Shown: in pieces, positions 1 to 64,000 of the stretch
Position numbering within the stretch: the first letter of the stretch is position 1
Layout of the letters: the number at the start of each line of letters is the position of its first letter
NCBI RefSeq assembly: GCF_000725885.1
Contig: NZ_JODR01000007.1
Span: 1 to 64,000 of the forward strand
Direction: 5' to 3'
Origin: Streptomyces albus subsp. albus
GTDB taxonomy: Bacteria > Actinomycetota > Actinomycetes > Streptomycetales > Streptomycetaceae
Length of the DNA: 64,000 nt
Program-made: the position numbers and the translations under genes
Notes under the pieces: generated by a model
The model's database searches: none
The model's input: only the letters and a program-made list of their open reading frames with translations
What the model was told of the DNA's origin: nothing

Positions 1-96
1 AGACGGCAGCCGCCTGATAGCCACACCCAGCACCCCTGGGCGACCCAACCCTACGAATGGCTCGATCAACCCGATCAAGAAGGTAGAGCCGCCTGA
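1..96 (+). CDS. C-terminal end of an unidentified protein (partial)
   Basis: An open frame runs from the first base to a TGA at 94-96 and gives 31 residues ending in PYEWLDQPDQEGRAA. It is followed 68 bases later by the multicopper oxidase gene on the same strand, so it is probably the previous gene of the same polyketide locus. The fragment is rich in Trp, Gln and Pro and carries no recognisable motif; I cannot name the family. The missing KS-alpha/KS-beta genes of the type II locus would be expected further upstream, outside the window. Confidence 0.5.
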   Translation, partial: RRQPPDSHTQHPWATQPYEWLDQPDQEGRAA

Positions 97-164
97 CCGC
101 ACCGCCCGCACCGTGCGCCGCCCGGCGGCACGGCGATCCCCGATGTGCTGAGGAGTTCTTCCAC

Positions 165-1580
165 GTGCTCACCCGACGCGACATGCTCAAGGCCGGTGCG
201 CTGGCCACCGTGCCGGCGGTACTGGCCGGCGGCCGGGCCGCGGGGGCGCCGGCCGCCCGGCGGGCCGCCGCGGCACCCTTCACCGCGCCGCTGCGGCCCC
301 GACGGCCGCTGCGCCCCGTGCGGCTGGCCGGGCACGACTTCTACCGGCTCACCTCCCGCGAGGCGCGGGTGAGCCTGCTGCCCGGCACGACGACCCGCAT
401 CCGCTCCCTCAACGGGCGGATGAGCCCGCTGATCGTGGCCGAGCGGGGCAGACCGGTGGTCATCGAGCAGGTCAACGAGCTGGAAGTACCGTTCGCGATG
501 CATCTGCACGGCGGACACACCACCGAACGGTCCGACGGTCACCCCAAGTACCAGGTGGAGCCCGGCGGCCGGCGGCGGTACCACTACGCCAACGACCAGG
601 ACGCGGCCACCTTGTGGATCCACGACCACTCGCACCACACGCACGCGGAGAACGTCTACCGCGGGCTGGCGGCCACCTATCTGCTCACCGACGCGTTCGA
701 GCGGCGGCTGCCACTGCCCAAGGGCCCCTACGACGTGGCGCTCCAGCTGCGCGACGCCCGCTTCGAGGACGACGGCACGCTGGTGTGGGACGCGCACGGG
801 TTCGAGGACCGGCACACCGTCCTGGTCGACGGCCGGCCCAGGCCGTACTTCGAGGTGGCGGCCCGCCGCTACCGGCTGCGGCTGATCAACACCTCCAACG
901 AGCGGCTGTTCGAGCTGGTGCTGGGCGACGGCGAGGAGTTCACGCACATCGGCTCCGACGGCGGTCTGCTGCCCGCCCCGGTGGCCGTCCGGAAGCTGGC
1001 GCTGTGGCCCGGCGAGCGGCAGGAGATCGTCGTCGACTTCGCCCGCTGGGGCGTGGGCCGCCGGGTGGTGCTGAACAACGCGGCGCCCTACGGGGGCGAG
1101 CCGCCGGAGATCATGCGGTTCGACGTGGTGCGCCCGGCGGCGGACCACAGCCGGGTGCCCGAGCGGCTGCGCCCGCTCCCGGACCTGGGCGCCTCCGCGG
1201 TGGAGCGGGAGTTCGTCATGGCGTTCGACCCCTCCACCGGGCAGCACCTGATCAACGGCAAGCCGTTCGACGTCGACCGGGTCGATGTGCGCACCCGGCT
1301 GGGCGTCACCGAGACATGGCGGATCGTCAACGCGGACACGCAGTTCGGGATCCCGCACTCGATGCACGTCCACCACGACTTCTTCCGCGTTCTGGACCGG
1401 GACGGGAAGCCGCCCGCACCGGGCGAGGCCGGGCTCAAGGACACCCTGGCACTGCCGGCCGGCTCCTCCGCCCGCGTCCAGCTGCGGTTCACCGACCACC
1501 CGGGGCTGTTCATGTACCACTGCCACATGCTCGGGCACGTGCAGATGGGCATGATGGGCCAGATGGAGCTCGTCCGCTGA
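165..1580 (+). CDS. Tat-exported multicopper oxidase (laccase/bilirubin-oxidase type)
   Basis: This 471-residue protein is a multicopper oxidase, a family that couples one-electron oxidation of phenols or metals to reduction of oxygen to water. All four copper-ligand clusters are visible: HLHGG near residue 113, HDHSHH near 150, HSMHVHH near 400 and the C-terminal HCHMLGHVQMGMMGQ with the type 1 Cys. The N-terminus, LTRRDMLKAGALATVPAVLAGG, has a twin-arginine RRDMLKAG motif and a hydrophobic stretch, so folding in the cytoplasm and Tat export is likely. GTG at 165 is chosen because AGGAG lies at 151-155. It sits just upstream of type II polyketide cyclase, ACP and ketoreductase genes, so an oxidative or coupling step on an aromatic polyketide is plausible, but this is inference; a house-keeping laccase is the alternative. 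Confidence 0.88.
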   Translation: MLTRRDMLKAGALATVPAVLAGGRAAGAPAARRAAAAPFTAPLRPRRPLRPVRLAGHDFYRLTSREARVSLLPGTTTRIRSLNGRMSPLIVAERGRPVVIEQVNELEVPFAMHLHGGHTTERSDGHPKYQVEPGGRRRYHYANDQDAATLWIHDHSHHTHAENVYRGLAATYLLTDAFERRLPLPKGPYDVALQLRDARFEDDGTLVWDAHGFEDRHTVLVDGRPRPYFEVAARRYRLRLINTSNERLFELVLGDGEEFTHIGSDGGLLPAPVAVRKLALWPGERQEIVVDFARWGVGRRVVLNNAAPYGGEPPEIMRFDVVRPAADHSRVPERLRPLPDLGASAVEREFVMAFDPSTGQHLINGKPFDVDRVDVRTRLGVTETWRIVNADTQFGIPHSMHVHHDFFRVLDRDGKPPAPGEAGLKDTLALPAGSSARVQLRFTDHPGLFMYHCHMLGHVQMGMMGQMELVR

Positions 1581-1725
1581 GCCCGCGCCCGGCCCTCCCC
1601 CTCGCCCCCACGATTCCCCGCGGCGGGTCGAGCGGGTCTGTAGAGCCCGCTGGCACGCTGCGCCCGGGTCCGCCGCACCGACAAGGCGGCGGACGGGCTC
1701 CACACCTTTCCCAAGGAGGCCGACG

Positions 1726-2064
1726 GTGGCACACCGGACGCTCATAGTCGCGCGGATGAAGCCGGACAAGGCCGACTCCATCGCCGAGATCTTCGAGGAG
1801 TCGGACGCGACCGAACTCCCCCACATGGTGGGGGTGTCGCGCCGTACCCTCTTCACCTTCCACGACCTGTACTTCCACCTCGTCGAGGCCGAGGGCGACA
1901 TCACCCCCAGCCTCTACCGGGCGCGCAGCCACCCCCTCTACGCGGACATCAACAGCCGCCTGGCGCAGTGCGTGTCGCCCTACGACCCGAACTGGCGGGA
2001 ACCCAAGGACGCCATGGCAGACCCGTTCTACGTGTGGACGAAAGACGGAGGGAGAATCCGGTGA
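1726..2064 (+). CDS. TcmI-family type II polyketide cyclase
   Basis: The 112-residue product matches the TcmI/WhiE-ORFVII family of small ferredoxin-fold cyclases, which close the later rings of aromatic polyketides. The typical opening (TLIVARMKPDKADSIAEIFEESD), the central SRRTLFTFHDLYFHLVE and the YDPNWREPKDAMADPFYVW near the end are all present and the length is normal for the family. GTG 1726 is preceded by AAGGAGG at 1713-1719. Its stop overlaps the GTG of the ACP gene, so the two are translationally coupled. The family assignment is firm; which ring it closes cannot be read from sequence. Confidence 0.92.
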   Translation: MAHRTLIVARMKPDKADSIAEIFEESDATELPHMVGVSRRTLFTFHDLYFHLVEAEGDITPSLYRARSHPLYADINSRLAQCVSPYDPNWREPKDAMADPFYVWTKDGGRIR

Positions 2065-2321
2065 GCGAGTTCACCCAGCGCGAGCTTGCCGACAAGCTGC
2101 GGGAGTGCGCCGGCGAGTCGGAGGGCATGGACGTCGCCGACGAAGCGGCCCTGGACACCCCGTTCATCGAACTCGGCTACGACTCGCTGGCGCTGCTCCA
2201 GGTGACCGGCGTCATCAAGCGCGAGTACGGCGTCGAACTGTCCGACGACGCCGTGGTCGAGGCCGAGACACCGCGGCTGCTGCTCAAGATGATCAACACC
2301 AACCTGCCCGATGCGGCATGA
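2061..2321 (+). CDS. type II polyketide acyl carrier protein
   Basis: This 86-residue acyl carrier protein carries the growing poly-beta-ketone chain on a phosphopantetheine arm. The attachment serine is Ser42 in the motif LGYDSLALLQ. GTG 2061 overlaps the cyclase stop (GTGA), and the C-terminus overlaps the ketoreductase start (ATGA at 2318-2321); a longer frame continues upstream but it lies inside the cyclase gene and lacks a better ribosome site. The order cyclase-ACP-ketoreductase indicates the minimal PKS ketosynthase genes are upstream of the window. It would need a Sfp-type PPTase such as that at 17497-18834 or one elsewhere. Confidence 0.92.
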   Translation: MSEFTQRELADKLRECAGESEGMDVADEAALDTPFIELGYDSLALLQVTGVIKREYGVELSDDAVVEAETPRLLLKMINTNLPDAA

Positions 2322-3094
2322 GCGCCCCGGGCGGATCCCCGGCCGACGTTGTGCCCGCCGCCCCGCTGGCCGGCAAACGGGTGCTGCTCACCGGTGGCAC
2401 CCGGGGTATCGGCCGGGCCACGGCGCTCGCCCTGGCCCGGGCCGGTGCGCGGCTCGTCGTCGCCCACCGCACCGAACATGACGGCGTCCGCACCCTCACC
2501 GGGGAGCTGGCCGGCCACGGCCCGGACCACCGGCTGGTGCGCGCCGACGTGACCCGCGCCGACGACGCCGCACGGCTGGCGGCGGTGTGCGAGGAGCACC
2601 TGGGCGGGCTGGACGTCCTGGTCAACAACGTCGGCGTGGACGGGCACAGCAAGCTCGCCGATCTGGCGGAGGACGAGTGGCACCGGCTGCTGGACGCCAA
2701 CGTCACCTCGGCCTACCTGGTGACCCGCGCGGTGCTGGGGCTGCTCGCCGACGGCGCCTCGATCGTCAACGTCGGCGCCTCGGTCGCCCTGCGCGGCCGT
2801 CCCTTCGGCACCCACTACTCGGCGTCCAAGGCGGCACTGATCGGTTTCGGCCGGGCGCTGTGCAAGGAGGTCGGGGAGCGCGGCATCCGCGTCAACACCG
2901 TCGCCCCCGGGGTGACCGCGGACGACGAACCGGGCGCCGGGCCCGCGCCCCCGGTGGCCGAACGGCTCGCCGCCCTCACCGCACTGGGCCGGCTGGGCAC
3001 CCCGGCCGACGTCGCGGGCGCCGTCCTCTACCTCGCCGGTGACACCTCCCGCTACGTCACGGGCGCCACGATCACAGTCGACGGAGGTATCTGA
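2318..3094 (+). CDS. 3-oxoacyl-ACP reductase (SDR ketoreductase)
   Basis: A 258-residue short-chain dehydrogenase/reductase of the FabG/polyketide C-9 ketoreductase type. The NADPH-binding glycine motif TGGTRGIG is at residues 25-32, NNVG near 103, and the catalytic triad is Ser155, Tyr167 and Lys171 in the YSASK context. The C-terminal ITVDGGI is typical. ATG 2318 overlaps the ACP stop and its own TGA overlaps the next ATG, so it belongs to the same translationally coupled operon. It most probably reduces one keto group of the ACP-bound aromatic polyketide chain before or during cyclisation; a fatty-acid role is less likely given the context. Confidence 0.9.
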   Translation: MSAPGGSPADVVPAAPLAGKRVLLTGGTRGIGRATALALARAGARLVVAHRTEHDGVRTLTGELAGHGPDHRLVRADVTRADDAARLAAVCEEHLGGLDVLVNNVGVDGHSKLADLAEDEWHRLLDANVTSAYLVTRAVLGLLADGASIVNVGASVALRGRPFGTHYSASKAALIGFGRALCKEVGERGIRVNTVAPGVTADDEPGAGPAPPVAERLAALTALGRLGTPADVAGAVLYLAGDTSRYVTGATITVDGGI

Positions 3095-3474
3095 TGCCGT
3101 ACGCGGCGATCACCTACCGGGTCAAGCCCGGCCACGAGGAGGAGATCGCGAAGATTTTCTCCGAGTTCACCCGCGTGGACACCCCCGATCTCGCCCGCGA
3201 GGACGGGGCCGCGGCCGGCCGGCTGCTGGGCACCGGGGTGTTCATCAAGGACGACGTGATGGTCCGCGTCATCCACTACGAGGGCGACTTCGCCGAGGTC
3301 GGCAAGCACATGGCCCGGCAGAAAGGCGTCCACCTCCTGGAGGAGAAGCTCCAGCCCTATCTGGCGCAGCCGCGCGACACGGCGTCACCGGAGGCGTTCG
3401 CGGCCTACTTCCGCGACGCGACCATGCGCTCGATCGCCCAGCTCACGGTGGACACGCACCCCGCAGCGGGGTGA
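3094..3474 (+). CDS. SchA/CurD-like domain protein
   Basis: The 126-residue protein belongs to the SchA/CurD-like family found in spore-pigment (sch, cur, whiE) and other aromatic polyketide clusters. The family has ferredoxin-like folds and is linked to late tailoring or ring steps, but a biochemical role is not settled. Visible features are the opening YAAITYRVKPGHEEEIAKIF, a central VFIKDDVMVRVIHYEGD strand pair and FAAYFRDATMRSIAQLT near the end. ATG 3094 overlaps the ketoreductase stop by one base (TGATG). Its presence supports a spore-pigment-like or pentangular polyketide product. Confidence 0.88.
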   Translation: MPYAAITYRVKPGHEEEIAKIFSEFTRVDTPDLAREDGAAAGRLLGTGVFIKDDVMVRVIHYEGDFAEVGKHMARQKGVHLLEEKLQPYLAQPRDTASPEAFAAYFRDATMRSIAQLTVDTHPAAG

Positions 3475-3479
3475 GCCGG

Positions 3480-3941
3480 ATGGAGATGGACGCTCTCTTG
3501 GGAGTGGCCGTCCTCCTGGGCAGCGGCGTCACGGCGGGGGTCCTCTTCGCCGTGGCGCTCAGCGTGCTCCCCGCGCTGTTCGCCATGGAGACGGCGACCT
3601 ACGTGTACGCGCACAAGCTGCTGGGACGCAACTGGGACCCGACGATGCCGGTGGTGGTCCTCACCTCCACGGTGCTCGCCCTCGCCCTGGCCGTACTCGC
3701 CGACACCGCCCCGGCCCGGGTGCTGTTCGCCCTGGCCGCAGTCCTCCTGCTGGGCGTCTCGGCCGTGTCCCACCTGTGCAACGTGCCGATCAACCGGCGG
3801 GTCAAGGCCGTCGAGGACCCCACCGCGCTGCCCGCCGACTGGCAGGACCCCCGCCCCGTGTGGCGGCGCTGGCACCTGCTGCGCACCGCACTGGCGGTCC
3901 TCGCCCTGTGCCTCAACGCCGCGGCGGTCACGGTGCTGTGA
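3480..3941 (+). CDS. DUF1772 anthrone-oxygenase-like membrane protein
   Basis: A 153-residue integral membrane protein of the DUF1772 family, which includes cofactor-free anthrone oxygenases that turn anthrones into anthraquinones. Four hydrophobic segments are visible: residues about 5-30, 50-75, 78-98 and 130-150. Between the third and fourth lies the family's HLCNVPINRRVK motif followed by a W-rich loop (DWQDPRPVWRRWHLLRT). ATG 3480 is preceded by GGGGTGAG; an in-frame GTG at 3471 that overlaps the previous stop is an alternative start adding three residues. As the last gene of the type II polyketide operon it plausibly performs a quinone-forming oxidation, but this is inference from family and context. 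Confidence 0.82.
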   Translation: MEMDALLGVAVLLGSGVTAGVLFAVALSVLPALFAMETATYVYAHKLLGRNWDPTMPVVVLTSTVLALALAVLADTAPARVLFALAAVLLLGVSAVSHLCNVPINRRVKAVEDPTALPADWQDPRPVWRRWHLLRTALAVLALCLNAAAVTVL

Positions 3942-3989
3942 GCCCGCCCGCCGCGCCGCCCCCGACCGCGGAGTCCGCCGGAACACCTA

Positions 3990-4020
3990 CGGCCCCCTCG
4001 TCCGACCGACGAGAGGGCCG
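3990..4020 (+). terminator. strong hairpin terminator after the type II PKS operon
   Basis: Arms CGGCCCCCTCGTC (3990-4002) and GACGAGAGGGCCG (4008-4020) pair over 13 positions with one mismatch and a five-base loop. The hairpin starts 49 bases after the DUF1772 stop. No U-tract follows, as is usual for actinobacterial terminators. Confidence 0.75.
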
Positions 4021-4064
4021 CACCGCTGCTCACGCCCGGCCGGACCGGCGGGATCTTCTCGCGG

Positions 4065-4274
4065 TCAGACGGGGAACTCCCCGGCCTTCACACCCGCGAC
4101 GAACCGGACGAACGAGCCGGAGGGGAAAGACAGGACGGGACCCTCCGGCACCTTGCTGTCACGCACCGGGACGACACCCGCCACCCGGGCCACACCGGGC
4201 GCCCACTCCAGACAGTTGCCGCCCTCGGGGCTGCTGTAGCTCGACTTGGCCCACTGGGCCGGTCCGATCCTCAT
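4065..4274 (-). CDS. DUF397 domain protein
   Basis: A 69-residue protein with the hallmark DUF397 pattern: WAKSSYSSPEGGNCLEWA near the start, VPVRDSK in the middle and LSFPSGSFVRFVAGVKAGEF at the end. DUF397 proteins are abundant in Streptomyces, usually next to an XRE-type regulator as in BldB/WhiJ-like developmental systems. No XRE gene is adjacent here; only a doubtful short frame precedes it. The start ATG at 4274 gives the normal family length. Confidence 0.9.
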   Translation of the reverse strand: MRIGPAQWAKSSYSSPEGGNCLEWAPGVARVAGVVPVRDSKVPEGPVLSFPSGSFVRFVAGVKAGEFPV

Positions 4275-4381
4275 GACAGGGTCTCCATCTGCGTTGCGAT
4301 CAGGTGCGCACTCTCCCTGGGCGACAGTGCGTCGCTGGTGAGTGCATCGTAGGCAAAGGAGATCGCCGCCCGCCCGACCAC
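4271..4381 (-). CDS. possible short hypothetical gene coupled to DUF397
   Basis: A short frame (36 residues from GTG 4381, or 63 from an ATG at 4462) ends in ALSPRESAHLIATQMETLS and its stop overlaps the DUF397 start as ATGA. The overlap and the composition of the C-terminal half suggest a translated gene, but there is no convincing ribosome site and it overlaps the oppositely oriented DUF6087 gene if the longer start is used. It may be a remnant of the regulator normally paired with DUF397. Confidence 0.3.
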   Translation of the reverse strand: MVGRAAISFAYDALTSDALSPRESAHLIATQMETLS

Positions 4382-4407
4382 GGTCGCGGCCTGAGAGCAT
4401 CGGGCGC

Positions 4408-4698
4408 ATGGGCAAGCACTCCCGTCCCGGGCCACCGAACCAGCCGTCCCGCGCTGTGCCATGCGTGGATGCCGACGACCCGCTCGCCGCGTACAACAAG
4501 CGGCGTCGGCCGCCGATGGACATCTGGCGCCGTCACCGTCCGGTGAACGGCGGCGCCGGCCACCTGCGGCCCGACGAGCCGCGGGTCCTGGAGGAGTGGG
4601 ACGACTTCACCTACCAGGTGGCCGGCACCGCGCCGGACCTCGCCGCCGCCCAGAGATGGGTTACTGAGCTGGTGCTCGATGACGACTCCGGCGCGTAA
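4408..4698 (+). CDS. DUF6087-like small protein
   Basis: A 96-residue hydrophilic protein beginning MGKHSRPGPPNQPS, with the segment DPLAAYNKRRRPPMDIWRRH in the middle and WDDFTYQVAGTAPDLAAAQRWV near the end. I recognise this as the DUF6087 family, small Streptomyces proteins of unknown role that are often close to DUF397 genes. ATG 4408 is chosen because the recognisable family start begins there; the frame is open further upstream. It is divergent from the DUF397 gene. Function unknown. Confidence 0.65.
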   Translation: MGKHSRPGPPNQPSRAVPCVDADDPLAAYNKRRRPPMDIWRRHRPVNGGAGHLRPDEPRVLEEWDDFTYQVAGTAPDLAAAQRWVTELVLDDDSGA

Positions 4699-4707
4699 CG
4701 CGGCAGG

Positions 4708-4930
4708 TCAGCCCTCCCGGGCGGGGCGCTGGCCGGACATGTCATGCCGTCGGCCCAGGTAGCTGATCATTCCGAGCGAGAAGCCGGTCTCCTCGGCGAG
4801 CTCGCGGCAGGTGCATCCGGCGGCCCGTTGCTCGACGGAGCCAGTCGAGATCGATCCGGCGCCGGCGGGCCGCTCTGCCCTCGCGGCTCATGCCGTACTC
4901 ACGGACCAGGACCTTGATGGCGTCCTCGTG
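4708..4930 (-). pseudogene. frameshifted helix-turn-helix protein remnant
   Basis: Read on the minus strand, one frame gives VREYGMSREGRAARRRRID and then DWLR; after a one-base shift near 4840 a second frame continues EQRAAGCTCRELAEETGFSL and GMISYLGRRHDM to a stop at 4708. Together this is a helix-turn-helix of the kind at the end of TniQ-like and similar DNA-binding proteins. The break makes it a decayed fragment. The exact parent family is not certain. Confidence 0.4.
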
Positions 4931-5479
4931 TCGGATGCGCACTGCTACTGGATCGGCGGCCGGCAGATCGGCGACGGCCGACGGTCGTACTGGCTCGGAG
5001 GGAAAGAAGCAGCCCTCCGCTGGAGGCATCCCCACCCACCGCTGACCACCTGAACGAGCGTCTCCGGACAACCCCGTCCGTGCGCACGGTGGTGTGCAGG
5101 CGGCAACGCCCCGTCCACCCGCCGCCCCGTGCAGGTGGCCGGGGCCTCGCACCGTGAAGCCGACCGCCGTACCGGCCGTGGCTGCGGCCGGACTGATTCA
5201 TGCGGCCGATTCGCCCGTGCGACTTCATGCGGCCGATTCGCCCGTCCGACGGTGTCGCGCTTTTCGCGGCGGTCTACGCCGGAGCCGGGCGGTCGGCCAC
5301 CGCGCGAGCCTCCTTCCCGCGGGCGGGCGGACCGGCTGTCGCCCCTCCCGGGATCGTGCGGCGGGCACCCCGCCGTCGCAGGAACCCGCGGCAGGGTCCT
5401 TCGCTTTCGGCCGCCAGGCCGCCCAGCCGCCGGGCTCTTGCGCGGACAGTGGGCAGTGACGGGCCCGCCCCGACACGTC
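4931..5479. other. gene-poor stretch with one short tandem duplication
   Basis: Between the helix-turn-helix remnant and the first SARP gene I see no gene with credible codon use or family resemblance on either strand. The only structure noticed is the 27-bp tandem duplication at 5197-5250, listed separately. Confidence 0.5.
5197..5250. repeat. 27-bp tandem duplication
   Basis: Two adjacent 27-base units, 5197-5223 and 5224-5250, share TTCATGCGGCCGATTCGCCC followed by GTGCGAC or GTCCGAC, differing at one base. They lie in the intergenic stretch downstream of the SARP gene. Confidence 0.85.
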
Positions 5480-6352
5480 CTAGCCGGCGACGCCGGTGAC
5501 CTGGGGGCGCGGCCCGGCTGCCGCGAGCCTGCCGCCGACCGACACCAGGCCGCGTGCCGCGCCGCTCAGCTCCAGCTCGGCGGCCGAGTCCAGTACGGCG
5601 CTCTGCAAGCGCTGGAGGTCCGGCGACGGGTCAAGCCCCAGCTCCCGGGAGAGGACGCCGCGCAGTCGCTGGTAGACCTCCAGCGCGTTGCCGCGCCGCC
5701 CCGAGCGGTAGAGCGCCAGCATCAGCTGGGCCTGGATGCCCTCGTGCAGCGGGTGCTGTGCGGCCAGCCCGGACAGTTCGCCGAGCAGCTCGTGGTGGCG
5801 GCCCAGGCTCAGGTCCACCTCGATGCGCTGGTTGAGGATGCCGAGCCGGGACTCCTCCAGGCGGGTCGCCTCGATCTCCAGCAGCGGACCGCACTGCACG
5901 TCCACCAGCGCGGGGCCGCGCCACAGCTGGAGGGCCTTGCGGAACGCGGCGGAGGCGCCCACCAGGTCACCGGCCTCCAGCGCCCGGTGCCCGGCGCCGG
6001 AGTAGCGCTCGAACTCGCTGACGTCGACCATGCCGCCCTGGGTGTCCAGCAGATAGCCGCCGGACTCGGTCACCAGCACGCTCTTGGCGCCGTTGGGCAG
6101 ATGGGCGGGCGGTCTGTCCCCCAGCGACGCCGCGATCAGGTTCCGCAGCTGGAGGACGTAGGTCTGCAGCGTCGTCTGCACGCTGCGCGGCGGGCACTCG
6201 CCCCACAGCTCCTCCACCAGGGAGGAGACGGAGACGACTTGGTCGGGATGGAGTGCCAGCAGTGCCAGCACCTTTCTGGGTTTGACCGCGGTCGGGACGA
6301 CGGAGACCCCCGATTGGACGACCCGGCAGGGTCCCAGCACGCTGATGTCCAT
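5480..6352 (-). CDS. SARP-family transcriptional activator (first of two)
   Basis: A 290-residue Streptomyces antibiotic regulatory protein. Residues 1-95 form the OmpR-type winged helix DNA-binding domain (MDISVLGPCRVVQSGVSVV, PRKVLALLALHPDQVVSVSSLVEELWGE, TLQTYVLQLRNLI). Residues about 100-245 are the bacterial transcriptional activator (BTAD) domain with LWRGPALVDV, EATRLEESRLGILNQRIEVDLSLGRH and the closing REELGLDPSP-like segment. Members bind direct heptamer repeats and switch on biosynthetic operons. It is the last gene of a minus-strand set SARP-thioesterase-SARP and carries a cluster of direct repeats just upstream, a possible own binding site. The ATG at 6352 gives the standard length. 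Confidence 0.93.
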   Translation of the reverse strand: MDISVLGPCRVVQSGVSVVPTAVKPRKVLALLALHPDQVVSVSSLVEELWGECPPRSVQTTLQTYVLQLRNLIAASLGDRPPAHLPNGAKSVLVTESGGYLLDTQGGMVDVSEFERYSGAGHRALEAGDLVGASAAFRKALQLWRGPALVDVQCGPLLEIEATRLEESRLGILNQRIEVDLSLGRHHELLGELSGLAAQHPLHEGIQAQLMLALYRSGRRGNALEVYQRLRGVLSRELGLDPSPDLQRLQSAVLDSAAELELSGAARGLVSVGGRLAAAGPRPQVTGVAG

Positions 6353-6435
6353 CTCTCGCTCCCCTCTCTTGCGTCATGAGCTGTGTGTACCGTTGCGGAA
6401 CTCCGTGCGTACGGCGCTCTTTCGGCTCTGCGTGT

Positions 6436-6488
6436 GTCTCTGCGCGTGCTCTGCGCATGTGCTCTGGCGCGCGTCTCTGCGCGTGCTC
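6436..6488. repeat. direct repeats upstream of the first SARP gene
   Basis: GTCTCTGCGCGTGCTC occurs exactly at 6436-6451 and again at 6473-6488, with a degenerate copy (CTCTGCGCATGTGCTC) between them. The cluster lies in the 143-base gap between the thioesterase stop and the SARP start, that is, in the SARP gene's leader or promoter region. Confidence 0.7.
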
Positions 6489-6495
6489 TTCCGCG

Positions 6496-7320
6496 TCATC
6501 CGCTGTGCGCGTGCGGTACGGCGCGGCTGCCTGTCGCGGACTCCCGGCGGACCGCACTGCCGAGCCGGCGCGCCAGCAGGCGGGGCAGTGCGGCGTCGCG
6601 GACGAAGAAGTGCCCGCCGGGAAGGGTGTGCGGCACGAAGTCGCCGCGCGTCCAGCGGCACCACTGGGCGATGTCCCGGGCCGGTGCCGCCTGGTCGTCC
6701 TCGCCCGCGTAGGTGTGCACGGGACAGGCGAGCGGGGTGTCCCAGCCCTGGCCGTCGGCACCGTCCCCGCCGCCGAGCGCCCGCAGGCCGGCGGCCAGGC
6801 GCAGGTCGTCGCGCAGGGTGGCCAGCAGGGTGCGCAGCAGGTGCGGCCGTGCGGAGAGGAAGGGCGGCAGGGTGCCGAAACGTTCCAGCGCCGCCAGCAG
6901 CGCCGCGTCGGGCAGCTCTTCATGGCCGCGCAGCGGCATCGGCAGGTGCGGCGGCGGGCAGGCGCCCAGTCCGACCAGCACCGGCGCCGGACGTCCCGTG
7001 TGCGCCAGCCGCTGGGCGAACCGGTGGGCCACCAGCGCGCCGAGGCTGTGCCCGTACAGGGCGTACGGCGCGGTCAGCAGCGGCCCCAGCTGGGCCTCCA
7101 GCTCCGCGATCAGCCGGCGTGCGTCGGTGATGCGCGGCTCCCGCAGCCGGGTCTCCCGGCCGGGGAGCCGCACCGGCAGGACGCACACGCCCGGCGCGAA
7201 GGCGTGGGGCCAGCGGGCGAAGGTGAGCGCTCCGGCGCCGGCGTGGTGGAAGCAGAACAGCCGCGGCGCGCCGGCGTCCGGGCCGTCCGTGGTGGGGGCT
7301 GCCGCGAGGTACGCACTCAT
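6496..7320 (-). CDS. type II thioesterase
   Basis: A 274-residue alpha/beta-hydrolase of the stand-alone thioesterase II family (GrsT/RifR type), which removes stalled or wrong acyl groups from carrier proteins. The opening LFCFHHAGAGALTFARW, the nucleophile elbow GHSLGA near residue 90, the Asp-containing CPVHTYAGEDD and the catalytic His in LPGGHFFV are all in place. It lies between two SARP genes on the minus strand (gap 112 bases to the upstream one), so it is probably produced with the pathway they control. It could edit the carrier proteins of the tetronate operon or of the type II PKS; the sequence does not decide. Confidence 0.92.
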   Translation of the reverse strand: MSAYLAAAPTTDGPDAGAPRLFCFHHAGAGALTFARWPHAFAPGVCVLPVRLPGRETRLREPRITDARRLIAELEAQLGPLLTAPYALYGHSLGALVAHRFAQRLAHTGRPAPVLVGLGACPPPHLPMPLRGHEELPDAALLAALERFGTLPPFLSARPHLLRTLLATLRDDLRLAAGLRALGGGDGADGQGWDTPLACPVHTYAGEDDQAAPARDIAQWCRWTRGDFVPHTLPGGHFFVRDAALPRLLARRLGSAVRRESATGSRAVPHAHSG

Positions 7321-7432
7321 GCCTCCCCCTTCCCGTCCCCCGTGGTGAGGTCAGTGTCGAGGGCCAGATCCTCACGACCGGTGCTGGACGACGGCTCGAA
7401 GTGAGGTGGAACACGCCGTGCACCGGGCCGGT

Positions 7433-8296
7433 TCACCCCGCCAGACCGGTCCTGGCACCCGCCGGGTCGGGCCCGCGCCAGGCGGCCAGTGCGTCCTCGC
7501 CCCGGAGAATGGCCTGGTGCAGGCGGTCGATCCGGGGCGAGGGCTCCAGGCCCAGCTCCTCGACCAGGGTGCCGCGCAGCCGCCGGTAGGCGATCAGCGC
7601 GTCCGAGGAGCGGCCGTCCTGGTGGTAGGCGACCATCAGCAGGGCGTGCAGATTCTCGTGGAGCGGGTGGCGTCCGCGCAGCGCGCACAGTTCGGCCAGC
7701 ACCTCGCGGTGGCGGCCCAGCCGCAGATCGGCGTGGATGCGCCGCTCCAGCGCGCCCAGCCTGCTCTCCTCCAGCCGGGTCACCTCGATGGACAGGTGGT
7801 TGCCGTGCGGCACGTCGGCGAGGGCGGGTCCGCGCCACAGGGCGAGTGCTTCCGCCAGGAGCCGCGCGGCCGTGTGCATGTCGTCCCCCTCGAAGGCGGC
7901 ATGCCCCAGCCGGGTCAGCCGCTCGAACTCCAGCGCGTCCACGGCGGAGTCGGCGAGCTGCAACTGGTAGCCGCCGTGCCGGGTGGCCAGGATCTCCTTG
8001 TCGGTGGGCTGCGGCGGGCCGGGCGGAACGGCGGGACGGGCCGGGACGAGCTGTCCGGAGCCGTCCAGGGCGGCCCGCAGCCTGCGGCGCAGTTGCAGGA
8101 TGTAGGTCTGGAGGGTGGTGGGGGCGCTGCGCGGCGGGCCGGCTCCCCAGACCTCCTCCATGAGGTCGGCGACCGGGACGATGTGCCGGCTGTGGAGGGC
8201 GAGCAGGGCCAGGATCTGCCGCGGCTTGGCCGCGCTCGGCACGATCGGGACGCCCGCCCGCTCGGCGTGCAGAGTTCCCAGCAACTTGATGTGCAT
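7433..8296 (-). CDS. SARP-family transcriptional activator (second of two)
   Basis: A 287-residue SARP regulator with the winged-helix domain at 1-95 (MHIKLLGTLHAERAGVPIV, PRQILALLALHSRHIVPVADLMEEVWG, TLQTYILQLRRRLR) and a BTAD domain from about 130 to 270. Compared with the first SARP it has an extra Pro-rich linker between the two halves (SGQLVPARPAVPPGPPQPTD). ATG 8296 is preceded by GGGAGAGG; a longer frame extends upstream but lacks homology. It is divergent from the RiPP precursor gene at 8594, so a shared promoter region of about 300 bases separates them, and it could control both directions. Confidence 0.93.
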   Translation of the reverse strand: MHIKLLGTLHAERAGVPIVPSAAKPRQILALLALHSRHIVPVADLMEEVWGAGPPRSAPTTLQTYILQLRRRLRAALDGSGQLVPARPAVPPGPPQPTDKEILATRHGGYQLQLADSAVDALEFERLTRLGHAAFEGDDMHTAARLLAEALALWRGPALADVPHGNHLSIEVTRLEESRLGALERRIHADLRLGRHREVLAELCALRGRHPLHENLHALLMVAYHQDGRSSDALIAYRRLRGTLVEELGLEPSPRIDRLHQAILRGEDALAAWRGPDPAGARTGLAG

Positions 8297-8593
8297 CAAA
8301 CCCTCTCCCGTGGCGGTTCGCGATGCGTAAGGAACGAAAAGGAGGATCGCACCCGCGGGACGTGAGGAAACAGTGAGCAACTCACAATCTTCGCGCGGAG
8401 ATCGGGCCGCCACAGTCATGAATTCTTCACACACAGGGTCGTGACGCCCCCACTGGCCAGGCCCGGCCGCCCCGCCCACACTGCTGTCCTGCGCACACGG
8501 CTCTCCGTTCAGGCCGCTCCCCACACCACATGTCGCCCCAGGTCTCCTGCGGGGACCCGGGGGCACCTCTTTCTGAGACGGGAGAACGTCACG
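8297..8593. promoter_or_regulatory. bidirectional promoter region between SARP and RiPP precursor
   Basis: A 297-base non-coding stretch between divergent genes. It contains GTGAGGA at 8362 and GTGAGCA at 8373, direct repeats spaced by 11 bases as is usual for SARP sites, followed by CTCAC at 8381-8385, which makes a short inverted repeat with the second copy. The stretch 8400-8440 is locally AT-richer. No clear -35/-10 pair could be assigned. Confidence 0.45.
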
Positions 8594-8968
8594 ATGACAG
8601 GTCAGGCGCTCACCGGAGTGACCCTCACCGCCGCGCACCGGGCGAAGGACACCGTCGAACAGGACTGGCGGTTCGCCGAACTGTCCGCCCAGTGCTTCCT
8701 GGACCCGGCCCTGGCGGCACGGTACACCGCCGAACCCAGACGGGTGCTGGCCGAGTTCGGCATCCCCACCGACGCGGACACCCGTATTCCGGCGCTGCCC
8801 ACCGGCTGCGGCGCCGAGGTGACGATCACCAGCCTGGACCCCCGCGAGACGGTCGGCCGCACCACCGACTGCTCCAGCTGGACCTACGCACCGCCGAACG
8901 AGCCCGCGATCCCCCTCGTTCCCGCCGCCCCGGCCGTGCGGGCCACCCCCTCCCTGCCGTCCATGTGA
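8594..8968 (+). CDS. RiPP precursor with nitrile-hydratase-leader-like N-terminus
   Basis: A 124-residue peptide that looks like an NHLP-type precursor. Residues about 14-70 resemble the nitrile hydratase alpha-subunit leader (AHRAKDTVEQDWRFAELSAQ, then PRRVLAEFGIPTDADTRIPA). The C-terminal part, 71-124, is a candidate core with Cys72 in TGCGAEVTITS, Cys93 in TTDCSSWTYAPPN and a Pro/Ala-rich end. ATG 8594 is preceded by GGGAGAA. It is followed after 26 bases by a leader-binding/YcaO protein, the enzyme pair that makes thiazolines or oxazolines from Cys/Ser/Thr. Where the leader ends is not visible: no double-Gly site is present. Identification rests on leader resemblance plus YcaO context. 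Confidence 0.75.
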   Translation: MTGQALTGVTLTAAHRAKDTVEQDWRFAELSAQCFLDPALAARYTAEPRRVLAEFGIPTDADTRIPALPTGCGAEVTITSLDPRETVGRTTDCSSWTYAPPNEPAIPLVPAAPAVRATPSLPSM

Positions 8969-8994
8969 GACCGAGGGAACGGGGGGGAGCACAC

Positions 8995-11310
8995 ATGGAC
9001 AGCGCACTGCCCAGACTGGGCTTCCGCAAGCACCTGCGGCCCGCCGTCGTACCGGGCGACGCCACCTATCTGATCTCCGAACACGGGGTGACGGCCCTGG
9101 AGGGCGCCGCCATCGCCGCGCTCGCGCCGCTGCTGGACGGCAGCCGCGACCTGCCGGCCCTGGCCCGGGAGATGCACGGCGTCCTGTCGCCCGGCCAGCT
9201 CGGCCGGCTGCTCGGCCAGCTCACGCAGGCCGATCTGGTCGCCGGATTCACCCCCGGCACGGCGGACGCCGGCCGCACCGGGGAGCAGGACGACGAGGAC
9301 GACGCCACCTCGGCGTTCTGGGAGTCGGCCGGTCTCGACGGGCCCCGGGCCGACGCCCGGCTGTCCGCCGGACGGGTACGGCTGCTGTCGGCCGGCGCGC
9401 CGGAGGCCGGCCACGCCGCGCGGGACGCCTTCCGCGCCGCCGGCATCGCACTGGCCGGGCCCGACCACGAGGACCACACCCTCACCGTGGTGCTGTGCGA
9501 GGACTACCTGGCCCCGCCGCTGGCCGACATCGACGCGGCGCAGCGGCGCACCGGCCGGCCCTGGCTGCTGGCCAAGCCGTACGGCACCCAGCCGTGGATC
9601 GGGCCGGTCTTCCAACCCGGCGAGGGCGCCTGCTGGCACTGTCTGGCCCACCGGCTCGGCCACCACCGCAGCACCCACAGCTATGTCGGCTCCGCGCTGG
9701 GGCTGGCCGCGCCCCTCACCCCGCCGCGCGCCCACATTCCCGCCAGCCGGGCCTGCGCCCTGCATCTGCTGGCCCTCCAGGTGGCGGCGTGGCTGGGCGG
9801 GTTCCGGGACGCGGGCCAGTCGGCGGTGTGGACCCTCGACAGCCTGCGCGGCCGGGGCCGCCACCACCCGGTGCACCAGCGGCCCCAGTGCCCGGCCTGC
9901 GGCGACCCGACGCTGGTGGCGGCACGGGCCGGGCAGCCGGTGGTGCCCGTCTCCCGGCCGAAGGTCACCGCCGGCGGCGGTCACCGCGCGCTGCACGCAC
10001 GGCAGATGCTGGAACGGTACGAGCACCTGGTCGGCGAGGTCACCGGGGTGGTGCGGCTGCTGGCCCGCGACCCGCGCTGCCCGGCCGGCCTCAACGCCTA
10101 TGTGTCCGGCTCCAATCCGGCCCTCCTCGGCAACGGGGTGCGCTCCTTGCGTTCGGCGCTGCGCAGCCACAGCGCGGGCAAGGGCGTCACCGAACTGGAT
10201 GCCAAGGTGGGGGCGCTGTGCGAGGCGCTGGAGCGGTACTCGGGGACCTTCCACGGCGACGAGGCCCGCGTCCGGGGCCGGTTCTCCGAGCTGGGCGGGG
10301 ACGCCGTCCACCCCAACAGCTGCCAGCTGTACGACGCGCGGCAGTTCGCGGGACGGCGGGAGTGGAACGCACGGCACTCTTCGTTCCAGTTCGTGTGCGA
10401 CCCGTTCGACACCGAGGCGGTGCTGGACTGGACGCCGGTGTGGTCGCTGACCGAGCGGCGGCACCGGCTGCTGCCCACCTCGCTGCTCTACTTCGCCGCC
10501 CCGCAACCGCCCGGACCGGTGTTCGCGCGCGCCGACTCCAACGGCAACGCGGCCGGCAGCAGCCTGGAGGACGCCATCCTGCAGGGCTTCTGGGAGTTGG
10601 TGGAGCGGGACGCGGTGGCCCTGTGGTGGTACAACCGCACCCGGCAGCCGCAGGTGGACCCGGAGTCGTTCGGCGAGGAGTGGATCGCCCGGATGCGTGC
10701 CTCCTACGCGCGGCTGGGCCGCTCCTTCTGGGTGCTGGACCTCACCTCCGACCTGGGCGTCCCGGTGATGTGCGCCGTCTCCCGCAGGGAACCGGCGGCC
10801 CGCACCGGCGGCGCGGACGGGTCCGGGCGGCGGGAGGACATCGTCTTCGGCTTCGGCTGCCATCCGGACCCGGCACTGGCGCTGCGCCGGGCGCTGACGG
10901 AGATGACCCAGATGCTGCCGGCCGCGGTCGACACCGCCCTCAGCTTCGAGGACCCCGTCTTCCGCGACTGGTGCACCCACCACACCCTCGCCGACCAGCC
11001 GCACCTGGCGCCGGACCCGGCCGCCGCGGTGCTCGGCCCGGCGGACTACCCGTACGAGCCGCGCGCCGATCTGCTCGACGACATCGAGGACGCGGTCGCC
11101 CTCGTGCGCCGGCACGGCATGGAGGTCCTGGTGCTCGACCAGACCAGACCCGACCTGGGCATACCGGTGGTGAAGGTGATCGTGCCCGGACTGCGGCACT
11201 TCTGGGCGCGGTTCGCACCGGGCCGGCTCTACGACGTACCGGTGCGGCTGGGCAGACGCACCACGCCGCTGCCGTACGGGGAACTGAACCCGATCCCCGT
11301 CTTCGTCTAG
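8995..11310 (+). CDS. fused leader-binding E1-like / YcaO cyclodehydratase
   Basis: A 771-residue fusion. Residues 1 to about 330 resemble the 'TOMM precursor leader-peptide-binding' (ThiF/E1-like) proteins, including a zinc tetrad formed by CWHC near residue 213 and CPAC near 300. Residues about 350-771 are a YcaO domain: GKGVTELDAKVGALCEALERYSG and NAAGSSLEDAILQGFWELVERDA carry the acidic ATP/Mg ligands, and the end LNPIPVFV is the Pro-rich C-terminus needed by azoline-forming YcaOs. Such fusions phosphorylate backbone amides to cyclise Cys, Ser or Thr. ATG 8995 follows GGGGGGGAG. It lies directly behind the precursor gene. No flavin dehydrogenase gene is adjacent, so products may stay azolines, or oxidation is supplied elsewhere. 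Confidence 0.9.
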   Translation: MDSALPRLGFRKHLRPAVVPGDATYLISEHGVTALEGAAIAALAPLLDGSRDLPALAREMHGVLSPGQLGRLLGQLTQADLVAGFTPGTADAGRTGEQDDEDDATSAFWESAGLDGPRADARLSAGRVRLLSAGAPEAGHAARDAFRAAGIALAGPDHEDHTLTVVLCEDYLAPPLADIDAAQRRTGRPWLLAKPYGTQPWIGPVFQPGEGACWHCLAHRLGHHRSTHSYVGSALGLAAPLTPPRAHIPASRACALHLLALQVAAWLGGFRDAGQSAVWTLDSLRGRGRHHPVHQRPQCPACGDPTLVAARAGQPVVPVSRPKVTAGGGHRALHARQMLERYEHLVGEVTGVVRLLARDPRCPAGLNAYVSGSNPALLGNGVRSLRSALRSHSAGKGVTELDAKVGALCEALERYSGTFHGDEARVRGRFSELGGDAVHPNSCQLYDARQFAGRREWNARHSSFQFVCDPFDTEAVLDWTPVWSLTERRHRLLPTSLLYFAAPQPPGPVFARADSNGNAAGSSLEDAILQGFWELVERDAVALWWYNRTRQPQVDPESFGEEWIARMRASYARLGRSFWVLDLTSDLGVPVMCAVSRREPAARTGGADGSGRREDIVFGFGCHPDPALALRRALTEMTQMLPAAVDTALSFEDPVFRDWCTHHTLADQPHLAPDPAAAVLGPADYPYEPRADLLDDIEDAVALVRRHGMEVLVLDQTRPDLGIPVVKVIVPGLRHFWARFAPGRLYDVPVRLGRRTTPLPYGELNPIPVFV

Positions 11311-11379
11311 CCGATGGTCGCACCCGGTCCCCTCGCCTATGCTGTGCACACCTTCGGCGGGGCGAGGGGGAGGCGGGGA

Positions 11380-12600
11380 GTGGACACTGGGGGACAGTTA
11401 CCGTCTTCGGGGGGACGACGGCGGCAGCCACCCGGGCCCCCTGTGCGCGGAGTCGACGCCGCGATGGCCCCGCGGATCGTCCTGACCGTCTTCGTCGTGG
11501 CCCTCGTCGGCATCATGGGCGCGGCCGTCCTGCACCTGCTGACCGTCGGCGACAGCCTGGCCCAGGTGCTCGTCGGCGGCACGGCCATCGCGGTCATGTT
11601 CTGCGCCCAGGTGGCCCGCTCCACCCAGCGCGGCATGCGGCTGGGCCGCACCTTCCAGTTCTGCGTGCTGGGCGTGCAGACCGTGTGCACCTTCGTGCCG
11701 ATGCTGCTGCTGGGCACCGCCTGGATCGGCCTGCCCGGACTGCTGGCGGGCTCGCTGCTGCTCGTCCTGCGGCCCCCCTGGTCGTGGCTGGGCGTGGCCG
11801 GGTGCGTGGCCAGCGTCGTGGTGGTGACCTCCGTCTCCGGCTGGGCGCCGCTGCGCGTCGCCTACAACGGGGTCTCCGCGCTGACGACCTGCGCCGTGGT
11901 CTACGGGCTCACCAAACTCTCCGAGATCGTTCACCAACTCCAGGCGGCGCAGCAGGAGATCGCGCGGCTGGCCGTCGAGCAGGAGCGGTCGCGCTTCGCC
12001 CGTGACCTGCACGACCTGCTGGGCTACAGCCTCTCGGCGATCACACTGCGCAGCGAGCTGGCGCACCGGCTGGTGGACGGCGACCCGGCCCGCGCCAAGG
12101 ACGAGGTCACGCGGGTGCTGGAGGTCTCCCGCCAGGCGCTGTCCGACGTGCGGGCCGTGGCACGCAGCTACCGCAACATCTCGCTGCCCGCCGAGATCTC
12201 CTCCGCCGTCTCGGTGTTCGAGGCGGCGGGGATCGAGGCGGAGGTCGACACGACCCTGGAGGGCATCCCCGAGCCGGTGGGCACGGTGCTGGCCACCGTG
12301 CTGCGCGAGGGCGTCACCAACATCCTGCGCCACAGCAAGGTGCGGCACTGCCAGATCACGGTCTACGGCGGCAGCCGGTCGGCGGTGCTGCGGCTGCTCA
12401 ACGACGGGGTGCAGCCGCGGCCCGACCCGCACGACCCGACCACGCCCCCGGCGGAAGCGGACGGCGGCAGCGGGATCAGCAATCTGGCGGCCCGGGTCGC
12501 GGCGATCGGCGGCACCCTGCGGGCCGGGGTGCGGGAGGACGGCTGCTTCCATCTGGAGGCGCTGGTGCCGCTGGAGCGGCAGGCCGGACCGCGGCGGTGA
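11380..12600 (+). CDS. NarL-type sensor histidine kinase
   Basis: A 406-residue membrane histidine kinase of the DesK/NarL class. After a short Pro/Arg-rich N-terminus, several hydrophobic segments span about residues 30-165 (for example VLTVFVVALVGIMGAAVLHL and WLGVAGCVASVVVVTSV). A coiled segment leads to the HisKA_3 dimerisation helix with phospho-acceptor His in RFARDLHDLLGYSLSAITL, and an ATPase domain with the N box LREGVTNILRHSKV and G box GGSGISNLAARV. GTG 11380 follows a purine-rich GGCGGGGA; ATG 11464 is an alternative. Its likely partner, the response regulator at 12622-13227, lies tail to tail on the other strand, an uncommon arrangement. Confidence 0.88.
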   Translation: MDTGGQLPSSGGRRRQPPGPPVRGVDAAMAPRIVLTVFVVALVGIMGAAVLHLLTVGDSLAQVLVGGTAIAVMFCAQVARSTQRGMRLGRTFQFCVLGVQTVCTFVPMLLLGTAWIGLPGLLAGSLLLVLRPPWSWLGVAGCVASVVVVTSVSGWAPLRVAYNGVSALTTCAVVYGLTKLSEIVHQLQAAQQEIARLAVEQERSRFARDLHDLLGYSLSAITLRSELAHRLVDGDPARAKDEVTRVLEVSRQALSDVRAVARSYRNISLPAEISSAVSVFEAAGIEAEVDTTLEGIPEPVGTVLATVLREGVTNILRHSKVRHCQITVYGGSRSAVLRLLNDGVQPRPDPHDPTTPPAEADGGSGISNLAARVAAIGGTLRAGVREDGCFHLEALVPLERQAGPRR

Positions 12601-12621
12601 CCGGGCGCGGGCCGGGCCGTC

Positions 12622-13227
12622 TCACAGCCAGCCCTGCTCCCGCGCGATGCGGAGGGCGTCCACCCGGTTGCGGGCGCCCAGTTTGATGACCACGGCCGTC
12701 AGGTAGTTGCGCACGGTGCCCACCGAGAGGAAGAGCCGGCCGGCGATGTCGGTGGCCTCGGCGCCCTCGGCGGCCAGCCGCAGCACCTCCGTCTCGCGTG
12801 CCGTGAGCGGGTTCGCCCGCGCCGACCAGGCGTCCAGGGCCAGTTCGGGGTCGATGACGCGTTCCCCGGCGCTGATGCGGCGGATGGCGTCGGCCAGCCT
12901 GCTGGGCGGGGCGTCCTTGAGCAGGAAGCCGGATACGTGGGCCTCCAGCGCGCGGCGCAGATTGCCGGGCTGGCCCAGGCTGGTGAGGATCAGGGTGCGG
13001 CAGGCGGGCAGCTTCTGGTGCACCTCGGCCGCCGCGGTCAGCCCGTCGACGCCGGGCAGGTCGATGTCGATGACGGCGACGTCGGGGCGGTGGGCGAGGA
13101 CGGTGGGCAGGATGTCGGTGCCCGAGTCGATCTCCGCCACGATCCGGATGTCCGGCTCGATGTCGAGCAGCGCTACCAGAGCCCCCCGGACCATGTGCAT
13201 GTCCTCGGCGAGCACCACTGAGATCAT
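12622..13227 (-). CDS. NarL/DesR-type response regulator
   Basis: A 201-residue two-domain response regulator. The receiver domain (1-120) has acidic residues in VVLAEDMHMVRGAL, the phosphorylation Asp in VAVIDIDLPGVDG, Thr/Ser in LILTSLGQ and the conserved Lys in GFLLKDAPP. A LuxR-type helix-turn-helix fills 137-201 (LTARETEVLRLAAEGAEATD, SVGTVRNYLTAVVIKLGARN). ATG 13227 is preceded by GGGGGAG. The gene is convergent with the sensor kinase, 21 bases apart, and divergent from the P450 gene. A perfect palindrome between it and the P450 gene is an obvious candidate binding site, either for this regulator itself or another. Confidence 0.92.
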   Translation of the reverse strand: MISVVLAEDMHMVRGALVALLDIEPDIRIVAEIDSGTDILPTVLAHRPDVAVIDIDLPGVDGLTAAAEVHQKLPACRTLILTSLGQPGNLRRALEAHVSGFLLKDAPPSRLADAIRRISAGERVIDPELALDAWSARANPLTARETEVLRLAAEGAEATDIAGRLFLSVGTVRNYLTAVVIKLGARNRVDALRIAREQGWL

Positions 13228-13286
13228 CGTCGAGCTCCCCCGCGGACTCGGCCGTTGTGCTGGACAGGAGTGACGCGCGTCAAAAA

Positions 13287-13308
13287 GGTAGTACGAAATC
13301 GTACTACC
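13287..13308. promoter_or_regulatory. perfect 22-bp palindromic operator candidate
   Basis: Arms GGTAGTACGA (13287-13296) and TCGTACTACC (13299-13308) are exact reverse complements around AA. The site lies 60 bases upstream of the response regulator start (minus strand) and 100 bases upstream of the P450 start (plus strand), in an AT-richer island. Position and symmetry suggest binding of a dimeric regulator that governs both genes. Confidence 0.75.
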
Positions 13309-13407
13309 GAACGTGAGGATACCTCCGCCCGTCCGTCCCCACAGCGACTCGACCACGAATCAAGGCTCTGGCACAACAGTGCGTGCATGTCTGGAGAGTT
13401 GTCCGCC

Positions 13408-14637
13408 ATGCCCCCGCCTGCCCGGCGTGCGCACCGCTATCCGCCGCCCCGCCCCAACGCCGTCGACGTGCCCCAGGAGTACGCACGGCTGCGCGCCGAG
13501 GAACCTCTCGCCCCCGTCGTGCTGCCCAGCGGCGATGCGGGATACCTCGTCAGCCGCTACGAGGACGTACGGGCCGTCCTGTCCGACCCCCGCTGCTCCC
13601 GGGCGGCGACGGTACGGCCCGAGGCGCCGAAACTGACCGCCGTGCCCTTCGACGCCGGCGGCCTGTTCACCATGGACCCGCCCGAACACACCCGGCTGCG
13701 GGCCCTGGTCTCCCGCGCCTTCACCCCGCGCCGCGTCGCACGGATGCGGCCCCGGCTGGTGCAGCTGGCCGGCTCGCTCGCGGACTCCCTGGCCGACGCC
13801 GGACCGCCCGCCGACCTCAACGCCGCCTTCGCCTTCCCGTTCCCCGTCGCCGTCATCTGCGAACTGCTCGGCGTCCCCTACGCCGACCGGGAACGCTTCC
13901 GCACCTGGTCCGACGCCGTCCTCTCGCTCACCGCGCACACCCCGCAGGAGATGCTGCGGCACAAGGAGGCGCTGCTGGCCTACCTGGCGCGGCTGGTCGC
14001 CGCCAAACGGCGGGAGCCCGGCGAGGACCTGCTGAGCGCCCTGGTCACCGTACGGGACGAGGACGGCGGGCTGACCGAACAGGAACTCCTCACCCTCGCC
14101 ATGACGTTGCTGATCGCCGGCCACGAGACGACGGCCGGTGTCCTCGGCACCTCCGTCTTCACCCTGCTGCGGCACCCCGGCGGGATGGCGCGGGTGCCCG
14201 ACGACGAGGAGGAACTGTCCGCGCTCGTCGAGGAGCTGCTGCGGATCAACCCCCTCGGGGACGGCGGCCCGCTGCGCGTCACCACCCGGCCCGTCGAGGT
14301 GGCCGGCCACACCCTGCCGGCCAACAGCGCCGTGATCGCCTCCGTCTGTTCGGCCAACCGGGACGGCAGCCGGTTCCCCGAGCCCGACCGCTTCGACCCC
14401 GGCCGCTTCGACCCCGCCCGCGCCCGCACCGGCACGGCAGCCGGGCACCTGGCGTTCGGCCACGGCCCCCACTACTGCCTGGGCGCACCGCTGGCCCGTG
14501 CCGAACTCGCCGTCGCCCTGCGGACGCTGGCCGACCGCTTCCCCACCCTGCGGCTGGCCGTCCCCGTCGAGGACGTCACCATGCACACCGGTCTGCTGGT
14601 CAACCGGCTCACCCGGCTGCCGGTCACCTGGGACTGA
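13408..14637 (+). CDS. cytochrome P450
   Basis: A 409-residue bacterial class I cytochrome P450. The I-helix oxygen-activation motif AGHETT is near residue 238, the K-helix ELLRI (E-x-x-R) near 280 and the heme-binding loop FGHGPHYCLGAPLAR with the thiolate Cys near 356. Size and motifs fit CYP105/107-like hydroxylases of natural-product clusters. ATG 13408 is chosen because GGAGAG lies nine bases upstream; an in-frame ATG at 13387 has no ribosome site. The gene is divergent from a response regulator and convergent with the tetronate operon, so a tailoring oxidation of the tetronate acyl chain or of the RiPP is possible. It needs ferredoxin partners not seen in this window. Confidence 0.92.
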   Translation: MPPPARRAHRYPPPRPNAVDVPQEYARLRAEEPLAPVVLPSGDAGYLVSRYEDVRAVLSDPRCSRAATVRPEAPKLTAVPFDAGGLFTMDPPEHTRLRALVSRAFTPRRVARMRPRLVQLAGSLADSLADAGPPADLNAAFAFPFPVAVICELLGVPYADRERFRTWSDAVLSLTAHTPQEMLRHKEALLAYLARLVAAKRREPGEDLLSALVTVRDEDGGLTEQELLTLAMTLLIAGHETTAGVLGTSVFTLLRHPGGMARVPDDEEELSALVEELLRINPLGDGGPLRVTTRPVEVAGHTLPANSAVIASVCSANRDGSRFPEPDRFDPGRFDPARARTGTAAGHLAFGHGPHYCLGAPLARAELAVALRTLADRFPTLRLAVPVEDVTMHTGLLVNRLTRLPVTWD

Positions 14638-14640
14638 CAC

Positions 14641-14693
14641 CGCCCGGCGGGCGCGGCACACCGGGCACCGCCCGCCGGCCGGCCCGCCGGGCG
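14641..14693. terminator. terminator-like hairpin between convergent P450 and tetronate operon
   Basis: CGCCCGGCGGGC (14641-14652) and GCCCGCCGGGCG (14682-14693) are perfect 12-base complements separated by 29 bases that contain further GC-rich pairing. The element begins three bases after the P450 stop, so it can terminate the P450 transcript and, from the other side, the long minus-strand operon. Confidence 0.6.
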
Positions 14694-14737
14694 CCGGGGA
14701 AGCCGCGGCGGACGGCCGTGCCGCGCACCGGGACGGG

Positions 14738-15115
14738 TCACAGCCTGGAGCCGTCCGCGGCCCGCGGCCCGTAACCCCAGGCCCGGTCCACCGCGATGTG
14801 CGCCAGCCATCCGCAGGCGGCCACCGCGGGCCGGCGGCTGCGCACCGCGCGGGCGGCCCCCAGGAGCACCAGCGGCACGCCCGGCGAATGCAGCACGTTG
14901 TAGGGGCGTACCGCGTAGCGCGGCAGCGGGTCGAACGTGGGCGCGGACGCGGCACCGTACAGCAGGGCCACGTCCGGCAGCACCGCGCAGGTCCACAGCA
15001 GCCGGTCGCGCGGGCCGCCCAGCCGGACGCCCGCGTACAGGGCGGCCAGGCCCGCTGTCGCGCTCAGCGTTCTGCCCCACGGGGTGCGGTAGGTCCACGC
15101 CGTGCGGCGTCTCAT
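14738..15115 (-). CDS. DUF4260-like small membrane protein
   Basis: A 125-residue hydrophobic protein with three to four membrane segments and the pattern LPDVALLYG, YNVLHSPGVPLVLLG and CGWLAHIAVDRAWGYG, which I recognise as DUF4260-like. The family has no known biochemical role. ATG 15115 overlaps the hydrolase stop (ATGA), making this the last gene of the minus-strand tetronate operon; co-translation suggests it serves the pathway, perhaps in product handling at the membrane, but that is a guess. Confidence 0.7.
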   Translation of the reverse strand: MRRRTAWTYRTPWGRTLSATAGLAALYAGVRLGGPRDRLLWTCAVLPDVALLYGAASAPTFDPLPRYAVRPYNVLHSPGVPLVLLGAARAVRSRRPAVAACGWLAHIAVDRAWGYGPRAADGSRL

Positions 15116-16242
15116 ATCCGTACCCGTCCCTTCCGTGCGCCGCCCAGCCCGGCGGCCGTCCGCAGCAGGGTGCGCCGCGCCGGGTGCACCTCCAGCGTCT
15201 CCAGCGCGGCGGCGAGCAGCAGGGGGCGGACCCGGGCCAGTCGGGCGGGTGTGCCGTGCTCGTCGTCGGCGAAGAGCACCTGGCGGGGCGCCCGGGCGTC
15301 GCGCAGCAGCACCGCCGCGTCGCTGAGCGGGACGATGCGGTCCCGCAGGGCCGCGACGTAGGTGACGGGCAGCCGCTCCAGTGCGGCCAGCTCCGCGTCG
15401 TCCAGCGCCCAGTTCCCCAGCGCCGCCGCCAGACCGTCCTCGGGGTGCCCGGTCAGCCGGGCGAGGGTGCGCAGGGTCGTGGCCGGGAGCCCGGGCCGCC
15501 CCAGCGAGTCGGTGAAGAAGTGGCGGACGGGGGCGCCGACGGTGGCCACACCCGCGATGCGGGGGTCGCCGAGGGCGGCGCGCAACGCCAGGTGGCCGCC
15601 GAAACTGAGCGCGACGGCGCTGGTGCGGCGCACGTCGGCGCGGCCGGCCAGCGCGTCCAGCAGGGCGGTCACCATGGCCGGGGCGGCGGCGTCGTAGGGC
15701 AGGGTGTTCTCGCCGACGCCGGGCAGTTCCGTGACGGCGACGGCGGTGCCCAGCGCCTCGGCCCGCGCCAGCAGCGGCGCCCACTGTTCCTTGACGGACA
15801 CGATGCCGCCGCACACCAGGATCAGCGGACGCGGCCGGCGCGTGGACAGGCCCGCCGCCCATGCGGCGAACCGGCCGTCCCGGTGGGCGACCTCCACCCG
15901 GTCGATGCCGGGGCGGGTGGTGCGCCACCGGTCGAAGGAGCGCACCGCCAGCCGCTGCGCCCGCTCGCGTGCGGGCCCGTCCACGTACGGGAAGCGGGCC
16001 AGCGCGTAGTGGCGGGCCGCCGCCAGGTGCCGGCCCCGGGCGGCCAGTCGGTCGCCGGCCCGGCTCCAGACGGCAGGCCAGGAGTCGGGCCCGTCCCCGT
16101 GCGCCGTGCCGATCCGCGCCAGCAGGGCGCGGCAGCGGGCTGCCGGGATGCCCTGGGCGCGGGCGTGCAGCGGGGCCAACTCGCGCAGTTCGGCGAGGGA
16201 CGGCGGACGGCGGGCGACCGCAGGCTGGGCGGTGGAGGTCAT
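15112..16242 (-). CDS. FrsA-like alpha/beta hydrolase, AbyA5/Agg5-type eliminase candidate
   Basis: A 376-residue alpha/beta-hydrolase of the FrsA/DUF1100-like type, with a helical N-terminal cap (1-110), the strand PLILVCGGIVSVKEQW, the nucleophile elbow ALSFGGHLAL near residue 215, an Asp in VAALRDRIVPL and a His in DDEHGTPARL. In tetronate clusters an enzyme of this fold (AbyA5, Agg5) removes acetate from the acetylated 5-hydroxymethyl tetronate to leave an exocyclic double bond. The matching acetyltransferase, FkbH, ACP and FabH-like genes are in the same operon, which is the main reason for the call. ATG 16242 overlaps the monooxygenase stop. A general esterase is the alternative. Confidence 0.75.
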   Translation of the reverse strand: MTSTAQPAVARRPPSLAELRELAPLHARAQGIPAARCRALLARIGTAHGDGPDSWPAVWSRAGDRLAARGRHLAAARHYALARFPYVDGPARERAQRLAVRSFDRWRTTRPGIDRVEVAHRDGRFAAWAAGLSTRRPRPLILVCGGIVSVKEQWAPLLARAEALGTAVAVTELPGVGENTLPYDAAAPAMVTALLDALAGRADVRRTSAVALSFGGHLALRAALGDPRIAGVATVGAPVRHFFTDSLGRPGLPATTLRTLARLTGHPEDGLAAALGNWALDDAELAALERLPVTYVAALRDRIVPLSDAAVLLRDARAPRQVLFADDEHGTPARLARVRPLLLAAALETLEVHPARRTLLRTAAGLGGARKGRVRI

Positions 16243-17507
16243 ACCGGGCTCGCTTCCGCGGCCGGGCGGTGTCGGTCACCGGGCCGCTGTCCGGGGAAGT
16301 AGGCGGGGGCCAGTACGCGGCGGCGCAGCGCCGGGCTGGCGCCGACCGTCCGGTACAGGGCCCGGCGCAGCACGGCCGCGCCGGGCCCGGCCAGGGTGAA
16401 CAGCCGCTCCTGGCGCAGTTGCAGGGCGCGGGAGCGGGCCACGGCCGGCTCCCGCAGCCGCTGGTAGGTCTCGCAGGCGGCGCCGAGTGCCCGGCCCGCC
16501 CCGCGCCCCTCCGCCAGGGCCCGGTCGAGCAACGGGGCCAGTTCGGCCGCGTCGGCCAGCGCGTGGTTGACGCCCTGGCCCAGGACCGGCGAGAGGGTGT
16601 GCGCGGCGTCGCCGAGGAGGACGACGCCAGGCGCCGACCAGCGGGGCACCTCGGTGGTGAAGATGTCCAGCAGTGCCGTGTCCGACCAGCCGCGCAGCCC
16701 CTCCCGGGCGGCGTCGGCCACCTCCGGCGCGAGCGCGGCCAGCCGCCGGCGCAGCGCGTCGAGACCCTGCGCCCGCAGCTGCCGCAGTCCGCCCTTGGGG
16801 ACGTTGAGGCCGACACGGACCCTGCCGTCGGCGCAGGGCAGGAAGAGGGCGTGGCTGCCGCCCGCGATCCGCACCCGGTAGGCGCGGCGGTCCCAGTCGG
16901 CGGGGTGCGGCAGCTTCAGCCACACCACGTCCCGCTCCAGCGGGGTGCGCCGGGCCCGTTCGCCGAGCCCGGACAGGCGGCGCACCGTGCTGTGCCGCCC
17001 GTCGGCGCCGACGGTCAGCGCGGCCCGTACCCGCACGGTGCCGTGCGGGGTGACCGCCCGGACCCCGGTGACGGCCGGGCCCGCACCGAGCAGCGCCACG
17101 GCGGTGGCGGGCGCCAGCACGGTGCACGGCCCTGGCTGGCGGGCCGTCAGTTCGGCCAGTGCGGACAGCAGGGCCGGCTGCGGCAGCTCCACGGGGTGCC
17201 GGTAGCGGTAGGGGAAGTCGGCGAACCGTACGTCGAGGACACGGCGCCCGGCGTCCTCGATCTCCAGCCGGTCCACCCGGTGTGCGGCCCCGCGTACCTG
17301 CTCCCAGGCGCCGAGCCCGTCCAGCAGCCGCACGCCGTCCGGTGAGACGGACTCGCCGCGGAACACCGGGCCCGCGCCGCGCCCCGGGTCGCGTCGCTCC
17401 AGCAGCACCACGCTGCGGCCCAGCCGGGCCAGCGCCAGTGCCAGGGCCCGGCCGCCGGGTCCGCCGCCGACCACGCACACCTCGGCCTCCACCGTCTCAT
17501 CCGGCAC
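16239..17507 (-). CDS. FAD-dependent monooxygenase / oxidoreductase
   Basis: A 422-residue flavoprotein of the p-hydroxybenzoate-hydroxylase/geranylgeranyl-reductase superfamily. The FAD dinucleotide motif [19 protein letters not shown] is near residue 12, the DG-type motif [17 protein letters not shown] near 165 and the second FAD motif [20 protein letters not shown] near 290. GTG 17507 is used because GGAGG sits just upstream; a far longer open frame continues into the Gly/Pro-coding tail of the PPTase gene and is rejected. The start overlaps the PPTase end by 11 bases. It is probably a tailoring oxygenase or reductase acting on the tetronate acyl chain; substrate unknown. Confidence 0.88.
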
Positions 17508-18834
17508 GGCCGCCTCCCTCCCCCTGTTCCCGCACCGCCCACGCCCCGCCCGCGCCGACGCCGCCCGCGCCGGGGGCGTCGCTTCCGCCGGTCTCTGCGG
17601 AGCCGCCGGTCGCGCCCAGGCCGCCGGGGGTTCCACGGGGGCCGTCGGCCCGGCCGGTTCCAGCAGCCCCGGCAGCCCTGTCGGTCCTGTGGCTCCCATG
17701 AGAACTGCCGGCCCCGGCGCTCCCATGGGTCCCGTTCGCTCCGTGGGGGCCGTCGATCCGTTGCGGAGCGTCGGCCTCGCGGGCTGCATCCGCCCCGGCG
17801 GCCCCAGCGGTACTGCCGGCCCCGCGGGCATCGTCGGTCCGGCGGGCGTCGCCGGTCCGGTCGGTCCGGGTGGCCCCGGCGGTCCGGGTGGCCCCATGAC
17901 GGCCGTCGGCCGCATGGGGGCCGTCGGTCTCGTGGTGGTCGTCGGTCTCGTGGTGGTCGTCGGTCTCGTGGTGGTCGTCGGTCTCGTGGTGGTCGTCGGC
18001 CAGGGCGGCGATGAGGCCCGCGTCCAGCATGGTGGCCGCCGCGGTGTCCGCGGTGTCGCCGAAGCCCGCGTCGAAGAGGGCGACGCTCACGGTGTAGGCC
18101 CGGTCGACCAGGCAGGTGTGGAACGTCCACTCCTCCCCCGTGCCCGGGGAACCGTCCGGCCGCAGCACCTGGACGTCGCGGTCCTGCGGGCCGAACCCGA
18201 ACTCCGTGAAGCGGAACCGCATGCCCTGCCCGATGGCCTTGCTGTACGCCTCCTTCAGCGTCCACAGCCGCACCAGCGCCGCGTTCCGCCGTTCCTCGGC
18301 GATCTGCGCGAGGGTGCGCCGCTCGTACGGGGTGCACACCTGGTTCTCGGTGCCCAGCCCCAGCATGGGCCGGTCCTTGGCCTCCGCGTCCACCCCGATC
18401 CAGCCGCGCCGGGTGAGGCCGACCAGCAGCAGGTTCTCGGTGTGGCTGAGGCTGATGTCGATCTGGTCGAGCCCGCGCAGATAGGGGCGGCCACCGGGCT
18501 TGTAGGCCAGCTCCACCGTCTCGGGGGCGGCCTCGATGACGGCGCAGGCGACATGTTTGAGCAGCAGCCGTGACGCCACGAAACGGGACCTGACCTGCGG
18601 GTGCGTCATCGCCCGGAAGCGGGCGTGGTCGCGGCCCAGCAGCGGGCGCAGCCCGGGGTCGTCCAGGTCCGCGGGCAGCCAGTCGTCCAGCCGCGCGTGC
18701 ACGACGACGCTGCCGTGGCTCTCGACCGCCTCACGGACCTGATCCCACGGTCCCTTCGGCCCCCTCATCCGCACCGGGCGGGCGAAGGGCTCCGCTTGCC
18801 GCTCGTCCGTCGCGGGGCCCAGGAAGATCGCCAT
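17497..18834 (-). CDS. Sfp-type 4'-phosphopantetheinyl transferase with repetitive C-terminal tail
   Basis: A 445-residue protein. Residues 1 to about 260 are a Sfp-type phosphopantetheinyl transferase that converts apo to holo carrier proteins: [20 protein letters not shown], Mg-binding GVDAE at 147-151 and [12 protein letters not shown] at 191-202. It would serve the three or more carrier proteins of this operon. The last 180 residues are not part of any PPTase: four DDHHET hexapeptides at 280-303 followed by a Gly/Ala/Thr/Asp-rich tail. Typical family length is 220-260. ATG 18834 has a strong GGAGGG ribosome site although this overlaps the acyltransferase gene by 104 bases. The tail might bind metal, or be a neutral expansion. 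Confidence 0.9.
17923..17994. repeat. four perfect 18-bp tandem repeats inside the PPTase gene
   Basis: The unit GTCGGTCTCGTGGTGGTC is repeated exactly at 17923, 17941, 17959 and 17977. On the coding strand it gives DDHHET hexapeptides, a His/Asp-rich block. Confidence 0.95.
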
Positions 18835-19597
18835 GCCAGCCCTCCAGGCGTGTCACCACGCCGTCGAGTACGTCCGCTGCCGCTGCTCCGTCGAGCACCC
18901 TGTGGTCGAAGGTCAGTGAGAGGCGCAGTACGGGGGCGGCCCGCACCCGGCCGCCCCGCACGAGGGGCCGCTGGACGACCCGTGCCGCGCAGAAGGTGAC
19001 GGCGGCACCGCCGTACGCGTGGAAGACGTCCACCGCGCGGTGGCCCAGCGAACTGACCGCGAAGGTGCCCATCCGCCGCTCCCGCGCGGCCGGCCCCCGC
19101 ATCCCCAGGCGGAACGCCAGTTCGCCGAGCGGGGGCGGCAGCACGCACAGCGCCCGCACCGCACGGGCTCCCGGCAACTCGCCCGGCGCGGCCCGCCGGT
19201 AGCGGTCCACCAGGTCCTGCACACCGTCCAGGGGCAGGCTCTCCAGCCCCGGCAGTACGACGGTGCGCACCGTGCGGGTGCCGTCCTCGGCGGGGGTGTC
19301 GAGCGCCAGTTTCGCGGACACCCCGGGCCCCGGCAGGGGGACGGTGCGCGGGCGCAGCAGCCCGGTGGCCACGGCGCGGGCCTCGGGGTGCGCGGCCACC
19401 ACCCGGGCCGCCGCGTGCAGCAGGTAGGTCACGTACGCGTAGCGGCGGCCCCGGGCGCGGGCGGCGGCGCGGTGCGCCGCCACCCGGGTCATGTCCACCT
19501 CGGCGCCCAGGTGCACGGGGGCGGCGGCAGCGGCCCAGCGCAGGAAGTAGCGGGTGGGCCGGCGGGCCGCCGAACCCGTCGGCGCGGGCCGGTTCAC
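18731..19597 (-). CDS. E2-type acyltransferase (2-oxoacid dehydrogenase catalytic domain), AbyA4/Agg4-type
   Basis: A 288-residue stand-alone catalytic domain of the dihydrolipoamide acyltransferase (E2) fold, without lipoyl or E1-binding domains. The active-site motif SLTFDHRVLDGAAAADVLDG is near residue 235. In spirotetronate and agglomerin pathways such a protein (AbyA4, Agg4) acetylates the hydroxymethyl group of the new tetronate ring to prepare it for elimination. Here it is coupled to an ACP and FkbH gene, exactly that context. GTG 19597 overlaps the ACP stop (GTGA). Its 3' end overlaps the PPTase gene by 104 bases. Substrate assignment is by synteny. Confidence 0.85.
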   Translation of the reverse strand: MNRPAPTGSAARRPTRYFLRWAAAAAPVHLGAEVDMTRVAAHRAAARARGRRYAYVTYLLHAAARVVAAHPEARAVATGLLRPRTVPLPGPGVSAKLALDTPAEDGTRTVRTVVLPGLESLPLDGVQDLVDRYRRAAPGELPGARAVRALCVLPPPLGELAFRLGMRGPAARERRMGTFAVSSLGHRAVDVFHAYGGAAVTFCAARVVQRPLVRGGRVRAAPVLRLSLTFDHRVLDGAAAADVLDGVVTRLEGWHGDLPGPRDGRAASGALRPPGADEGAEGTVGSGP

Positions 19598-19821
19598 GGG
19601 TGCACCGCCACGGCCCAGATCTCGCGCAGGGTACGGGCCTCAAGCATCCGGTCGACGGGGACCCGGCGGCCCAGCGCGGTCTCCAGCAGGGCGACCAGCC
19701 GCAGCAGGTGGACCGAGTCCCAGCCGTCGAGCTGTGCCAGCTCGACGGCGGCGTCCGCGGGCCGCAGCGCCGTACCCAGTTCGGTGTTGGCCAGCTCGAT
19801 CAGTTCCTCGACGGTGCGCAT
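19594..19821 (-). CDS. glyceryl acyl carrier protein (AbyA3/Agg3-type)
   Basis: A 75-residue acyl carrier protein with the phosphopantetheine Ser36 in LDGWDSVHLLRLV. In tetronate biosynthesis a small ACP of this kind holds the glyceryl unit that FkbH makes from 1,3-bisphosphoglycerate. It starts at ATG 19821, inside the end of the FkbH gene (22-base overlap), and ends in the acyltransferase start. The close coupling with FkbH supports the glyceryl-carrier role; the protein alone would be called only an ACP. Confidence 0.9.
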   Translation of the reverse strand: MRTVEELIELANTELGTALRPADAAVELAQLDGWDSVHLLRLVALLETALGRRVPVDRMLEARTLREIWAVAVHP

Positions 19822-21740
19822 GCGCTCACCTCCGTCTCGCCGTCCCGGTGCGGCAGCCGCAGGCGCAGCTCCACGTGTCCGGGGAGGTCACCGATGTGGC
19901 CGAGGGGGTGCGTGTAGCCGGTGGCGCCACCGCCGGCCTCCGGCGCGGTGCGGGGCCGGAAACCGTGGGTCTCCAGCAGCCCGCGCAGGGCCGCGTTGGC
20001 GCGGGTGGGGCGCCAGCAGGTGTGCACGGCGGTGTGCCCGGTGCCGCGTGCGGCCCGCAGCAGCCCGCCGAGTACGGCCTCCTCGACGCCGCGGCCCAGC
20101 ACCCGGCAGCTGAGCAGCAGGGCGTCCAGGTGCAATGCGCCCTCCCCGGTGCGGGCCAGCGCCGCTCCGGCGACGCCGTCGTCACCGAACCGGTCGGCCA
20201 CCCGGACGGCGAGCACCAGTCCGCCGGGCGCGGCGGCGTACCGGCGTACCTCTTCGGTGCTCAGCCGGGCCCCGGTCAGGTTGAACCGGTTGGTGCGCAG
20301 GCTCAGTTGGGAGACCCGGGCCGTCTCGTGGTCCTGGGCGGGGCCCACCTCCACCCGCACGCCCAGTCCGGCCAGGAACGCGTGGTGGTCCACGGCCTTG
20401 GTCCGCAGCCGGTCGCGGGCGGCGCGTTCGGCGTAGCGGGCGGGCCGCCGCCGGTCCTCGTCGGTGAGGTCGGGGGTGTCGAACCAGCCGTCGGCCAGCA
20501 GCCGTTCGGGGTGCAGCGCGGGCTCGCCGTCCAGCGGTAGGACGGCCGCACCGGGGACGCCCGCCGCGACGCTCTCCTGCTCGAAGCGCAGGTCGTCGGC
20601 GAAGACGACGGACTCCGGCGCGATGCCCAGCCGGGCGGCGATGGTGCGCACGCCCTCCGCCTTGGAGCCCCAGTCGGCGACGACGGTCTGGAAGTCGCCG
20701 GCGCCCAGCGGGAACTCCGGGTGGCAGGCCAGGGCACGGGCCACCGGGCCGGGGTCGTTCTTGCTGCACACCGCGAGCAGGACCCCTTGGGACGCGAGCT
20801 GTTTGACGGTGCGCTGGAAGGCACCGAAGGCGGCGCCGCGCAGGCTGCCCGCCGCACTGACCCCCCGGGGCCCGTCCTCGGCGAGCACCCCGTCCCACAG
20901 GGTGCCGTCCAGGTCGAGGACGAGGCACTTCTTGGCGGCGCCGCGCAGCCCGCGGACGAGGTGGGCGGCCTCGCGGGCGTAGCCGGCCAGCAGCGGGCCG
21001 GCGCAGTGCGCGTCGGCGTAGGCGCCCAGGCGGGGGTCGTCGGCGCGGGCCCCGGCGCTGGTGACCGGTTCCAGGTCGAGGACGGCGAGCCCGGCCGAGG
21101 GGCGGGCCAGGAACAGCAGGTCGGCGGTGAACTGCCGCCACAGGCCGCCCAGTTCGGCGCGGTGCGCGTGCGAGGTGAGCTGGTGGGTGTGGCGGCGCAG
21201 CAGCGGCACGGTGTTCAGCACGAGGACGGCCCCGGCGGGGGCGTGCGCGGCGTGCGCCTCGGCGAGCTGGGACAGCAGCCGCAGTTGCCGTTCGGCGGCG
21301 ACGCTCACGTCGAGGGGCTGCCACGGTACGGGTACGGCGTCCCACACGGTCCACGGGTCGAGGAGGCAGAGGGTGACCTCGGGGCGGTGCGCGTACAGCG
21401 CGGAGTGCGGGTCGGACAGGTCGCCGACGTAGGTGCCGGAGCCGGACAGGTGGAAGCGGGGCAGCAGTCCGTGCCGGGCCAGTTCGGCGGCCAGTGGGGG
21501 CACCGCCTCGGTGACGGTGCCGCGCCCGGTCACCGCGATCCGCACGGTGGGGGTGCCGGGGTGGTGGCGCAGCACTTCGTCGGGGTCGAGGCCGGCCAGC
21601 AGTCTGCCGGCCGCGGCGAGGTCGTCGGCGCCGGCCCGGGCCAGCAGCCGCGGCAGCTCGGGGTGGGCGGCGGCCGTGCCGCCCCGTTCGTGCAGGGCCC
21701 GCAGCAGGTCGGCCGGGGATTCCGGGCGGTGCTCAGCCAT
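19800..21740 (-). CDS. FkbH-like HAD-IIIC glyceryl-S-ACP synthase (AbyA2/Agg2-type)
   Basis: A 646-residue FkbH-family enzyme. The HAD phosphatase motif CLVLDLDGTLWDGVLAEDG is near residue 275, VCSKNDPG near 320 and VFADDLRFEQE near 370; the C-terminal third is a GNAT-like acyl/transfer domain (LSLRTNRFNLTG onward). The family dephosphorylates 1,3-bisphosphoglycerate and transfers the glyceryl group to an ACP. It is flanked by the ACP (downstream) and the FabH-like synthase (upstream), as in abyssomicin, RK-682 and agglomerin loci. ATG 21740 overlaps the previous stop by eight bases. The N-terminal 200 residues make this a full-length member. Confidence 0.92.
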   Translation of the reverse strand: MAEHRPESPADLLRALHERGGTAAAHPELPRLLARAGADDLAAAGRLLAGLDPDEVLRHHPGTPTVRIAVTGRGTVTEAVPPLAAELARHGLLPRFHLSGSGTYVGDLSDPHSALYAHRPEVTLCLLDPWTVWDAVPVPWQPLDVSVAAERQLRLLSQLAEAHAAHAPAGAVLVLNTVPLLRRHTHQLTSHAHRAELGGLWRQFTADLLFLARPSAGLAVLDLEPVTSAGARADDPRLGAYADAHCAGPLLAGYAREAAHLVRGLRGAAKKCLVLDLDGTLWDGVLAEDGPRGVSAAGSLRGAAFGAFQRTVKQLASQGVLLAVCSKNDPGPVARALACHPEFPLGAGDFQTVVADWGSKAEGVRTIAARLGIAPESVVFADDLRFEQESVAAGVPGAAVLPLDGEPALHPERLLADGWFDTPDLTDEDRRRPARYAERAARDRLRTKAVDHHAFLAGLGVRVEVGPAQDHETARVSQLSLRTNRFNLTGARLSTEEVRRYAAAPGGLVLAVRVADRFGDDGVAGAALARTGEGALHLDALLLSCRVLGRGVEEAVLGGLLRAARGTGHTAVHTCWRPTRANAALRGLLETHGFRPRTAPEAGGGATGYTHPLGHIGDLPGHVELRLRLPHRDGETEVSACAPSRN

Positions 21741-22782
21741 GGGGTGCCTCCACGGTGCAGCCGGCGCGGATCCACTTGCTGGACTCGACGGCCAGGACGA
21801 GCGCGCGCCGGCCGGGGTCCAGCTTCGGCAGCAGGCGTTCCAGTTGGAGCAGGACCAGCGCGTTGCCGTTGTTGCCGGTCTCCGCGACACAGGAGACCGG
21901 CTCCCACTCGAAGCCGGCCCGAAGTTCGCTCGCGAGCCGTGCGGTCATCCACCCGCTCAGCTGCGGCGGCAGCAGGTGTCCGACCGTCTCGGGCGGCCAG
22001 CCGGAGGCGGCCAGCAGATCGTCGCGCTCGGCGCGGGCCAGCAGCGGCACCCGGTGTTCGACGGCTTTGTAGTCCTCGGTGACGGCGGGCCCGGGTGGGG
22101 TGCCCGACCGCAGGGCGCCGCTCAGCTCGGCGGTGCCGTACCACTCGACGCGCTGGCCGGGCGGCAGTCCCGGGCCGGCCAGGCGGTGCTCGATGTGGCC
22201 GAGGACGGCGCGGCTGCCGGGGCGGGGCCGGCCGCCGACGACGACGGCGCCCGCACCGTCGCCGAACAGTACGTGGTTGACGAGGGCGTCCGGCGGCAGC
22301 CGGTGGAAGTCCTGGTCCAGGTCGAGGTGTTTGCTGCACACGTCTCCGCCGACGACCAGCCCGACGCGGTCGGGGCGGGCGGCCAGCAGCGCGTCGGCGA
22401 GGGCGAGGGCCTGGAGCGCGCCGCTGCATCCGGACTGGATCTGGTAGGCGGCGGCGCCGTCCAGGCCGAGCCGGTCGGCGAGCAGCGCGGCGACGGTGGG
22501 CATCAGCGCGTCGGGGGTGGCGGTGGCCAGGACGACGAAGGCGACCTCGGACGCCTCGGTCCCGGCGTCGGCCAGTGCCCGGTCGGCCGCGTCGGTGCAC
22601 AGGTCCTCCAGCGTCCAGCGCACCCGGCCGCTGTCCAGGTCCACGGCGAAGTGCCGGGTGCGGGTGCCGATGAACGTCTCCACCCAGGCCGAGGACAGGC
22701 CCAGGCGGTCGGCGAGCCGCTCGTTGCCGACCGGTTCGCCCGGCAGGGCGCTGCCGCATCCCAGCAGGTGGAGGCCGCTCAT
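21733..22782 (-). CDS. FabH-like ketoacyl synthase III, tetronate-forming (AbyA1/Agg1/RkD-type)
   Basis: A 349-residue KAS III-fold enzyme with the Cys-His-Asn triad: Cys119 in IQSGCSGALQAL, His269 in TVGHLLPPQ and Asn around 304 in ETGNNGNALVLL. In tetronate pathways this protein joins a glyceryl-ACP to a beta-ketoacyl-ACP, forming the C-C and C-O bonds of the ring. The spacing to FkbH, ACP and acyltransferase genes matches that role. ATG 22782 overlaps the KS-AT-ACP stop by one base (TGATG); the codon before it is a GTG at 22785 that could also serve. A generic FabH priming role is less likely because no type II elongation set is present in the operon. Confidence 0.9.
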   Translation of the reverse strand: MSGLHLLGCGSALPGEPVGNERLADRLGLSSAWVETFIGTRTRHFAVDLDSGRVRWTLEDLCTDAADRALADAGTEASEVAFVVLATATPDALMPTVAALLADRLGLDGAAAYQIQSGCSGALQALALADALLAARPDRVGLVVGGDVCSKHLDLDQDFHRLPPDALVNHVLFGDGAGAVVVGGRPRPGSRAVLGHIEHRLAGPGLPPGQRVEWYGTAELSGALRSGTPPGPAVTEDYKAVEHRVPLLARAERDDLLAASGWPPETVGHLLPPQLSGWMTARLASELRAGFEWEPVSCVAETGNNGNALVLLQLERLLPKLDPGRRALVLAVESSKWIRAGCTVEAPHG

Positions 22783-25700
22783 CACACCACCGCCGGGGTG
22801 AGGAGGCCGCGCAGATAGCCGGCCAGGGAGCCGATGCTGACGAGGCTGGAGAGCATCTCCGGCAGCGAGAGTTCACCCACTTCGGGGAACCGGGCCTCCA
22901 GCCGGTGCTTGAGTTCCATCAGCATCACGGAGTCGAAGCCCAGATCGTCGTAGAAGCGCAGTTCCTCGTCGAGTTCGCCGGGGGCCGTGTCGAGGATGTC
23001 GGCGACGACCTCCCGCACCCCGGCGCCGACCAGGGCGTCGAGCCCGGCGCCCGCCGCTTGCGGCGCCGGTCCCGCTCCCCGTCCGGTCTCCGGGGCGGAC
23101 TCCGGCTGCCGGTGCTCGGGCTGTGCGGCCGGCTGCGTGGACGGCTGGGCGGACGGCTGCGTGGACGGCTGTGCGGGCCCGTCCGGCGGCCGGCACCAGG
23201 AGCGCCAGCGGGTGGCGAACAGGTGCGGCGTCATCCGCACGGTGCGCCGGTCGGCCGGCGCGTAGAGGGCGTCCCAGTCGAGGTCCAGCCCGTCCTGGTG
23301 GAGGCGGGCGGCCAGCCCCGCCAGGTCCGCGGGCCCCGCGTCGGCGCCCCGGCACACGGGCAGGGCCGGGATGCGGCGGGCCGCGGGGATGCGCCGCAGC
23401 AGCCGGGTGAGCACGGGTTTGGGACCGATCTCCACCAGGTGCGTGGGGGCTTCGGCGCACAGCGAGCCGACGGCCTCCTCGAACCGTACGGTCGCCGGGA
23501 TCTGCTCCCGCCAGTACGCGGCGTCGAGCGGGACGCCCTCGGGCAGCCGGCCGCCGCGCACGGTGGAGTGGAACGGTACCCGCGGCCGGGCCGCCCCGAC
23601 GGTGCCGGCCGCGTGGGTGAAGGCGTCCAGCACCGGCTCCATCAGCGGGGAGTGGAAGGCGTGCGAGACCGTCAGCCGGGTGCAGCCGACGCCCTCGTCC
23701 TCCAGGTGCCCGCGGATCCGCTCCAGCGCGGCCAGTTCGCCCGACAGCACGGTGGCGCCGGGCCCGTTGAGTGCGGCGACGGCGCACCGCGGCTCCCCGG
23801 CCACCAGCTCGCCGACTTGCGGTGCCGACGCCCGCACGGCGAGCATGCCGCCGCCCTCGGGCAGCCGCTCCATCAGGGCGCCGCGCACCGCGACGAGCCG
23901 GGCCGCGTCCGGCAGCCGCAGTGCCCCGGCGCACACGGCGGCGGCGAACTCGCCGATGCTGTGCCCGAGCACGGCCACCGGCCGCACTCCCAGGCCGCCG
24001 AGCGTGGCGGCCAGCGCGTACTCGACGGCGAACAGGGCGGGCTGGGTCAGCCCGGTGCGGTGCACGTCGCCGCCGTCCAGGATGAGCCGGTGCACCGGCT
24101 GCCCGAGCCAGGGCAGCAGCGCCTCGGACGCCTCGCGCAGATGGCGGCGGTAGAGCGGGGAGCCCGCGTAGAGCGCTGCGGTCATCCCCGGGTACTGGGC
24201 GCCCTGGCCGGTGAAGACGAAGGCCACGGCGGGCCTCGGCCCGCCAGCGGCCGGGTCGAGCGGTGCCTCGGCGGCCGTCAGCAGCTCGTCCGCCACCTGC
24301 CCGGCCGAGCCCGCCACCGCGGCGAACCGGTAGGGCCGAGCGGACCGCACCCGGTTGCTGGTGCGGCACAGCGCGGCCAGATCGTCCTCGGGCACGGCGC
24401 GGACCGCCGCCGCCTGGGCCCGCAGGTTCTCGCGCAGGCTGTCGGGGGTGTCGGCGGAGACGGTGAAGACGCCGGCCGCCGTGCCGCCGCCGTCCCGCGG
24501 GGGCCCGGCCGGGCGCGGCGGCGGGCCGAGTACGAGGTGCGCGTTGGTGCCGCCCATGCCGAAGCTGGAGACGCCCACCCGGCAGCCGGGCCCTTCCGCG
24601 GCCAGGTCCAGCGGTGCCGTCACGCGTTCCATCCCGCGCCGGGCCAGCCCCAGTTGCGGATTCTCCGGGCCGTCCACGGGCCCGGCCGGGACGGTGCCGT
24701 GGTGCAGTGCCAGTACGGCCTTGATCAGCCCGGCGACACCGGCCGCGCCCTCGGTGTGGCCGACGGCGGCCTTGGCGGAGCCGAGCGCGAGCGGAGTGGT
24801 GCGGGGTCCGCGACGGGCACCGAGCGCGTCGTCGAGGGCCAGCACCTCGATGAGGTCGCCCAGCGCGGTGCCGGTGCCATGCGCCTCGACGTAGCGCACC
24901 TGCCCGGGTGCGGCGCCGGCCCGCTCGAGCGCCGCGGTGACGACCTCGCGCTGTGCCGCGCGGTGCGGGGCCATGATGCCGTTGCTGCGGCCGTCCTGGC
25001 CCACCGCGCTGCCGTGCACGACGGCGTGCACGAGGTCGCCGTCACGCACCGCGTCCGCCAGGCGGCGCAGGACGACGACGCCGACGCCCTCGCCGCGGCC
25101 GATGCCGCCGGCCCCGGCGGCGAACGGCCGGCACCGCCCGTCGGCGGCGGCCAGCCCGGCGAGCTGGTAGATCCGGTCCAGTGCGGTGCCCAGGACGAGG
25201 TTGACCCCGCCGGCCAGCGCCAGGTCGCACTCGCCGGCCAGCAGCGCCGTGCACGCCAGGTGGACGGCGACCAGGGACGAGGAGCAGGCGGTGTCCACGG
25301 TCAGGCTGGGCCCGCGCAGATCGAGCTGGTAGGCGAGCCGGTTGGCCAGCATGGCGCGTCCGCTACCGGTGCCGGTGCGCGGCGTGATGCCTTCCGGGTC
25401 GGCCAGCGCCAGCCGCGTCCAGTCGTCCGACATGGCGCCCACGTAGCTGCCGGTGCGGCTGCCGGCCAGCTCGGACGGCGACCGCCCGCTGTCCTCGACG
25501 GCCCGCCACGCGCACTGGAGCAGCAGCCGCTGCTGGGGGTCCATGGCGGCGGCCTCGGCGGTGGGGATGCCGAAGAAGCCGGGGTCGAAGGCGTCCGCGT
25601 CGGCGAGGAAGGCGCCCGGGTGGCCGGGGCGGAACCGGGAGGGCGCAGGGTCACCGGCCGGGTGCGCCGTACCGTTCAGCAGCCGCCAGTAGGCCGCCGG

Positions 25701-25799
25701 GTCGGGCGCCCCGGGGAACGCGCAGTCGAGCCCGACGACGGCGACGGCGCGCGGGCCCGCGCCGTCGGGGCCCGTGGCCTGCTCCTGTGGCACGGTCAC
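22782..25799 (-). CDS. single-module type I polyketide synthase, KS-AT-ACP
   Basis: A 1005-residue protein. The ketosynthase (about 15-430) has the active-site [12 protein letters not shown] and both His motifs ([23 protein letters not shown]). The acyltransferase (about 510-830) has [21 protein letters not shown] and HAFHSPLM, a malonyl-CoA signature. A carrier domain near 925-1000 has [11 protein letters not shown]. There is no reductase, dehydratase or docking region, so one extension would leave a beta-keto thioester, the right partner for the tetronate-forming synthase. GTG 25799 overlaps the upstream ACP stop (GTGA). Whether the module works once or iteratively cannot be read from sequence. 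Confidence 0.92.
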
Positions 25800-26158
25800 A
25801 CCTCCGCCGGTCCGTGGGCGGCGCCGGGGCCGCGCCGGGCGTACTCGTCAGCCAGGTGGCGGGCCAGCGCCTCGACGCTGGGGTGGTCCCAGGCGACGGT
25901 GGGCTCCAGATAGAGGGCGAACTCCTCCTCGATGTCGCCGTAGAGGCTGAGCGCGGCCACCGAGTCGAGCCCGTACTCGGCGAACGGGGTCCGCGGGTCG
26001 ATGCTGCCGGCGGGCCGCTGGAGGAACGCGGCCAGCCGTGCGGTCAGCCAGTCGGCGAAGGCGCCCGGCCCCCACCCGGCGCCGGGCCCGTCCGGTGCGG
26101 CCGGCGGCCTGCCCGCGGACGGCTCGGGGGGCTGCGCCCCGGTCTGTTGCGCCACCAT
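25796..26158 (-). CDS. acyl carrier protein for the fatty-acyl starter
   Basis: A 120-residue ACP with a Pro/Gly-rich N-terminal 30 residues and the phosphopantetheine Ser66 in YGLDSVAALSLYGDIEEEF. This variant motif is typical of carrier proteins partnered with fatty acyl-AMP ligases, as in lipopeptide loading systems. ATG 26158 is preceded by GAGGAG; the gap to the upstream dehydrogenase gene is ten bases. It likely accepts the activated fatty acid from the ligase at 29806-31599 and presents it to the two acyl dehydrogenases. Confidence 0.88.
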   Translation of the reverse strand: MVAQQTGAQPPEPSAGRPPAAPDGPGAGWGPGAFADWLTARLAAFLQRPAGSIDPRTPFAEYGLDSVAALSLYGDIEEEFALYLEPTVAWDHPSVEALARHLADEYARRGPGAAHGPAEV

Positions 26159-26168
26159 GTCAAGCTCC

Positions 26169-27980
26169 TCAGCCGGCGAGCGGGGTGTCGTACAGGTCGT
26201 AGCTGCGGCCCTCGTGGAAGCGGGCCAGCACCTCGTCGAGCAGGTGCTCCTCCCAGCCGTCGGGCAGCTTCGGCAGCGGGCGGCCCAGCCGTCTGGCGAG
26301 GCGGGTGAGCGCGAGCGCGGGCCAAACGGGCGAGGCGAGGAACCCCGACGGGCCGCCCGCGCCCGGCGCGTCGCCCTCCTGGCCGCACCACACGCCCAGG
26401 CAGGCGGCGGCTGCCAGCAGCAGCGCGTACCGGTCGGCGATGGCGTAGGCGCGGGGGTTGGCCAGCACGGTGCGGTCCCTGGCGGGCATGGCGGCGCACT
26501 CGTCGCGCAGGCTGCGCAGTTCCGCCGCCATCTCGCCGGCCAGCGCGCCCAGCGCCTCCGCGTACTCCCCCGCCCGTGCGGCGTGCCGCCCCGCCAGTGC
26601 GTCGGCGGCGCCCGCCAGCGAACAGGCCAGCCCGTCGCCGGTGGCCACCAGGCCCAGCAGCGAGGGGTCCAGGGGCGGCAGCGGGTCCCGGACGCGGAAG
26701 AGGGCTTCGGGCGCGGGCTGCCCGCCGTCCCACGCGGTGCGGGCCAGCCGGGGCAGCTGCGGGATGATCGTGGCCTGGCAGGCGGCGGTGCCCGCGTGGC
26801 CCAGGCTGATCATCGGCAGGTCCCGTACGTGTTTCTGGAAGGCGCCGTACTCGCCGCCGCGCACGTAGAAGTTGGCGCCCAGCACGATGGACAGGTCGTA
26901 GGTCGTCTCCGTCAGCAGCTTGGGCAGCAGGTACTTGACGGCGGCGGCGTACACGCTGGTCTGGTCGGGCAGCAGGTGGACGGCGCGGGTGGCTGCCAGG
27001 GCCAGGCAGTCGGACACCAGCAGGTCCACGAAGGCGCCCACCAGCGTGGCGCGGGCGTGCGGGATGTCCAGCACCGACCGGTTGTACAGCCGCCGGTCCA
27101 GCGCGAAGCCGACCGCGGTGCGCAGCGCGGTGTCGCCGCCGCCCAGGATCATCGAGGGGACGACGCTGCGGGTGATCTGGAAGGAGCGCAGCGCCAGTTC
27201 GACGCCGTCGCCCGGTCCGCCGACGAGCGCGTCGGCCCCGACGGGGCAGCCGCTGAACTCCACGCCCGCGTTCTGGCAGCCGCGCACCCCGACGGTGGCG
27301 TAGCGCGGCAGGTACCGCAGGTGGCGGCGCCCGCCGTCGGGGAGCCGGTCCTTCTCCACGAGCAGCACCGAGTGGCTGCGGCTGCCCGGCTCCTGCGAGG
27401 TGCGGCTGAAGAGCACCAGCGCCTCGGCCCGCACCACGTTGTTGATGACCTGTTTCGCGCCGTCCAGCACGAACGAGCCGTCGGCCAGCGGGGTGGCGCG
27501 GAACTCGTTGCGCACGAAGTCGTTGCCGTGCGCCAGCTCGTGGTAGGCGATGGCCAGCCGGCCGCCGCCCAGCAGCAGATCGGCGACCCGGCGCCGCTGC
27601 TCGGGCGTACCGGCCGCCCATACGGCGACGGCGGCGAGGAAGGAGGTGACGCCGTAGCCCAGGCCCAGGCTGGCGTCCCGCCGGAAGACGGTGCGCAGCA
27701 CCCGGCCCAGGGTGTCGACGCGCTCCAGCCTGCCGCCCAGCGCGCGGGGCACGAACTCGGCGTTGAGGCCGAAGCCGGTCAGCATCTCCTCGGCCTCGGC
27801 GAGCAGTTCGCCGCGCTCGTCGGCGGCGAGCAGCGCGGCCAGTCCGAGCGGGTTGTCCGGGTCCGAGGGGTCGCCGAAGCGGCGCTCCAGGTCGGCGATC
27901 CGCCGCTGGACGGCCCGTTCCTCCGCCTCCGGCCCGGCAGCGCCGGTGGCCGCCGTGTCCTGTCCGGTACGGGTCAGCAC
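26169..27980 (-). CDS. acyl-CoA dehydrogenase-like acyl-ACP desaturating flavoenzyme (first)
   Basis: A 603-residue member of the acyl-CoA dehydrogenase superfamily, longer than the usual 380-400 residues because of a helical C-terminal extension. The middle contains the FAD/substrate-binding pattern (LAIAYHELAHGNDFVRNEF, FVLDGAKQVINN, RSFQITRSVVPSMILGG). In the ramoplanin and enduracidin loci two dehydrogenases of this size act with a fatty acyl-AMP ligase and ACP to introduce conjugated double bonds into the lipid. GTG 27980, seven bases inside the previous gene, has GGAGGG upstream; the usual catalytic Glu could not be placed with certainty. Substrate is inferred from context. Confidence 0.82.
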   Translation of the reverse strand: MLTRTGQDTAATGAAGPEAEERAVQRRIADLERRFGDPSDPDNPLGLAALLAADERGELLAEAEEMLTGFGLNAEFVPRALGGRLERVDTLGRVLRTVFRRDASLGLGYGVTSFLAAVAVWAAGTPEQRRRVADLLLGGGRLAIAYHELAHGNDFVRNEFRATPLADGSFVLDGAKQVINNVVRAEALVLFSRTSQEPGSRSHSVLLVEKDRLPDGGRRHLRYLPRYATVGVRGCQNAGVEFSGCPVGADALVGGPGDGVELALRSFQITRSVVPSMILGGGDTALRTAVGFALDRRLYNRSVLDIPHARATLVGAFVDLLVSDCLALAATRAVHLLPDQTSVYAAAVKYLLPKLLTETTYDLSIVLGANFYVRGGEYGAFQKHVRDLPMISLGHAGTAACQATIIPQLPRLARTAWDGGQPAPEALFRVRDPLPPLDPSLLGLVATGDGLACSLAGAADALAGRHAARAGEYAEALGALAGEMAAELRSLRDECAAMPARDRTVLANPRAYAIADRYALLLAAAACLGVWCGQEGDAPGAGGPSGFLASPVWPALALTRLARRLGRPLPKLPDGWEEHLLDEVLARFHEGRSYDLYDTPLAG

Positions 27981-29806
27981 GGCGGTCCCTCCGCGGTGCG
28001 GCGCGGGTACAGGGAGAACAGCTCCCCCGCCGCGTACTGTGCGGCCATCCGCTCCAGCAGTCGCTCGTACAACGGTTCCCGCATCTCTTCCTCCACCCCC
28101 CAGGCCCGGGGCAGCGCCCCCGTGCTCCCGGGCACAGATTCCTCCAGGCGGCTCGAAAGCCGGTCCAGTACGGCCTCGAGCCACAGTGGGGACGGCTGAC
28201 CGCCCCCGTCGCCGTACCGCCACAGGCCCACGGCGCAGGCGGCGGCGAAGCAGGCGCTGTAGCCGCGCGCCAGCTCGAAGGCGTCCGCCGGGGGCCCGGC
28301 CGGGGCGGGGCGCACGGCCGCCATCCGGGTGTGCAGTGCGCGGCAGGCGCCCGTCAGGGTGCGGGCGCTGCGGGCGGCACCGGCCAGCCGGGGGTCGCAG
28401 GACGCGGCCCGGGCGAGGGCGTCCGCGCCGGCCGGGAGCGATCCCATCAGGGCGCTGCCGTCGCGGGCGAACAGCCGCAGCCGTGCGGGCGACAGCGCGG
28501 GCAGCGGGCCGGCCGGACCGAAGGTGGCCGCCTGCCAGTCGCTCCCGTCCGGCTCCGCTTCCCGTCCGGGCCGGGCGGGAAGCGGCCCGGCGGCGAACGT
28601 GCGTGCCAGGGTGCGGAACTGGGCGGTGAGCGCGTACAGGTTCACCATCGTGTTGCCGTCGAAGATGCCCACGATGCGGTGGTCGCGCTCCAGTTTCTGG
28701 AACCGGCCGTGCGCGTAGTGGTCGCTCAGGTACGCGCGGGCCCCCAGTACCCCGCGCAGCCTCTCCAGCAGCCGGTCCACGAGGGTGGGCACCAGGTATT
28801 TGGCGACGGCGGAGGTGACGCTCAGCTCGCCCGGCAGGGTGTGGATGCTGCGCGCGGCGACGGTGCTGAGCGCCTCGGCGGCGAGCAGGTCGGCGTAGCA
28901 CTCGGCGAGGGTGCGGCGCACCAGCGGCAGCTCGGTCATCCGCCGCCCGTACAGCCGCCGTTCCCGGGCGAAGCCCAGTGTGAGCCGGAGCCCGTGATCG
29001 GCGGCGCCCAGGGAGAGTGCCGTGCACAGCGACCGGGTGATCTGGAGCGCCTTGAGCACGGTCTCGGGGCCCTCGCCCTCCCGTCCGACCAGGCAGTCGG
29101 CTCCCACGGGTGCCCCGTCGAAGGCGATGCCGCTGATGTCGGCGCCGCGGATGCCGAGGGTGGGCACCTTGGGCAGGGTGCGGTAGCTGCCCGGCGGCAG
29201 CCGGTCCTTGTCGACCAGCAGCAGGCTGAAGCCGCGGGGCCCGCCGCCGGGGTCGGTGCGGGCCAGCAGGCACACGAGGCGGCCCCGGGTCGCGTTGTTG
29301 ATGAGCCACTTCTCGCCGGTGACGCGGTAGCCGCCGGCGAGCGGTTCGGCCACCACCTCGCCGGCCATCAGGTCGCTGCCGTGGGTGCGTTCGGTCAGTC
29401 CGAGACAGACCGGTTCGCCCGCCCGTACGATTTCCGCCAGCCGGCCGGCGCCCCGCTCGTCCCCGGCCACCCAGATGCACACGGCGCCCAGGAACGTCTT
29501 GCCGTGGCCGACGGCCACGGTCAGATCGCGGCGGGCCAGGGTGCGGACGATCTCCAGCAGCTGCGGCATCTCGGTGAGCGCGCCCCCGTACTCGGCGGGC
29601 ACGTAGTAGTGCGGGAGCCCGAGCCGGTCGAGTGCGGCGCACGCGTCGGCGGGGAAGGCTTCGGCGGCGTCCTGGCGGGCGGCTGCCGCGTACCCCAGTG
29701 GTCCGGCCGGGCCGGTGGGGTCGCCCAGCCGGGCGTCCAGCTCCTCCCCCAGCGTCCGGCCGGGCGGCGCGCCCCCTTCGCCGGGCCGCTGTCGTGCCGT
29801 CGTCAT
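27974..29806 (-). CDS. acyl-CoA dehydrogenase-like acyl-ACP desaturating flavoenzyme (second)
   Basis: A 610-residue acyl-CoA dehydrogenase superfamily protein. It has the N-terminal helical domain (LPHYYVPAEYGG), the beta-barrel motif VCLGLTERTHGSDLMAGEVV, YRVTGEKWLINNA and the C-terminal arginine segment GFARERRLYGRRM, GRFQKLERDHRIVGIFDGNT, then an extra domain. It is a distant paralogue of the neighbouring enzyme; pairs like this occur in ramoplanin/enduracidin clusters for dienoyl lipid formation. ATG 29806 overlaps the ligase stop by one base. The pair suggests two sequential desaturations of the ACP-bound starter acid. Confidence 0.85.
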   Translation of the reverse strand: MTTARQRPGEGGAPPGRTLGEELDARLGDPTGPAGPLGYAAAARQDAAEAFPADACAALDRLGLPHYYVPAEYGGALTEMPQLLEIVRTLARRDLTVAVGHGKTFLGAVCIWVAGDERGAGRLAEIVRAGEPVCLGLTERTHGSDLMAGEVVAEPLAGGYRVTGEKWLINNATRGRLVCLLARTDPGGGPRGFSLLLVDKDRLPPGSYRTLPKVPTLGIRGADISGIAFDGAPVGADCLVGREGEGPETVLKALQITRSLCTALSLGAADHGLRLTLGFARERRLYGRRMTELPLVRRTLAECYADLLAAEALSTVAARSIHTLPGELSVTSAVAKYLVPTLVDRLLERLRGVLGARAYLSDHYAHGRFQKLERDHRIVGIFDGNTMVNLYALTAQFRTLARTFAAGPLPARPGREAEPDGSDWQAATFGPAGPLPALSPARLRLFARDGSALMGSLPAGADALARAASCDPRLAGAARSARTLTGACRALHTRMAAVRPAPAGPPADAFELARGYSACFAAACAVGLWRYGDGGGQPSPLWLEAVLDRLSSRLEESVPGSTGALPRAWGVEEEMREPLYERLLERMAAQYAAGELFSLYPRRTAEGPPC

Positions 29807-31599
29807 CAGCGTTCCCCGGCGCCGCGGCCGGCGGGCCGCGCGTCCGTCCCGCCGGCGACCAGTCTGCGCACCTCGGGGGCGACGACCTCGTGCAGCGGGC
29901 GGATCTGCCCCGCCAGGAACATCTGCCGCATGGCGCCGCGCTGGAGCTTGCCGCTGGTGGTGCGGCGGACGGTACCGGGCCGCACCAGCAGCACGTTCTC
30001 CGCCGCCACCTCGAACTCCTCGGCCACGCGGCTTTGCACCGCCGCCGCCAGGGAGGCCAGCTCCGTCTCGAAGTCGCGACCGGTGCGCACCTCCTGGACG
30101 ACGACGACATGGTCGCGGTCCGACTCCACGGAGAACGCCGCACTCGACCCGAACAGCGCGCTGACCCGCTGCACGCTGCGCTCGATGTCCTGCGGGTACA
30201 GATTCCGCCCGGCGACGATCATCAGGTCCTTCAGCCGCCCGGTGACGAACAGTTCGCCGCCGTCGAGCGCCCCCAGGTCCCCGGTGCGCAGGAAGCCGCC
30301 GCTGCCGTCGGCCGTCACCGCGCGGAACGCCTGCCCGTTCTCCAGCGGCCGGTTCCAGTAGCCGTGCCCGACGCTGTCGCCGCGCACCCACACCTCGCCG
30401 ACCCGCCCGTCCGGCAGTTGTGCGTGGCTCTCGGGGTCCACGATCCGCACCTCGCAGCCGCGCGGGATGCCACAGCTGACCAGCCGGCGCGTCGGCCTGC
30501 CCGGCCGGGGCCCGCGCAGCCCGTGGTGCTCCAGCTCCCCGGCGTCCACGGTGCGCTCCCGCGCGGTGACGCCGGGCACCCCGCCGCAGACCAGCAAGGT
30601 GGCCTCGGCCAGCCCGTAGCAGGGGTAGAAGGCGGAGCGGCGGAACCCGGCGGGTGCGAACCGTTCGGCGAACGCGTCCAGCGTCTCGGCCCGCACCGGT
30701 TCGGCGCCGTTGACCGCCGTCTCCCAGCGTGCGAGGTCCAGCCCGGCCAGCTGCTCGTCGGTGACGCGGCGCACGCACAGGTCGTAGCCGAGGTTGGGTC
30801 CGCCGCCGGTGGTGATGCCGTACTCGTCGATCATGCGCAGCCAGTTGACCGGGCGTCTGACGAAGCCGACCGGTGACATCAGCACCCCTCTGCCGCCCAG
30901 CCACAGCGGGTGCAGCAGATGCCCGGCCAGGCCCATGTCGTGGTGGAACGGCAGCCAGCCGCCGACCACCGAGTCGGGGCCGGTGCGCATCGCCTGCCGT
31001 ACGGCCTCCTGGTTGGCGAGCATGTTGCGGTGCGTGACCATCACGCCCTTGGGTTCGCTGACGGACCCCGAGGTGTACTGGAGGTAGGCCACGTCGTCGG
31101 GGAAGAGCCCCGGCTCCCGCCAGTCGTCGGGGGCGCTCGGCGTGGCACGGTCGGTGGCCAGGCACACCACGTCCGCGTGGCCGGTGGTGGCCAGCAGCTG
31201 GGAGACGGCGGAGGCGTTGTCCGAGTCCGTCATCAGATAACTGACGGCGGCGTCCCGCACGATGGCCGCGACGCGCTCCACGTTCTGCCGGGCACCGCCG
31301 GGCGGCGGCGCCGGCACGGCCACGGCGCCGGCGAACAGGCAGCCGAGGAAGCTGGTGACGAACTGCTCGCCGTCGGAGTGCAGGATCAGCACCCGCTGCC
31401 CGTGGCAGCCCCGCTCCTGGAGCCAGGCGGCCAGCCGCAGGGCCCGCCTGCCCAGTTCGCCGTAGCTGAGGGGGTCCGCCTCCAGCACCCCCTCGCGGCC
31501 CGCCCGGACGAACTGGTACGCGGTCGCATCGGGCCGCTCGTGGATTCTGCACAGCGCGAGTTCCGTGAAATTCCCGGGCACAGCCATCATCGCCCCCAT
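29806..31599 (-). CDS. fatty acyl-AMP ligase
   Basis: A 597-residue adenylate-forming enzyme of the FAAL class, which activates a fatty acid as its AMP ester and loads it on an ACP rather than CoA. Motifs: YLQYTSGSVSEPKGVMVTHR (P-loop-like A3), GWLPFHHDMGLAGHLLHP, YGLAEATLLV, FLRTGDLGAL and the late TTSGKLQRGAMR with the catalytic Lys. It is the first gene of the long minus-strand operon, consistent with supplying the starter unit. The start is one of several near Met codons (31599, 31590 or 31587); 31599 is retained. Chain length and saturation of the acid are not predictable from sequence. Confidence 0.92.
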   Translation of the reverse strand: MGAMMAVPGNFTELALCRIHERPDATAYQFVRAGREGVLEADPLSYGELGRRALRLAAWLQERGCHGQRVLILHSDGEQFVTSFLGCLFAGAVAVPAPPPGGARQNVERVAAIVRDAAVSYLMTDSDNASAVSQLLATTGHADVVCLATDRATPSAPDDWREPGLFPDDVAYLQYTSGSVSEPKGVMVTHRNMLANQEAVRQAMRTGPDSVVGGWLPFHHDMGLAGHLLHPLWLGGRGVLMSPVGFVRRPVNWLRMIDEYGITTGGGPNLGYDLCVRRVTDEQLAGLDLARWETAVNGAEPVRAETLDAFAERFAPAGFRRSAFYPCYGLAEATLLVCGGVPGVTARERTVDAGELEHHGLRGPRPGRPTRRLVSCGIPRGCEVRIVDPESHAQLPDGRVGEVWVRGDSVGHGYWNRPLENGQAFRAVTADGSGGFLRTGDLGALDGGELFVTGRLKDLMIVAGRNLYPQDIERSVQRVSALFGSSAAFSVESDRDHVVVVQEVRTGRDFETELASLAAAVQSRVAEEFEVAAENVLLVRPGTVRRTTSGKLQRGAMRQMFLAGQIRPLHEVVAPEVRRLVAGGTDARPAGRGAGER

Positions 31600-31899
31600 A
31601 GCCCCGTTGGCGACCCGCCAGAGTGCGGGCCCTCTCGGATGACCGACGAACCGTCATCGTGGGGCAGAGGGTGACTCCGGCCTCTCAAGCCCACCTCTAT
31701 TCACCGTGGACCGCCCCTCCTGCTGCTGCCCCATGTCGCTGTACGGCATCAGCCACAGCTGTCCGTACGTGGACAGCGCCCGCCACACCGCCGCCAACGC
31801 CCTGCGCACCCACACACCGGCCTCCCCACTGCCCGGCCCCTCGCGGGGCCCGCCTCGTCCTCCGGGCGGCCAGCGTGCGGGCCGCCGCTCGACGGCCGC
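31600..31899. promoter_or_regulatory. upstream region of the tetronate operon
   Basis: About 300 bases separate the GH15 gene stop from the ligase start, both on the minus strand. As the only sizeable gap before a 17-kb run of overlapping genes it should hold the operon promoter. I found no convincing long inverted repeat or SARP-like heptamer series by eye. Confidence 0.45.
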
Positions 31900-33747
31900 T
31901 CAGGCCCCGTCCCCTCCCAGCCGCAGCGCCGCGTCGATCAGCGGGACGTGGCTGAAGGCCTGCGGGAAGTTGCCGACCAGCCGCCCGCGCCGCGTGTCCC
32001 ACTCCTCCGCGAGCAGGCCCACGTCGTTGCGCAGCTCCAGCAGCCGTTCGAACAGCCGCCGTCCCTCGGCCCGGCGGCCGATGAGGGCGAGGTCGTGCGC
32101 CAGCCAGAAGGAGCAGGCGAGGAAGACGCCCTCCCCGCCGGGCAGCCCGTCGCCTGACGCGCCACCGCCCCGGTCCGGGCCGTCCGCCAGGGGGTAGCGG
32201 CGGACGAAACCGTCCTCGCACAGCTCCCGGCGCACCGCCTCCACGGTGCCGGCCACCCGCGGGTCGCCGGGCGGCAGGAACCCCACCTGGGGGATGAGCA
32301 GCAGCGAGGCGTCCAGCTCGCGCGAACCGTAGGACCGGGTGAAGGTGTTGCGGTCGGCGTCGTAGCCCTTGGCGCACACCTCCTGGTGGATCTCGTCGCG
32401 CAGCGCCCGCCACCGGGCGAGCACGGGGCCGCTCGACCCGAGTGCGGTCAGCCGCCGCACGGTACGGTCGGCGGCCACCCACGCCATCACCTTCGAGTGG
32501 GTGAAGTGCCTTCTGGGGCCGCGCACTTCCCAGATGCCCTCGTCGGGGTCGCGCCAGTGCGACTCCAGATGGTTCATGAGTTTCATCTGGAGGATGTGCG
32601 TCCCGTCGTCGCCGGCCTTTGGTCCGGGCGTGAGCCGGGCGGTGCGGGCCAGCCACAGGGCGTCGACGACCTCCCCGTACACGTCGAGCTGGAGCTGGGC
32701 GGCGGCGCCGTTGCCGATACGGACGGGCCGCGAGCCCTCGTACCCGGGCAGCCAGGGCAGTTCGGACTCGGCCAGCTCCCGCTCCCCGGCCACCCCGTAC
32801 ATGATCTGGAGGTTCTGCGCGTCCCCGGCGACGGCCCGCAGCAGCCACTCGCGCCACTCGCGGGCCTCTTCGCGGTAGCCGGTGCGCAGCAGCGCGCCCA
32901 GGGTCATGGCCGCGTCCCGCAGCCAGGTGTAGCGGTAGTCCCAGTTGCGGACGCCGCCGATCTCCTCGGGCAGCGAGGTGGTGGGAGCGGCGACGATCCC
33001 GCCCGTCGGTGCGTAGGTGAGGGCCTTGAGGGTGATCAGTGACCGCATCACCGCCTGCCGCCACGGCCCCGTGTAACGGCACCGCGCGGTCCACTCGGCC
33101 CAGAACCGCTCGGTGCCCGCCAGCAGCCGGGCCGCGTCCGGGCGGGGCGGGGCCGGGCGGTGCGAGGGCTGCCAGCTGAGGGTGAGCGCCACCCGCTGCC
33201 CCGGGGCGACGGTGAAGTCGGCGTAGGTCGTCAGGTCACCGCCGTAGGTCTCCGCGTCGGTGTCCAGCCACAGCGAGTCGGGGCCGGCGACCGCGACCGT
33301 GCGCCGCGGCGTTCCCGTTCCGTCCGGGTCCACCCGCCGCACCCACGGGACGACTCGGCCGTAGCTGAAGCGTGGCCGCAGCGCGGACCGCATGGTGACC
33401 CGCCCGCGCACGCCCTCCACGATCCGCACCAGGACGGGCGCGGCGTCCTGGCGCGGCGGCATCAGGTCCAGGACCCGTACGGTGCCCTCCGGTGTGTCCC
33501 ACTCGGACTCCAGGACGAGGGAGTCCCCGCGGTAGCGGCGTCGTGCGGCGGCGCTCGCGGCACCCGCACCGACGGCCGCGGGCGCCAGCCGCCAGCAGCC
33601 GTGCTCGTCGCCGCCGAGCAGGCCCGCGAAGACGGCGGGCGAGTCGAAGCGGGGCAGACACAGCCAGTCCACCGAACCGTCCCTGGCGACCAGCGCCGCG
33701 GTCTGCATGTCCCCGATCAGCGCGTAGTCCTCGATCAGCGTCGCCAT
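31900..33747 (-). CDS. glycoside hydrolase family 15 protein (glucoamylase/trehalase-like)
   Basis: A 615-residue cytosolic protein of the GH15 family common in actinobacteria, annotated as glucoamylase or trehalase. The start, MATLIEDYALIGDMQTAALV, DGSVDWLCLPRFDSPAVFAGLL, is diagnostic; the (alpha/alpha)6 catalytic part has IGGVRNWDYRYTWLRDAAMTLGAL with the general-acid region and a late GVFLACSFWLAHDLALIGR. There is no signal peptide. It lies upstream of, and in the same orientation as, the tetronate operon but with a 300-base gap, and looks like a primary carbohydrate gene rather than part of the cluster. Confidence 0.9.
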   Translation of the reverse strand: MATLIEDYALIGDMQTAALVARDGSVDWLCLPRFDSPAVFAGLLGGDEHGCWRLAPAAVGAGAASAAARRRYRGDSLVLESEWDTPEGTVRVLDLMPPRQDAAPVLVRIVEGVRGRVTMRSALRPRFSYGRVVPWVRRVDPDGTGTPRRTVAVAGPDSLWLDTDAETYGGDLTTYADFTVAPGQRVALTLSWQPSHRPAPPRPDAARLLAGTERFWAEWTARCRYTGPWRQAVMRSLITLKALTYAPTGGIVAAPTTSLPEEIGGVRNWDYRYTWLRDAAMTLGALLRTGYREEAREWREWLLRAVAGDAQNLQIMYGVAGERELAESELPWLPGYEGSRPVRIGNGAAAQLQLDVYGEVVDALWLARTARLTPGPKAGDDGTHILQMKLMNHLESHWRDPDEGIWEVRGPRRHFTHSKVMAWVAADRTVRRLTALGSSGPVLARWRALRDEIHQEVCAKGYDADRNTFTRSYGSRELDASLLLIPQVGFLPPGDPRVAGTVEAVRRELCEDGFVRRYPLADGPDRGGGASGDGLPGGEGVFLACSFWLAHDLALIGRRAEGRRLFERLLELRNDVGLLAEEWDTRRGRLVGNFPQAFSHVPLIDAALRLGGDGA

Positions 33748-34015
33748 CCGGCCTCCCCGCGAGCTGCCCGCCGGTCCGCGTCGGGCCCTGCACGGCCCAC
33801 GGCTGCCGCCAGCACAGACGGCTGGGCTGGAGACTCGCTGGAGGCCGGCTCGGCCACGGGCGCGGTCCGCCGCGCGGGGCGCGGGGGCGGGGGCGAGGGG
33901 CCGTGGTGCGCGGGCACGCGGTTTTGTCGGTGCGCGGGCATCCGGTCCGGTCGGGGGGTGCGGCTGCGCGGTTGGCCGGTTGACTGGCTGACCGGCTCAC
34001 CGGCTGGCCCGTTGA

Positions 34016-34046
34016 CCTGTTGCCTGTTGACCTGTTGACCTGTTGA
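34016..34046. repeat. 8-bp tandem repeat
   Basis: CCTGTTGA is repeated three times at 34023-34046, preceded by a truncated copy at 34016-34022. The tract lies immediately upstream of the Rrf2 operator and supplies several TTGACC hexamers that could act as a -35 element. Confidence 0.7.
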
Positions 34047-34052
34047 CCGTCT

Positions 34053-34085
34053 TTGGAACTGCAACTAAGTTGGTTGCAGTTCCAA
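34053..34085. promoter_or_regulatory. Rrf2 operator candidate 1 (autoregulation)
   Basis: Arms TTGGAACTGCAAC (34053-34065) and GTTGCAGTTCCAA (34073-34085) are perfect 13-base complements with a 7-base spacer. The site sits 24 bases before the Rrf2 start codon. Its 25-base core, AACTGCAAC-N7-GTTGCAGTT, recurs at 34598-34622. Confidence 0.85.
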
Positions 34086-34108
34086 TGACGGTGACGGCGG
34101 GAGCGCGG

Positions 34109-34552
34109 ATGGCGGGGCTCAGCAGCAGAAGCGCGGTGGCGATCCACGCGCTCGCGATGCTGGCGAACCGGCGCGGGGGCTCGCTGACCTCCGCGGAGAT
34201 CGCGGACAGCCTGGGCAGCAACCCGGTCCTCGTACGACGCGTCCTCGGCCGCCTGCGGGACGCCGGACTGGTGCGCTCCACCGAGGGCCGCGGGGGCGGC
34301 TGGTCCCTCGCCCGCGCCCCCCGGGACATCACGCTGTACGACGCGTACACCGCCGTCGAGGAGGGGCAGATCTTCTCGCGGCACACCCATCCGCCCAGCT
34401 CGGCGTGCGAGGTCGGACGCACCATCGGCGTCCTGCTCGACGACGAGTTCCGGAGCGCGGAACGCGCTTTGGAGGAACAGCTCGGCAGGACGACGATCGC
34501 CGGCCTGCTCCAGCGCATCCTGGCCTCCGGCAACGGAGCGGGGAGCCACTGA
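34109..34552 (+). CDS. Rrf2-family transcriptional regulator
   Basis: A 147-residue Rrf2 regulator of the YwnA-like, cysteine-poor type. The winged helix is visible in SRSAVAIHALAMLANRRGGS, TSAEIADSLGSNPVLVRRVL and GRGGGWSLARAPRDITLYDAY. Only one Cys is present (SSACEVG), so it lacks the three-Cys iron-sulfur set of IscR/NsrR and probably senses by another route. ATG 34109 has GGGAG upstream and begins the conserved domain; an open frame extends upstream across the operator and is rejected. Matching operators before this gene and before the amidohydrolase gene suggest it represses itself and that neighbour. Confidence 0.9.
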   Translation: MAGLSSRSAVAIHALAMLANRRGGSLTSAEIADSLGSNPVLVRRVLGRLRDAGLVRSTEGRGGGWSLARAPRDITLYDAYTAVEEGQIFSRHTHPPSSACEVGRTIGVLLDDEFRSAERALEEQLGRTTIAGLLQRILASGNGAGSH

Positions 34553-34597
34553 CCGAGCGGGCGCCGTACCGGCGCTCCGCGCCATGACGCATACCCA

Positions 34598-34622
34598 AAC
34601 TGTAACCGCATCGGTTGCAGTT
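34598..34622. promoter_or_regulatory. Rrf2 operator candidate 2 (amidohydrolase promoter)
   Basis: AACTGTAACC (34598-34607) and GGTTGCAGTT (34613-34622) form an inverted repeat with one mismatch. The overall pattern AACTGYAAC-N7-GTTGCAGTT is the same length and sequence as the core of the site at 34053-34085. It lies about 150 bases upstream of the amidohydrolase start. Confidence 0.82.
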
Positions 34623-34768
34623 AACCCCCCGTGCTCCGGCCCCTCCCGGCTCCCGATGCCGGCAGCCGCACGCCCCGTCCACGTCCCCACGCCCCACATC
34701 CCTTCCACACCCACGCCCCCACGGCCCCACGGCCCGACCGACCCAGCACGTACCAGGAGTGATGAGCG

Positions 34769-36048
34769 GTGCCCCAGGAATCCGCAGCACACACGAGCAA
34801 CGAGGTCCGCGGCCCCGCGACCCGGGCCCCCGCAACCCCCGCGGCCCACGCCCCCGTGACCCACGACCTCGTGATCAGCCGCGCACACGTCTTCGACGGC
34901 CACCGTGCGCTCGACGGCCCCCACGACATCGCCGTCGACGGCGGACGGATCGCCGCCGTCTCGGCCGAGCCGCTCAGAGGCAGGCGGCAGGTGGACGCGG
35001 CCGGACGGTGGGTCATGCCGGGGCTGATCGACACGCACATCCACTTCTACGACGTGAGCGCCGTCTCCGACGCCGACTCGATGCGGGCCTTCGAGGAGAG
35101 GGAACTCCCCGGAAAACTCGGGCTGTTCCTCGACCACGGGGTCACCACCATCAAGTCGGTGGGCGACCCGACGGACGGCATCCTGGCCACGCGGGCCAGG
35201 CTGGCCGCGGGCACGCTGCGGGGCCCGCGGCTGCTCGCGACCGGTTGCGGCATCACCGGACGCGACGGGCATCCCGCCTCCACCGTCTTCGGCGGCAACC
35301 CCTGGGCGCGCGAGCGCTTCACGGGGGAAGTCGGAAGCGTGCGGCAGATGCGCGAGCTGGTGCACCGTCTCGCGGACCGCGAGGTGGACGCGATCAAGCT
35401 CCTGTCGGAAGGAGCGTGTGCACACTCCGGCGGACCGGAGTACCTGTGGCGGAACCCCGCCTTCCCGGACGGTGTCGCGCTGGAACGGCTTCCCCCCGAC
35501 CTGCTGCGGGCGGGCATCGAGGCCGGGCACGAGCGGGGCCTGCGGGTCACCGTCCACACCACCCAGCAGGTCGCGGCGCGTGAGGCGGTCGAGGCCGGGG
35601 CGGACGGTCTGGAGCACGGCGTCACCGTCGAACCCCTCACCGACCACTCGCTCATCGACCTGATGCTCGAACGCGGCACCACCTATACGCCCACGCTCTG
35701 GATCGACGACGCCCACCCGGACGCCCGCGGCAATCTGATGAAGGTGGCCGGGCCGGCGTGCACATCGCGCTGGGCAGCGACACCTTCAGCGGTCTGGGCC
35801 GGTACGGGGCCAACACCCTGGAGGAGGCCGGGCTCATGGTGGCGGCCGGGTTGACGCCCGCCCAGGTGCTGGCCGCGGGCACCAGCGGCGCGGCACGGCA
35901 GTGCGTCCGCCCCGACCTCGGCACGGTCGCCCCCGGCAAACGCGCCGACCTGCTCGTGCTGGACACCGACCCCACCGCGGACATCGGCAGCCTCCGCGAC
36001 CTGCGCATGGTGATCCAGAACGGCGGGATCACCGTCGACAAGCGGTAG
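34769..36048 (+). pseudogene. amidohydrolase, broken by a frameshift near 35750
   Basis: The first frame (34769 to about 35750) encodes a metal-dependent amidohydrolase: GRWVMPGLIDTHIHF with the first two His ligands, later VTVHTTQQ and a LEHGVTVEPL segment. The reading then goes out of frame, and the proper C-terminal part, HIALGSDTF with the catalytic Asp, LTPAQVLAAGTSGAA and LGTVAPGKRADLLVLDTDP, continues in another frame from about 35756 to the stop at 36048. One base appears to be missing around 35745-35757. GTG 34769 is preceded by AGGAG. The two halves together have normal family length (about 425 residues), so it is a recent mutation or a sequence error. It is probably controlled by the Rrf2 regulator. 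Confidence 0.8.
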
Positions 36049-36121
36049 GGCCAGGTCCCGTCCGGGGTCATGCCGGAGCCGTGGCCCGATGGCGAAGGTC
36101 ACATGATGCGCCGGACAGAAC

Positions 36122-37105
36122 CTAGCCCCGCTGCCCGGCCAGCGTGTCCAGGACGTCGGCGACCGGGGTGGGATCCAAAGGGCCGACGTGTGACGCCCCG
36201 GGGAAATCGTGCACGCGGAACCTGTTGCCGGGTGTGGACGCGTCGGCTTCCGCGATCATCCTGTCCTGGAGCGCGGTGGCGATCGTACGGTCCTTGCCGA
36301 AACGCAGGTACGTGCGGGGAATGCGTCCCCAGGTACCGGCCCGCCCGACCGCTCGGCCCGCATAGGCGGCGACGGGCTCGTCGGTCTGCATGCCGGCCAG
36401 CATCCGGCGGAAGTCGGCGTCGGGGTGGTCCGCGCAGATCATCTCCTTCAGGAGGGCCAACTCACCGCTGACACCCGTGCGGAAGTTCAGCCGCAGTACC
36501 CCCAGCCGGTCCGGATCACCCACCGTCAGTTCCACCGGACTGACGGCGTCCGCGTTCTCGGGTGCCGCCGTGCAGGCGTCCGCCGTGGGCAGGACACGGC
36601 TGGGGCAGAAGGCCGCCATGTAGCAGATGTGGTGGAGCAGGTGCGGGACGGCGTCGCCGACACGGCTGACCGACACGCCGCCCAGGCTGTGCCCGACCAG
36701 CACGACCGGGCCGTTCCGTGCGGCCTGCCGCACGATGCCCGTGACGCGCGCCTCGTAGTCGTCCAGCCCGAGGCCCTTCAACGGGGAGGGCTCGACCGCC
36801 ATCGCCTTGAGATCCTGCCGCTGGTACGACTCCGCCACGAAAGCCTCCGCGCCGTGCTGCGGCTGGTCCACCATGACGACGCGGTGGCCGCGCAGCACCA
36901 GTTCCCGTGCGATCGGCATCCAGAACGCACCGGCGCTGTGGGTACCGTGCACCAGCACGTAAGTGGTGAGCCCGCGACGCGGGGCCGCCGCGGCCGGCGG
37001 GGTTCCGAGCCCGGTGGCCAGCGCCATGCCTCCCGCCGCGACCCCCAGCCCACGCAGCGCCGTCCGCCGGGTGGCACCTTCTCGTTCTTCGTTCGTGTCA
37101 TCCAT
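36122..37105 (-). CDS. Tat-secreted alpha/beta hydrolase
   Basis: A 327-residue alpha/beta-hydrolase similar to methylesterase/salicylate-esterase-like proteins. The N-terminus, beginning MDDTNEEREGATRRTALRG, has the twin-arginine motif, a hydrophobic stretch and a PPAAAAP cleavage region, so Tat export is likely. The fold shows TYVLVHGTHSAGAFW (oxyanion), the nucleophile elbow VLVGHSLGGVSVSRV and a late His in FPGASHVGPLDP. ATG 37105 gives a proper signal peptide start although the ribosome site is weak; an ATG 78 bases upstream is less convincing. It is convergent with the amidohydrolase gene. Natural substrate unknown. Confidence 0.85.
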   Translation of the reverse strand: MDDTNEEREGATRRTALRGLGVAAGGMALATGLGTPPAAAAPRRGLTTYVLVHGTHSAGAFWMPIARELVLRGHRVVMVDQPQHGAEAFVAESYQRQDLKAMAVEPSPLKGLGLDDYEARVTGIVRQAARNGPVVLVGHSLGGVSVSRVGDAVPHLLHHICYMAAFCPSRVLPTADACTAAPENADAVSPVELTVGDPDRLGVLRLNFRTGVSGELALLKEMICADHPDADFRRMLAGMQTDEPVAAYAGRAVGRAGTWGRIPRTYLRFGKDRTIATALQDRMIAEADASTPGNRFRVHDFPGASHVGPLDPTPVADVLDTLAGQRG

Positions 37106-37382
37106 CACGAACACGACGCTATGAAGGACCCGTTCGGCCCACCATCGGTCCAGCACCACCGGCAGGGGTGGACCCAGAACCACCCTGCCGTGCGGCTCAC
37201 GGGGTCCGATCGCGCGCCGTGAGCGACCGGACCGCCCGGCCTGCCCGGACCGCCCCGCGCGTTCCCACCGCGACCGCGGGACCTTCGGAGGACGCCGGAT
37301 CGGGCACCCGATCCCGGGGCCGGCGCGGAGGCGGCACGGCGGCAGACCCGCCCGGTTCGGCCATCGATCAGCCGGACAGGGC

Positions 37383-38345
37383 CTAGCTGCGGCGCAGCCG
37401 GGGGAAGGAGGGTACGGCGGCCAGGAAGAACAGGGTGGTGAGGATGTACGGCCAGGTGAGGGTGTGGCCGCCGAACGGGGCGAAGAACGAGGTGACCGCC
37501 ACCGTCAGCACCGTCGAGGCCGCCGCCCCCACCAGGGCGTACAGGAGGGCGGCGACGCCGCGTTCGAGGAAGACGGCGCCCAGTGCCATGGCGACGAGCA
37601 CCGCGTTGTAGCCCAGCAGGCCCTCGGCGACGTCGGAGGCGGGGGCGCCCAGGCCCCAGGCGGTGACGATGCCGACGACGCTGCCGAGGCAGGCGGTCAG
37701 TCCGGCGAACCAGTCGGCGACGAAGATGCCCAGGAGGAAGAGCAGCCCCACGTACCACTGCGGCATCAGGAAGATCTGTCCGACGTCGGCGAAGAACGCG
37801 TGCACCACCTCACCGGCTCCCAGCGCCGAGTCCTCCGAGGCGGAACGCGGCAGCGCCGAGAGGGAGGACCCCTCGTGCCACACCCGCTGGAAGCCGGGCG
37901 CCGCGACCGTCACCACACTGGCCATCAGACAGAACGGCAGCGTGAACGTCGGCATCGACCAGGGGCGCAGCAGATTGGCCAGCGCGGCCGTCAGCACGGC
38001 GGCGACCACCGCGCCCCCCGCCGCCATCAGCCAGGTCGAGACGTACCCCGGGCCGAGGAACACCGCGAAGGCGAGCGCCACCAGGCAGCCGTTGAAACCT
38101 TCGAGCCCCGCGGCGATCCGCTCCCGGTCCACCCCCAGCACATAGGCGGTGGCCGTGCCCAGCAGCGCGGCGAGCCCGTAGCGCCAGCCGGCCGCGAACA
38201 CCGCGGCGACGAAGAAGAGGCCGCACGCCGCGTTGGGCATGAAGTCCACCTGTGCGAAACCGCGCAGCACTTCGTACCCGAAACGCACCGGCTGCCGACG
38301 CGCCACCTCGGGCACGGGCAGGTCCCAAGAAACCGAACGGCTCAT
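37383..38345 (-). CDS. urea transporter
   Basis: A 320-residue membrane protein of the urea transporter (UT) family, which forms trimeric channels. The duplicated halves are visible: each begins with a LLRGFAQV/ADVGQIFLMP-type loop (GFAQVDFMPNAACGLFFVAAVF and VGQIFLMPQWYVGLLFLLGIF) followed by the NGCLVALAFAVFL / YNAVLVAMALGAVFL selectivity-filter segments. About ten membrane helices are expected. ATG 38345 gives the normal length; a GTG five codons upstream is an alternative. There is no urease gene in the window, so its link to nitrogen use must lie elsewhere. Confidence 0.9.
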   Translation of the reverse strand: MSRSVSWDLPVPEVARRQPVRFGYEVLRGFAQVDFMPNAACGLFFVAAVFAAGWRYGLAALLGTATAYVLGVDRERIAAGLEGFNGCLVALAFAVFLGPGYVSTWLMAAGGAVVAAVLTAALANLLRPWSMPTFTLPFCLMASVVTVAAPGFQRVWHEGSSLSALPRSASEDSALGAGEVVHAFFADVGQIFLMPQWYVGLLFLLGIFVADWFAGLTACLGSVVGIVTAWGLGAPASDVAEGLLGYNAVLVAMALGAVFLERGVAALLYALVGAAASTVLTVAVTSFFAPFGGHTLTWPYILTTLFFLAAVPSFPRLRRS

Positions 38346-38442
38346 AGGTGCAACGTACACGCACCGGGGTGCCGTCCCCTGCCCGGGGCCCGCCCGGGCC
38401 GCTCGCCCTCCCCTGCCCGCCCCGCCCGGCCTCCGCCGGGAA

Positions 38443-40308
38443 CTACCGCAGCCCCAGACAGGGCAGCCACGAACGGTCGCCGCCGGTCGCCGTCAGCATC
38501 GCCGCCAGCACCCCGCCGGCCCCGCCCAGCAGCCCGCACCGCTCCCGCGCGAGCTGCCACAACTCCTCCTCGTGCGCGACCAGATGGGACAGCATCCGCT
38601 CCACCAGCACCGCACCGGCGGGCGGGCCCCCGCACCGCCGCACCGCGTCGGCGACCGCCAGCACCCCCGCAGCACCGTGACAGAGCCCCAGCCGGTCACC
38701 GGGATCGTCGCCGAACAGATGGAAACCCTCGTGGAAACCGTCCGCGAACGAGGTGAAGGCCGCCCCCGCCCAGTCGGCCAGATCCCGGTCACCGAGCACC
38801 TCACCCGCCTCCCACAACGCCCAGGAGACACCCGGTGTGCCGTAGCACCACGCCTGCCGGGCGTGCGCCCCCGGCGGTCGCCTCTCGCCGTCGAGCCCGC
38901 AGCCGGCCCAGGTACGGATGTCCCGCGCGTCGTCGAAGGACTCGCCCCGCAGCCAGCGACAGGCGTACCGCAGCGCGCTCACCAGGTCCGCACGCGGGCC
39001 CAGCCGCCGTACGACCGCGCTCAGCGCCGCGACCACCCCCGCGGCCCCGTGCCCCATCCCCGTGTTGATCCGCCCGTGCAGCCACCCCAGCAGCGGATGG
39101 TCGGGGTAGTGCGCCCGCAGCCCGGGCAGCCCCTCCTCCCCGCACAGCTGCGCCAACTGCGCGGCGTACCTTCCGTACCCCTCCCCTTCCGTACCCCGCA
39201 CCGCGTCGTCCACCACGAACGCCAGCAGCAGCCCGGAGGGCCCCAGGATCAGGTCGTAGTCCGGGAACCGTACGGCCCCGTACCGCACATCCCCCACGAG
39301 GGCGAGCCCCGCGCCCCGCCGTCCCGCCACGTTCTCGACGGGCGGCGCCGGATGCCCGTCACCGCCGCCCGCCGGCCGGCCCGCTCCCGGCCCGGTGGCC
39401 TGCGGGGGTGCGGGGCGGGCGCCGGGCGGTGTCGCGGTGTCGGCGCCGTTCGGGGCCGGGCCGCCGGAACCGGCGGCGCCCGGGCGGCCGTTGCGGGAGG
39501 ATGCCGGTCCGCCGTTGCGGGGCGGCGGGGGGCCGCCGTTGCCGGAGGGCGCCGGGCCGCCGGTCCCGGACAGCGGGAGGCCGCCGCTGCCGGACGGTGC
39601 CGTGCCGCCGTTGGCGGGCCGGAACGGATCCGTGGTGCCGGACGGGAACGGCCGGTCGCCGGTGCCCGGGGCGGCGTACCGGTCCCCCGCACCGGGCGCG
39701 GCGGGACGCCCGTCGCCCCCTGTCCGCGGGCGCACGGGGCCGGGCGGACCGGCCGGGCGTACCGCACCACCGGTCCCCGGGGGACCGGGACGGTCGCCGG
39801 GACGGGCAGGGCCGGGCCCTGCGGGCCGAGGCCCGGATGAGTTCGGCTCCGCACGACCCCGGAGGGCGCCGTTCGGCTGGTCGAGGAGCCGTTCGCGGAG
39901 CCGGTCGGCGACCGGGTGCAGCGCCGGGTGGAGGACGGCGCCCTGCCGCAGGCCCACCAGGGTGCCGGCCAGCCCGCCGTCGTAGAGCCCGCGGTGTCCG
40001 GGCCCGCGGCCCGCCCCGCGGGCCCACACCGCGCAGGCGCGGGCCGCGACATTGGCGGCCTCGGTGTCGCCCATGGCGGCCACGAGCCGGGCCAGGACGG
40101 GAACGCCGGGGTCGCTGGGGAACTCGACGGGCCGCCCGCGTCCGGCTTCCCCGGACGGGCCGGGCACCTGGAGGGAGCCGCCCAGCAGGTCGGGAGGGCG
40201 CTGGGCCGCCGCACATCTGGCACGTTCGGTCCACAGTTCCAAAGCGGCCACGGCAAGCCGGAGTGCGACCGCACGGGCTCCGGCGTGGGTGAGGGCGTGC
40301 TGGGACAC
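38443..40308 (-). CDS. LanC-like lanthionine cyclase with a large low-complexity insertion
   Basis: A 621-residue LanC-family protein; typical members are about 400. The C-terminal two thirds carry the cyclase motifs: GMGHGAAGVVAAL, the zinc-ligand segment AWCYGTPGVSWALW near residue 486 and LCHGAAGVLA with the Cys-His pair near 543. The enzyme joins dehydrated Ser/Thr to Cys to form lanthionine rings. Residues about 150-326 are an extra Gly/Pro/Arg/Asn-rich segment (GTGGPAPSGNGGPPPP-like) placed between the early barrel repeats. GTG 40308 is used because GGGAG precedes it and the helical N-terminus starts there. It follows the precursor gene by 267 bases and is the last gene of the operon. 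Confidence 0.88.
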   Translation of the reverse strand: MSQHALTHAGARAVALRLAVAALELWTERARCAAAQRPPDLLGGSLQVPGPSGEAGRGRPVEFPSDPGVPVLARLVAAMGDTEAANVAARACAVWARGAGRGPGHRGLYDGGLAGTLVGLRQGAVLHPALHPVADRLRERLLDQPNGALRGRAEPNSSGPRPAGPGPARPGDRPGPPGTGGAVRPAGPPGPVRPRTGGDGRPAAPGAGDRYAAPGTGDRPFPSGTTDPFRPANGGTAPSGSGGLPLSGTGGPAPSGNGGPPPPRNGGPASSRNGRPGAAGSGGPAPNGADTATPPGARPAPPQATGPGAGRPAGGGDGHPAPPVENVAGRRGAGLALVGDVRYGAVRFPDYDLILGPSGLLLAFVVDDAVRGTEGEGYGRYAAQLAQLCGEEGLPGLRAHYPDHPLLGWLHGRINTGMGHGAAGVVAALSAVVRRLGPRADLVSALRYACRWLRGESFDDARDIRTWAGCGLDGERRPPGAHARQAWCYGTPGVSWALWEAGEVLGDRDLADWAGAAFTSFADGFHEGFHLFGDDPGDRLGLCHGAAGVLAVADAVRRCGGPPAGAVLVERMLSHLVAHEEELWQLARERCGLLGGAGGVLAAMLTATGGDRSWLPCLGLR

Positions 40309-40495
40309 GGCGGGTCTCCCATCGGGGGTCGGGGGTGCCCCGGGCGTGCCGTGCCGGGGGCGGGAGGGGTGAGGCGCTTGGGCCGGTGCGAAGGCGTCGG
40401 CGCGTGAGCTGTACGAGAAACGTCGCTGTGTCAGGAGCGCCGCCGTGTCAGGGGCGTCGCTCCGCCGAGTGGTTCCGGCGCCGGAGAGGACCGGA

Positions 40496-40560
40496 GAGCC
40501 GCCCGGCCCAGCGGCCGGGCGGCTCGGACAGCTCCGCGCCGGCCGGCCGCGAGGCCGGCC
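40496..40560 (-). terminator. tandem hairpins behind the lanthipeptide precursor gene (attenuator)
   Basis: GAGCCGCCCGGCC (40496-40508) pairs perfectly with GGCCGGGCGGCTC (40513-40525) around CAGC, and GGCCGGCC (40541-40548) pairs with GGCCGGCC (40553-40560) around GCGA. Both follow the precursor stop (40576) in the direction of transcription and precede lanC, so they probably cause partial termination and keep precursor transcripts abundant. Confidence 0.75.
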
Positions 40561-40575
40561 CCGGGAGCACACGGA

Positions 40576-40731
40576 TCAGCCGCAGATGACGACGGTGTTG
40601 CAGACGACGATGCTGCACACCTGGCTGTAGGCGCCCGTGTTCTCGGACACTGCCAGCTCGCTCTCGGTGACCCGCGCGTCGAGGTCGTCGATCAGAGCGT
40701 CGAGTTCGAACTCCGTCTTGCCGTTGGGCAT
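40576..40731 (-). CDS. FxLD-family class I lanthipeptide precursor
   Basis: A 51-residue peptide. The leader half contains the F-x-L-D box (FELD at residues 8-11, followed by ALIDDLD) used for recognition by the LanB dehydratase in class I systems and by which the FxLD family is named. The C-terminal half is rich in ring-forming residues: Ser29, Thr32, Ser36, Ser40, Thr46 and three cysteines, Cys39, Cys44 and Cys50, with a C-terminal Gly, which allows up to three thioether rings. ATG 40731 has GGAAGGGA upstream and lies 16 bases after the lanB stop. No protease site is obvious; the leader/core border is unclear. Confidence 0.9.
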   Translation of the reverse strand: MPNGKTEFELDALIDDLDARVTESELAVSENTGAYSQVCSIVVCNTVVICG

Positions 40732-40747
40732 GGTCCCTTCCCTTCGT

Positions 40748-43700
40748 TCACTGTGGATGTGGTGTCCGCCCCGGACCGCCGCCTCCGTGGGAGGGAGGCG
40801 GGCCGGGGAGGCCAGGAGCGCCGCACCAGGCGGCGTACGCTCGGTCCGCCAGCTCTTCGGCTGTGCGGTCGTGGGGCAGGCGCAGCAGCAGTTGGGCGGC
40901 CACGCCGCGCGGGGTGTCACCGTCCGTGCCCGTGGGGGCGGTCAGTGGCAGCCCGTCCGGGGAGGGCAGGGCCTCCTCCAGGATCAGATCGTCGCTGGGC
41001 TCGGCCTGGCAGAGCCGTTCGACGGCTTGCAGCGCGGGCAGTGCCGCCAGATCGACGGGCAGCGGTTTCGCGTCCGGGCGGGCGCGCAGATAGCCGAACC
41101 GGGGCAGCCGGGCCGTGCGCCGCAGCGCGGCGAGCGCCCCCGCCTTGACCGGCTCGGGGTCCGTGGGCCGCCACAGCGCGGCGCGCGGCAGCCGCCACTG
41201 CGCGGGGCTGACGACGAGCAGTCCGCCGACCGTCAGCCGGGGCACGCGCGGCGCGTCGGGGAACGCCCCGGCGAGCCCGTCGAGCCGCACCATGTGCCGG
41301 GTGGCGGGGTGTCCCGCCGCGGTCAGCAGCCGCAGCAGCCGGTCGTACGGCGGCGCGGCGGTGCGGGTGGCGTGGTGCGCGGGGAGGAGGCGTACGCCGT
41401 CGGCCTCCGCGACGAGGGCGCCGTCGGCGACGCGGAGGGTGATCCGGTCCAGCGGGAGATGGCGTACGGGCGGCAGCGGCGTGGCCGCGGGGCTTCCCGC
41501 GGGAGCGACGGCGCTGCGCGCAAGACCGTGGTAGAGCGGCGTGTTGGGGTCCCCGGTGCACCAGCTCGTGAGGACGGGACGGCGTACCGCGTTGGCCGCC
41601 TCCTCGCCCAGCGGCGGCACCAGCACCTCCACGAAGCGCACACCCGCACGGCGTTCGAACGCGGCGAGGAAGTCGCGGTAGCAGGCCGGGCCGGGATATC
41701 CGGCGTAGGGGTCACGGGGTGCGTGGAGTTCGTCCAGCGCCTCGGCGAAGCGCGCGTCGATCACACCGGCGGGTGACGCGGACTCCAGTACGGCGAGGGG
41801 TCCGGAGTGCCGGCCGTGGTGCGGGCCTGTGCCGGCCCCGTCCGCTCCGGACGGCGGGGCGGCAGGGGCCGGGAGGGGCCGCAGCAGGCAGTCGGCGGGC
41901 CAGGCTTCCAGCAGCGCGGGCACCTGCGGGGCGCCCAGCTCGTCCAGCAGCGCCCCGTCGATGTCGATCTGCTCCTCCCCCAGCCGTGCGCCCAGGTGGG
42001 CCAGCAGCCGCGCGTAGGCGGAGCCGGGCGACCGGGCCGGCTCCCAGCACCCGCGAGGCGGCCCGGGCCGGGGGCGCGGGCCACCGGCCGCCTCGTCCGC
42101 CTCCTGGCGGGCCTCCAGCAGCCGGAGCACCGGAACAGGTGCCGGACCGAGCGAGGCGGCCTCGGGCAGCTCGCTTCGGCCACCGGAATCCGACGGGCGT
42201 TCGGACTCGCACAGCGCCGACAGCCGCCGTGCCAGCGCCAGCCCTTCGGCGACCTGCGGCACGTTCGTGACGTACGGGTCGTCGCGGTGTCCCGCGCCCG
42301 TGCCGTTCTTCCGTGCGGACGGCGGGCGTCGCAGCTTGCGGTAGGAGTCCAGGAAGGCGCCACGGCCGACCGTGCCGGGCAACACCGCCTCCGCCGTGTG
42401 GAGTTCGCCGGTGCTCCCGGGGCCCGCTTCCGCCGTACGGTGCCGGGTCCGCCGCGTCGGCGTCCACGGCAGCCGGGCCGCGTGCGGGGCGGCGCACACC
42501 TGGAGCACGCCCAGGGAGTGCAGATGCGCCAGGAACGAACGGAGCACCGGCTGCGCGGACGGCGGACCCACGGCCGCCTCCAGCGCGGCGAGCGTGCGGG
42601 GCGTTGCGGCGAGCGCTTCCATGACGGCTTCCAGCACCTCGGTACGCCGCAGGGTGAGCCACCGCAGCCGTCCGCCCCCGGGGCCCGGGTCGACGACGCA
42701 CACGTGCAGGTGCCCGCTGCCCACGTCACCGGTGACGTGGTGGAGGGGGGCGGGCGCGAGCAGGACGTGCGGCGCTGCGGTGCCCAGGTGGAGGTCGCGC
42801 AGCCGGGACCACAGCAGGTGCACGTTCTCCGTACGGCGGGCCGCCGTCTCCGCGGGCTCCGGCGCGGGCCCCGGCAGCAGTACGGTGCCGTCCTCGTACG
42901 AAGGACCGCCGGGTGACGCGGCCGACCGTGCCGGACGGGACGGCAACCGCACCGGCAGCACGGCCAGTTGCCCGGCCCAGTCGCGCGGGGTCGTCTTCGC
43001 CGCGGCCCGGCCCAGCGCCCGCCACAGATACCCGACACCCTTGCGCTGCCGCTTGCCGCCCCACGGCTCCCCGGCCGCGGCATGCCGTTCCAGGTCCGGC
43101 ACCACGCGCGGAGCGGCGCTGCGGAGAAACTCCCGCAGGGCGGGTTCGGTACGGGCAGTCTCCAGCAGCATCGTGCCGGCCCGCTCCCGTTCGGCGGCGA
43201 CCTGGCGGGTGAACGCCGCGTAGGCGCCGCGGAGTTCCGCCTCGTCCCCGGCGAGTGCGCGCAGTTCCCCGGCGAGGGCGGGCGCGAGACCGGCGATGCG
43301 ATCGGCGACGGGAACACAGCCGAGAAGGCCGGCACCCCCTGCGCCACCGCCGGAACCGCGCCCGGTCGCCCACGCGAAGACCTCGGCGACGCCCCGCCCC
43401 GCACCACCGCCACCACCCGGACGGGAACCCCCACCCTGCCCCGCGCCACCGCCTTCACGCGAACAGGAACCCCCACCCCGACCCACGCCATGCACGGCGC
43501 CCGCCACCACGGCACGGCCGCCGCCCCCGCCCGCACCACGGGCCGCACTCTCGTCCGCACCATCACGGGCCGCGCCCGCCTCCGCGCCACCGGTCGCGCC
43601 CGCGTTCACACCAGGGGGCACGCCCGCCTCCGCGCCACCGGCTGCGCCCACGCTCACGTCAAGGGCGCCTGCCCCCACACCACCGGCCGCACCCACGCTC

Positions 43701-44551
43701 ACGCCAGGGGGCGCACCTGCCTCCGCGCCACCGGCCGAGCCCCCGTCGCCACCACCATGGACCGCGCTCCCGTCCGCACCACACGCCGCGCCCGCGCCCG
43801 CAGCACTTGCCGCGCTCCCTTCCGTACCACCGGGCGTGCTCCCCTGCACGGTGGCGACAGTGCCCCTGGACACCGGTGAGGCGGTGTCCGCGCCGGCGCC
43901 CGGGGTGGGGGGCGACGGCGTGACGGTGGGGACCGCGTGCAGCCGGCGCCGCAGTGCGAGGACGGCGCGCCGGTCCGCCGTGGCCAGCCGTCCGTCCGGC
44001 ACGACCTCCTCCCCCAGCCGCGCGCTGAGCGCGTGCGCCCGCACGGCGAACGCGTTCTGCCGGGCGGCCAGCCGGTCCGCCGTGACGAACAGGGCCGGGC
44101 TCCCGGCGCCGGCCCAGACGGCGAACGGCACCCCCGCGAGCCGCACGAGCGCCGCCGCACCGAGCGGCACACCGTTCCCGGACGGCTCACCGACGGGCTC
44201 TGCGGCCTCCCCGGTCTCTGCGGTCTCCCCGGTCTCCGCGGTCTCCGCGACCTCCCCGGTCTCAGCGGTCTTCCGGGGCGCCGCGGCACCACCGGTGCGG
44301 AAGTCACCGGACCCGACGGACTCGACAGACCCGACGGGCTCGGCGGACTCGACGGACCTAGCAGACCCGGCAGACCCGACGGGCTCAACGGACTCGACGG
44401 ACCCGGCAGATCCGGCAGACCCGGCGGGCTCAACGGACCCGACGGACCCCGCGGTCCCGCCGGGCTGCGGGAGGGGACCGTGCGGGCCGGCGGCCGGTGC
44501 TGGGCGGGTCCGGGGGACGGGCGGGTCAGCGGGTCGGGGCCGTCGCGGCAT
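40748..44551 (-). CDS. LanB lantibiotic dehydratase with two low-complexity insertions
   Basis: A 1267-residue LanB-type dehydratase, which activates Ser/Thr of the precursor with glutamate from Glu-tRNA. Recognisable blocks are VRLAGVPFAVWAG near the start, FTRQVAAERERAGTMLLETA, the GYLWRALGRAAAKTTPRDWAG block, SGHLHVCVVDPG, DSYRKLRRP, VLVPPLGEEAANAVRRPVLT and the end DLILEEALPSPDGLPL. Two segments are foreign to the family: residues about 24-122 (Gly/Ser/Val/Glu repeats, EPVGSVESVGSG, AETAETGETAETGEA) and about 205-393 (Gly/Ala-rich). They account for most of the excess over the usual length of about 1000. ATG 44551 has GGGAGGG upstream. Elimination is probably done by the separate SpaB_C protein. 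Confidence 0.88.
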   Translation of the reverse strand: MPRRPRPADPPVPRTRPAPAAGPHGPLPQPGGTAGSVGSVEPAGSAGSAGSVESVEPVGSAGSARSVESAEPVGSVESVGSGDFRTGGAAAPRKTAETGEVAETAETGETAETGEAAEPVGEPSGNGVPLGAAALVRLAGVPFAVWAGAGSPALFVTADRLAARQNAFAVRAHALSARLGEEVVPDGRLATADRRAVLALRRRLHAVPTVTPSPPTPGAGADTASPVSRGTVATVQGSTPGGTEGSAASAAGAGAACGADGSAVHGGGDGGSAGGAEAGAPPGVSVGAAGGVGAGALDVSVGAAGGAEAGVPPGVNAGATGGAEAGAARDGADESAARGAGGGGGRAVVAGAVHGVGRGGGSCSREGGGAGQGGGSRPGGGGGAGRGVAEVFAWATGRGSGGGAGGAGLLGCVPVADRIAGLAPALAGELRALAGDEAELRGAYAAFTRQVAAERERAGTMLLETARTEPALREFLRSAAPRVVPDLERHAAAGEPWGGKRQRKGVGYLWRALGRAAAKTTPRDWAGQLAVLPVRLPSRPARSAASPGGPSYEDGTVLLPGPAPEPAETAARRTENVHLLWSRLRDLHLGTAAPHVLLAPAPLHHVTGDVGSGHLHVCVVDPGPGGGRLRWLTLRRTEVLEAVMEALAATPRTLAALEAAVGPPSAQPVLRSFLAHLHSLGVLQVCAAPHAARLPWTPTRRTRHRTAEAGPGSTGELHTAEAVLPGTVGRGAFLDSYRKLRRPPSARKNGTGAGHRDDPYVTNVPQVAEGLALARRLSALCESERPSDSGGRSELPEAASLGPAPVPVLRLLEARQEADEAAGGPRPRPGPPRGCWEPARSPGSAYARLLAHLGARLGEEQIDIDGALLDELGAPQVPALLEAWPADCLLRPLPAPAAPPSGADGAGTGPHHGRHSGPLAVLESASPAGVIDARFAEALDELHAPRDPYAGYPGPACYRDFLAAFERRAGVRFVEVLVPPLGEEAANAVRRPVLTSWCTGDPNTPLYHGLARSAVAPAGSPAATPLPPVRHLPLDRITLRVADGALVAEADGVRLLPAHHATRTAAPPYDRLLRLLTAAGHPATRHMVRLDGLAGAFPDAPRVPRLTVGGLLVVSPAQWRLPRAALWRPTDPEPVKAGALAALRRTARLPRFGYLRARPDAKPLPVDLAALPALQAVERLCQAEPSDDLILEEALPSPDGLPLTAPTGTDGDTPRGVAAQLLLRLPHDRTAEELADRAYAAWCGAPGLPGPPPSHGGGGPGRTPHPQ

Positions 44552-45806
44552 GCGTGTCCCTCCCCTCGCCGGACAGCGCGCCCGCAAGCAGGCTCTGGCG
44601 CGCGAGGGACAGCAGCCCGCGGTTCCAGTGGAAGACCGTGTAGTACCCGGCGGCGGCGCGGGGGCCGATCGTGGCCTCTCCCGCCTCGAAATAGCCCTCA
44701 CGCCAGCGGGTGGCGGCCCGGCGGACGGCTTCGCCGTGCCGCCGCAGGGTGGCTGCGCGCTCCTGCGGGAAGGCGCGCAGGGCGTCCTCGAGCGGCGCGT
44801 GCCAGTAGGCGACGATGCCCGCGGCGGCCCGCTGCCGCGCCTGGGGCGCGATGTCCGCCGTCGCGCCGTGCAGCCGGCGCCCGGTCTGCCGGGCGACGAA
44901 GTCCCACACTCCGCGGTGTTCCCAGCCGACGATGCCGAGTCCGGCGAACACCTCCCGCAGCATCAGCAGCGAGAACCGCCATCCGACGGACGGGCCGGTC
45001 TCGCGGGGGTGGTTGATGTGGTGGTCGAGCCAGGCGAGCGAGTCCAGGGTGAACAGGTCGTGCACGTACGTCATCGACGCGGGCCCGCCGAAGAGGTAGT
45101 GCTCCGGTTCGTAGACGGTGCACACCGGCCGGCGCCGCAGTCCCTCGCACTCGCCGAGGCGGCGTTGCAGAGCGGTGCGGAGGGCGGTGGCGGCAGTCTG
45201 CCCGCGTTTCCCGTGGGTTTGCCGGGTGCCCGTCTCCACGGCCTGGAAGCGGACCCGGATTCCGGGCTCCTTGTGCATGAAGAAGAAATTCCGTGCACGG
45301 TCGGAGGCGAGGAATTCCCGTGCCACTGTGGCCAGTTCCTCGTAGCAGCGGGGCCGGCCGTCCGGGTCGCGCTCCGGGGTGAGGTTCACCTGTACCCAGG
45401 GGGCGCCGGTGTTGGCCGGCGCCGGCCCGGCGTGGGCCCGGGCGGGCCCGGCGGACGGGGGGAGCGCCGCGTGTGCGCGGGCCCTCGCGGACAGGTCGTG
45501 GACCGTCCTGCCCGGTGCGGCCGGGTCCGCGGCCCGGCCCTGTGCGGTGTCCGTGCCGGCCACGGTGTCGGGGTGGTCCGCGGTGTCCGCCGCCCGGGCG
45601 GCGTCACGGGCGGCGGTGACGCCGGCCGCGAGCCCTGTGCTGAGGCCGGCGGAGACCGCTGCCCAGCCTCGCCGCCCGGCCGCACGACCGCTCCGTCCGG
45701 CTTCGCCGGCCCGCCGGGCGGCTTCTCGCAAGTGTCCTGTGAATCGTTCGGGAAACCGCCCCGCGGAACCGTGGGGCGAATCCGGAGACCGTTTTTCCTC
45801 GGCCAA
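44526..45806 (-). CDS. SpaB_C / thiopeptide-type biosynthesis elimination-domain protein
   Basis: A 426-residue protein whose C-terminal 270 residues match the SpaB_C (thiopeptide-type bacteriocin biosynthesis) domain: WVQVNLTPERDPDGRPRCYE, FFFMHKEPGIRVRFQAVE, CTVYEPEHYLFGGPASM and a late GYFEAGEATIGPRAAAGYYT. In class I systems this domain removes glutamate to give dehydroamino acids; when LanB is split it is a separate protein, as here. The N-terminal 130 residues are Ala/Arg/Gly-rich and unlike the family. The start is uncertain: TTG 45806 follows GGGGGAG; a TTG at 45842 directly behind a small open frame is the alternative. It overlaps lanB by 26 bases. Confidence 0.82.
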   Translation of the reverse strand: MAEEKRSPDSPHGSAGRFPERFTGHLREAARRAGEAGRSGRAAGRRGWAAVSAGLSTGLAAGVTAARDAARAADTADHPDTVAGTDTAQGRAADPAAPGRTVHDLSARARAHAALPPSAGPARAHAGPAPANTGAPWVQVNLTPERDPDGRPRCYEELATVAREFLASDRARNFFFMHKEPGIRVRFQAVETGTRQTHGKRGQTAATALRTALQRRLGECEGLRRRPVCTVYEPEHYLFGGPASMTYVHDLFTLDSLAWLDHHINHPRETGPSVGWRFSLLMLREVFAGLGIVGWEHRGVWDFVARQTGRRLHGATADIAPQARQRAAAGIVAYWHAPLEDALRAFPQERAATLRRHGEAVRRAATRWREGYFEAGEATIGPRAAAGYYTVFHWNRGLLSLARQSLLAGALSGEGRDTHAATAPTR

Positions 45807-45842
45807 TTCCGCTCCCCCTTCACAGTGATTGCGGTGACGCAA

Positions 45843-45905
45843 TCACGCCATGTAGGGGAACTTCCCGCCCTTATCGGCATCGAACAATGAATCGCTGTTC
45901 TTCAT
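45843..45905 (-). CDS. possible 20-residue peptide gene
   Basis: ATG 45905 to TGA 45843 encodes 20 residues starting MKNSDSLFDADK and ending KFPYMA. Its codons are much less GC-rich than the surroundings (GAT, TCA, TTG, AAG) and its stop directly abuts a TTG start of the SpaB_C frame. It has no ribosome site and no Cys, so it is not an obvious second lanthipeptide. It may be a leader peptide or simply the AT-richer promoter region. Confidence 0.25.
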   Translation of the reverse strand: MKNSDSLFDADKGGKFPYMA

Positions 45906-46069
45906 ATGAACGGCGGTTGTGCGCCGGGGCGATTCCCGACGGCGGAGCGCGGCCGGGGAGCCGCCGATCGAAAGCCGTCGGGACGTCGGCACGGCACGCG
46001 GCGGCACGTGTGCCGGCACGCCAGGCGGCCGTGCGTCCCGACTGGCCGCCGTGGCCGCCCCCGCTTCCC

Positions 46070-47542
46070 TCAGACCCCGGCTCCGGAGGGCCGGTCCGCG
46101 AGCGCGCGGGCGCCCGCGGCGGCCAGTCGGGACGCCTTCTCCCGCGCGGTGACGGCCATGGCCGCCCGGCCGAGCTGGTCGGCGAGACGCGCCTGGCCCA
46201 GCCAGTTGTAGGGGCTGGTGGGCCGCAGGCCGAGACGTTCGCTCAGCAGCGTACGGGCCAGGCCGGTGCGCCGGGCCCGCAGCGCCGCCTCCACCAGCGT
46301 GCGCTGAACGGCGTCCCGCTGCGCGTGGCTGCCGCCGAACGTCTGGAGCCGTCCGCGGACCGGCAGCAGCAACTCGACCGTGCGCTCGTACTGTTCCCGG
46401 GCGAAGGCGATCAGCGCCCGGCACACCGGCAGCCCGATCCGGGCCGTCATCCCGTGATTGGTCACGCCGGGGTGCGGGCGCGCCGCCCATTCGGCGCGCG
46501 CGGCCACCACTTCCTCGGCTTCGCGCAAGCGCCCCGCGCCCAGGTAGGCCATCACGGCGTGCGTGTCGTTGAAGGCGTAGTGCGGGCCGTCCGCGCGCGC
46601 CGCCCACGCGTCGGCGAGGACTTCCCACCGGTCGCCCACGGCCGCGGACGCCGTACCACCGTCCAGGTACAGCCGCCACAACAGGGCCGCCGCGTCGAGC
46701 AGTTCGAGGGCCACTCCGGCGGACTCGGGGTGGTGGATCGCGGCGTCGTAGATCTCCAACGCCCTGTGCACGTCGCCCGACTCCAGCGCGTACAGCGCGT
46801 AGTGCCACCAGTTGTGCACGGCCATCATGTTGCCGGCGCCCCAGTCGGCCACGCGGGCGTCCAGGTAGCGGATGCCCTCCGCGAAGCGGCCCCGCATCTC
46901 GTGGCAGTGGACGACGGCGTGGACGGCCCATACGTCGTGCGGGTTGCGCTCCACCGCGGCCAGCGCCGTCTCCAGTGCCTGCTCGTAGTGCCCGGATTCC
47001 TCCAGTCCGAAGCCGAACATGCCCAGCAGCGGGCCGTGGTGCGGGTCCTGCTCGTCCCACGCCGTGAGGACCCCGGCGACGCGGTCGCGCAGGGAGGCGG
47101 CGTCACCGGAGAAGAAGTCGTTCTGGTGCCCGACGGCGAGCGCGAGTGTGTCTCCCGGCCACCTGATACTGACCTCCCGCAGCAGTTCACCGGCCCGCCG
47201 CAGGTCCCCGGCCAGCCACACGGACGCCGCCTGGAGGTGTGCCCGCTCCCGCTCCGTGAACCGCCCGTGGTCGGCCTCCGCGCGGAACCGCGCGAGTTCC
47301 TCCCGCGCGCTCCTGGCCTGCTTCTCCTCCGTACCGAGCACTCCCAGATACGCGGCGAACACCTGGCCCATCGGTGCGCCCGGCGCCACCTGCCGCATCA
47401 GCGTGACGGTGTCGGCGACGTCCCCGCGGAAGAACAGCAGCGCGTCCACGGCCCGCTCGTACGCCGCCAGGGCCTCCTCGGCGCCGGGTCCCGCGCCGAG
47501 CCCGCTCAGCTCCAGGCCGTGCCGGTCGCGGCGGCGCCCCAC
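46070..47542 (-). CDS. TTC38-like tetratricopeptide repeat protein
   Basis: A 490-residue all-helical protein of the TTC38 family (tetratricopeptide repeat protein 38-like), an uncharacterised family widespread in actinobacteria. It opens with DRHGLELSGLGAGPGAEEAL, AAYERAVDALLFFRGD and continues with HGPLLGMFGFGLEESGHYEQA, HAVVHCHEMRGRFAEGIRYL and AVHNWWHYALYALESGDVHRA, the conserved His/Trp-rich core. GTG 47542 gives the family's normal length. An ATG at 48007 with an excellent AGGAGGAG ribosome site is in frame and would add 155 low-complexity residues, but it overlaps the pentapeptide gene by 365 bases. Function unknown. Confidence 0.82.
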   Translation of the reverse strand: MGRRRDRHGLELSGLGAGPGAEEALAAYERAVDALLFFRGDVADTVTLMRQVAPGAPMGQVFAAYLGVLGTEEKQARSAREELARFRAEADHGRFTERERAHLQAASVWLAGDLRRAGELLREVSIRWPGDTLALAVGHQNDFFSGDAASLRDRVAGVLTAWDEQDPHHGPLLGMFGFGLEESGHYEQALETALAAVERNPHDVWAVHAVVHCHEMRGRFAEGIRYLDARVADWGAGNMMAVHNWWHYALYALESGDVHRALEIYDAAIHHPESAGVALELLDAAALLWRLYLDGGTASAAVGDRWEVLADAWAARADGPHYAFNDTHAVMAYLGAGRLREAEEVVAARAEWAARPHPGVTNHGMTARIGLPVCRALIAFAREQYERTVELLLPVRGRLQTFGGSHAQRDAVQRTLVEAALRARRTGLARTLLSERLGLRPTSPYNWLGQARLADQLGRAAMAVTAREKASRLAAAGARALADRPSGAGV

Positions 47543-47642
47543 CGCTTTGGCGGCGCCCCCGCCCGACTTCCCGCCCGGGGCGGCTCCGGGGCCGGGCAGG
47601 TGCGGCGCCGCGGGAGCCGTCCGCGCGGTCGCCGCCTGCCGG

Positions 47643-48908
47643 CTAGCGGCGTCCCCTCCGCCGGGGTCCGCCGCCGTTGTCGCGCCGGCCGTCCCCGCGC
47701 CGGTCCGACGCGTTCCGCCCTGGGGCGTCGCTTCCTGCGGGTTTCCCTGGGGCCGGTTGCCGTGGGCCGGCTTTCCGAGAGCCGGATCGCCGGGAGCCGG
47801 ATCGCTGCGGTTCCGGCTGCCGTGCGTCCCGTTCCCGGCCGCCCCGTTCCCGGCCGTTCCGTTCCTGGCCGTTGCGTTCGCGGCCGTCCCGTTCCCCGCC
47901 GTTCCGAGCGCCCCGTTGTGCGCGGTCCCCGGGTCCGCCGTCGCCGGATCCCGCGGCACCGGTTCCGTTCCGTTCGCCGTCTGCCCCGCGCCCGGTGCGC
48001 TTCCCATGACCGCTCCTCCTGCCGCCACCGCCACCAGCCGGCCCGGCCGCACCGCGCCGGCTGTCCCGCCTGTGCCGCGGGGCATCATGCTGCCCGGCCG
48101 AGGACGTGTCGGGCCAGTGGGCGGGCCGTACCAGCGTGTCGGGCACGAGGGTGGCGGAATCACCGTGTGCGGCGTTCAGTTGCGGCTGGGTCAGGAAGAG
48201 CGCACCGGACAGGTCGGCGCCGCACACGTCGGCGTCCCGCAGGTCGGCGCCCAGCAGGTCGGCCTGCCGCAGATCGGCGTCGCGCAGATCGGCCGCGATC
48301 AGCAGAGCGCCGCGCATTCCGGCCCCGCGCAGCCGGGCGCCGCGCAGCCGGGCACCCATCAGGTCGGCACGTGCGAGGTCCCGGCCGTCGAGTCCGCGGC
48401 GTGCCCGTTCGCTGACCCGCTCCAGTACGGGTCCGACCCGCGCCCGCCATGCCTCCACGTCGACGGCGAGCACCGTGTCCGCGTCCTCGTCGATCAGTGC
48501 GTCGAGTTCGGCGGCCAGGGCGCCGGCCTCCCCGCCGCCCTCGACGGCCTCCGCCTCGGTGAGCAGCCACAGCAGTTCGTGGAGTTGCCGTGTCACCCGG
48601 AAGACGGCGAACATCAGCGACTCCGGCATCCGCGGGCCCGGCGTCCGCGGGGCCACCCGGGCGCTCACCCGCTGTCCGGCGCCGTAGCAGTCGAAGACCG
48701 AGCAGCCCGCGAATCCGCTCTCGCGCAGCCGGGCGTGGATGGAGCACCGGTTCTCGGCCGTCAGATTGGCGCAGCGCCGACCCGCGGGTTTGTGCACCGC
48801 GAAGTCCGCCGACGCGGCGAACGGCAGCGCCACACAGCACAGCCCGGCACACCGTTCACAGTCGGCCCGCAGCCGGTCGGACCGTCCGGGCCTCTCCTCT
48901 TCGTTCAC
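47643..48908 (-). CDS. Cys-rich pentapeptide-repeat protein with RG-repeat tail
   Basis: A 421-residue protein. Residues 15-75 hold a cysteine cluster (CERCAGLCC, RRCANLTAENRCSIH, GCSVFDCYG), a likely metal- or Fe-S-binding site. Residues about 190-235 are pentapeptide repeats of the A(D/N)LxX type (DLARADLMGARLRGARLRGA, DLRDADLRQADLLGADLRDA). The remaining 165 residues form a low-complexity tail with five-residue repeats of the ERNGR/ERDGR kind and many RG/RR dipeptides. Streptomyces homologues that I recall stop near RPAHW, before this tail. ATG 48908. Function unknown; the tail shares DNA with the upstream in-frame extension of the TTC38-like gene. Confidence 0.85.
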   Translation of the reverse strand: MNEEERPGRSDRLRADCERCAGLCCVALPFAASADFAVHKPAGRRCANLTAENRCSIHARLRESGFAGCSVFDCYGAGQRVSARVAPRTPGPRMPESLMFAVFRVTRQLHELLWLLTEAEAVEGGGEAGALAAELDALIDEDADTVLAVDVEAWRARVGPVLERVSERARRGLDGRDLARADLMGARLRGARLRGAGMRGALLIAADLRDADLRQADLLGADLRDADVCGADLSGALFLTQPQLNAAHGDSATLVPDTLVRPAHWPDTSSAGQHDAPRHRRDSRRGAAGPAGGGGGRRSGHGKRTGRGADGERNGTGAAGSGDGGPGDRAQRGARNGGERDGRERNGQERNGRERGGRERDARQPEPQRSGSRRSGSRKAGPRQPAPGKPAGSDAPGRNASDRRGDGRRDNGGGPRRRGRR

Positions 48909-49003
48909 CTGCTCAACCTAACCGGAACCCGACCGGCCGCGTTCCGCCGACCGTCCGCGCCGGGCGCCGCCCACCGCCGGTCAGGGCGGCATCCGGCGCC
49001 TGG

Positions 49004-49813
49004 TCAGGGCTTTCGGGCCAGCGCGCCGAACTGGGCGACGGTCTTCTCGTCCTCGGCGACCCGGCCGGGGCGCCAGCGGGCGCAGGAGACGATGCCGGGC
49101 GGCAGCAGTTCCAGCCCGTGGAAGAAGCGGGCGACCTCGGCGCGGGTGCGGGCGGTGATGGGAGGGGTGGCGTTCCGGTTCCAGAAGCGCATGGCTTCCT
49201 CGTTGGCGGAGCCGCCCAACTCCAGGGTGGGATGGGTGAGCGCCAGACAGCTTCCGGAGGGCACGGCGTCCATCAGCGTACGCACCACGCGGACAGCTTC
49301 GTCGGTGTCGGCGACGAAGTTGAGGATGCCGAGCATGATGACGGCGACGGGCTGGTGGAAGTCGAGGGTGTCGGCAGCGGCGTCGAGGATGGCGCGGGGC
49401 TGCTGTGCGTCCGCGTCGATGTAGTCCGTCACTCCTTCCGGGGAGCTGGTGAGCAGCGCCCGGGCGTGGATCAGGACGGTGGGGTCGTGGTCGACGTAGA
49501 CGATGCGCGAGGAAGGTGCGACGGACTGCGCGACCTGGTGGGTGTTGTCCACGGTGGGCAGTCCCGTGCCGATGTCGAGGAACTGGCGGATGCCCGCCTC
49601 GCCCGCCAGGTACCGCACGACGCGGCCGAGGAACGCCCGGTCGGCGCGGGCCACCTCGCGGATGCTCGGATACATGCCGGCGATGTGGTCGCCGACCTGC
49701 TGGTCGACGGCGTAGTAGTCCTTGCCGCCGAGCCAGTAGTTCCACACCCTGGCGTTGTGGGCGACGTCCGTGGGCGGCATCCGAGCCTCTCCGGGACCGC
49801 TGCTCTCGCTCAC
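49004..49813 (-). CDS. SAM-dependent methyltransferase, DUF574 family
   Basis: A 269-residue protein of the actinobacterial DUF574 family, putative S-adenosylmethionine methyltransferases. The diagnostic opening is AHNARVWNYWLGGKDYYAVD, then the SAM-binding glycine motif FLDIGTGLPTVDNTH, VYVDHDPTVLIHARALL and a late EVARFFHGLELLPPGIV. GTG 49813 is chosen (purine-rich GAGAGGA upstream); ATG 49780 is an alternative. The family often lies next to regulators in Streptomyces; substrates are unknown. It is divergent from the molybdate locus. Confidence 0.9.
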   Translation of the reverse strand: MSESSGPGEARMPPTDVAHNARVWNYWLGGKDYYAVDQQVGDHIAGMYPSIREVARADRAFLGRVVRYLAGEAGIRQFLDIGTGLPTVDNTHQVAQSVAPSSRIVYVDHDPTVLIHARALLTSSPEGVTDYIDADAQQPRAILDAAADTLDFHQPVAVIMLGILNFVADTDEAVRVVRTLMDAVPSGSCLALTHPTLELGGSANEEAMRFWNRNATPPITARTRAEVARFFHGLELLPPGIVSCARWRPGRVAEDEKTVAQFGALARKP

Positions 49814-50065
49814 CTGCGGGGTCCTCTCCGTCGTCGGCGTCCTCGGCACGCGTACGGGTCGGCTCCGGCAGCGGACGCTGGGCCGGGAGCCGTGGGCCGA
49901 GTCTAGGCTTCGCGGCTCCGCGCGGCGGGGCGGGCGGCACGCGGCAGCGGGGCGTCGGTGCTTCGTCCAAAGAGCGCGGGCGGCGTTCATAGATACCTAG
50001 CAGATGCGAGGGAAAACCCCGGCGCACATTGCACATGAGAACTGCCAGGCCATACGTTGACGCAC

Positions 50066-50461
50066 ATGCAGTCGTACACCATCGGCCAGGCGGCACGGCT
50101 GCTCGGCGTCAGCCCGGACACGGCACGACGCTGGGCGGACGCCGGCCGGGTCGCCACGCACCGCGACGAGACCGGGCGCCGTCTCATCGACGGCAGGGAC
50201 CTGGCGGCCTTCTCCGTGGAGCTGGCCCGGCAGTCCGGCGACGACGAGGAGGAGCCGTACACCTCGGCGCGCAACGCCTTCCCCGGCATCGTCACCGCGA
50301 TCAAGCTCGGCGACGTGGCGGCGCAGGTCGAGATCCAGGCGGGTCCGCACCGGCTGGTCTCCCTGCTGACCCGGGAGGCCGTCGAGGAGCTCGGTCTGGA
50401 GGTCGGCATGCAGGCCACCGCCCGAGTGAAGTCGACAAGCGTCCATATCGACACCCCCTGA
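50066..50461 (+). CDS. MerR-HTH / TOBE molybdate-binding regulator
   Basis: A 131-residue two-domain protein. Residues 1-55 are an excisionase/MerR-like helix-turn-helix ([33 protein letters not shown]) and residues 65-130 form one TOBE/molbindin domain ([48 protein letters not shown]). Such proteins replace ModE in actinobacteria and sense molybdate or tungstate. It lies 76 bases before modA in the same orientation and likely controls the transporter. ATG 50066 begins the HTH; a TTG three codons upstream is less likely. Confidence 0.9.
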
Positions 50462-50537
50462 GCGCCCGCCCCGCCCGTCCCACGGGGCCCGGGCCCCGCT
50501 CGTCCGTCCACCCGCCCTCACCTGGAGTTCCCGTCCC

Positions 50538-51329
50538 ATGAGAACGAGCCCTCTCACTCCGCGCCGCGCCCTCGCCGCCCTCGCCACCGTCGCCGTTCTC
50601 GTCCCGCTCGCCGCGTGCGGCAACGACGGCTCCGGGAAGGGCGACAGCGCCGGCAAGGGCGACAGGACCGAGCTGACGGTGCTGGCCGCCGCCTCCCTCA
50701 CCGACGTGTTCAAGACGGCGGGCAAGGAGTACGAGAAGGAGCACCCCGGCACGAAGGTGACGTTCTCCTTCGCCGGCTCGCAGGAGCTGGCCGCCCAGGT
50801 CAAGCAGGGCGCACCCGCCGACGCCCTGGTCACGGCCGACACCAGGACCATGGACGGCCTCAGGGCCGAGACGGGCAAGCCCGTCGTCATCGCCAGGAAC
50901 CGGCTCGTCATCGCGACCGGCGAGGGCAACCCCGAGAAGGTCAAGAGCCTCAAGGACCTGACGGACAGCGGGCTGAAGGTGGTGCTGGCCGCACCCGAGG
51001 TGCCGGTGGGGCGGTACAGCAAGCAGGTGCTGGACGCGCAGAAGCTCAAGGTCGAACCCGTGTCGCGGGAGACGAACGTGCGCGCCGTCCTCAGCAAGGT
51101 CGAACTGGGCGAGGCCGACGCGGGCATCGTCTACCGCACGGACGCCGCCACGGCGCCCGGGAAGGTGGACGCGGTGGACATCCCCGACAGCCAGAACGCC
51201 CTAGCCTCCTACCCGGCGGCCACCCTCAAGCAGTCCTCGCACGCGAACCGGGCCGCCGACTTCGTGAAGTGGCTCAGGTCGGACAAGGCGCAGAAGCTGC
51301 TGCGTGAGGCCGGCTTCCAGAAGCCGTGA
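50538..51329 (+). CDS. modA: molybdate ABC transporter substrate-binding lipoprotein ModA
   Basis: A 263-residue periplasmic-type binding protein anchored as a lipoprotein: the signal peptide ends in the lipobox LAAC with Cys27. The mature part has the ModA pattern [47 protein letters not shown], and later [20 protein letters not shown] with the oxyanion-binding tyrosine region. It captures molybdate or tungstate at the cell surface. The next gene starts as GTGA over its stop, coupling it to the permease/ATPase. Confidence 0.93.
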
Positions 51330-53644
51330 ACCGCCCGCACCACCGGCCCGCCGTCCCGGACCCGGACTCACCCGCGCCCGACACCACTCGGCCCGACACC
51401 ACTCGGCCCGACACCACTCGGCCCGCCGAAGAAACCGGAGCACCGCGGGGGCGCGTACGCCCGCGTCTGCGCCGGAGCCCCCGTGCCCGCACCCGTCCGC
51501 GCACGCCCGTCGCACTGGCCGTGCCCGCGCTGCTCGCCGTCGCCTTCCTGCTGGTCCCGCTGCTCGGCATCCTGACGCGCACCCGGTGGGGAGAGCTGGG
51601 CAGCCACCTGAGCAGCGAGGGCGTCACCGAGGCGGTCAAGCTGTCGCTGCTGGTCTCCTGCGGAGCCCTGGCCCTCTCCCTCGTCCTCGGCGTCCCCCTG
51701 GCATGGCTGCTGGCACGGGTGGACTTCCCCGGCAAGGCGCTGGTGCGGTCCCTCGTACTGCTGCCGATGGTGCTGCCGCCCACCGTCGGCGGCGTGGCAC
51801 TGCTGCTGGGCTTCGGACGGCGGGGGCTGCTGGGGCCCTGGCTGGAGGACACGTTCGGGATCGTGCTGCCGTTCCACACCTCGGGCGCGGTGGTGGCGGC
51901 GACGTTCGTGGCGATGCCGTTCCTGGTCATCAGCCTGGAGGGCACGCTGGCGGGACTGCGGCCGGCCTACGAGGAAACCGCGGCCTCGCTCGGCGCCTCC
52001 CCTGTGCGGGTCTTCTGCACGGTGACACTGCCGCTGGTCGCCCCCGGGCTGGCCGCGGGGGCGGCACTGACCTGGGCGCGGGCGCTGGGCGAGTTCGGCG
52101 CGACGATCACCTTCGCGGGCAATCTGCCGGGCACGACCCAGACCCTTCCGCTCCAGGTGTATCTGCTGCTCCAGGACCAGCCGGAGGCGGCGACATCCGT
52201 CTCGCTGCTGCTGCTCGTGATCGCGATGGCGGTGCTGGTGGCACTGCGCGGCCGGTGGGCGGGCGGCGGACAACGGGGCGGGGACGTACGGGGCCGGACA
52301 CGCGACCGCCGCTCGTCCCGGGACGGTGACCGGCCGAAGCGCCCCACGGACACCGCCACTGCGGGGGCCGGCGCCGCACCGGCCAAGAACGACCCCGCAC
52401 CGCCCGAAGACCGCCCGGCACCGGCCAAGAACGGCCCCGTACCGGCCGAAGACCGCCCCGTACCGGTCAAGGACGGCCCCGCACCGGCCGGAAACAGCCC
52501 CGCACGTGCCAAGAACGCCCCCGTACCGGCCACATACGGCACCGTCCCGCCCGAGGACGTCACCGGGCGCGGCCCCGCGGAGCCGGCGCCCACCGACTCC
52601 GGTGAACGCTGGCCCCTGTACGCCTCCGTCACCGGTTTCACCGAGCTGCCCCTCGACGCGGAACCGGGCACCACCGTCGCCGTCGTCGGCCCCAACGGTG
52701 CCGGCAAGACGACGCTGCTGCGAGCCCTGCTCGGGCTCACCCCGCGTGCCCGGGCGCGGCTGGTGCTCGGCGATACGGAGGCGAGCGCGCTGCCCCCGCA
52801 CCGGCGCGGGGTGGCATGGGTACCGCAGGACGGCGCCCTCTTCCCGCACTTGAGCGCGCTGGCCAACACGGCGTACGGGCTGCGCGCGCAGGGCGTACGC
52901 CGCGCCGAGGCGCGCCGCCGGGCCCGCGCCTGGCTGGAGCGGCTGGACGTGGGGCACCTGGCCCACCGCAGGCCCGCCCAGTTGTCGGGCGGTCAGGCCG
53001 GACGGGTGGCGCTGGCCCGGGCACTGGCGGCCCGGCCCCGGCTGCTGCTGCTGGACGAGCCGCTGGCAGCGCTCGACCAGACGACCCGCGCGCACGTGCG
53101 GCACACGCTGCGCACGCATCTGGCCGGCTTCGGCGGGGTGTGCCTGCTGGTGACGCACGACCCGGTGGAGGCCGTCTCGCTGGCCGACCGGGTACTCGTC
53201 CTGGAGGACGGCCGGGCCGTGCAGGACGCCCCGCCCGGCGAGGTGGCACGCCGTCCGAGGTCGCCGTGGGTGGCACGGATGCTGGGCCGCAACGCGCTGG
53301 CGGGCACGGCGGCGGGCGACGGCACGCTGCTGCTCGACGACGGCGGCAAACTGGTGGTCGCCGACCCGGTGACCGAGGGGGCCGCCGTGCTGGCGGTCGT
53401 CGCGCCGGAGGCCGTGGCGCTGCACCGCACACGCCCGCAGGGCAGTCCGCGCAATGTGTGGCCGGGCACGGTACGGGAGATCACGGCGGTCGGCAGCAGG
53501 CTGCGGGTGCTCGTCGGCCGCCCGGACGGCCCCGATCTGGTGGCCGAGGTGACCACCCAGGCCGCGGCCGAACTGGGACTGCGGGACGGCGTCGAGGTGT
53601 TCACGAGCGTCAAGGCCACCGAGATCACCCTCGTCGAACGCTGA
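51326..53644 (+). CDS. modBC: fused molybdate permease and ATPase, ModB-ModC
   Basis: A 772-residue fusion. Residues about 55-310 are the ModB permease (five to six membrane spans, [20 protein letters not shown] and [24 protein letters not shown] EAA loop). Residues about 430-772 are ModC: Walker [10 protein letters not shown], signature [20 protein letters not shown], Walker [13 protein letters not shown], switch His in VTHDPVEA and a C-terminal TOBE domain ([20 protein letters not shown]). Residues about 345-421 form a repetitive linker ([19 protein letters not shown]), and the N-terminus has three PDTTR repeats. GTG 51326 overlaps the modA stop. ModB and ModC are usually separate genes; fusions are known in actinobacteria, but the repetitive linker is unusual. 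Confidence 0.92.
51376..51420. repeat. three perfect 15-bp tandem repeats at the modBC 5' end
   Basis: GCCCGACACCACTCG occurs at 51376, 51391 and 51406 without mismatch. In frame it encodes repeated PDTTR in the cytoplasmic N-terminal tail of the permease part. Confidence 0.95.
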
Positions 53645-53721
53645 CGCACGGGGCGGGGCGCCGGACCGGGCGCCCCACCTCCTCCCTTCCGTTCGGGATA
53701 ATGACCCCGCAACCATCGGAA

Positions 53722-53742
53722 CGTTCCGTAAAGCGAACGAGG
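53722..53742. promoter_or_regulatory. operator copy 1, upstream of the XRE-cupin regulator
   Basis: Read on the minus strand this site has CCTCGTTCGCTTTAC followed by GGAACG. It repeats, in opposite orientation and with one difference, the sequence of the palindromic site at 54468-54488. It lies 33 bases before the regulator's GTG, where an autoregulatory site would be expected. Confidence 0.8.
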
Positions 53743-53774
53743 CGCGCGGGGCACCGCGACGGAAGGGAGGGGCC

Positions 53775-54395
53775 GTGAGCGGTCCTGAGGGGTCGGTCCG
53801 CAGCATGCTGGCGCTCAATCTGAAACGGGCACGGGCCCAGCGGGGACTGTCGATCTCGGAACTGTCGCGCCGGTCGAAGATCGGCAAGGCGACGCTGTCC
53901 CAGCTGGAGTCCGGGGCCGGAAACCCCACCATCGAGACGGTGTTCAGCCTTTCGAGGGTATTGGAGGTGCCGATCTCCGACCTCCTCGACGCACGGCCCC
54001 CGGCCGGGCTGCGGGTGGTGCGCGCCCAGGACGTCGAGGTGCTGACGGGCGAGGGGGTGGACCTGCGCCCGCTCCAGCGCATCGAGGCCGGCCAGGCCGT
54101 CTTCGAGGTCTACGACCAGCAGGTCAGGGCGGGTGAACGGCGGGATTCGCTGGGCCATGTGGGCATCGAGCACACCATCGTCCAGGCGGGCCGGCTCGGG
54201 GTGAGCGTCGAGGGCCACGAGGTGGAACTGGGCCCCGGCGACTACGTCGGGTTCGAGGCGAGGCTGCCGCACAGCTACACGGCACTGGAGGAGACGGTCC
54301 GCTCCGTGCTGCTCCTCCAGTACCACGCCGACCAGCGGCTGCCCTCCGACGCCCCGCATTCGCTGCCCACCGAAGGCGTCTTCGGCATCGAGTGA
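53775..54395 (+). CDS. XRE-cupin transcriptional regulator of hydroxyproline catabolism
   Basis: A 206-residue regulator. Residues 12-75 form an XRE-type helix-turn-helix (LKRARAQRGLSISELSRRSK, IGKATLSQLESGAGNPTIET) and residues about 110-190 a cupin barrel (GRLGVSVEGHEVELGPGDYV, FEARLPHSYTAL) that would sense a small ligand. Regulators of this type (PuuR/SutR-like) commonly sit beside amino-acid catabolic operons. GTG 53775 has GGGAGGGG upstream. It precedes the hydroxyproline operon in the same direction, and one operator sequence is found both before this gene and before the operon, so it most likely responds to hydroxyproline or an intermediate. Confidence 0.9.
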   Translation: MSGPEGSVRSMLALNLKRARAQRGLSISELSRRSKIGKATLSQLESGAGNPTIETVFSLSRVLEVPISDLLDARPPAGLRVVRAQDVEVLTGEGVDLRPLQRIEAGQAVFEVYDQQVRAGERRDSLGHVGIEHTIVQAGRLGVSVEGHEVELGPGDYVGFEARLPHSYTALEETVRSVLLLQYHADQRLPSDAPHSLPTEGVFGIE

Positions 54396-54467
54396 CGCCC
54401 CCGCAGCGCGGCGTGGGCAGGCGGTGAGCGGACCGTTGACACTCCCCCGCCCCTGACATAGCGTCCC

Positions 54468-54491
54468 CCTCGTTCGCTTTACCGAACGAGG
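54468..54491. promoter_or_regulatory. operator copy 2, at the hydroxyproline operon start
   Basis: CCTCGTTCG (54468-54476) and CGAACGAGG (54483-54491) are perfect nine-base arms around CTTTAC. The right arm forms part of the ribosome binding site of the first operon gene, so a bound repressor could block transcription. It shares over 20 aligned positions with the site at 53722-53742. Confidence 0.85.
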
Positions 54492-54499
54492 AGGGTTCG

Positions 54500-55726
54500 A
54501 TGAACGGAACACGAGCCGTGGTGCTCGGTGCCGGAATCCTCGGCGCGGCCTGCGCTCGCGAACTGGCCCTGGCCGGGCTGGAGGTCACCGTCCTCGACCG
54601 GGGCGGAGCCGCCGCCGCGACCACCGCGCACGGCGAGGGCAACATCCTGCTCTCCGACAAGGGCCCGGGCGCCGAGCTCGAACTCGCCAGACTCTCCCGC
54701 CGGTTGTGGCCCGAGGTGCTGGCCCGGGTGGCGGACCGTTCGGCGGCCGGTGCGCGGGCCGCCCGCGCGGCCGAGTGGGACGCCAAGGGCGGCATCGTCG
54801 TGGCCACCACCCGGCCCGGAGCCGAGGCGCTCACCGCGTTCGCCGCGGCCCAGCGCGGCGCCGGCGTGCGGGCGGACGCGCTGACGGGCCGGGAACTGCT
54901 GAGCGCCGAACCGTTCGTGACCCCCGACCACACCGCCGCCTTCCACTACCCCGAGGACGCCCAGGTCCAGCCGGCGGGCGCCGCCGCCGCACTGCTGGCC
55001 GACGCGCTCGCCGCGGGCGCCACACTGCGCACCGGCTGGGAAGTGCTGTCCGGGATCGTGCGGCGCGGCCGGCTCGCCGGGGTGCGCACCGTGCGCGGGG
55101 AGGTGATGGCCGACGTGTTCGTCAACGCGGCCGGTCCCTGGGCGGGCACCCTGTCCGCCCGCCTCGGCGCACCGATCGGCGTCTCACCCCGCCGCGGGGA
55201 CGTCCTGGTGACCACACCGCTGCCGCCCACCGTCTTCCACAAGGTCTACGACGCCGACTACGTGGGCGCCGTGGGCAGCAGCGAGGAGGAGTTGCAGACC
55301 TCGGCGGTGGTCGAGTCCACCCGCGCCGGCAGTGTGCTGATCGGCTCCTCACGCCGCCGTGCCGGCTTCGACGACCGGTTGCGGCCCGAGGCCCTGTCCG
55401 CCGTCGCCGCCAAGGCGCTCCGGCTGTTCCCGTCACTGGCCGGGGTGCCGGTGATGCGGGCGTACGGCGGCTTCCGCCCGTATGTGCCCGACCATCTGCC
55501 GGTCATCGGTGCGGACCCCCGGCTGCCGGGCCTGTGGCACGCCGGCGGTCATGAGGGGGCGGGCATCGGACTGTCCGTGGGCACGGGCCGGCTGCTGCGG
55601 GAGCTGGTGCTGGGGGAGCCCACCGCCCTGGACGCCACGCCCTTCCGGGTGGACCGCCCCGCCGTCCTCGGCGATCCCGAAGAGTCCCGGCCCGCGACGA
55701 CCGGGCGACAGAAGGAGGGTGCATGA
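54500..55726 (+). CDS. FAD-dependent D-hydroxyproline dehydrogenase, DadA-like catalytic subunit
   Basis: A 408-residue DAO-type flavoprotein. The FAD motif VVLGAGILGAACARELALAG starts at residue 7, and TTAHGEGNILLSDKGPG and the C-terminal GLWHAGGHEGAGIGLSVGTG complete the cofactor site. With the two following genes it forms the three-component cis-4-hydroxy-D-proline dehydrogenase known from Pseudomonas and Sinorhizobium loci; this subunit oxidises the amine. ATG 54500 lies directly behind the operator and GAGG ribosome site. Its stop overlaps the next ATG (ATGA). A general D-amino-acid dehydrogenase is the alternative, but epimerase and deaminase genes nearby favour hydroxyproline. Confidence 0.88.
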   Translation: MNGTRAVVLGAGILGAACARELALAGLEVTVLDRGGAAAATTAHGEGNILLSDKGPGAELELARLSRRLWPEVLARVADRSAAGARAARAAEWDAKGGIVVATTRPGAEALTAFAAAQRGAGVRADALTGRELLSAEPFVTPDHTAAFHYPEDAQVQPAGAAAALLADALAAGATLRTGWEVLSGIVRRGRLAGVRTVRGEVMADVFVNAAGPWAGTLSARLGAPIGVSPRRGDVLVTTPLPPTVFHKVYDADYVGAVGSSEEELQTSAVVESTRAGSVLIGSSRRRAGFDDRLRPEALSAVAAKALRLFPSLAGVPVMRAYGGFRPYVPDHLPVIGADPRLPGLWHAGGHEGAGIGLSVGTGRLLRELVLGEPTALDATPFRVDRPAVLGDPEESRPATTGRQKEGA

Positions 55727-56478
55727 GTCCGCGACTGCTCCGCCCCGACGACGATGCCGCCGGCCGTCGCCCCGACCGGCCCCTGCGCCTGACCGTGGAC
55801 GGTGAACCGGTCACCGGCGTCGCGGGCCAGACCCTGGCCGGGGTGCTGCTCGCCGCGGGCCGGCTGTCCTGGCGGCAGGGCCCGGCGGGGGCGCCCCGCG
55901 GGGTGTTCTGCGGCATCGGTGTCTGCTTCGACTGTCTGCTGACGGTCAACGGCGAACGGGACGTGCGTGCCTGCCGCCGCCGGGCCACCGACGGGGACAC
56001 GGTCACCACCCAGTCCCGCACCGCCGCACCGGACACCCCGGAGGCACCGGCCACGACCGGCCCCGCCCGCACCGACAGCCCCGCCGCCGGCCCGGACCCC
56101 GACTCGGGCGCCGCCGGTGCCGCCGGTGCCGCCCCGACCGCGCCGTACGGCAGCCCCGGACCCGGCAGCCCACCCGGGCCCAGTCCCACCAGCGGGCCCC
56201 GCCCCGCCAGTGGGTCCGGTCCCACCACCGAGCCGCACCCCACCACCGGGCCCCGCCCCACCAACGGGTTCCCTTCTGCCGCCGGGACCCGGCCCACCAA
56301 CGGGCCCTCTCCCACTACCGAGCCGCACCCCACCACCGAGCCCCCTTCCACCACCAGGCCCCGCCCCACCAACGGGCCCCGCCCCACCACCGGGCCCCGC
56401 CCCACCAACGGGCCCGGCGCACCCCCCGGTCCCGGCCTTTCCGGCATGTGGCCTGCCACAGGGGAGGAGCGGCGATGA
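55723..56478 (+). CDS. [2Fe-2S] ferredoxin-like subunit of hydroxyproline dehydrogenase, with repetitive tail
   Basis: A 251-residue protein. Residues 18-97 are a plant-type [2Fe-2S] domain: the cysteines of RGVFCGIGVCFDCLLTVNG and a fourth in DVRACRRR. This is the small electron-transfer subunit of HcnA/OoxA-like dehydrogenases, normally about 90-110 residues. Residues 98-251 are a Pro/Gly/Thr/Asn-rich tail of repeated GPRPTNG and TTEPHP units, absent from the family. ATG 55723 and the stop at 56478 overlap the two neighbouring genes as ATGA, so the long tail is genuinely between coupled genes and not a mis-called end. Confidence 0.88.
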   Translation: MSPRLLRPDDDAAGRRPDRPLRLTVDGEPVTGVAGQTLAGVLLAAGRLSWRQGPAGAPRGVFCGIGVCFDCLLTVNGERDVRACRRRATDGDTVTTQSRTAAPDTPEAPATTGPARTDSPAAGPDPDSGAAGAAGAAPTAPYGSPGPGSPPGPSPTSGPRPASGSGPTTEPHPTTGPRPTNGFPSAAGTRPTNGPSPTTEPHPTTEPPSTTRPRPTNGPRPTTGPRPTNGPGAPPGPGLSGMWPATGEERR

Positions 56479-57974
56479 GCGCGGCGCGGCACGTCGCCGT
56501 CATCGGGGCCGGCCCCGCGGGTCTGTCCGCGGCGCACGCGGCACTCGCCGCCGGCGCCCGGGTCACCCTGGTCGACTCCGCCGAGCAGCCCGGCGGCCAG
56601 TACCACCGCATGCTGCCCGCGGCGTACGCCGCCGAGCACCCCGAGCGGCTGCACCACGACTGGCCGGCGTTCGAGCGGCGCCGCCGCCGCGTGCTGGCGC
56701 ATCCGCGCTGCACCTGGATGCCGGACAGCGCGGTGTGGATGCTGGAGCCTCCCGCCCCCGAGCCGGCCGGACCGCCGCGGGTGCATCTGCTGTGCGGCGG
56801 CCCGGCCGACGGTTCGGGCCGCGCACGGCGGACCCTCGACGCGGACGCCGTCGTCCTGGCGGTCGGCGCACACGACCGGGTGCTGCCCTTCCCCGGCTGG
56901 GACCTGCCGGGCGTCTTCACGGCGGGCGCCGCACAGGCACTGGCCAAGGGCGAGCGGGTCGTGGTGGGCGACCGTGTGGTGGTGGCGGGCACCGGCCCGT
57001 TCCTCCTCCCGGTGGCCGCCTCCTTGCTGGAGGCCGGTTCACGGGTGCTGGAGGTGCTGGAGGCCGCCGGCCCGGCCACGCTGGCCCGCGGATGGGGCCG
57101 CCGTCCCTGGGAGCTGGTCCCGCACACCGGCAAGGCGGGCGAACTCGCCGGGTACGTCGCGCTGCTGGCCCGCCACCGGGTGCGGTACCGCCTGGGCCGC
57201 ACGGTGGTGGAGGCACGTGGCGAGGGCCGGGTGGAGGAGGTCGTCACGGCCCGGCTGCGCCCCGACTGGTCGGTGGTGCCCGGCAGCGCGCGCACGGTGC
57301 CCGTCGACGCGGTGTGCGTGGGCCACGGCTTCTCCCCGCAGCTGGAGCTGCCGCTGGCGGCCGGCTGCGTCCTGCGCGGCGAGGTGGCCGGCGGTCCGCC
57401 GGGCGCCTTCGTCCGGGTCGACGACGACCAGCGCACGAGTGTGCCGGGAGTGTTCGCCGCGGGGGAGATCACCGGGATCGCCGGTGCCCCGGCGGCCCGC
57501 GCCGAGGGTGCCGTGGCGGGCTGGGCCGCCGCCGGCGGCGATCCGGCGGCGCGTCCGCTGCGCGCGCTGCGCCGCAGCCGGGACGCGGGCCGCGCGTTCG
57601 CCGAACGGCTCGCCCGCGCGCACCCCGTCGGCGCCGCCTGGTCCGGCTGGCTGCGTGCGGAGACCGTGGTGTGCCGGTGCGAGGGCACCGACTACGGCGC
57701 CCTGTGCGCGGCCGTCACCGACCGTGCGGGGAGCGCCGCGCGCGTCACCAAGCTGACGACCCGCGCCGGGCTGGGCCCGTGCCAGGGCCGGGTGTGCGGG
57801 CCCACGGTCGCCGAGCTGACCGCACGGCTCGCCGGCGCTCCGCCCGACGGGGAGCCGCACGAGGGCCTGCCGCCGGCCGGCCCGCACCGCAGACCGGTCG
57901 CCCAGCCGATCCGCCTCGGCGAGCTGGCCGCACCGTCCGCACCCACCGATGAGAGGGAGAGCAGTCATGAGTGA
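56475..57974 (+). CDS. FAD/NAD-binding and BFD-domain subunit of hydroxyproline dehydrogenase
   Basis: A 499-residue flavoprotein of the HcnB/OoxA-large-subunit type. FAD motif VAVIGAGPAGLSAAHAALAA at residue 6, EQPGGQYHRM, a second nucleotide motif VVVAGTGPFLLPVAASLL near 175, and a C-terminal BFD-like [2Fe-2S] domain with CRCEGTDYGALC and GLGPCQGRVCG. It passes electrons between the catalytic subunit and an acceptor. ATG 56475 follows GGGGAGGAG and overlaps the previous stop; an ATG nine codons upstream is less likely. Its 3' end overlaps the deaminase gene by eight bases. Confidence 0.88.
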   Translation: MSAARHVAVIGAGPAGLSAAHAALAAGARVTLVDSAEQPGGQYHRMLPAAYAAEHPERLHHDWPAFERRRRRVLAHPRCTWMPDSAVWMLEPPAPEPAGPPRVHLLCGGPADGSGRARRTLDADAVVLAVGAHDRVLPFPGWDLPGVFTAGAAQALAKGERVVVGDRVVVAGTGPFLLPVAASLLEAGSRVLEVLEAAGPATLARGWGRRPWELVPHTGKAGELAGYVALLARHRVRYRLGRTVVEARGEGRVEEVVTARLRPDWSVVPGSARTVPVDAVCVGHGFSPQLELPLAAGCVLRGEVAGGPPGAFVRVDDDQRTSVPGVFAAGEITGIAGAPAARAEGAVAGWAAAGGDPAARPLRALRRSRDAGRAFAERLARAHPVGAAWSGWLRAETVVCRCEGTDYGALCAAVTDRAGSAARVTKLTTRAGLGPCQGRVCGPTVAELTARLAGAPPDGEPHEGLPPAGPHRRPVAQPIRLGELAAPSAPTDERESSHE

Positions 57975-58905
57975 GCACGCGCAGACCGGAGGGGGCCTCG
58001 GCGGCGTCGTGGTGGCGACCGCCCTGCCCTACCGCGAGGACCCGTCCGCCCCCGCGGGCCTCGCCGTCGATCTCGACCGCTACGCCGAGCACTGCCGCTG
58101 GCTCGTGGACAACGGCTGCCACGGCGTCGGCCCCAACGGTTCGCTGGGCGAGTACTCCTCGCTCACGGACGCGGAGCGCCGCGCCGTGGCCCGCACCGCC
58201 GTGGCGGCGGTGGGCGACGCGGGCAAGGTGGTGGTCGGTGTGCACGGCGTCGGCTCGCACCAGGCGCGGCACTGGGCCGAGATCGCCGCGGAGGACGGCG
58301 CGGACGGGGTGCTGTGCCTGCCCCCGACGATGTACCGCGCCAACAAGGGCGAAATACTGGCACATTTCACGGCGGTGGCCTCCGTGGGACTGCCGGTGAT
58401 GGTCTACAACAACCCCATCGACACGAAGGTGGACCTGACCCCGGAGCTGATCGCGGAGATCGCGCAGATCGACAACGTCGTGGCGGTCAAGGAGTTCTCC
58501 GGCGACGTGCGCCGCGTCCTGGAGATCAGGGAGCGGACCGCCGGCACCGGTCTCGACGTGATCAGCGGCGCCGACGACGTGGTGCTGGAGAGCCTGCTGA
58601 TGGGCGCGACGGGCTGGTTCGCCGGATTCCCGAACGTCTTCCCCGCCGCCTCGGCCCGTCTGTTCGAGCTGGCGACGACGGGCAGGGCCGCCGAGGCCCG
58701 TGAGCTGTACGAACCGCTGGTGGCGGCCTTCCGGTGGGACTCGCGCACGGAGTTCGTCCAGGCGATCAAGCTCGGGATGGAGCAGGTCGGCCGGTACGGC
58801 GGCCCGTGCCGCCCGCCGCGCGGCCCGCTGACGGACGCGATGCGTACGCAGGTCGAGGCGGACATGGCGCGGGCGATCGCCGCCCTTGAGCGGCGGGACG
58901 TCTGA
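57967..58905 (+). CDS. pyrroline-4-hydroxy-2-carboxylate deaminase (DapA/NanA family)
   Basis: A 312-residue (beta/alpha)8 barrel of the dihydrodipicolinate synthase family. The Schiff-base Lys is in NVVAVKEFSGD near residue 170, the partner Tyr in PVMVYNNPID and the substrate loop in GVGPNGSLGEYSSLT. In hydroxyproline pathways a member of this family (LhpC/HypD) deaminates and dehydrates Delta1-pyrroline-4-hydroxy-2-carboxylate to alpha-ketoglutarate semialdehyde. It sits between the dehydrogenase and epimerase genes, which fixes that role by context. ATG 57967 is preceded by GAGAGGGAGAG; its stop overlaps the next ATG (TGATG). Confidence 0.88.
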   Translation: MSEHAQTGGGLGGVVVATALPYREDPSAPAGLAVDLDRYAEHCRWLVDNGCHGVGPNGSLGEYSSLTDAERRAVARTAVAAVGDAGKVVVGVHGVGSHQARHWAEIAAEDGADGVLCLPPTMYRANKGEILAHFTAVASVGLPVMVYNNPIDTKVDLTPELIAEIAQIDNVVAVKEFSGDVRRVLEIRERTAGTGLDVISGADDVVLESLLMGATGWFAGFPNVFPAASARLFELATTGRAAEARELYEPLVAAFRWDSRTEFVQAIKLGMEQVGRYGGPCRPPRGPLTDAMRTQVEADMARAIAALERRDV

Positions 58906-59906
58906 TGCGGTCGGTCCGTACGCTCAGCGCCGTCGATTCGCACACCGAGGGGATGCCCACCCGGGTCGTCACCGGCGGGGTGCCGCCGATCCCGGGCGCC
59001 ACGATGGCCGAGCGCCGCCGCTACGCCGTCGAGCACCTGGACGAGCTGCGCCGGTTCCTGGTGGACGAGCCGCGCGGGCATCCGGCGATGAGCGGCGCGC
59101 TGCTCCAGCCGCCGGCCCGCCCGGACGCCGACTGGGGCGTGGTCTACGTCGAGGTGAGCGGCTTCCTGCCGATGTGCGGGCACGGCACCATCGGGGTGGC
59201 GACGGTGCTGGTGGAGACGGGCATGGTGGAGGTGACCGAGCCGGAGACGACCGTGCGGCTCGACACCCCCGCGGGCCTGGTGGAGGCCCGGGTCACCGTG
59301 CGGGACGGGGTGGCGGAGAAGGTCACCCTGCGGAACGTGGACGCGTTCGCACTGGAGCTGGACGCGAAGGTGACCGTGCCGGGCCTGGGCGAGGTCCGCT
59401 ACGACATGGCGTACGGCGGCAACTTCTACGCCATCGTGGAACTCGACCGGCTCGGGCTGCCCTTCGACCGCGCCCGCAAGGACGAGATCCTGGCCGCCGG
59501 GCTGTCGATCATGCGGGCGGTCGACGAGCAGAACCGCCCCGAGCACCCGGTGGACCCGGCGATAACCGGCTGCAAGCACGTGCAGTTCCTCGCGCCGGGT
59601 TCCCACGCGCGGCACTCGCGCAACGCCATGGCCATCCACCCCGGCTGGTTCGACCGTTCCCCCTGCGGCACGGGCACCTCGGCGCGGATGGCGCAGCTGC
59701 ACGCGCGCGGCGAACTCCCGCTGCACGCCGAGTTCGTCAACGAGTCGTTCATCGGCACCCGGTTCGTGGGGCGGCTGCTGGAGACCGTCGAGGTCGGCGG
59801 GCTGCCCGGCGTGGTGCCCGAGTTCTCCGGCCGTGCATGGCTGACCGGCACGGCGAACTACCTGCTGGATCCGAGCGATCCGTTCCCGTACGGCTTCGTG
59901 CTGTAG
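58905..59906 (+). CDS. 4-hydroxyproline 2-epimerase
   Basis: A 333-residue proline racemase-family enzyme with both catalytic cysteines: Cys91 in FLPMCGHGTIG and Cys254 in RSPCGTGTSAR. The two-Cys form separates racemases/epimerases from the Cys/Thr dehydratases of the same fold. It converts trans-4-hydroxy-L-proline to cis-4-hydroxy-D-proline, the first catabolic step, feeding the dehydrogenase encoded upstream. The DSHTEGMPTRVV opening is typical of hydroxyproline epimerases. It is coupled to the deaminase gene by a one-base overlap. Confidence 0.92.
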   Translation: MRSVRTLSAVDSHTEGMPTRVVTGGVPPIPGATMAERRRYAVEHLDELRRFLVDEPRGHPAMSGALLQPPARPDADWGVVYVEVSGFLPMCGHGTIGVATVLVETGMVEVTEPETTVRLDTPAGLVEARVTVRDGVAEKVTLRNVDAFALELDAKVTVPGLGEVRYDMAYGGNFYAIVELDRLGLPFDRARKDEILAAGLSIMRAVDEQNRPEHPVDPAITGCKHVQFLAPGSHARHSRNAMAIHPGWFDRSPCGTGTSARMAQLHARGELPLHAEFVNESFIGTRFVGRLLETVEVGGLPGVVPEFSGRAWLTGTANYLLDPSDPFPYGFVL

Positions 59907-59940
59907 CCCGAGGCCGCAGGCCGGATTGGAGGGACCCCTC

Positions 59941-61539
59941 ATGTCCCGTACGACCCCCGTACGGCCCCCGCGGCCGTCCCCCGGCGGCGCCGGGCTGTTC
60001 ACCCGCGCCGGTGTCTTCCGCCTCAAGCCCGTCGACTCCTCGGAGGCGGAGACGGCGGGCGGGCTGCGCCGCACCATGGGGTTGTGGCAGCTGGTCGCCC
60101 TCAGCCTCGGCGGGCTGGTCGGCGCCGGTGTCTTCTCGCTGGCCGGTGTGGTGGCCCACGAGGACGCGGGCCCGGCCGTGATGCTCTCCTTCCTGATCGC
60201 GATCGTCGCCAGCGGCGCCGCCGCACTGTGCTACGCCGAGTTCGCCGGCATGATCCCGAAAGCGGGCTCGGCCTACACCTACACCTATGCGGCGCTGGGC
60301 GAGGTCGTCGGCTGGGCCATCGGCTGGGACCTGCTGCTGGAGTACACCGCGATCGTCGCGGTGGTGGCCATCGCGGTGTCCGGCTACTTCTCCTACATCC
60401 TGGAGCGGGTAGGCATCGATCTGCCGCACTGGATGCTGGGAGCGCCGGGCACCGGATCCGGCCACCGGGTCGATCTGTTCGCGGCGCTGCTGTGTCTGCT
60501 GCTGGCGTTCGTCCTCTCGCGCGGCACCAAGGAGGCGGCCCGGTTCGAGACGGTGCTGGTCGCCGTGAAGCTGGGCATCGTCGCGCTGGTGGTGGCGGCG
60601 GGCGCCTTCCACATCTCCGCGGGCCATTTCTCACCGTTCCTGCCGTACGGCCTCGGGGGCGCGTTCACCGGCGCGGCCACCGCGTTCTTCGCCGTCTACG
60701 GTTACGACGCGATGAGTGCCGCCGCCGAGGAGAGCGCCGAGGCCAAACGACTGCTGCCCAAGGCCATCATGATCTCCCTGGGCATCGCCGCCGTGGTCTA
60801 TCTGCTGGTGTGCGTGGTACTGCTGGGCATGCAGGACCACCGGCACATCGACACCGCCAGCCCGTTCTCCAGCGCCCTGGAGTCGGTGGGGCTGGGCGCG
60901 CTGGGCCTGCTCGTCGCGGTGGGCGCGGTGATCGGGGTGACGACCTCCGCGTTCGCCAACATGCTCGCCGTCTCCCGGGTGTGGTTCTCGATGAGCCGGG
61001 ACGGGCTGCTGCCCCGCTGGTTCGCCCGCAACCATCCCCGCCGTCACGTTCCCACCCGGGTGATCTGGCCGGTCGGCATCGGTTCCGCCGTGATCGCCGG
61101 CTTCCTGCCGATCCGGGAGGCCGCGGATCTGACCAACATCGGCATCCTGGTGGCGTTCATCGTGGTGGCGGTCGCCGTCGTGGTGCTGCGCCGCACCCGC
61201 CCCGACCTGCCACGCGCTTTCCGTACCCCGCTGGTGCCGCTGGTGCCGGCCGTGGGCGTGGCCTTCTCCTGCTGGCTGATCGCCCACCTGGATGCCGTGA
61301 CCTGGCTGCGGTTCACCGGCTGGATGGTCCTCGGCATGGTCGTCTACGGCCTCTTCGGTTTCCGCAACTCGGCGCAGAACGGCCCGGCGGGCGCGGCGGC
61401 GAGTCCGGCTCCCGGCGCCGGCCCTCCCCCGCCGGGCGCGAGCCCGGCACCACCTGCTCCCCGCTCGCCCTCCGAACCCGCACAGTCCCCGACACCGTCC
61501 ACGTCCCCCGGCAACGAGAAGGAAGATCCCGCGCGATGA
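59941..61539 (+). CDS. APC-family amino acid permease, probable hydroxyproline transporter
   Basis: A 532-residue amino acid/polyamine permease with about 12 membrane helices. The first, VALSLGGLVGAGVFSLAGVV, carries the substrate-binding GxG turn of APC carriers, and CYAEFAGMIPKAGSAYTYTY follows. The last 60 residues are a Pro/Ala/Ser-rich cytoplasmic tail (GPPPPGASPAPPAPRSPSEP). ATG 59941 has GGAGGG upstream. Its place between epimerase and aldehyde dehydrogenase genes points to uptake of hydroxyproline; related CAT-type cationic transporters share the fold. The stop overlaps the next ATG. Confidence 0.87.
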   Translation: MSRTTPVRPPRPSPGGAGLFTRAGVFRLKPVDSSEAETAGGLRRTMGLWQLVALSLGGLVGAGVFSLAGVVAHEDAGPAVMLSFLIAIVASGAAALCYAEFAGMIPKAGSAYTYTYAALGEVVGWAIGWDLLLEYTAIVAVVAIAVSGYFSYILERVGIDLPHWMLGAPGTGSGHRVDLFAALLCLLLAFVLSRGTKEAARFETVLVAVKLGIVALVVAAGAFHISAGHFSPFLPYGLGGAFTGAATAFFAVYGYDAMSAAAEESAEAKRLLPKAIMISLGIAAVVYLLVCVVLLGMQDHRHIDTASPFSSALESVGLGALGLLVAVGAVIGVTTSAFANMLAVSRVWFSMSRDGLLPRWFARNHPRRHVPTRVIWPVGIGSAVIAGFLPIREAADLTNIGILVAFIVVAVAVVVLRRTRPDLPRAFRTPLVPLVPAVGVAFSCWLIAHLDAVTWLRFTGWMVLGMVVYGLFGFRNSAQNGPAGAAASPAPGAGPPPPGASPAPPAPRSPSEPAQSPTPSTSPGNEKEDPAR

Positions 61540-62984
61540 CCACCACTTCCGTCGACGAAGCCCTGCGGGCCGCCGCTGCCGCCGCCGGTCCCTGCGCCCG
61601 CACCACCCCCACCGCCCGGGCCGGCATGCTGACGGCCGTCGCCGACGCGCTGGAGGCCGAGCGCGCCGCCCTGGTCACCGCCGCCGACGCGGAGACCTCG
61701 CTCGGCACGGCCCGGCTGGGCGGCGAACTGACCCGCACCACCTTCCAGTTGCGGCTGTTCGCCGACGAGGTGCGCACCGGGGCGTTCTACGACGTACGCC
61801 TGGACCGGCCGGACCCCGAGTGGCCCACCGGACCCCGTCCGGATCTGCGCCGCTACCGCACGGCTGCCGGCCCGGTGCTGGTCTTCGCGGCGAGCAACTT
61901 CCCCTTCGCCTTCAGCGTCGCCGGGGGCGACACGGCCTCGGCGTGGGCCGCGGGCTGCCCCGTCGTCGTCAAGGCCCACCCCGGCCACCCCGAGCTGTCC
62001 CGCCGCACCGCCGCCGTCCTGCACCGCGCGCTCACCGAGGCGGGCGCCCCCGCAGGGACGTTCGCACTCATCGAGGGCGAGGCGGAGGGCGTCGCGGCGC
62101 TGCGGCATCCTGCGCTGGCCGCCGCCGCGTTCACCGGCTCGCAGCGCGGCGGCCTGGCCCTGGCCAAGGTCGCCGCCGAACGGGACACGCCGATCCCCTT
62201 CTACGGGGAACTCGGCAGCATCAACCCCGTGGTCGTCACCCCGGGTGCGGCCGAGGCACGCGCGGCCGGGATCGCCGAGGGGTACGTCGGCTCCCTCACC
62301 CAGGGCGCCGGACAGTTCTGCACCAATCCGGGCCTGCTGTTCGTTCCCGCCACCCCCGCCGGGCAGATGCTGGTGGAGGAGATCGCGACGCGGCTGCGCG
62401 AGGTGCCCGCCGCGCCGATGCTGGGCGGCTGGATCGCCGACGGGTATCTGGCGGGGGCGCGCCGGCTCGCGGAACAGCCCGGGGTGCGGACGCTGGTACG
62501 GCCGCAGGGACCGGAGGACGCGGCGGCACCAGGACCGCGGCTGCTGACGATGGATCTGGCGGCGTTCACCGCGGCCGGTGAAGCCGTCACCGAGGAGTGC
62601 TTCGGCCCACTGGGGCTTGTGGTGACGTACGACGACGCCGCCGCGCTCGACGATGTGATCGCGGTCCTGCCCGGCCAGTTGACGGCGAGCCTGCACGCGG
62701 AGCCGGCCGAGGCGGAAAGCGTCTCCGCACTGGCCGGAGCGCTGGCGGCACGCTGCGGACGGCTGTTGTGGAACCAGTGGCCGACGGGTGTGTCCGTCAC
62801 CCCCGCGATGCAGCACGGCGGCCCGTTCCCCGCGACGACGGCGCCCGCCACCACGTCGGTGGGCACGGCGGCCATGGAACGCTTCCTGCGGCCGGTCACC
62901 TACCAGTCCTGCCCGCAGGAGCTGTTGCCGCCCCCACTGCGCGACGACAACCCGTGGGGCGTCCCGCAGCGCGTCTCCGGCTGA
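61536..62984 (+). CDS. alpha-ketoglutarate semialdehyde dehydrogenase
   Basis: A 482-residue aldehyde dehydrogenase of the NADP-preferring ketoglutarate-semialdehyde type (a subgroup shorter and distinct from ALDH2). Active-site residues are Asn121 in AASNFPFAFSV, Glu225 in FYGELGSINP and Cys262 in GAGQFCTNPG. It oxidises the product of the deaminase to 2-oxoglutarate, the last step of hydroxyproline degradation and the entry to the citric acid cycle. ATG 61536 overlaps the permease stop (ATGA). It ends the operon; the following gene is convergent. Confidence 0.9.
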   Translation: MTTTSVDEALRAAAAAAGPCARTTPTARAGMLTAVADALEAERAALVTAADAETSLGTARLGGELTRTTFQLRLFADEVRTGAFYDVRLDRPDPEWPTGPRPDLRRYRTAAGPVLVFAASNFPFAFSVAGGDTASAWAAGCPVVVKAHPGHPELSRRTAAVLHRALTEAGAPAGTFALIEGEAEGVAALRHPALAAAAFTGSQRGGLALAKVAAERDTPIPFYGELGSINPVVVTPGAAEARAAGIAEGYVGSLTQGAGQFCTNPGLLFVPATPAGQMLVEEIATRLREVPAAPMLGGWIADGYLAGARRLAEQPGVRTLVRPQGPEDAAAPGPRLLTMDLAAFTAAGEAVTEECFGPLGLVVTYDDAAALDDVIAVLPGQLTASLHAEPAEAESVSALAGALAARCGRLLWNQWPTGVSVTPAMQHGGPFPATTAPATTSVGTAAMERFLRPVTYQSCPQELLPPPLRDDNPWGVPQRVSG

Positions 62985-63000
62985 GACGCGAAGTACGTGG

Positions 63001-63531
63001 CTACCCCACCGCGGCCCGGCGGGCGGCGAACGCCTTGCGGTCCACGGCCAGGGTGCCGGCGATGTTGTCGTGCCAGCAGCGGTGGTAGGGCTCGTCCCAC
63101 AGACAGGAGGCGGCGTTCACCAGGCCCACCAGCGGGATGACGGTCAGGAACAGATAGCAGCACTCCCGCGACAGGGCCTGGAGGAATCCGGGCCGGGAGC
63201 CGTCCCGCATCCGGACGATCCGCACCCCGAGCGCCGCCTTGCCGAGGGGGGAACCGAACCGGGAGAGGGCAAGGGGGTGGAGTACCAGCCAGACGAGGGC
63301 GGCGGCGCCCATCCCGGCGACGGCCCGGGTGTCGCCCTGCTGCGTAACAGTGGTGACCAAGCCGGTCACGGGAGCGCTCACCACGGCCCAGACCGCCATG
63401 TCCAGGACGCGGGCCGCCAGCCGGCGGGCCCGGCCGGCGAGCACGATGCCGGACTCGTACTGTCCGGCCGGCGGCGTAGGGCCCGGCGGCGGAACGGCGG
63501 TCCCGGTGGCCTGGGCATGGTCTGACGGCAT
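63001..63531 (-). CDS. RDD-family membrane protein
   Basis: A 176-residue protein with a Pro-rich N-terminal 45 residues, then an RDD domain: RARRLAARVLDMAVWAVVSA with the Arg-Asp core, a second membrane segment around VAGMGAAALVWLVLHPLAL, the SPLGKAALGVRIVRMRDG motif and a third segment CYLFLTVIPLVGLVNAASCL, then CWHDNIAGT. Function of RDD proteins is mostly unknown; some act as ion antiporters. ATG 63531 follows GGGGGAG. It is convergent with the hydroxyproline operon. Confidence 0.88.
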   Translation of the reverse strand: MPSDHAQATGTAVPPPGPTPPAGQYESGIVLAGRARRLAARVLDMAVWAVVSAPVTGLVTTVTQQGDTRAVAGMGAAALVWLVLHPLALSRFGSPLGKAALGVRIVRMRDGSRPGFLQALSRECCYLFLTVIPLVGLVNAASCLWDEPYHRCWHDNIAGTLAVDRKAFAARRAAVG

Positions 63532-63851
63532 GTCTCCCCCAAGTTGCAGTGCATTCCCCGCCCGCGCCGCGGGCCACCGCTGCACACCGTACCGACCCAC
63601 TGCACACCGGCCTCCGCCCGCACCCGCCGCCCCGGCACCGACCCCCTCCGCTTCCGCGGAACGCGGAACGCGGGATGCCGGACACCGGACGGGGCGCCGG
63701 GCGTGGGACGCCAGACACCGGCCAGCGAACGCCGGACTCCGGAGGCCAGGCGCCGGACACCGAACGCGACGTCAGACACCTGCCCCAGACACCGGACGTC
63801 GGCCCCAAGTACCGACCACCAGGCCCCGGACGGGAACGTTCCGGCGTCCGG
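63532..63851. other. intergenic stretch with degenerate short repeats
   Basis: About 320 bases upstream of the RDD gene without a credible gene on either strand. The stretch 63680-63800 is made of degenerate copies of a GACACCGGAC / GACGCCGG type word. No promoter elements could be assigned with confidence. Confidence 0.5.
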
Positions 63852-63893
63852 CCGTGTTCCGCTGTCGGCGGGATCGCCCACAGCGGAACACGG
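63852..63893. promoter_or_regulatory. long perfect inverted repeat between divergent genes
   Basis: CCGTGTTCCGCTGT (63852-63865) and ACAGCGGAACACGG (63880-63893) are perfect 14-base complements; inside, GGCG and CGCC pair around GGAT, so a nearly continuous hairpin can form. It lies 60 bases before the last gene of the window and may be an operator or a structured 5' leader. Confidence 0.7.
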
Positions 63894-63952
63894 TGGGAAG
63901 CGACGGTTCCGCAGGAAGGTTTCCCCGCATGAAAGCAGGAAGGAACCCCCGT

Positions 63953-64000
63953 ATGGAGACTGTCGAGTTCGTGGAGACGCTGCGCCGCGAGGGCGAGCTG
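63953..64000 (+). CDS. start of a probable maleylpyruvate-isomerase/mycothiol-dependent family protein (partial)
   Basis: Only the first 16 residues, METVEFVETLRREGEL, fall in the window. ATG 63953 is preceded by AGGAAGGA. The opening resembles the mycothiol-binding maleylpyruvate isomerase N-terminal family (commonly ...FVETLRREGELLAAAA), frequent in Streptomyces. The assignment is from this short motif only. Confidence 0.45.
   Translation, partial: METVEFVETLRREGEL

Follow-up and report, generated by a model that had tools for sequence, protein, structure and literature searches.

An operon of Streptomyces albus subsp. albus, located in the 64,000-nucleotide stretch of DNA analysed here (the window), is predicted from its genes, with a probability of about 0.7, to encode a small acyl tetronate pathway. 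Its product would be a 3-(2-enoyl or 2,4-dienoyl)-5-methylidene tetronate that is subsequently oxidised.

Extent and gene content of the operon

Based on open reading frames and family calls, we count 13 genes, all on the minus strand and spanning positions 14738-31599. They are listed below in the order of transcription, followed by a neighbouring P450 gene.

29806..31599, minus strand: FAAL, fatty acyl-AMP ligase of 597 aa, opening the operon (AMP-binding, 2.8e-67)
27974..29806, minus strand: ACAD1, long acyl-CoA dehydrogenase-like protein, 610 aa (Acyl-CoA_dh domains in Pfam, tree, residue counts)
26169..27980, minus strand: ACAD2, second acyl-CoA dehydrogenase-like protein, 603 aa (Acyl-CoA_dh domains in Pfam, tree, residue counts)
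25796..26158, minus strand: ACPa, free-standing ACP that would carry the fatty acyl chain (PP-binding, 3e-15)
22782..25799, minus strand: single type I PKS module KS-AT-ACP of malonyl type (Pfam KS, AT and PP-binding, motifs)
21733..22785, minus strand: KSIII, FabH-like tetronate ring-forming enzyme of AbyA1/RkD type (PDB 5by7, E 3.3e-94)
19800..21740, minus strand: FkbH-type glyceryl-ACP synthase of AbyA2/RkE type (TIGR01686, 244.8 bits, cut-off 146.65)
19594..19821, minus strand: ACPb, 75-aa discrete ACP of AbyA3 type that would carry the glyceryl unit (PP-binding, 5e-06)
18731..19597, minus strand: E2-type acyltransferase, assigned to the AbyA4/Agg4 type from its family and position (2-oxoacid_dh, 2.6e-14)
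17497..18834, minus strand: PPTase of Sfp/HetI type whose C-terminal tail is of low complexity (ACPS, 4.3e-14)
16239..17507, minus strand: FAD-dependent monooxygenase-like protein (FAD_binding_3, 2.2e-29)
15112..16242, minus strand: AbyA5/Agg5-type alpha/beta hydrolase, predicted to eliminate acetate (phmmer to AbyA5, 5no5, E 4.6e-83)
14738..15115, minus strand: DUF4260 protein, last gene of the operon (PF14079, 5.8e-09)
13255..14637, plus strand: cytochrome P450, convergent to the operon (p450, 1.7e-38)

With the starts that we chose, on which the overlap lengths depend, 11 of the 12 gene junctions overlap by 1-104 nt and only ACAD2 and ACPa are separated, by a 10-nt gap, which fits a single translationally coupled operon. 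The original prediction had 14 overlapping genes; its coordinates, strand and enzyme families were confirmed by Pfam and NCBIfam profiles and the translations, while the number fell to 13 with one junction gapped. Two plus-strand ORFs (26001-28199 and 28331-30361) and the upstream part of ORF 14738-16816 were read as out-of-frame or antisense and dropped. A chance grouping of unrelated genes is ruled out, as the gene set recurs in other Streptomyces, mostly in the same order and with protein identities of ~55-90% in the nearest genomes. No transporter or regulator gene lies inside the operon, which counts against the proposed pathway.

The P450 was passed over by the original prediction and is probably a member of the cluster. 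Among 11 window-like loci (FMO-type), a P450 62-79% identical to it was found near the cluster in 10 (~6 kb away in G175 and L043) and was not seen in L087; the DUF4260 gene is present in all 11. SARP, type II thioesterase, YcaO and two-component genes (5480-13356) flank the cluster with conserved order in four of the five relatives whose flank was examined and were not found in G175. As these neighbours are not constant, the block was not counted as part of the cluster.

Chain start and tetronate cassette

FAAL, the two ACADs and the free ACP adjoin one another in the layout of a lipid initiation module. Several NCBIfam fatty-acid--AMP ligase models match FAAL with up to 425 bits, each below its own cut-off, and in the PDB it matches 7r7f (572 residues, entered under the name polyketide synthase; E 9e-141) as well as chains named fatty-acid--AMP ligase. 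A match to ACPa also follows the ACAD pair in all five NRPS-type loci. Downstream of the initiation module, Pfam detected no NRPS condensation domain; the KS-AT-ACP module is found there. Its AT carries GHSIGE and HAFH, its KS carries DTACSSS, and Pfam found no KR, DH or ER domain in it, in agreement with the single non-reducing malonyl module originally described.

All parts of a tetronate cassette follow. The best PDB match of KSIII, 5by7, is named only as 3-oxoacyl-ACP synthase III and has the PPQLSG and GNNGN segments in common with it. FabH NCBIfam families match KSIII below their cut-offs, the motif SGCSG is present, and PHQAN, which we take to be the FabH motif, is absent from the protein. 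FkbH contains LDLDGT, and ACPb adjoins FkbH or E2 in most relatives. The E2-type protein has DHRVLDG, corresponding to the HxxxDG motif. In the hydrolase, the Ser, Asp and His segments align with those of AbyA5 (5no5). The claim of a complete cassette is therefore upheld: KSIII matches 5by7, FkbH scores above the NCBIfam cut-off and the hydrolase matches AbyA5, with E2 placed by family and motif. The chemistry of Agg4/Agg5 and of the RK-682 cassette is reported in PMC4979870, and according to PMC5819245 abmA4 and abmA5 mutants accumulate compounds with the masses of hydroxymethyl and acetyl tetronates.

Domain and motif calls support each of the following predicted steps. FAAL would load a fatty acid onto ACPa, and ACAD1 and ACAD2 would desaturate the ACP-bound chain to a 2-enoyl or 2,4-dienoyl group. 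The KS-AT-ACP module would add one malonyl unit, giving a beta-ketoacyl thioester. FkbH would form glyceryl-ACPb, which KSIII would couple with the beta-ketoacyl chain to close a 5-hydroxymethyl tetronate ring. The E2-type enzyme would then acetylate the hydroxymethyl group, the AbyA5-type hydrolase would eliminate acetate to leave the 5-methylidene, and the FAD monooxygenase and neighbouring P450 may oxidise the product. As for the PPTase, the HetI model matches below its cut-off and the tail contains an 18-bp tandem repeat.

The FAD monooxygenase probably starts at GTG 17507, with the collagen-like upstream part of its ORF probably untranslated. Its best family matches are PRK06185/UbiH-like monooxygenases in NCBIfam, though below the cut-offs; it matches the PDB flavin monooxygenase 8uiu (2.7e-26) and has by eye what we take to be the usual flavin and DG motifs. 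The family matches and motifs speak against a PyrE3/Tsn11-like cyclase, which would perform a [4+2] reaction on a dienoyl tetronate in place of oxygenation, and we consider such a role very improbable, although FAD-monooxygenase-like proteins are described as cyclases in polyether tetronate pathways (PMC7489565).

The acetylation and elimination steps could also be idle in this strain, so that the pathway would end at a hydroxymethyl tetronate as for RK-682. The operon's E2 gene has been deleted in five loci (four genomes) of near relatives, which counts against the proposed pathway, as do six genomes among 295 of the genus with hydrolase but no E2. Of the eight genomes with a one-ACAD locus, seven lack E2 and hydrolase at E<=1e-20, and the eighth has both in a second tetronate cluster. 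Nevertheless, the window has intact copies of the two genes, motifs included, and in the two E2-deleted genomes that were searched, of the four, another E2 was found elsewhere; these relatives probably use the unlinked enzyme. In the genus E2 occurs in 35 of the 295 genomes, 34 of which also have KSIII (E2 and hydrolase together in 33, E2 alone in 2), and it was found at E<=1e-20 in only one of the 246 genomes without KSIII. We therefore find a hydroxymethyl end product improbable and retain the 5-methylidene tetronate. The probable reliance of relatives on an unlinked E2, together with the conserved P450 outside the operon, weakens the description of the operon as self-contained.

The two dehydrogenase-like proteins and the number of double bonds

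The predicted model of ACAD1 (pLDDT 89.6) matches ACADs and VLCAD. That of ACAD2 (pLDDT 89.1) has the ACAD fold; the protein is VLCAD-like in length and as long as the database protein P0001 (603 aa). The C-terminal domain resembles VLCAD/ACAD9 in arrangement only, at a coarse level of comparison. In the tree each of the two proteins falls into a single clade together with ACADs from FAAL/NRPS clusters, and the 12 other ACADs of the genome lie outside these clades (SH-aLRT 99 and 100, from a quick search with long branches in the outgroup). The kinship with lipopeptide-type dehydrogenases expected by the original prediction was thus recovered, with NRPS-context ACADs of five genomes standing in for the ramoplanin and enduracidin proteins.

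The active sites are unusual. At what we take to be the MCAD Glu376 site, ACAD1 has Asp in 36 of 36 sequences; at or beside it, ACAD2 has His in 55 of 57 and Ser in 2 of 57, with a caveat that the column shifts by one residue with the aligner (His in MAFFT, the neighbouring Ala in HMMER, Glu in neither). No Glu stands at the second site, presumably IVD 254. As a control, Glu occupies one of these sites in each of the genome's 12 other ACADs that were aligned. The tree and the absence of the catalytic Glu together rule out beta-oxidation acyl-CoA dehydrogenases.

The product had been called polyunsaturated. The presence of two ACADs of lipopeptide kind stands, while a diene is not forced, since Asp in ACAD1 and His in ACAD2 replace the usual catalytic Glu. 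In the same pathway ACAD1 and ACAD2 could jointly produce one 2-enoyl bond, perhaps cis, with ACAD2 as an isomerase or partner; the His of ACAD2 fits this, and so does rotihibin, whose cluster likewise has FAAL, two ACADs and ACP and whose proposed chain is cis-2-decenoic acid (PMC8552735). The authors of that report consider the second dehydrogenation possibly not essential, with only minor forms 2 Da lighter. On the other hand, ACAD2 is the sole ACAD in 8 of 36 loci and probably acts by itself there, and a review links one or two ACAD genes to one or two double bonds, stating that mechanistic studies of FAAL-cluster ACADs have not been reported (PMC9113097). We regard the single double bond as possible, though on balance doubtful. 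More speculatively, and rather unlikely in our estimate, the ACADs of FAAL clusters might be a separate class of acyl-ACP desaturases with Asp (ACAD1) or His (ACAD2) as base in place of Glu, the His placing a double bond beyond C2-C3 or in cis on ACP-bound chains, and the pair in the operon giving a conjugated dienoyl methylidene tetronate. If true, this would be a new class of electrophilic products spread through Streptomyces.

Relation to known pathways

FAAL, both ACADs, the module and KSIII occur together in 19 of 36 Streptomyces loci examined. This weakens the statement that no described cluster joins these modules. A literature search covering few subscription journals gave, among the matches listed, no paper describing FAAL and ACADs with a tetronate cassette and no known product assignable to the operon. 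RK-682 reportedly keeps the hydroxymethyl group and has a saturated chain. Its system may correspond to the window's set minus the ACADs and elimination genes, which would weaken that statement further. The window has FAAL, ACP, module and RkD, RkE and RkF types, yet E2 and hydrolase too, and would not qualify as an RK-682-type cluster. Compared with RK-682, its extra genes would be those for two ACADs, the E2-type enzyme, the hydrolase, the FAD monooxygenase, DUF4260 and the P450. In the locus L070, FAAL, ACP, KS-AT-ACP, KSIII, FkbH and ACP follow one another without an intervening ACAD, and a hydrolase is present as well; we suppose this row to be the order of rkA-F.

In Streptomyces sp. 88-682, RK-682 is likewise an acyl tetronate made from a beta-ketoacyl thioester, by RkE (FkbH), RkC/RkF (ACPs) and RkD (KSIII) (PMC4979870, PMC5819245), and six genes form its minimal set (PMC3625739). 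A Streptomyces fildesensis cluster is reported as >50% similar to that of RK-682 by antiSMASH (PMC6522549), and another strain of this species (L078) has the window's gene set. Agglomerin of Pantoea agglomerans is also a 3-acyl-5-methylidene tetronate formed by acetylation and elimination through Agg4/Agg5 (PMC4979870); its cluster of seven genes in 8 kb (PMC11350110) is likened to the window on the basis of its description. The spirotetronate cassettes AbyA1-A5 and AbmA1-A5 share all five enzyme types with the window (AbyA5 was aligned), but those pathways build the chain on a multimodular PKS and end in a cycloaddition, whereas in the window it would come from a fatty acid and one module. 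The gene order FAAL, ACAD, ACAD, ACP is also that of rotihibin (PMC8552735). In such lipopeptide systems (rotihibin, and enduracidin and ramoplanin as cited) the chain passes to an NRPS condensation domain; in the window it would pass to a KS.

Since many Streptomyces share this gene set, the operon is, judged by its genes, an unnamed variant of known pathways (RK-682/agglomerin) and not a new kind. It compactly ties a lipopeptide desaturation module to a tetronate cassette, and an electrophilic methylidene tetronate derived from a fatty acid is predicted in many Streptomyces. The loci differ in the number of ACADs, from none to two, and in whether they have the elimination genes, and so form a natural series useful for asking what the ACADs do.

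The operon and its proposed product

The operon (31599 to 14738, minus strand) consists of 13 genes according to Pfam, NCBIfam and translations of the window's ORFs, not the 14 of the original prediction. Their order is as follows.

From 31599, minus strand: fatty acyl-AMP ligase (FAAL), two long acyl-CoA dehydrogenase-like enzymes (ACAD1, ACAD2), fatty acyl carrier (ACPa), KS-AT-ACP module, FabH-like ring-forming enzyme (KSIII), glyceryl-ACP synthase (FkbH)
Remainder, minus strand, to 14738: ACP for the glyceryl unit (ACPb), E2-type acyltransferase (E2), PPTase, FAD monooxygenase, AbyA5-type hydrolase, DUF4260 protein

With the chosen start codons, neighbouring genes share 1 to 104 nt at 11 of the 12 junctions; the only gap (10 nt) lies between ACAD2 and ACPa. 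The KS motif is DTACSSS, the AT motifs are GHSIGE and HAFH, and a Pfam search of the module returned no reductive domains. DHRVLDG is present in E2 and LDLDGT in FkbH, which scored 244.8 bits (NCBIfam cut-off 146.65). The C-terminal tail of the PPTase (17497-18050) is of low complexity and contains an 18-bp repeat (5.3 copies, 17904-17999); it lies directly upstream of the monooxygenase start.

The hydrolase aligned to AbyA5 (PDB 5no5) over 347 residues (E 4.6e-83); its Ser, Asp and His segments are conserved, and the alignment supports the predicted kinship. The single outstanding PDB match of KSIII is 5by7 (E 3.3e-94), which carries only the name 3-oxoacyl-ACP synthase III. Both proteins have a PPQLSG segment where FabH has PHQAN.

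The identities of the operon enzymes are established at the level of sequence, and the reactions that we infer for the organism are these. FAAL would activate a fatty acid and place it on ACPa, where the ACADs would desaturate the chain; one extension by the module would yield a 3-oxo thioester, which KSIII would join to glyceryl-ACPb, closing the ring. E2 and the hydrolase would dehydrate the hydroxymethyl group via its acetate, the monooxygenase and a P450 would oxidise the product, and the PPTase would arm the carrier proteins. The activities of such enzymes are known from other systems: abmA4 and abmA5 mutants accumulate products whose masses match the hydroxymethyl and acetyl tetronates (PMC5819245), and another paper assigns acetylation and elimination to Agg4/Agg5 (PMC4979870).

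The putative desaturases

In a tree of 101 proteins, made by a quick method and with long outgroup branches, 12 further ACADs from the genome that contains the window fall on one side (support 99). ACAD1 proteins of tetronate and NRPS clusters group together (support 99), as do ACAD2 proteins of tetronate, NRPS and FAAL-AT clusters (support 100); two divergent ACADs of locus L209 lie outside both groups. The predicted affinity with ramoplanin and enduracidin enzymes is supported to the extent that ACAD1 and ACAD2 group with NRPS-cluster ACADs, a context called from motifs at five loci (L191, L204, L205, L206, L208), and lie apart from these 12.

At the column which we take to be MCAD Glu376, ACAD1 has Asp (36/36) and ACAD2 has His (55/57) or Ser (2/57). 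Glu at the presumed isovaleryl-type site is absent from both in the same alignment, and each of the 12 control ACADs of the genome carries Glu at one site or the other. AlphaFold models (pLDDT 89.1 and 89.6) display the ACAD fold, a VLCAD-like length and a partly matching second domain. The acyl chain probably gains at least one double bond, beside the carbonyl, and a diene is likely though unproved.

Related arrangements were also seen. In the tetronate-type locus of Streptomyces coacervatus (L084) the ACAD pair falls among those of lipopeptide clusters; the FAAL-ACAD module may have been recruited independently there. A frequent Streptomyces cluster comprises FAAL, ACAD2, ACP, a stand-alone AT and PPTase (L192-L198, L202; split in L199 and L203), with no KSIII or FkbH in these loci; in the four examined, the AT aligns with the window's module at about 515-843. 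Nocardia and Rhodococcus loci (L085, L086, L088) combine FAAL and ACP with a KS-AT module of 45-46% identity, and no KSIII lies within the fetched stretch.

Neighbouring genes and the fate of E2

The monooxygenase and DUF4260 genes lie on the operon strand in 11 window-like loci (L039-L043, L075-L079, L087), which represent 10 genomes since one contig underlies both L040 and L076. Outside this arrangement the monooxygenase is on the opposite strand (L050, L082) or inside the locus (L084), and DUF4260 occurs without it in L046, L051 and L052. Ten of the 11 loci have, close to the cluster, a P450 62-79% identical to that at window 13255-14637 (about 6 kb away in G175, the genome of L043; not seen in L087), so this gene, outside the originally predicted interval, is a probable cluster member. 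Window 5480-13356 encodes a SARP regulator, a type II thioesterase, a 926-aa YcaO protein and a two-component pair. The block has the same order beside the tetronate cluster in four genomes (G088, G138, G285, G218) and was not found in G175; possibly it is a second cluster or holds the tetronate cluster's regulators. A 709-aa LanC-like protein is encoded at 38443-40572, with more large minus-strand ORFs behind it.

Among 295 genomes of the genus, matches were found for KSIII in 49 (E<=1e-30), the hydrolase in 39 and E2 in 35 (both E<=1e-20). All 39 hydrolase-bearing genomes have KSIII. E2 and hydrolase occur together in 33, hydrolase alone in 6 and E2 alone in 2, one of which (G069, a weak match) is without KSIII. 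The pairing is given as counts alone because a Fisher test ignores relatedness and linkage.

In four genomes (L039, L040/L076, L075, L077) E2 has shrunk to a short scar between ACPb and PPTase. The L075 scar (16050-16420) clearly retains the C-terminal end, that of L039 is more decayed, and S. iconiensis (L087) kept its operon E2. The whole-genome E2 search covered two of the four, G088 (L039) and G138 (L040), with S. smyrnaeus and S. qinglanensis outside it. Both G088 and G138 have a distant E2 homologue of normal length, 50% identical, adjoining a gene whose type II thioesterase-like label comes from the sequence itself and from a 29% match to the thioesterase that Pfam identifies in the window. 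In G128 the operon lacks E2, and FkbH, ACPb and E2 are grouped 7 Mb away. Among the 246 genomes that lack KSIII only one gave an E2 match, so a role in the tetronate pathway is most likely for the unlinked copies. Counting against this role are the six genomes with hydrolase and no E2 at E<=1e-20 (G049, G050, which is only 82% complete, G063, G067, G196 and G217; loci L070 and L073 included), where another acyltransferase may perform the acetylation.

Distribution of the gene set

Up to 20 kb was fetched around 36 of 56 KSIII matches and annotated using the window's proteins. FAAL, both ACADs, ACPa, the module and KSIII are all present in 19 loci, with E2 within the stretch in 16 of these and the hydrolase in 15; FkbH is often relocated upstream of FAAL or outside the stretch. 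Eight loci have one ACAD, always ACAD2, plus FkbH, ACPb and PPTase, and neither E2 nor hydrolase within the stretch. Seven of these eight genomes have no E2 or hydrolase at E<=1e-20, and in the eighth (G038) both sit in a second tetronate cluster. In three loci FAAL is present and the stretch contains no ACAD: the contig of L062 (G116) carries an ACAD pair some 20 kb farther upstream, G049 (L070) has one weaker match in the genome, and a genome search of G217 (L073) gave no ACAD match. FAAL is absent in 6 of the 36.

Among named genomes, those with the nearest complete clusters are Streptomyces, and a database protein with 98% identity to ACAD1 is assigned to this genus. The window-like form occurs in, among other named genomes, S. 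smyrnaeus, S. qinglanensis, S. iconiensis, S. fildesensis (FAAL relocated downstream) and Streptomyces sp. AA1529. For another S. fildesensis strain, a survey reports a cluster more than 50% similar to RK-682 (PMC6522549), which would belong to the same family.

The combination of FAAL, ACADs and tetronate cassette was not found among the matches listed in a literature search consisting mostly of non-subscription papers. Many genomes carry the gene set, whose FAAL-ACAD and tetronate halves are each already known. From the one-ACAD, no-ACAD and full loci, the genus therefore presents a natural series, from a form free of elimination genes to that of the window.
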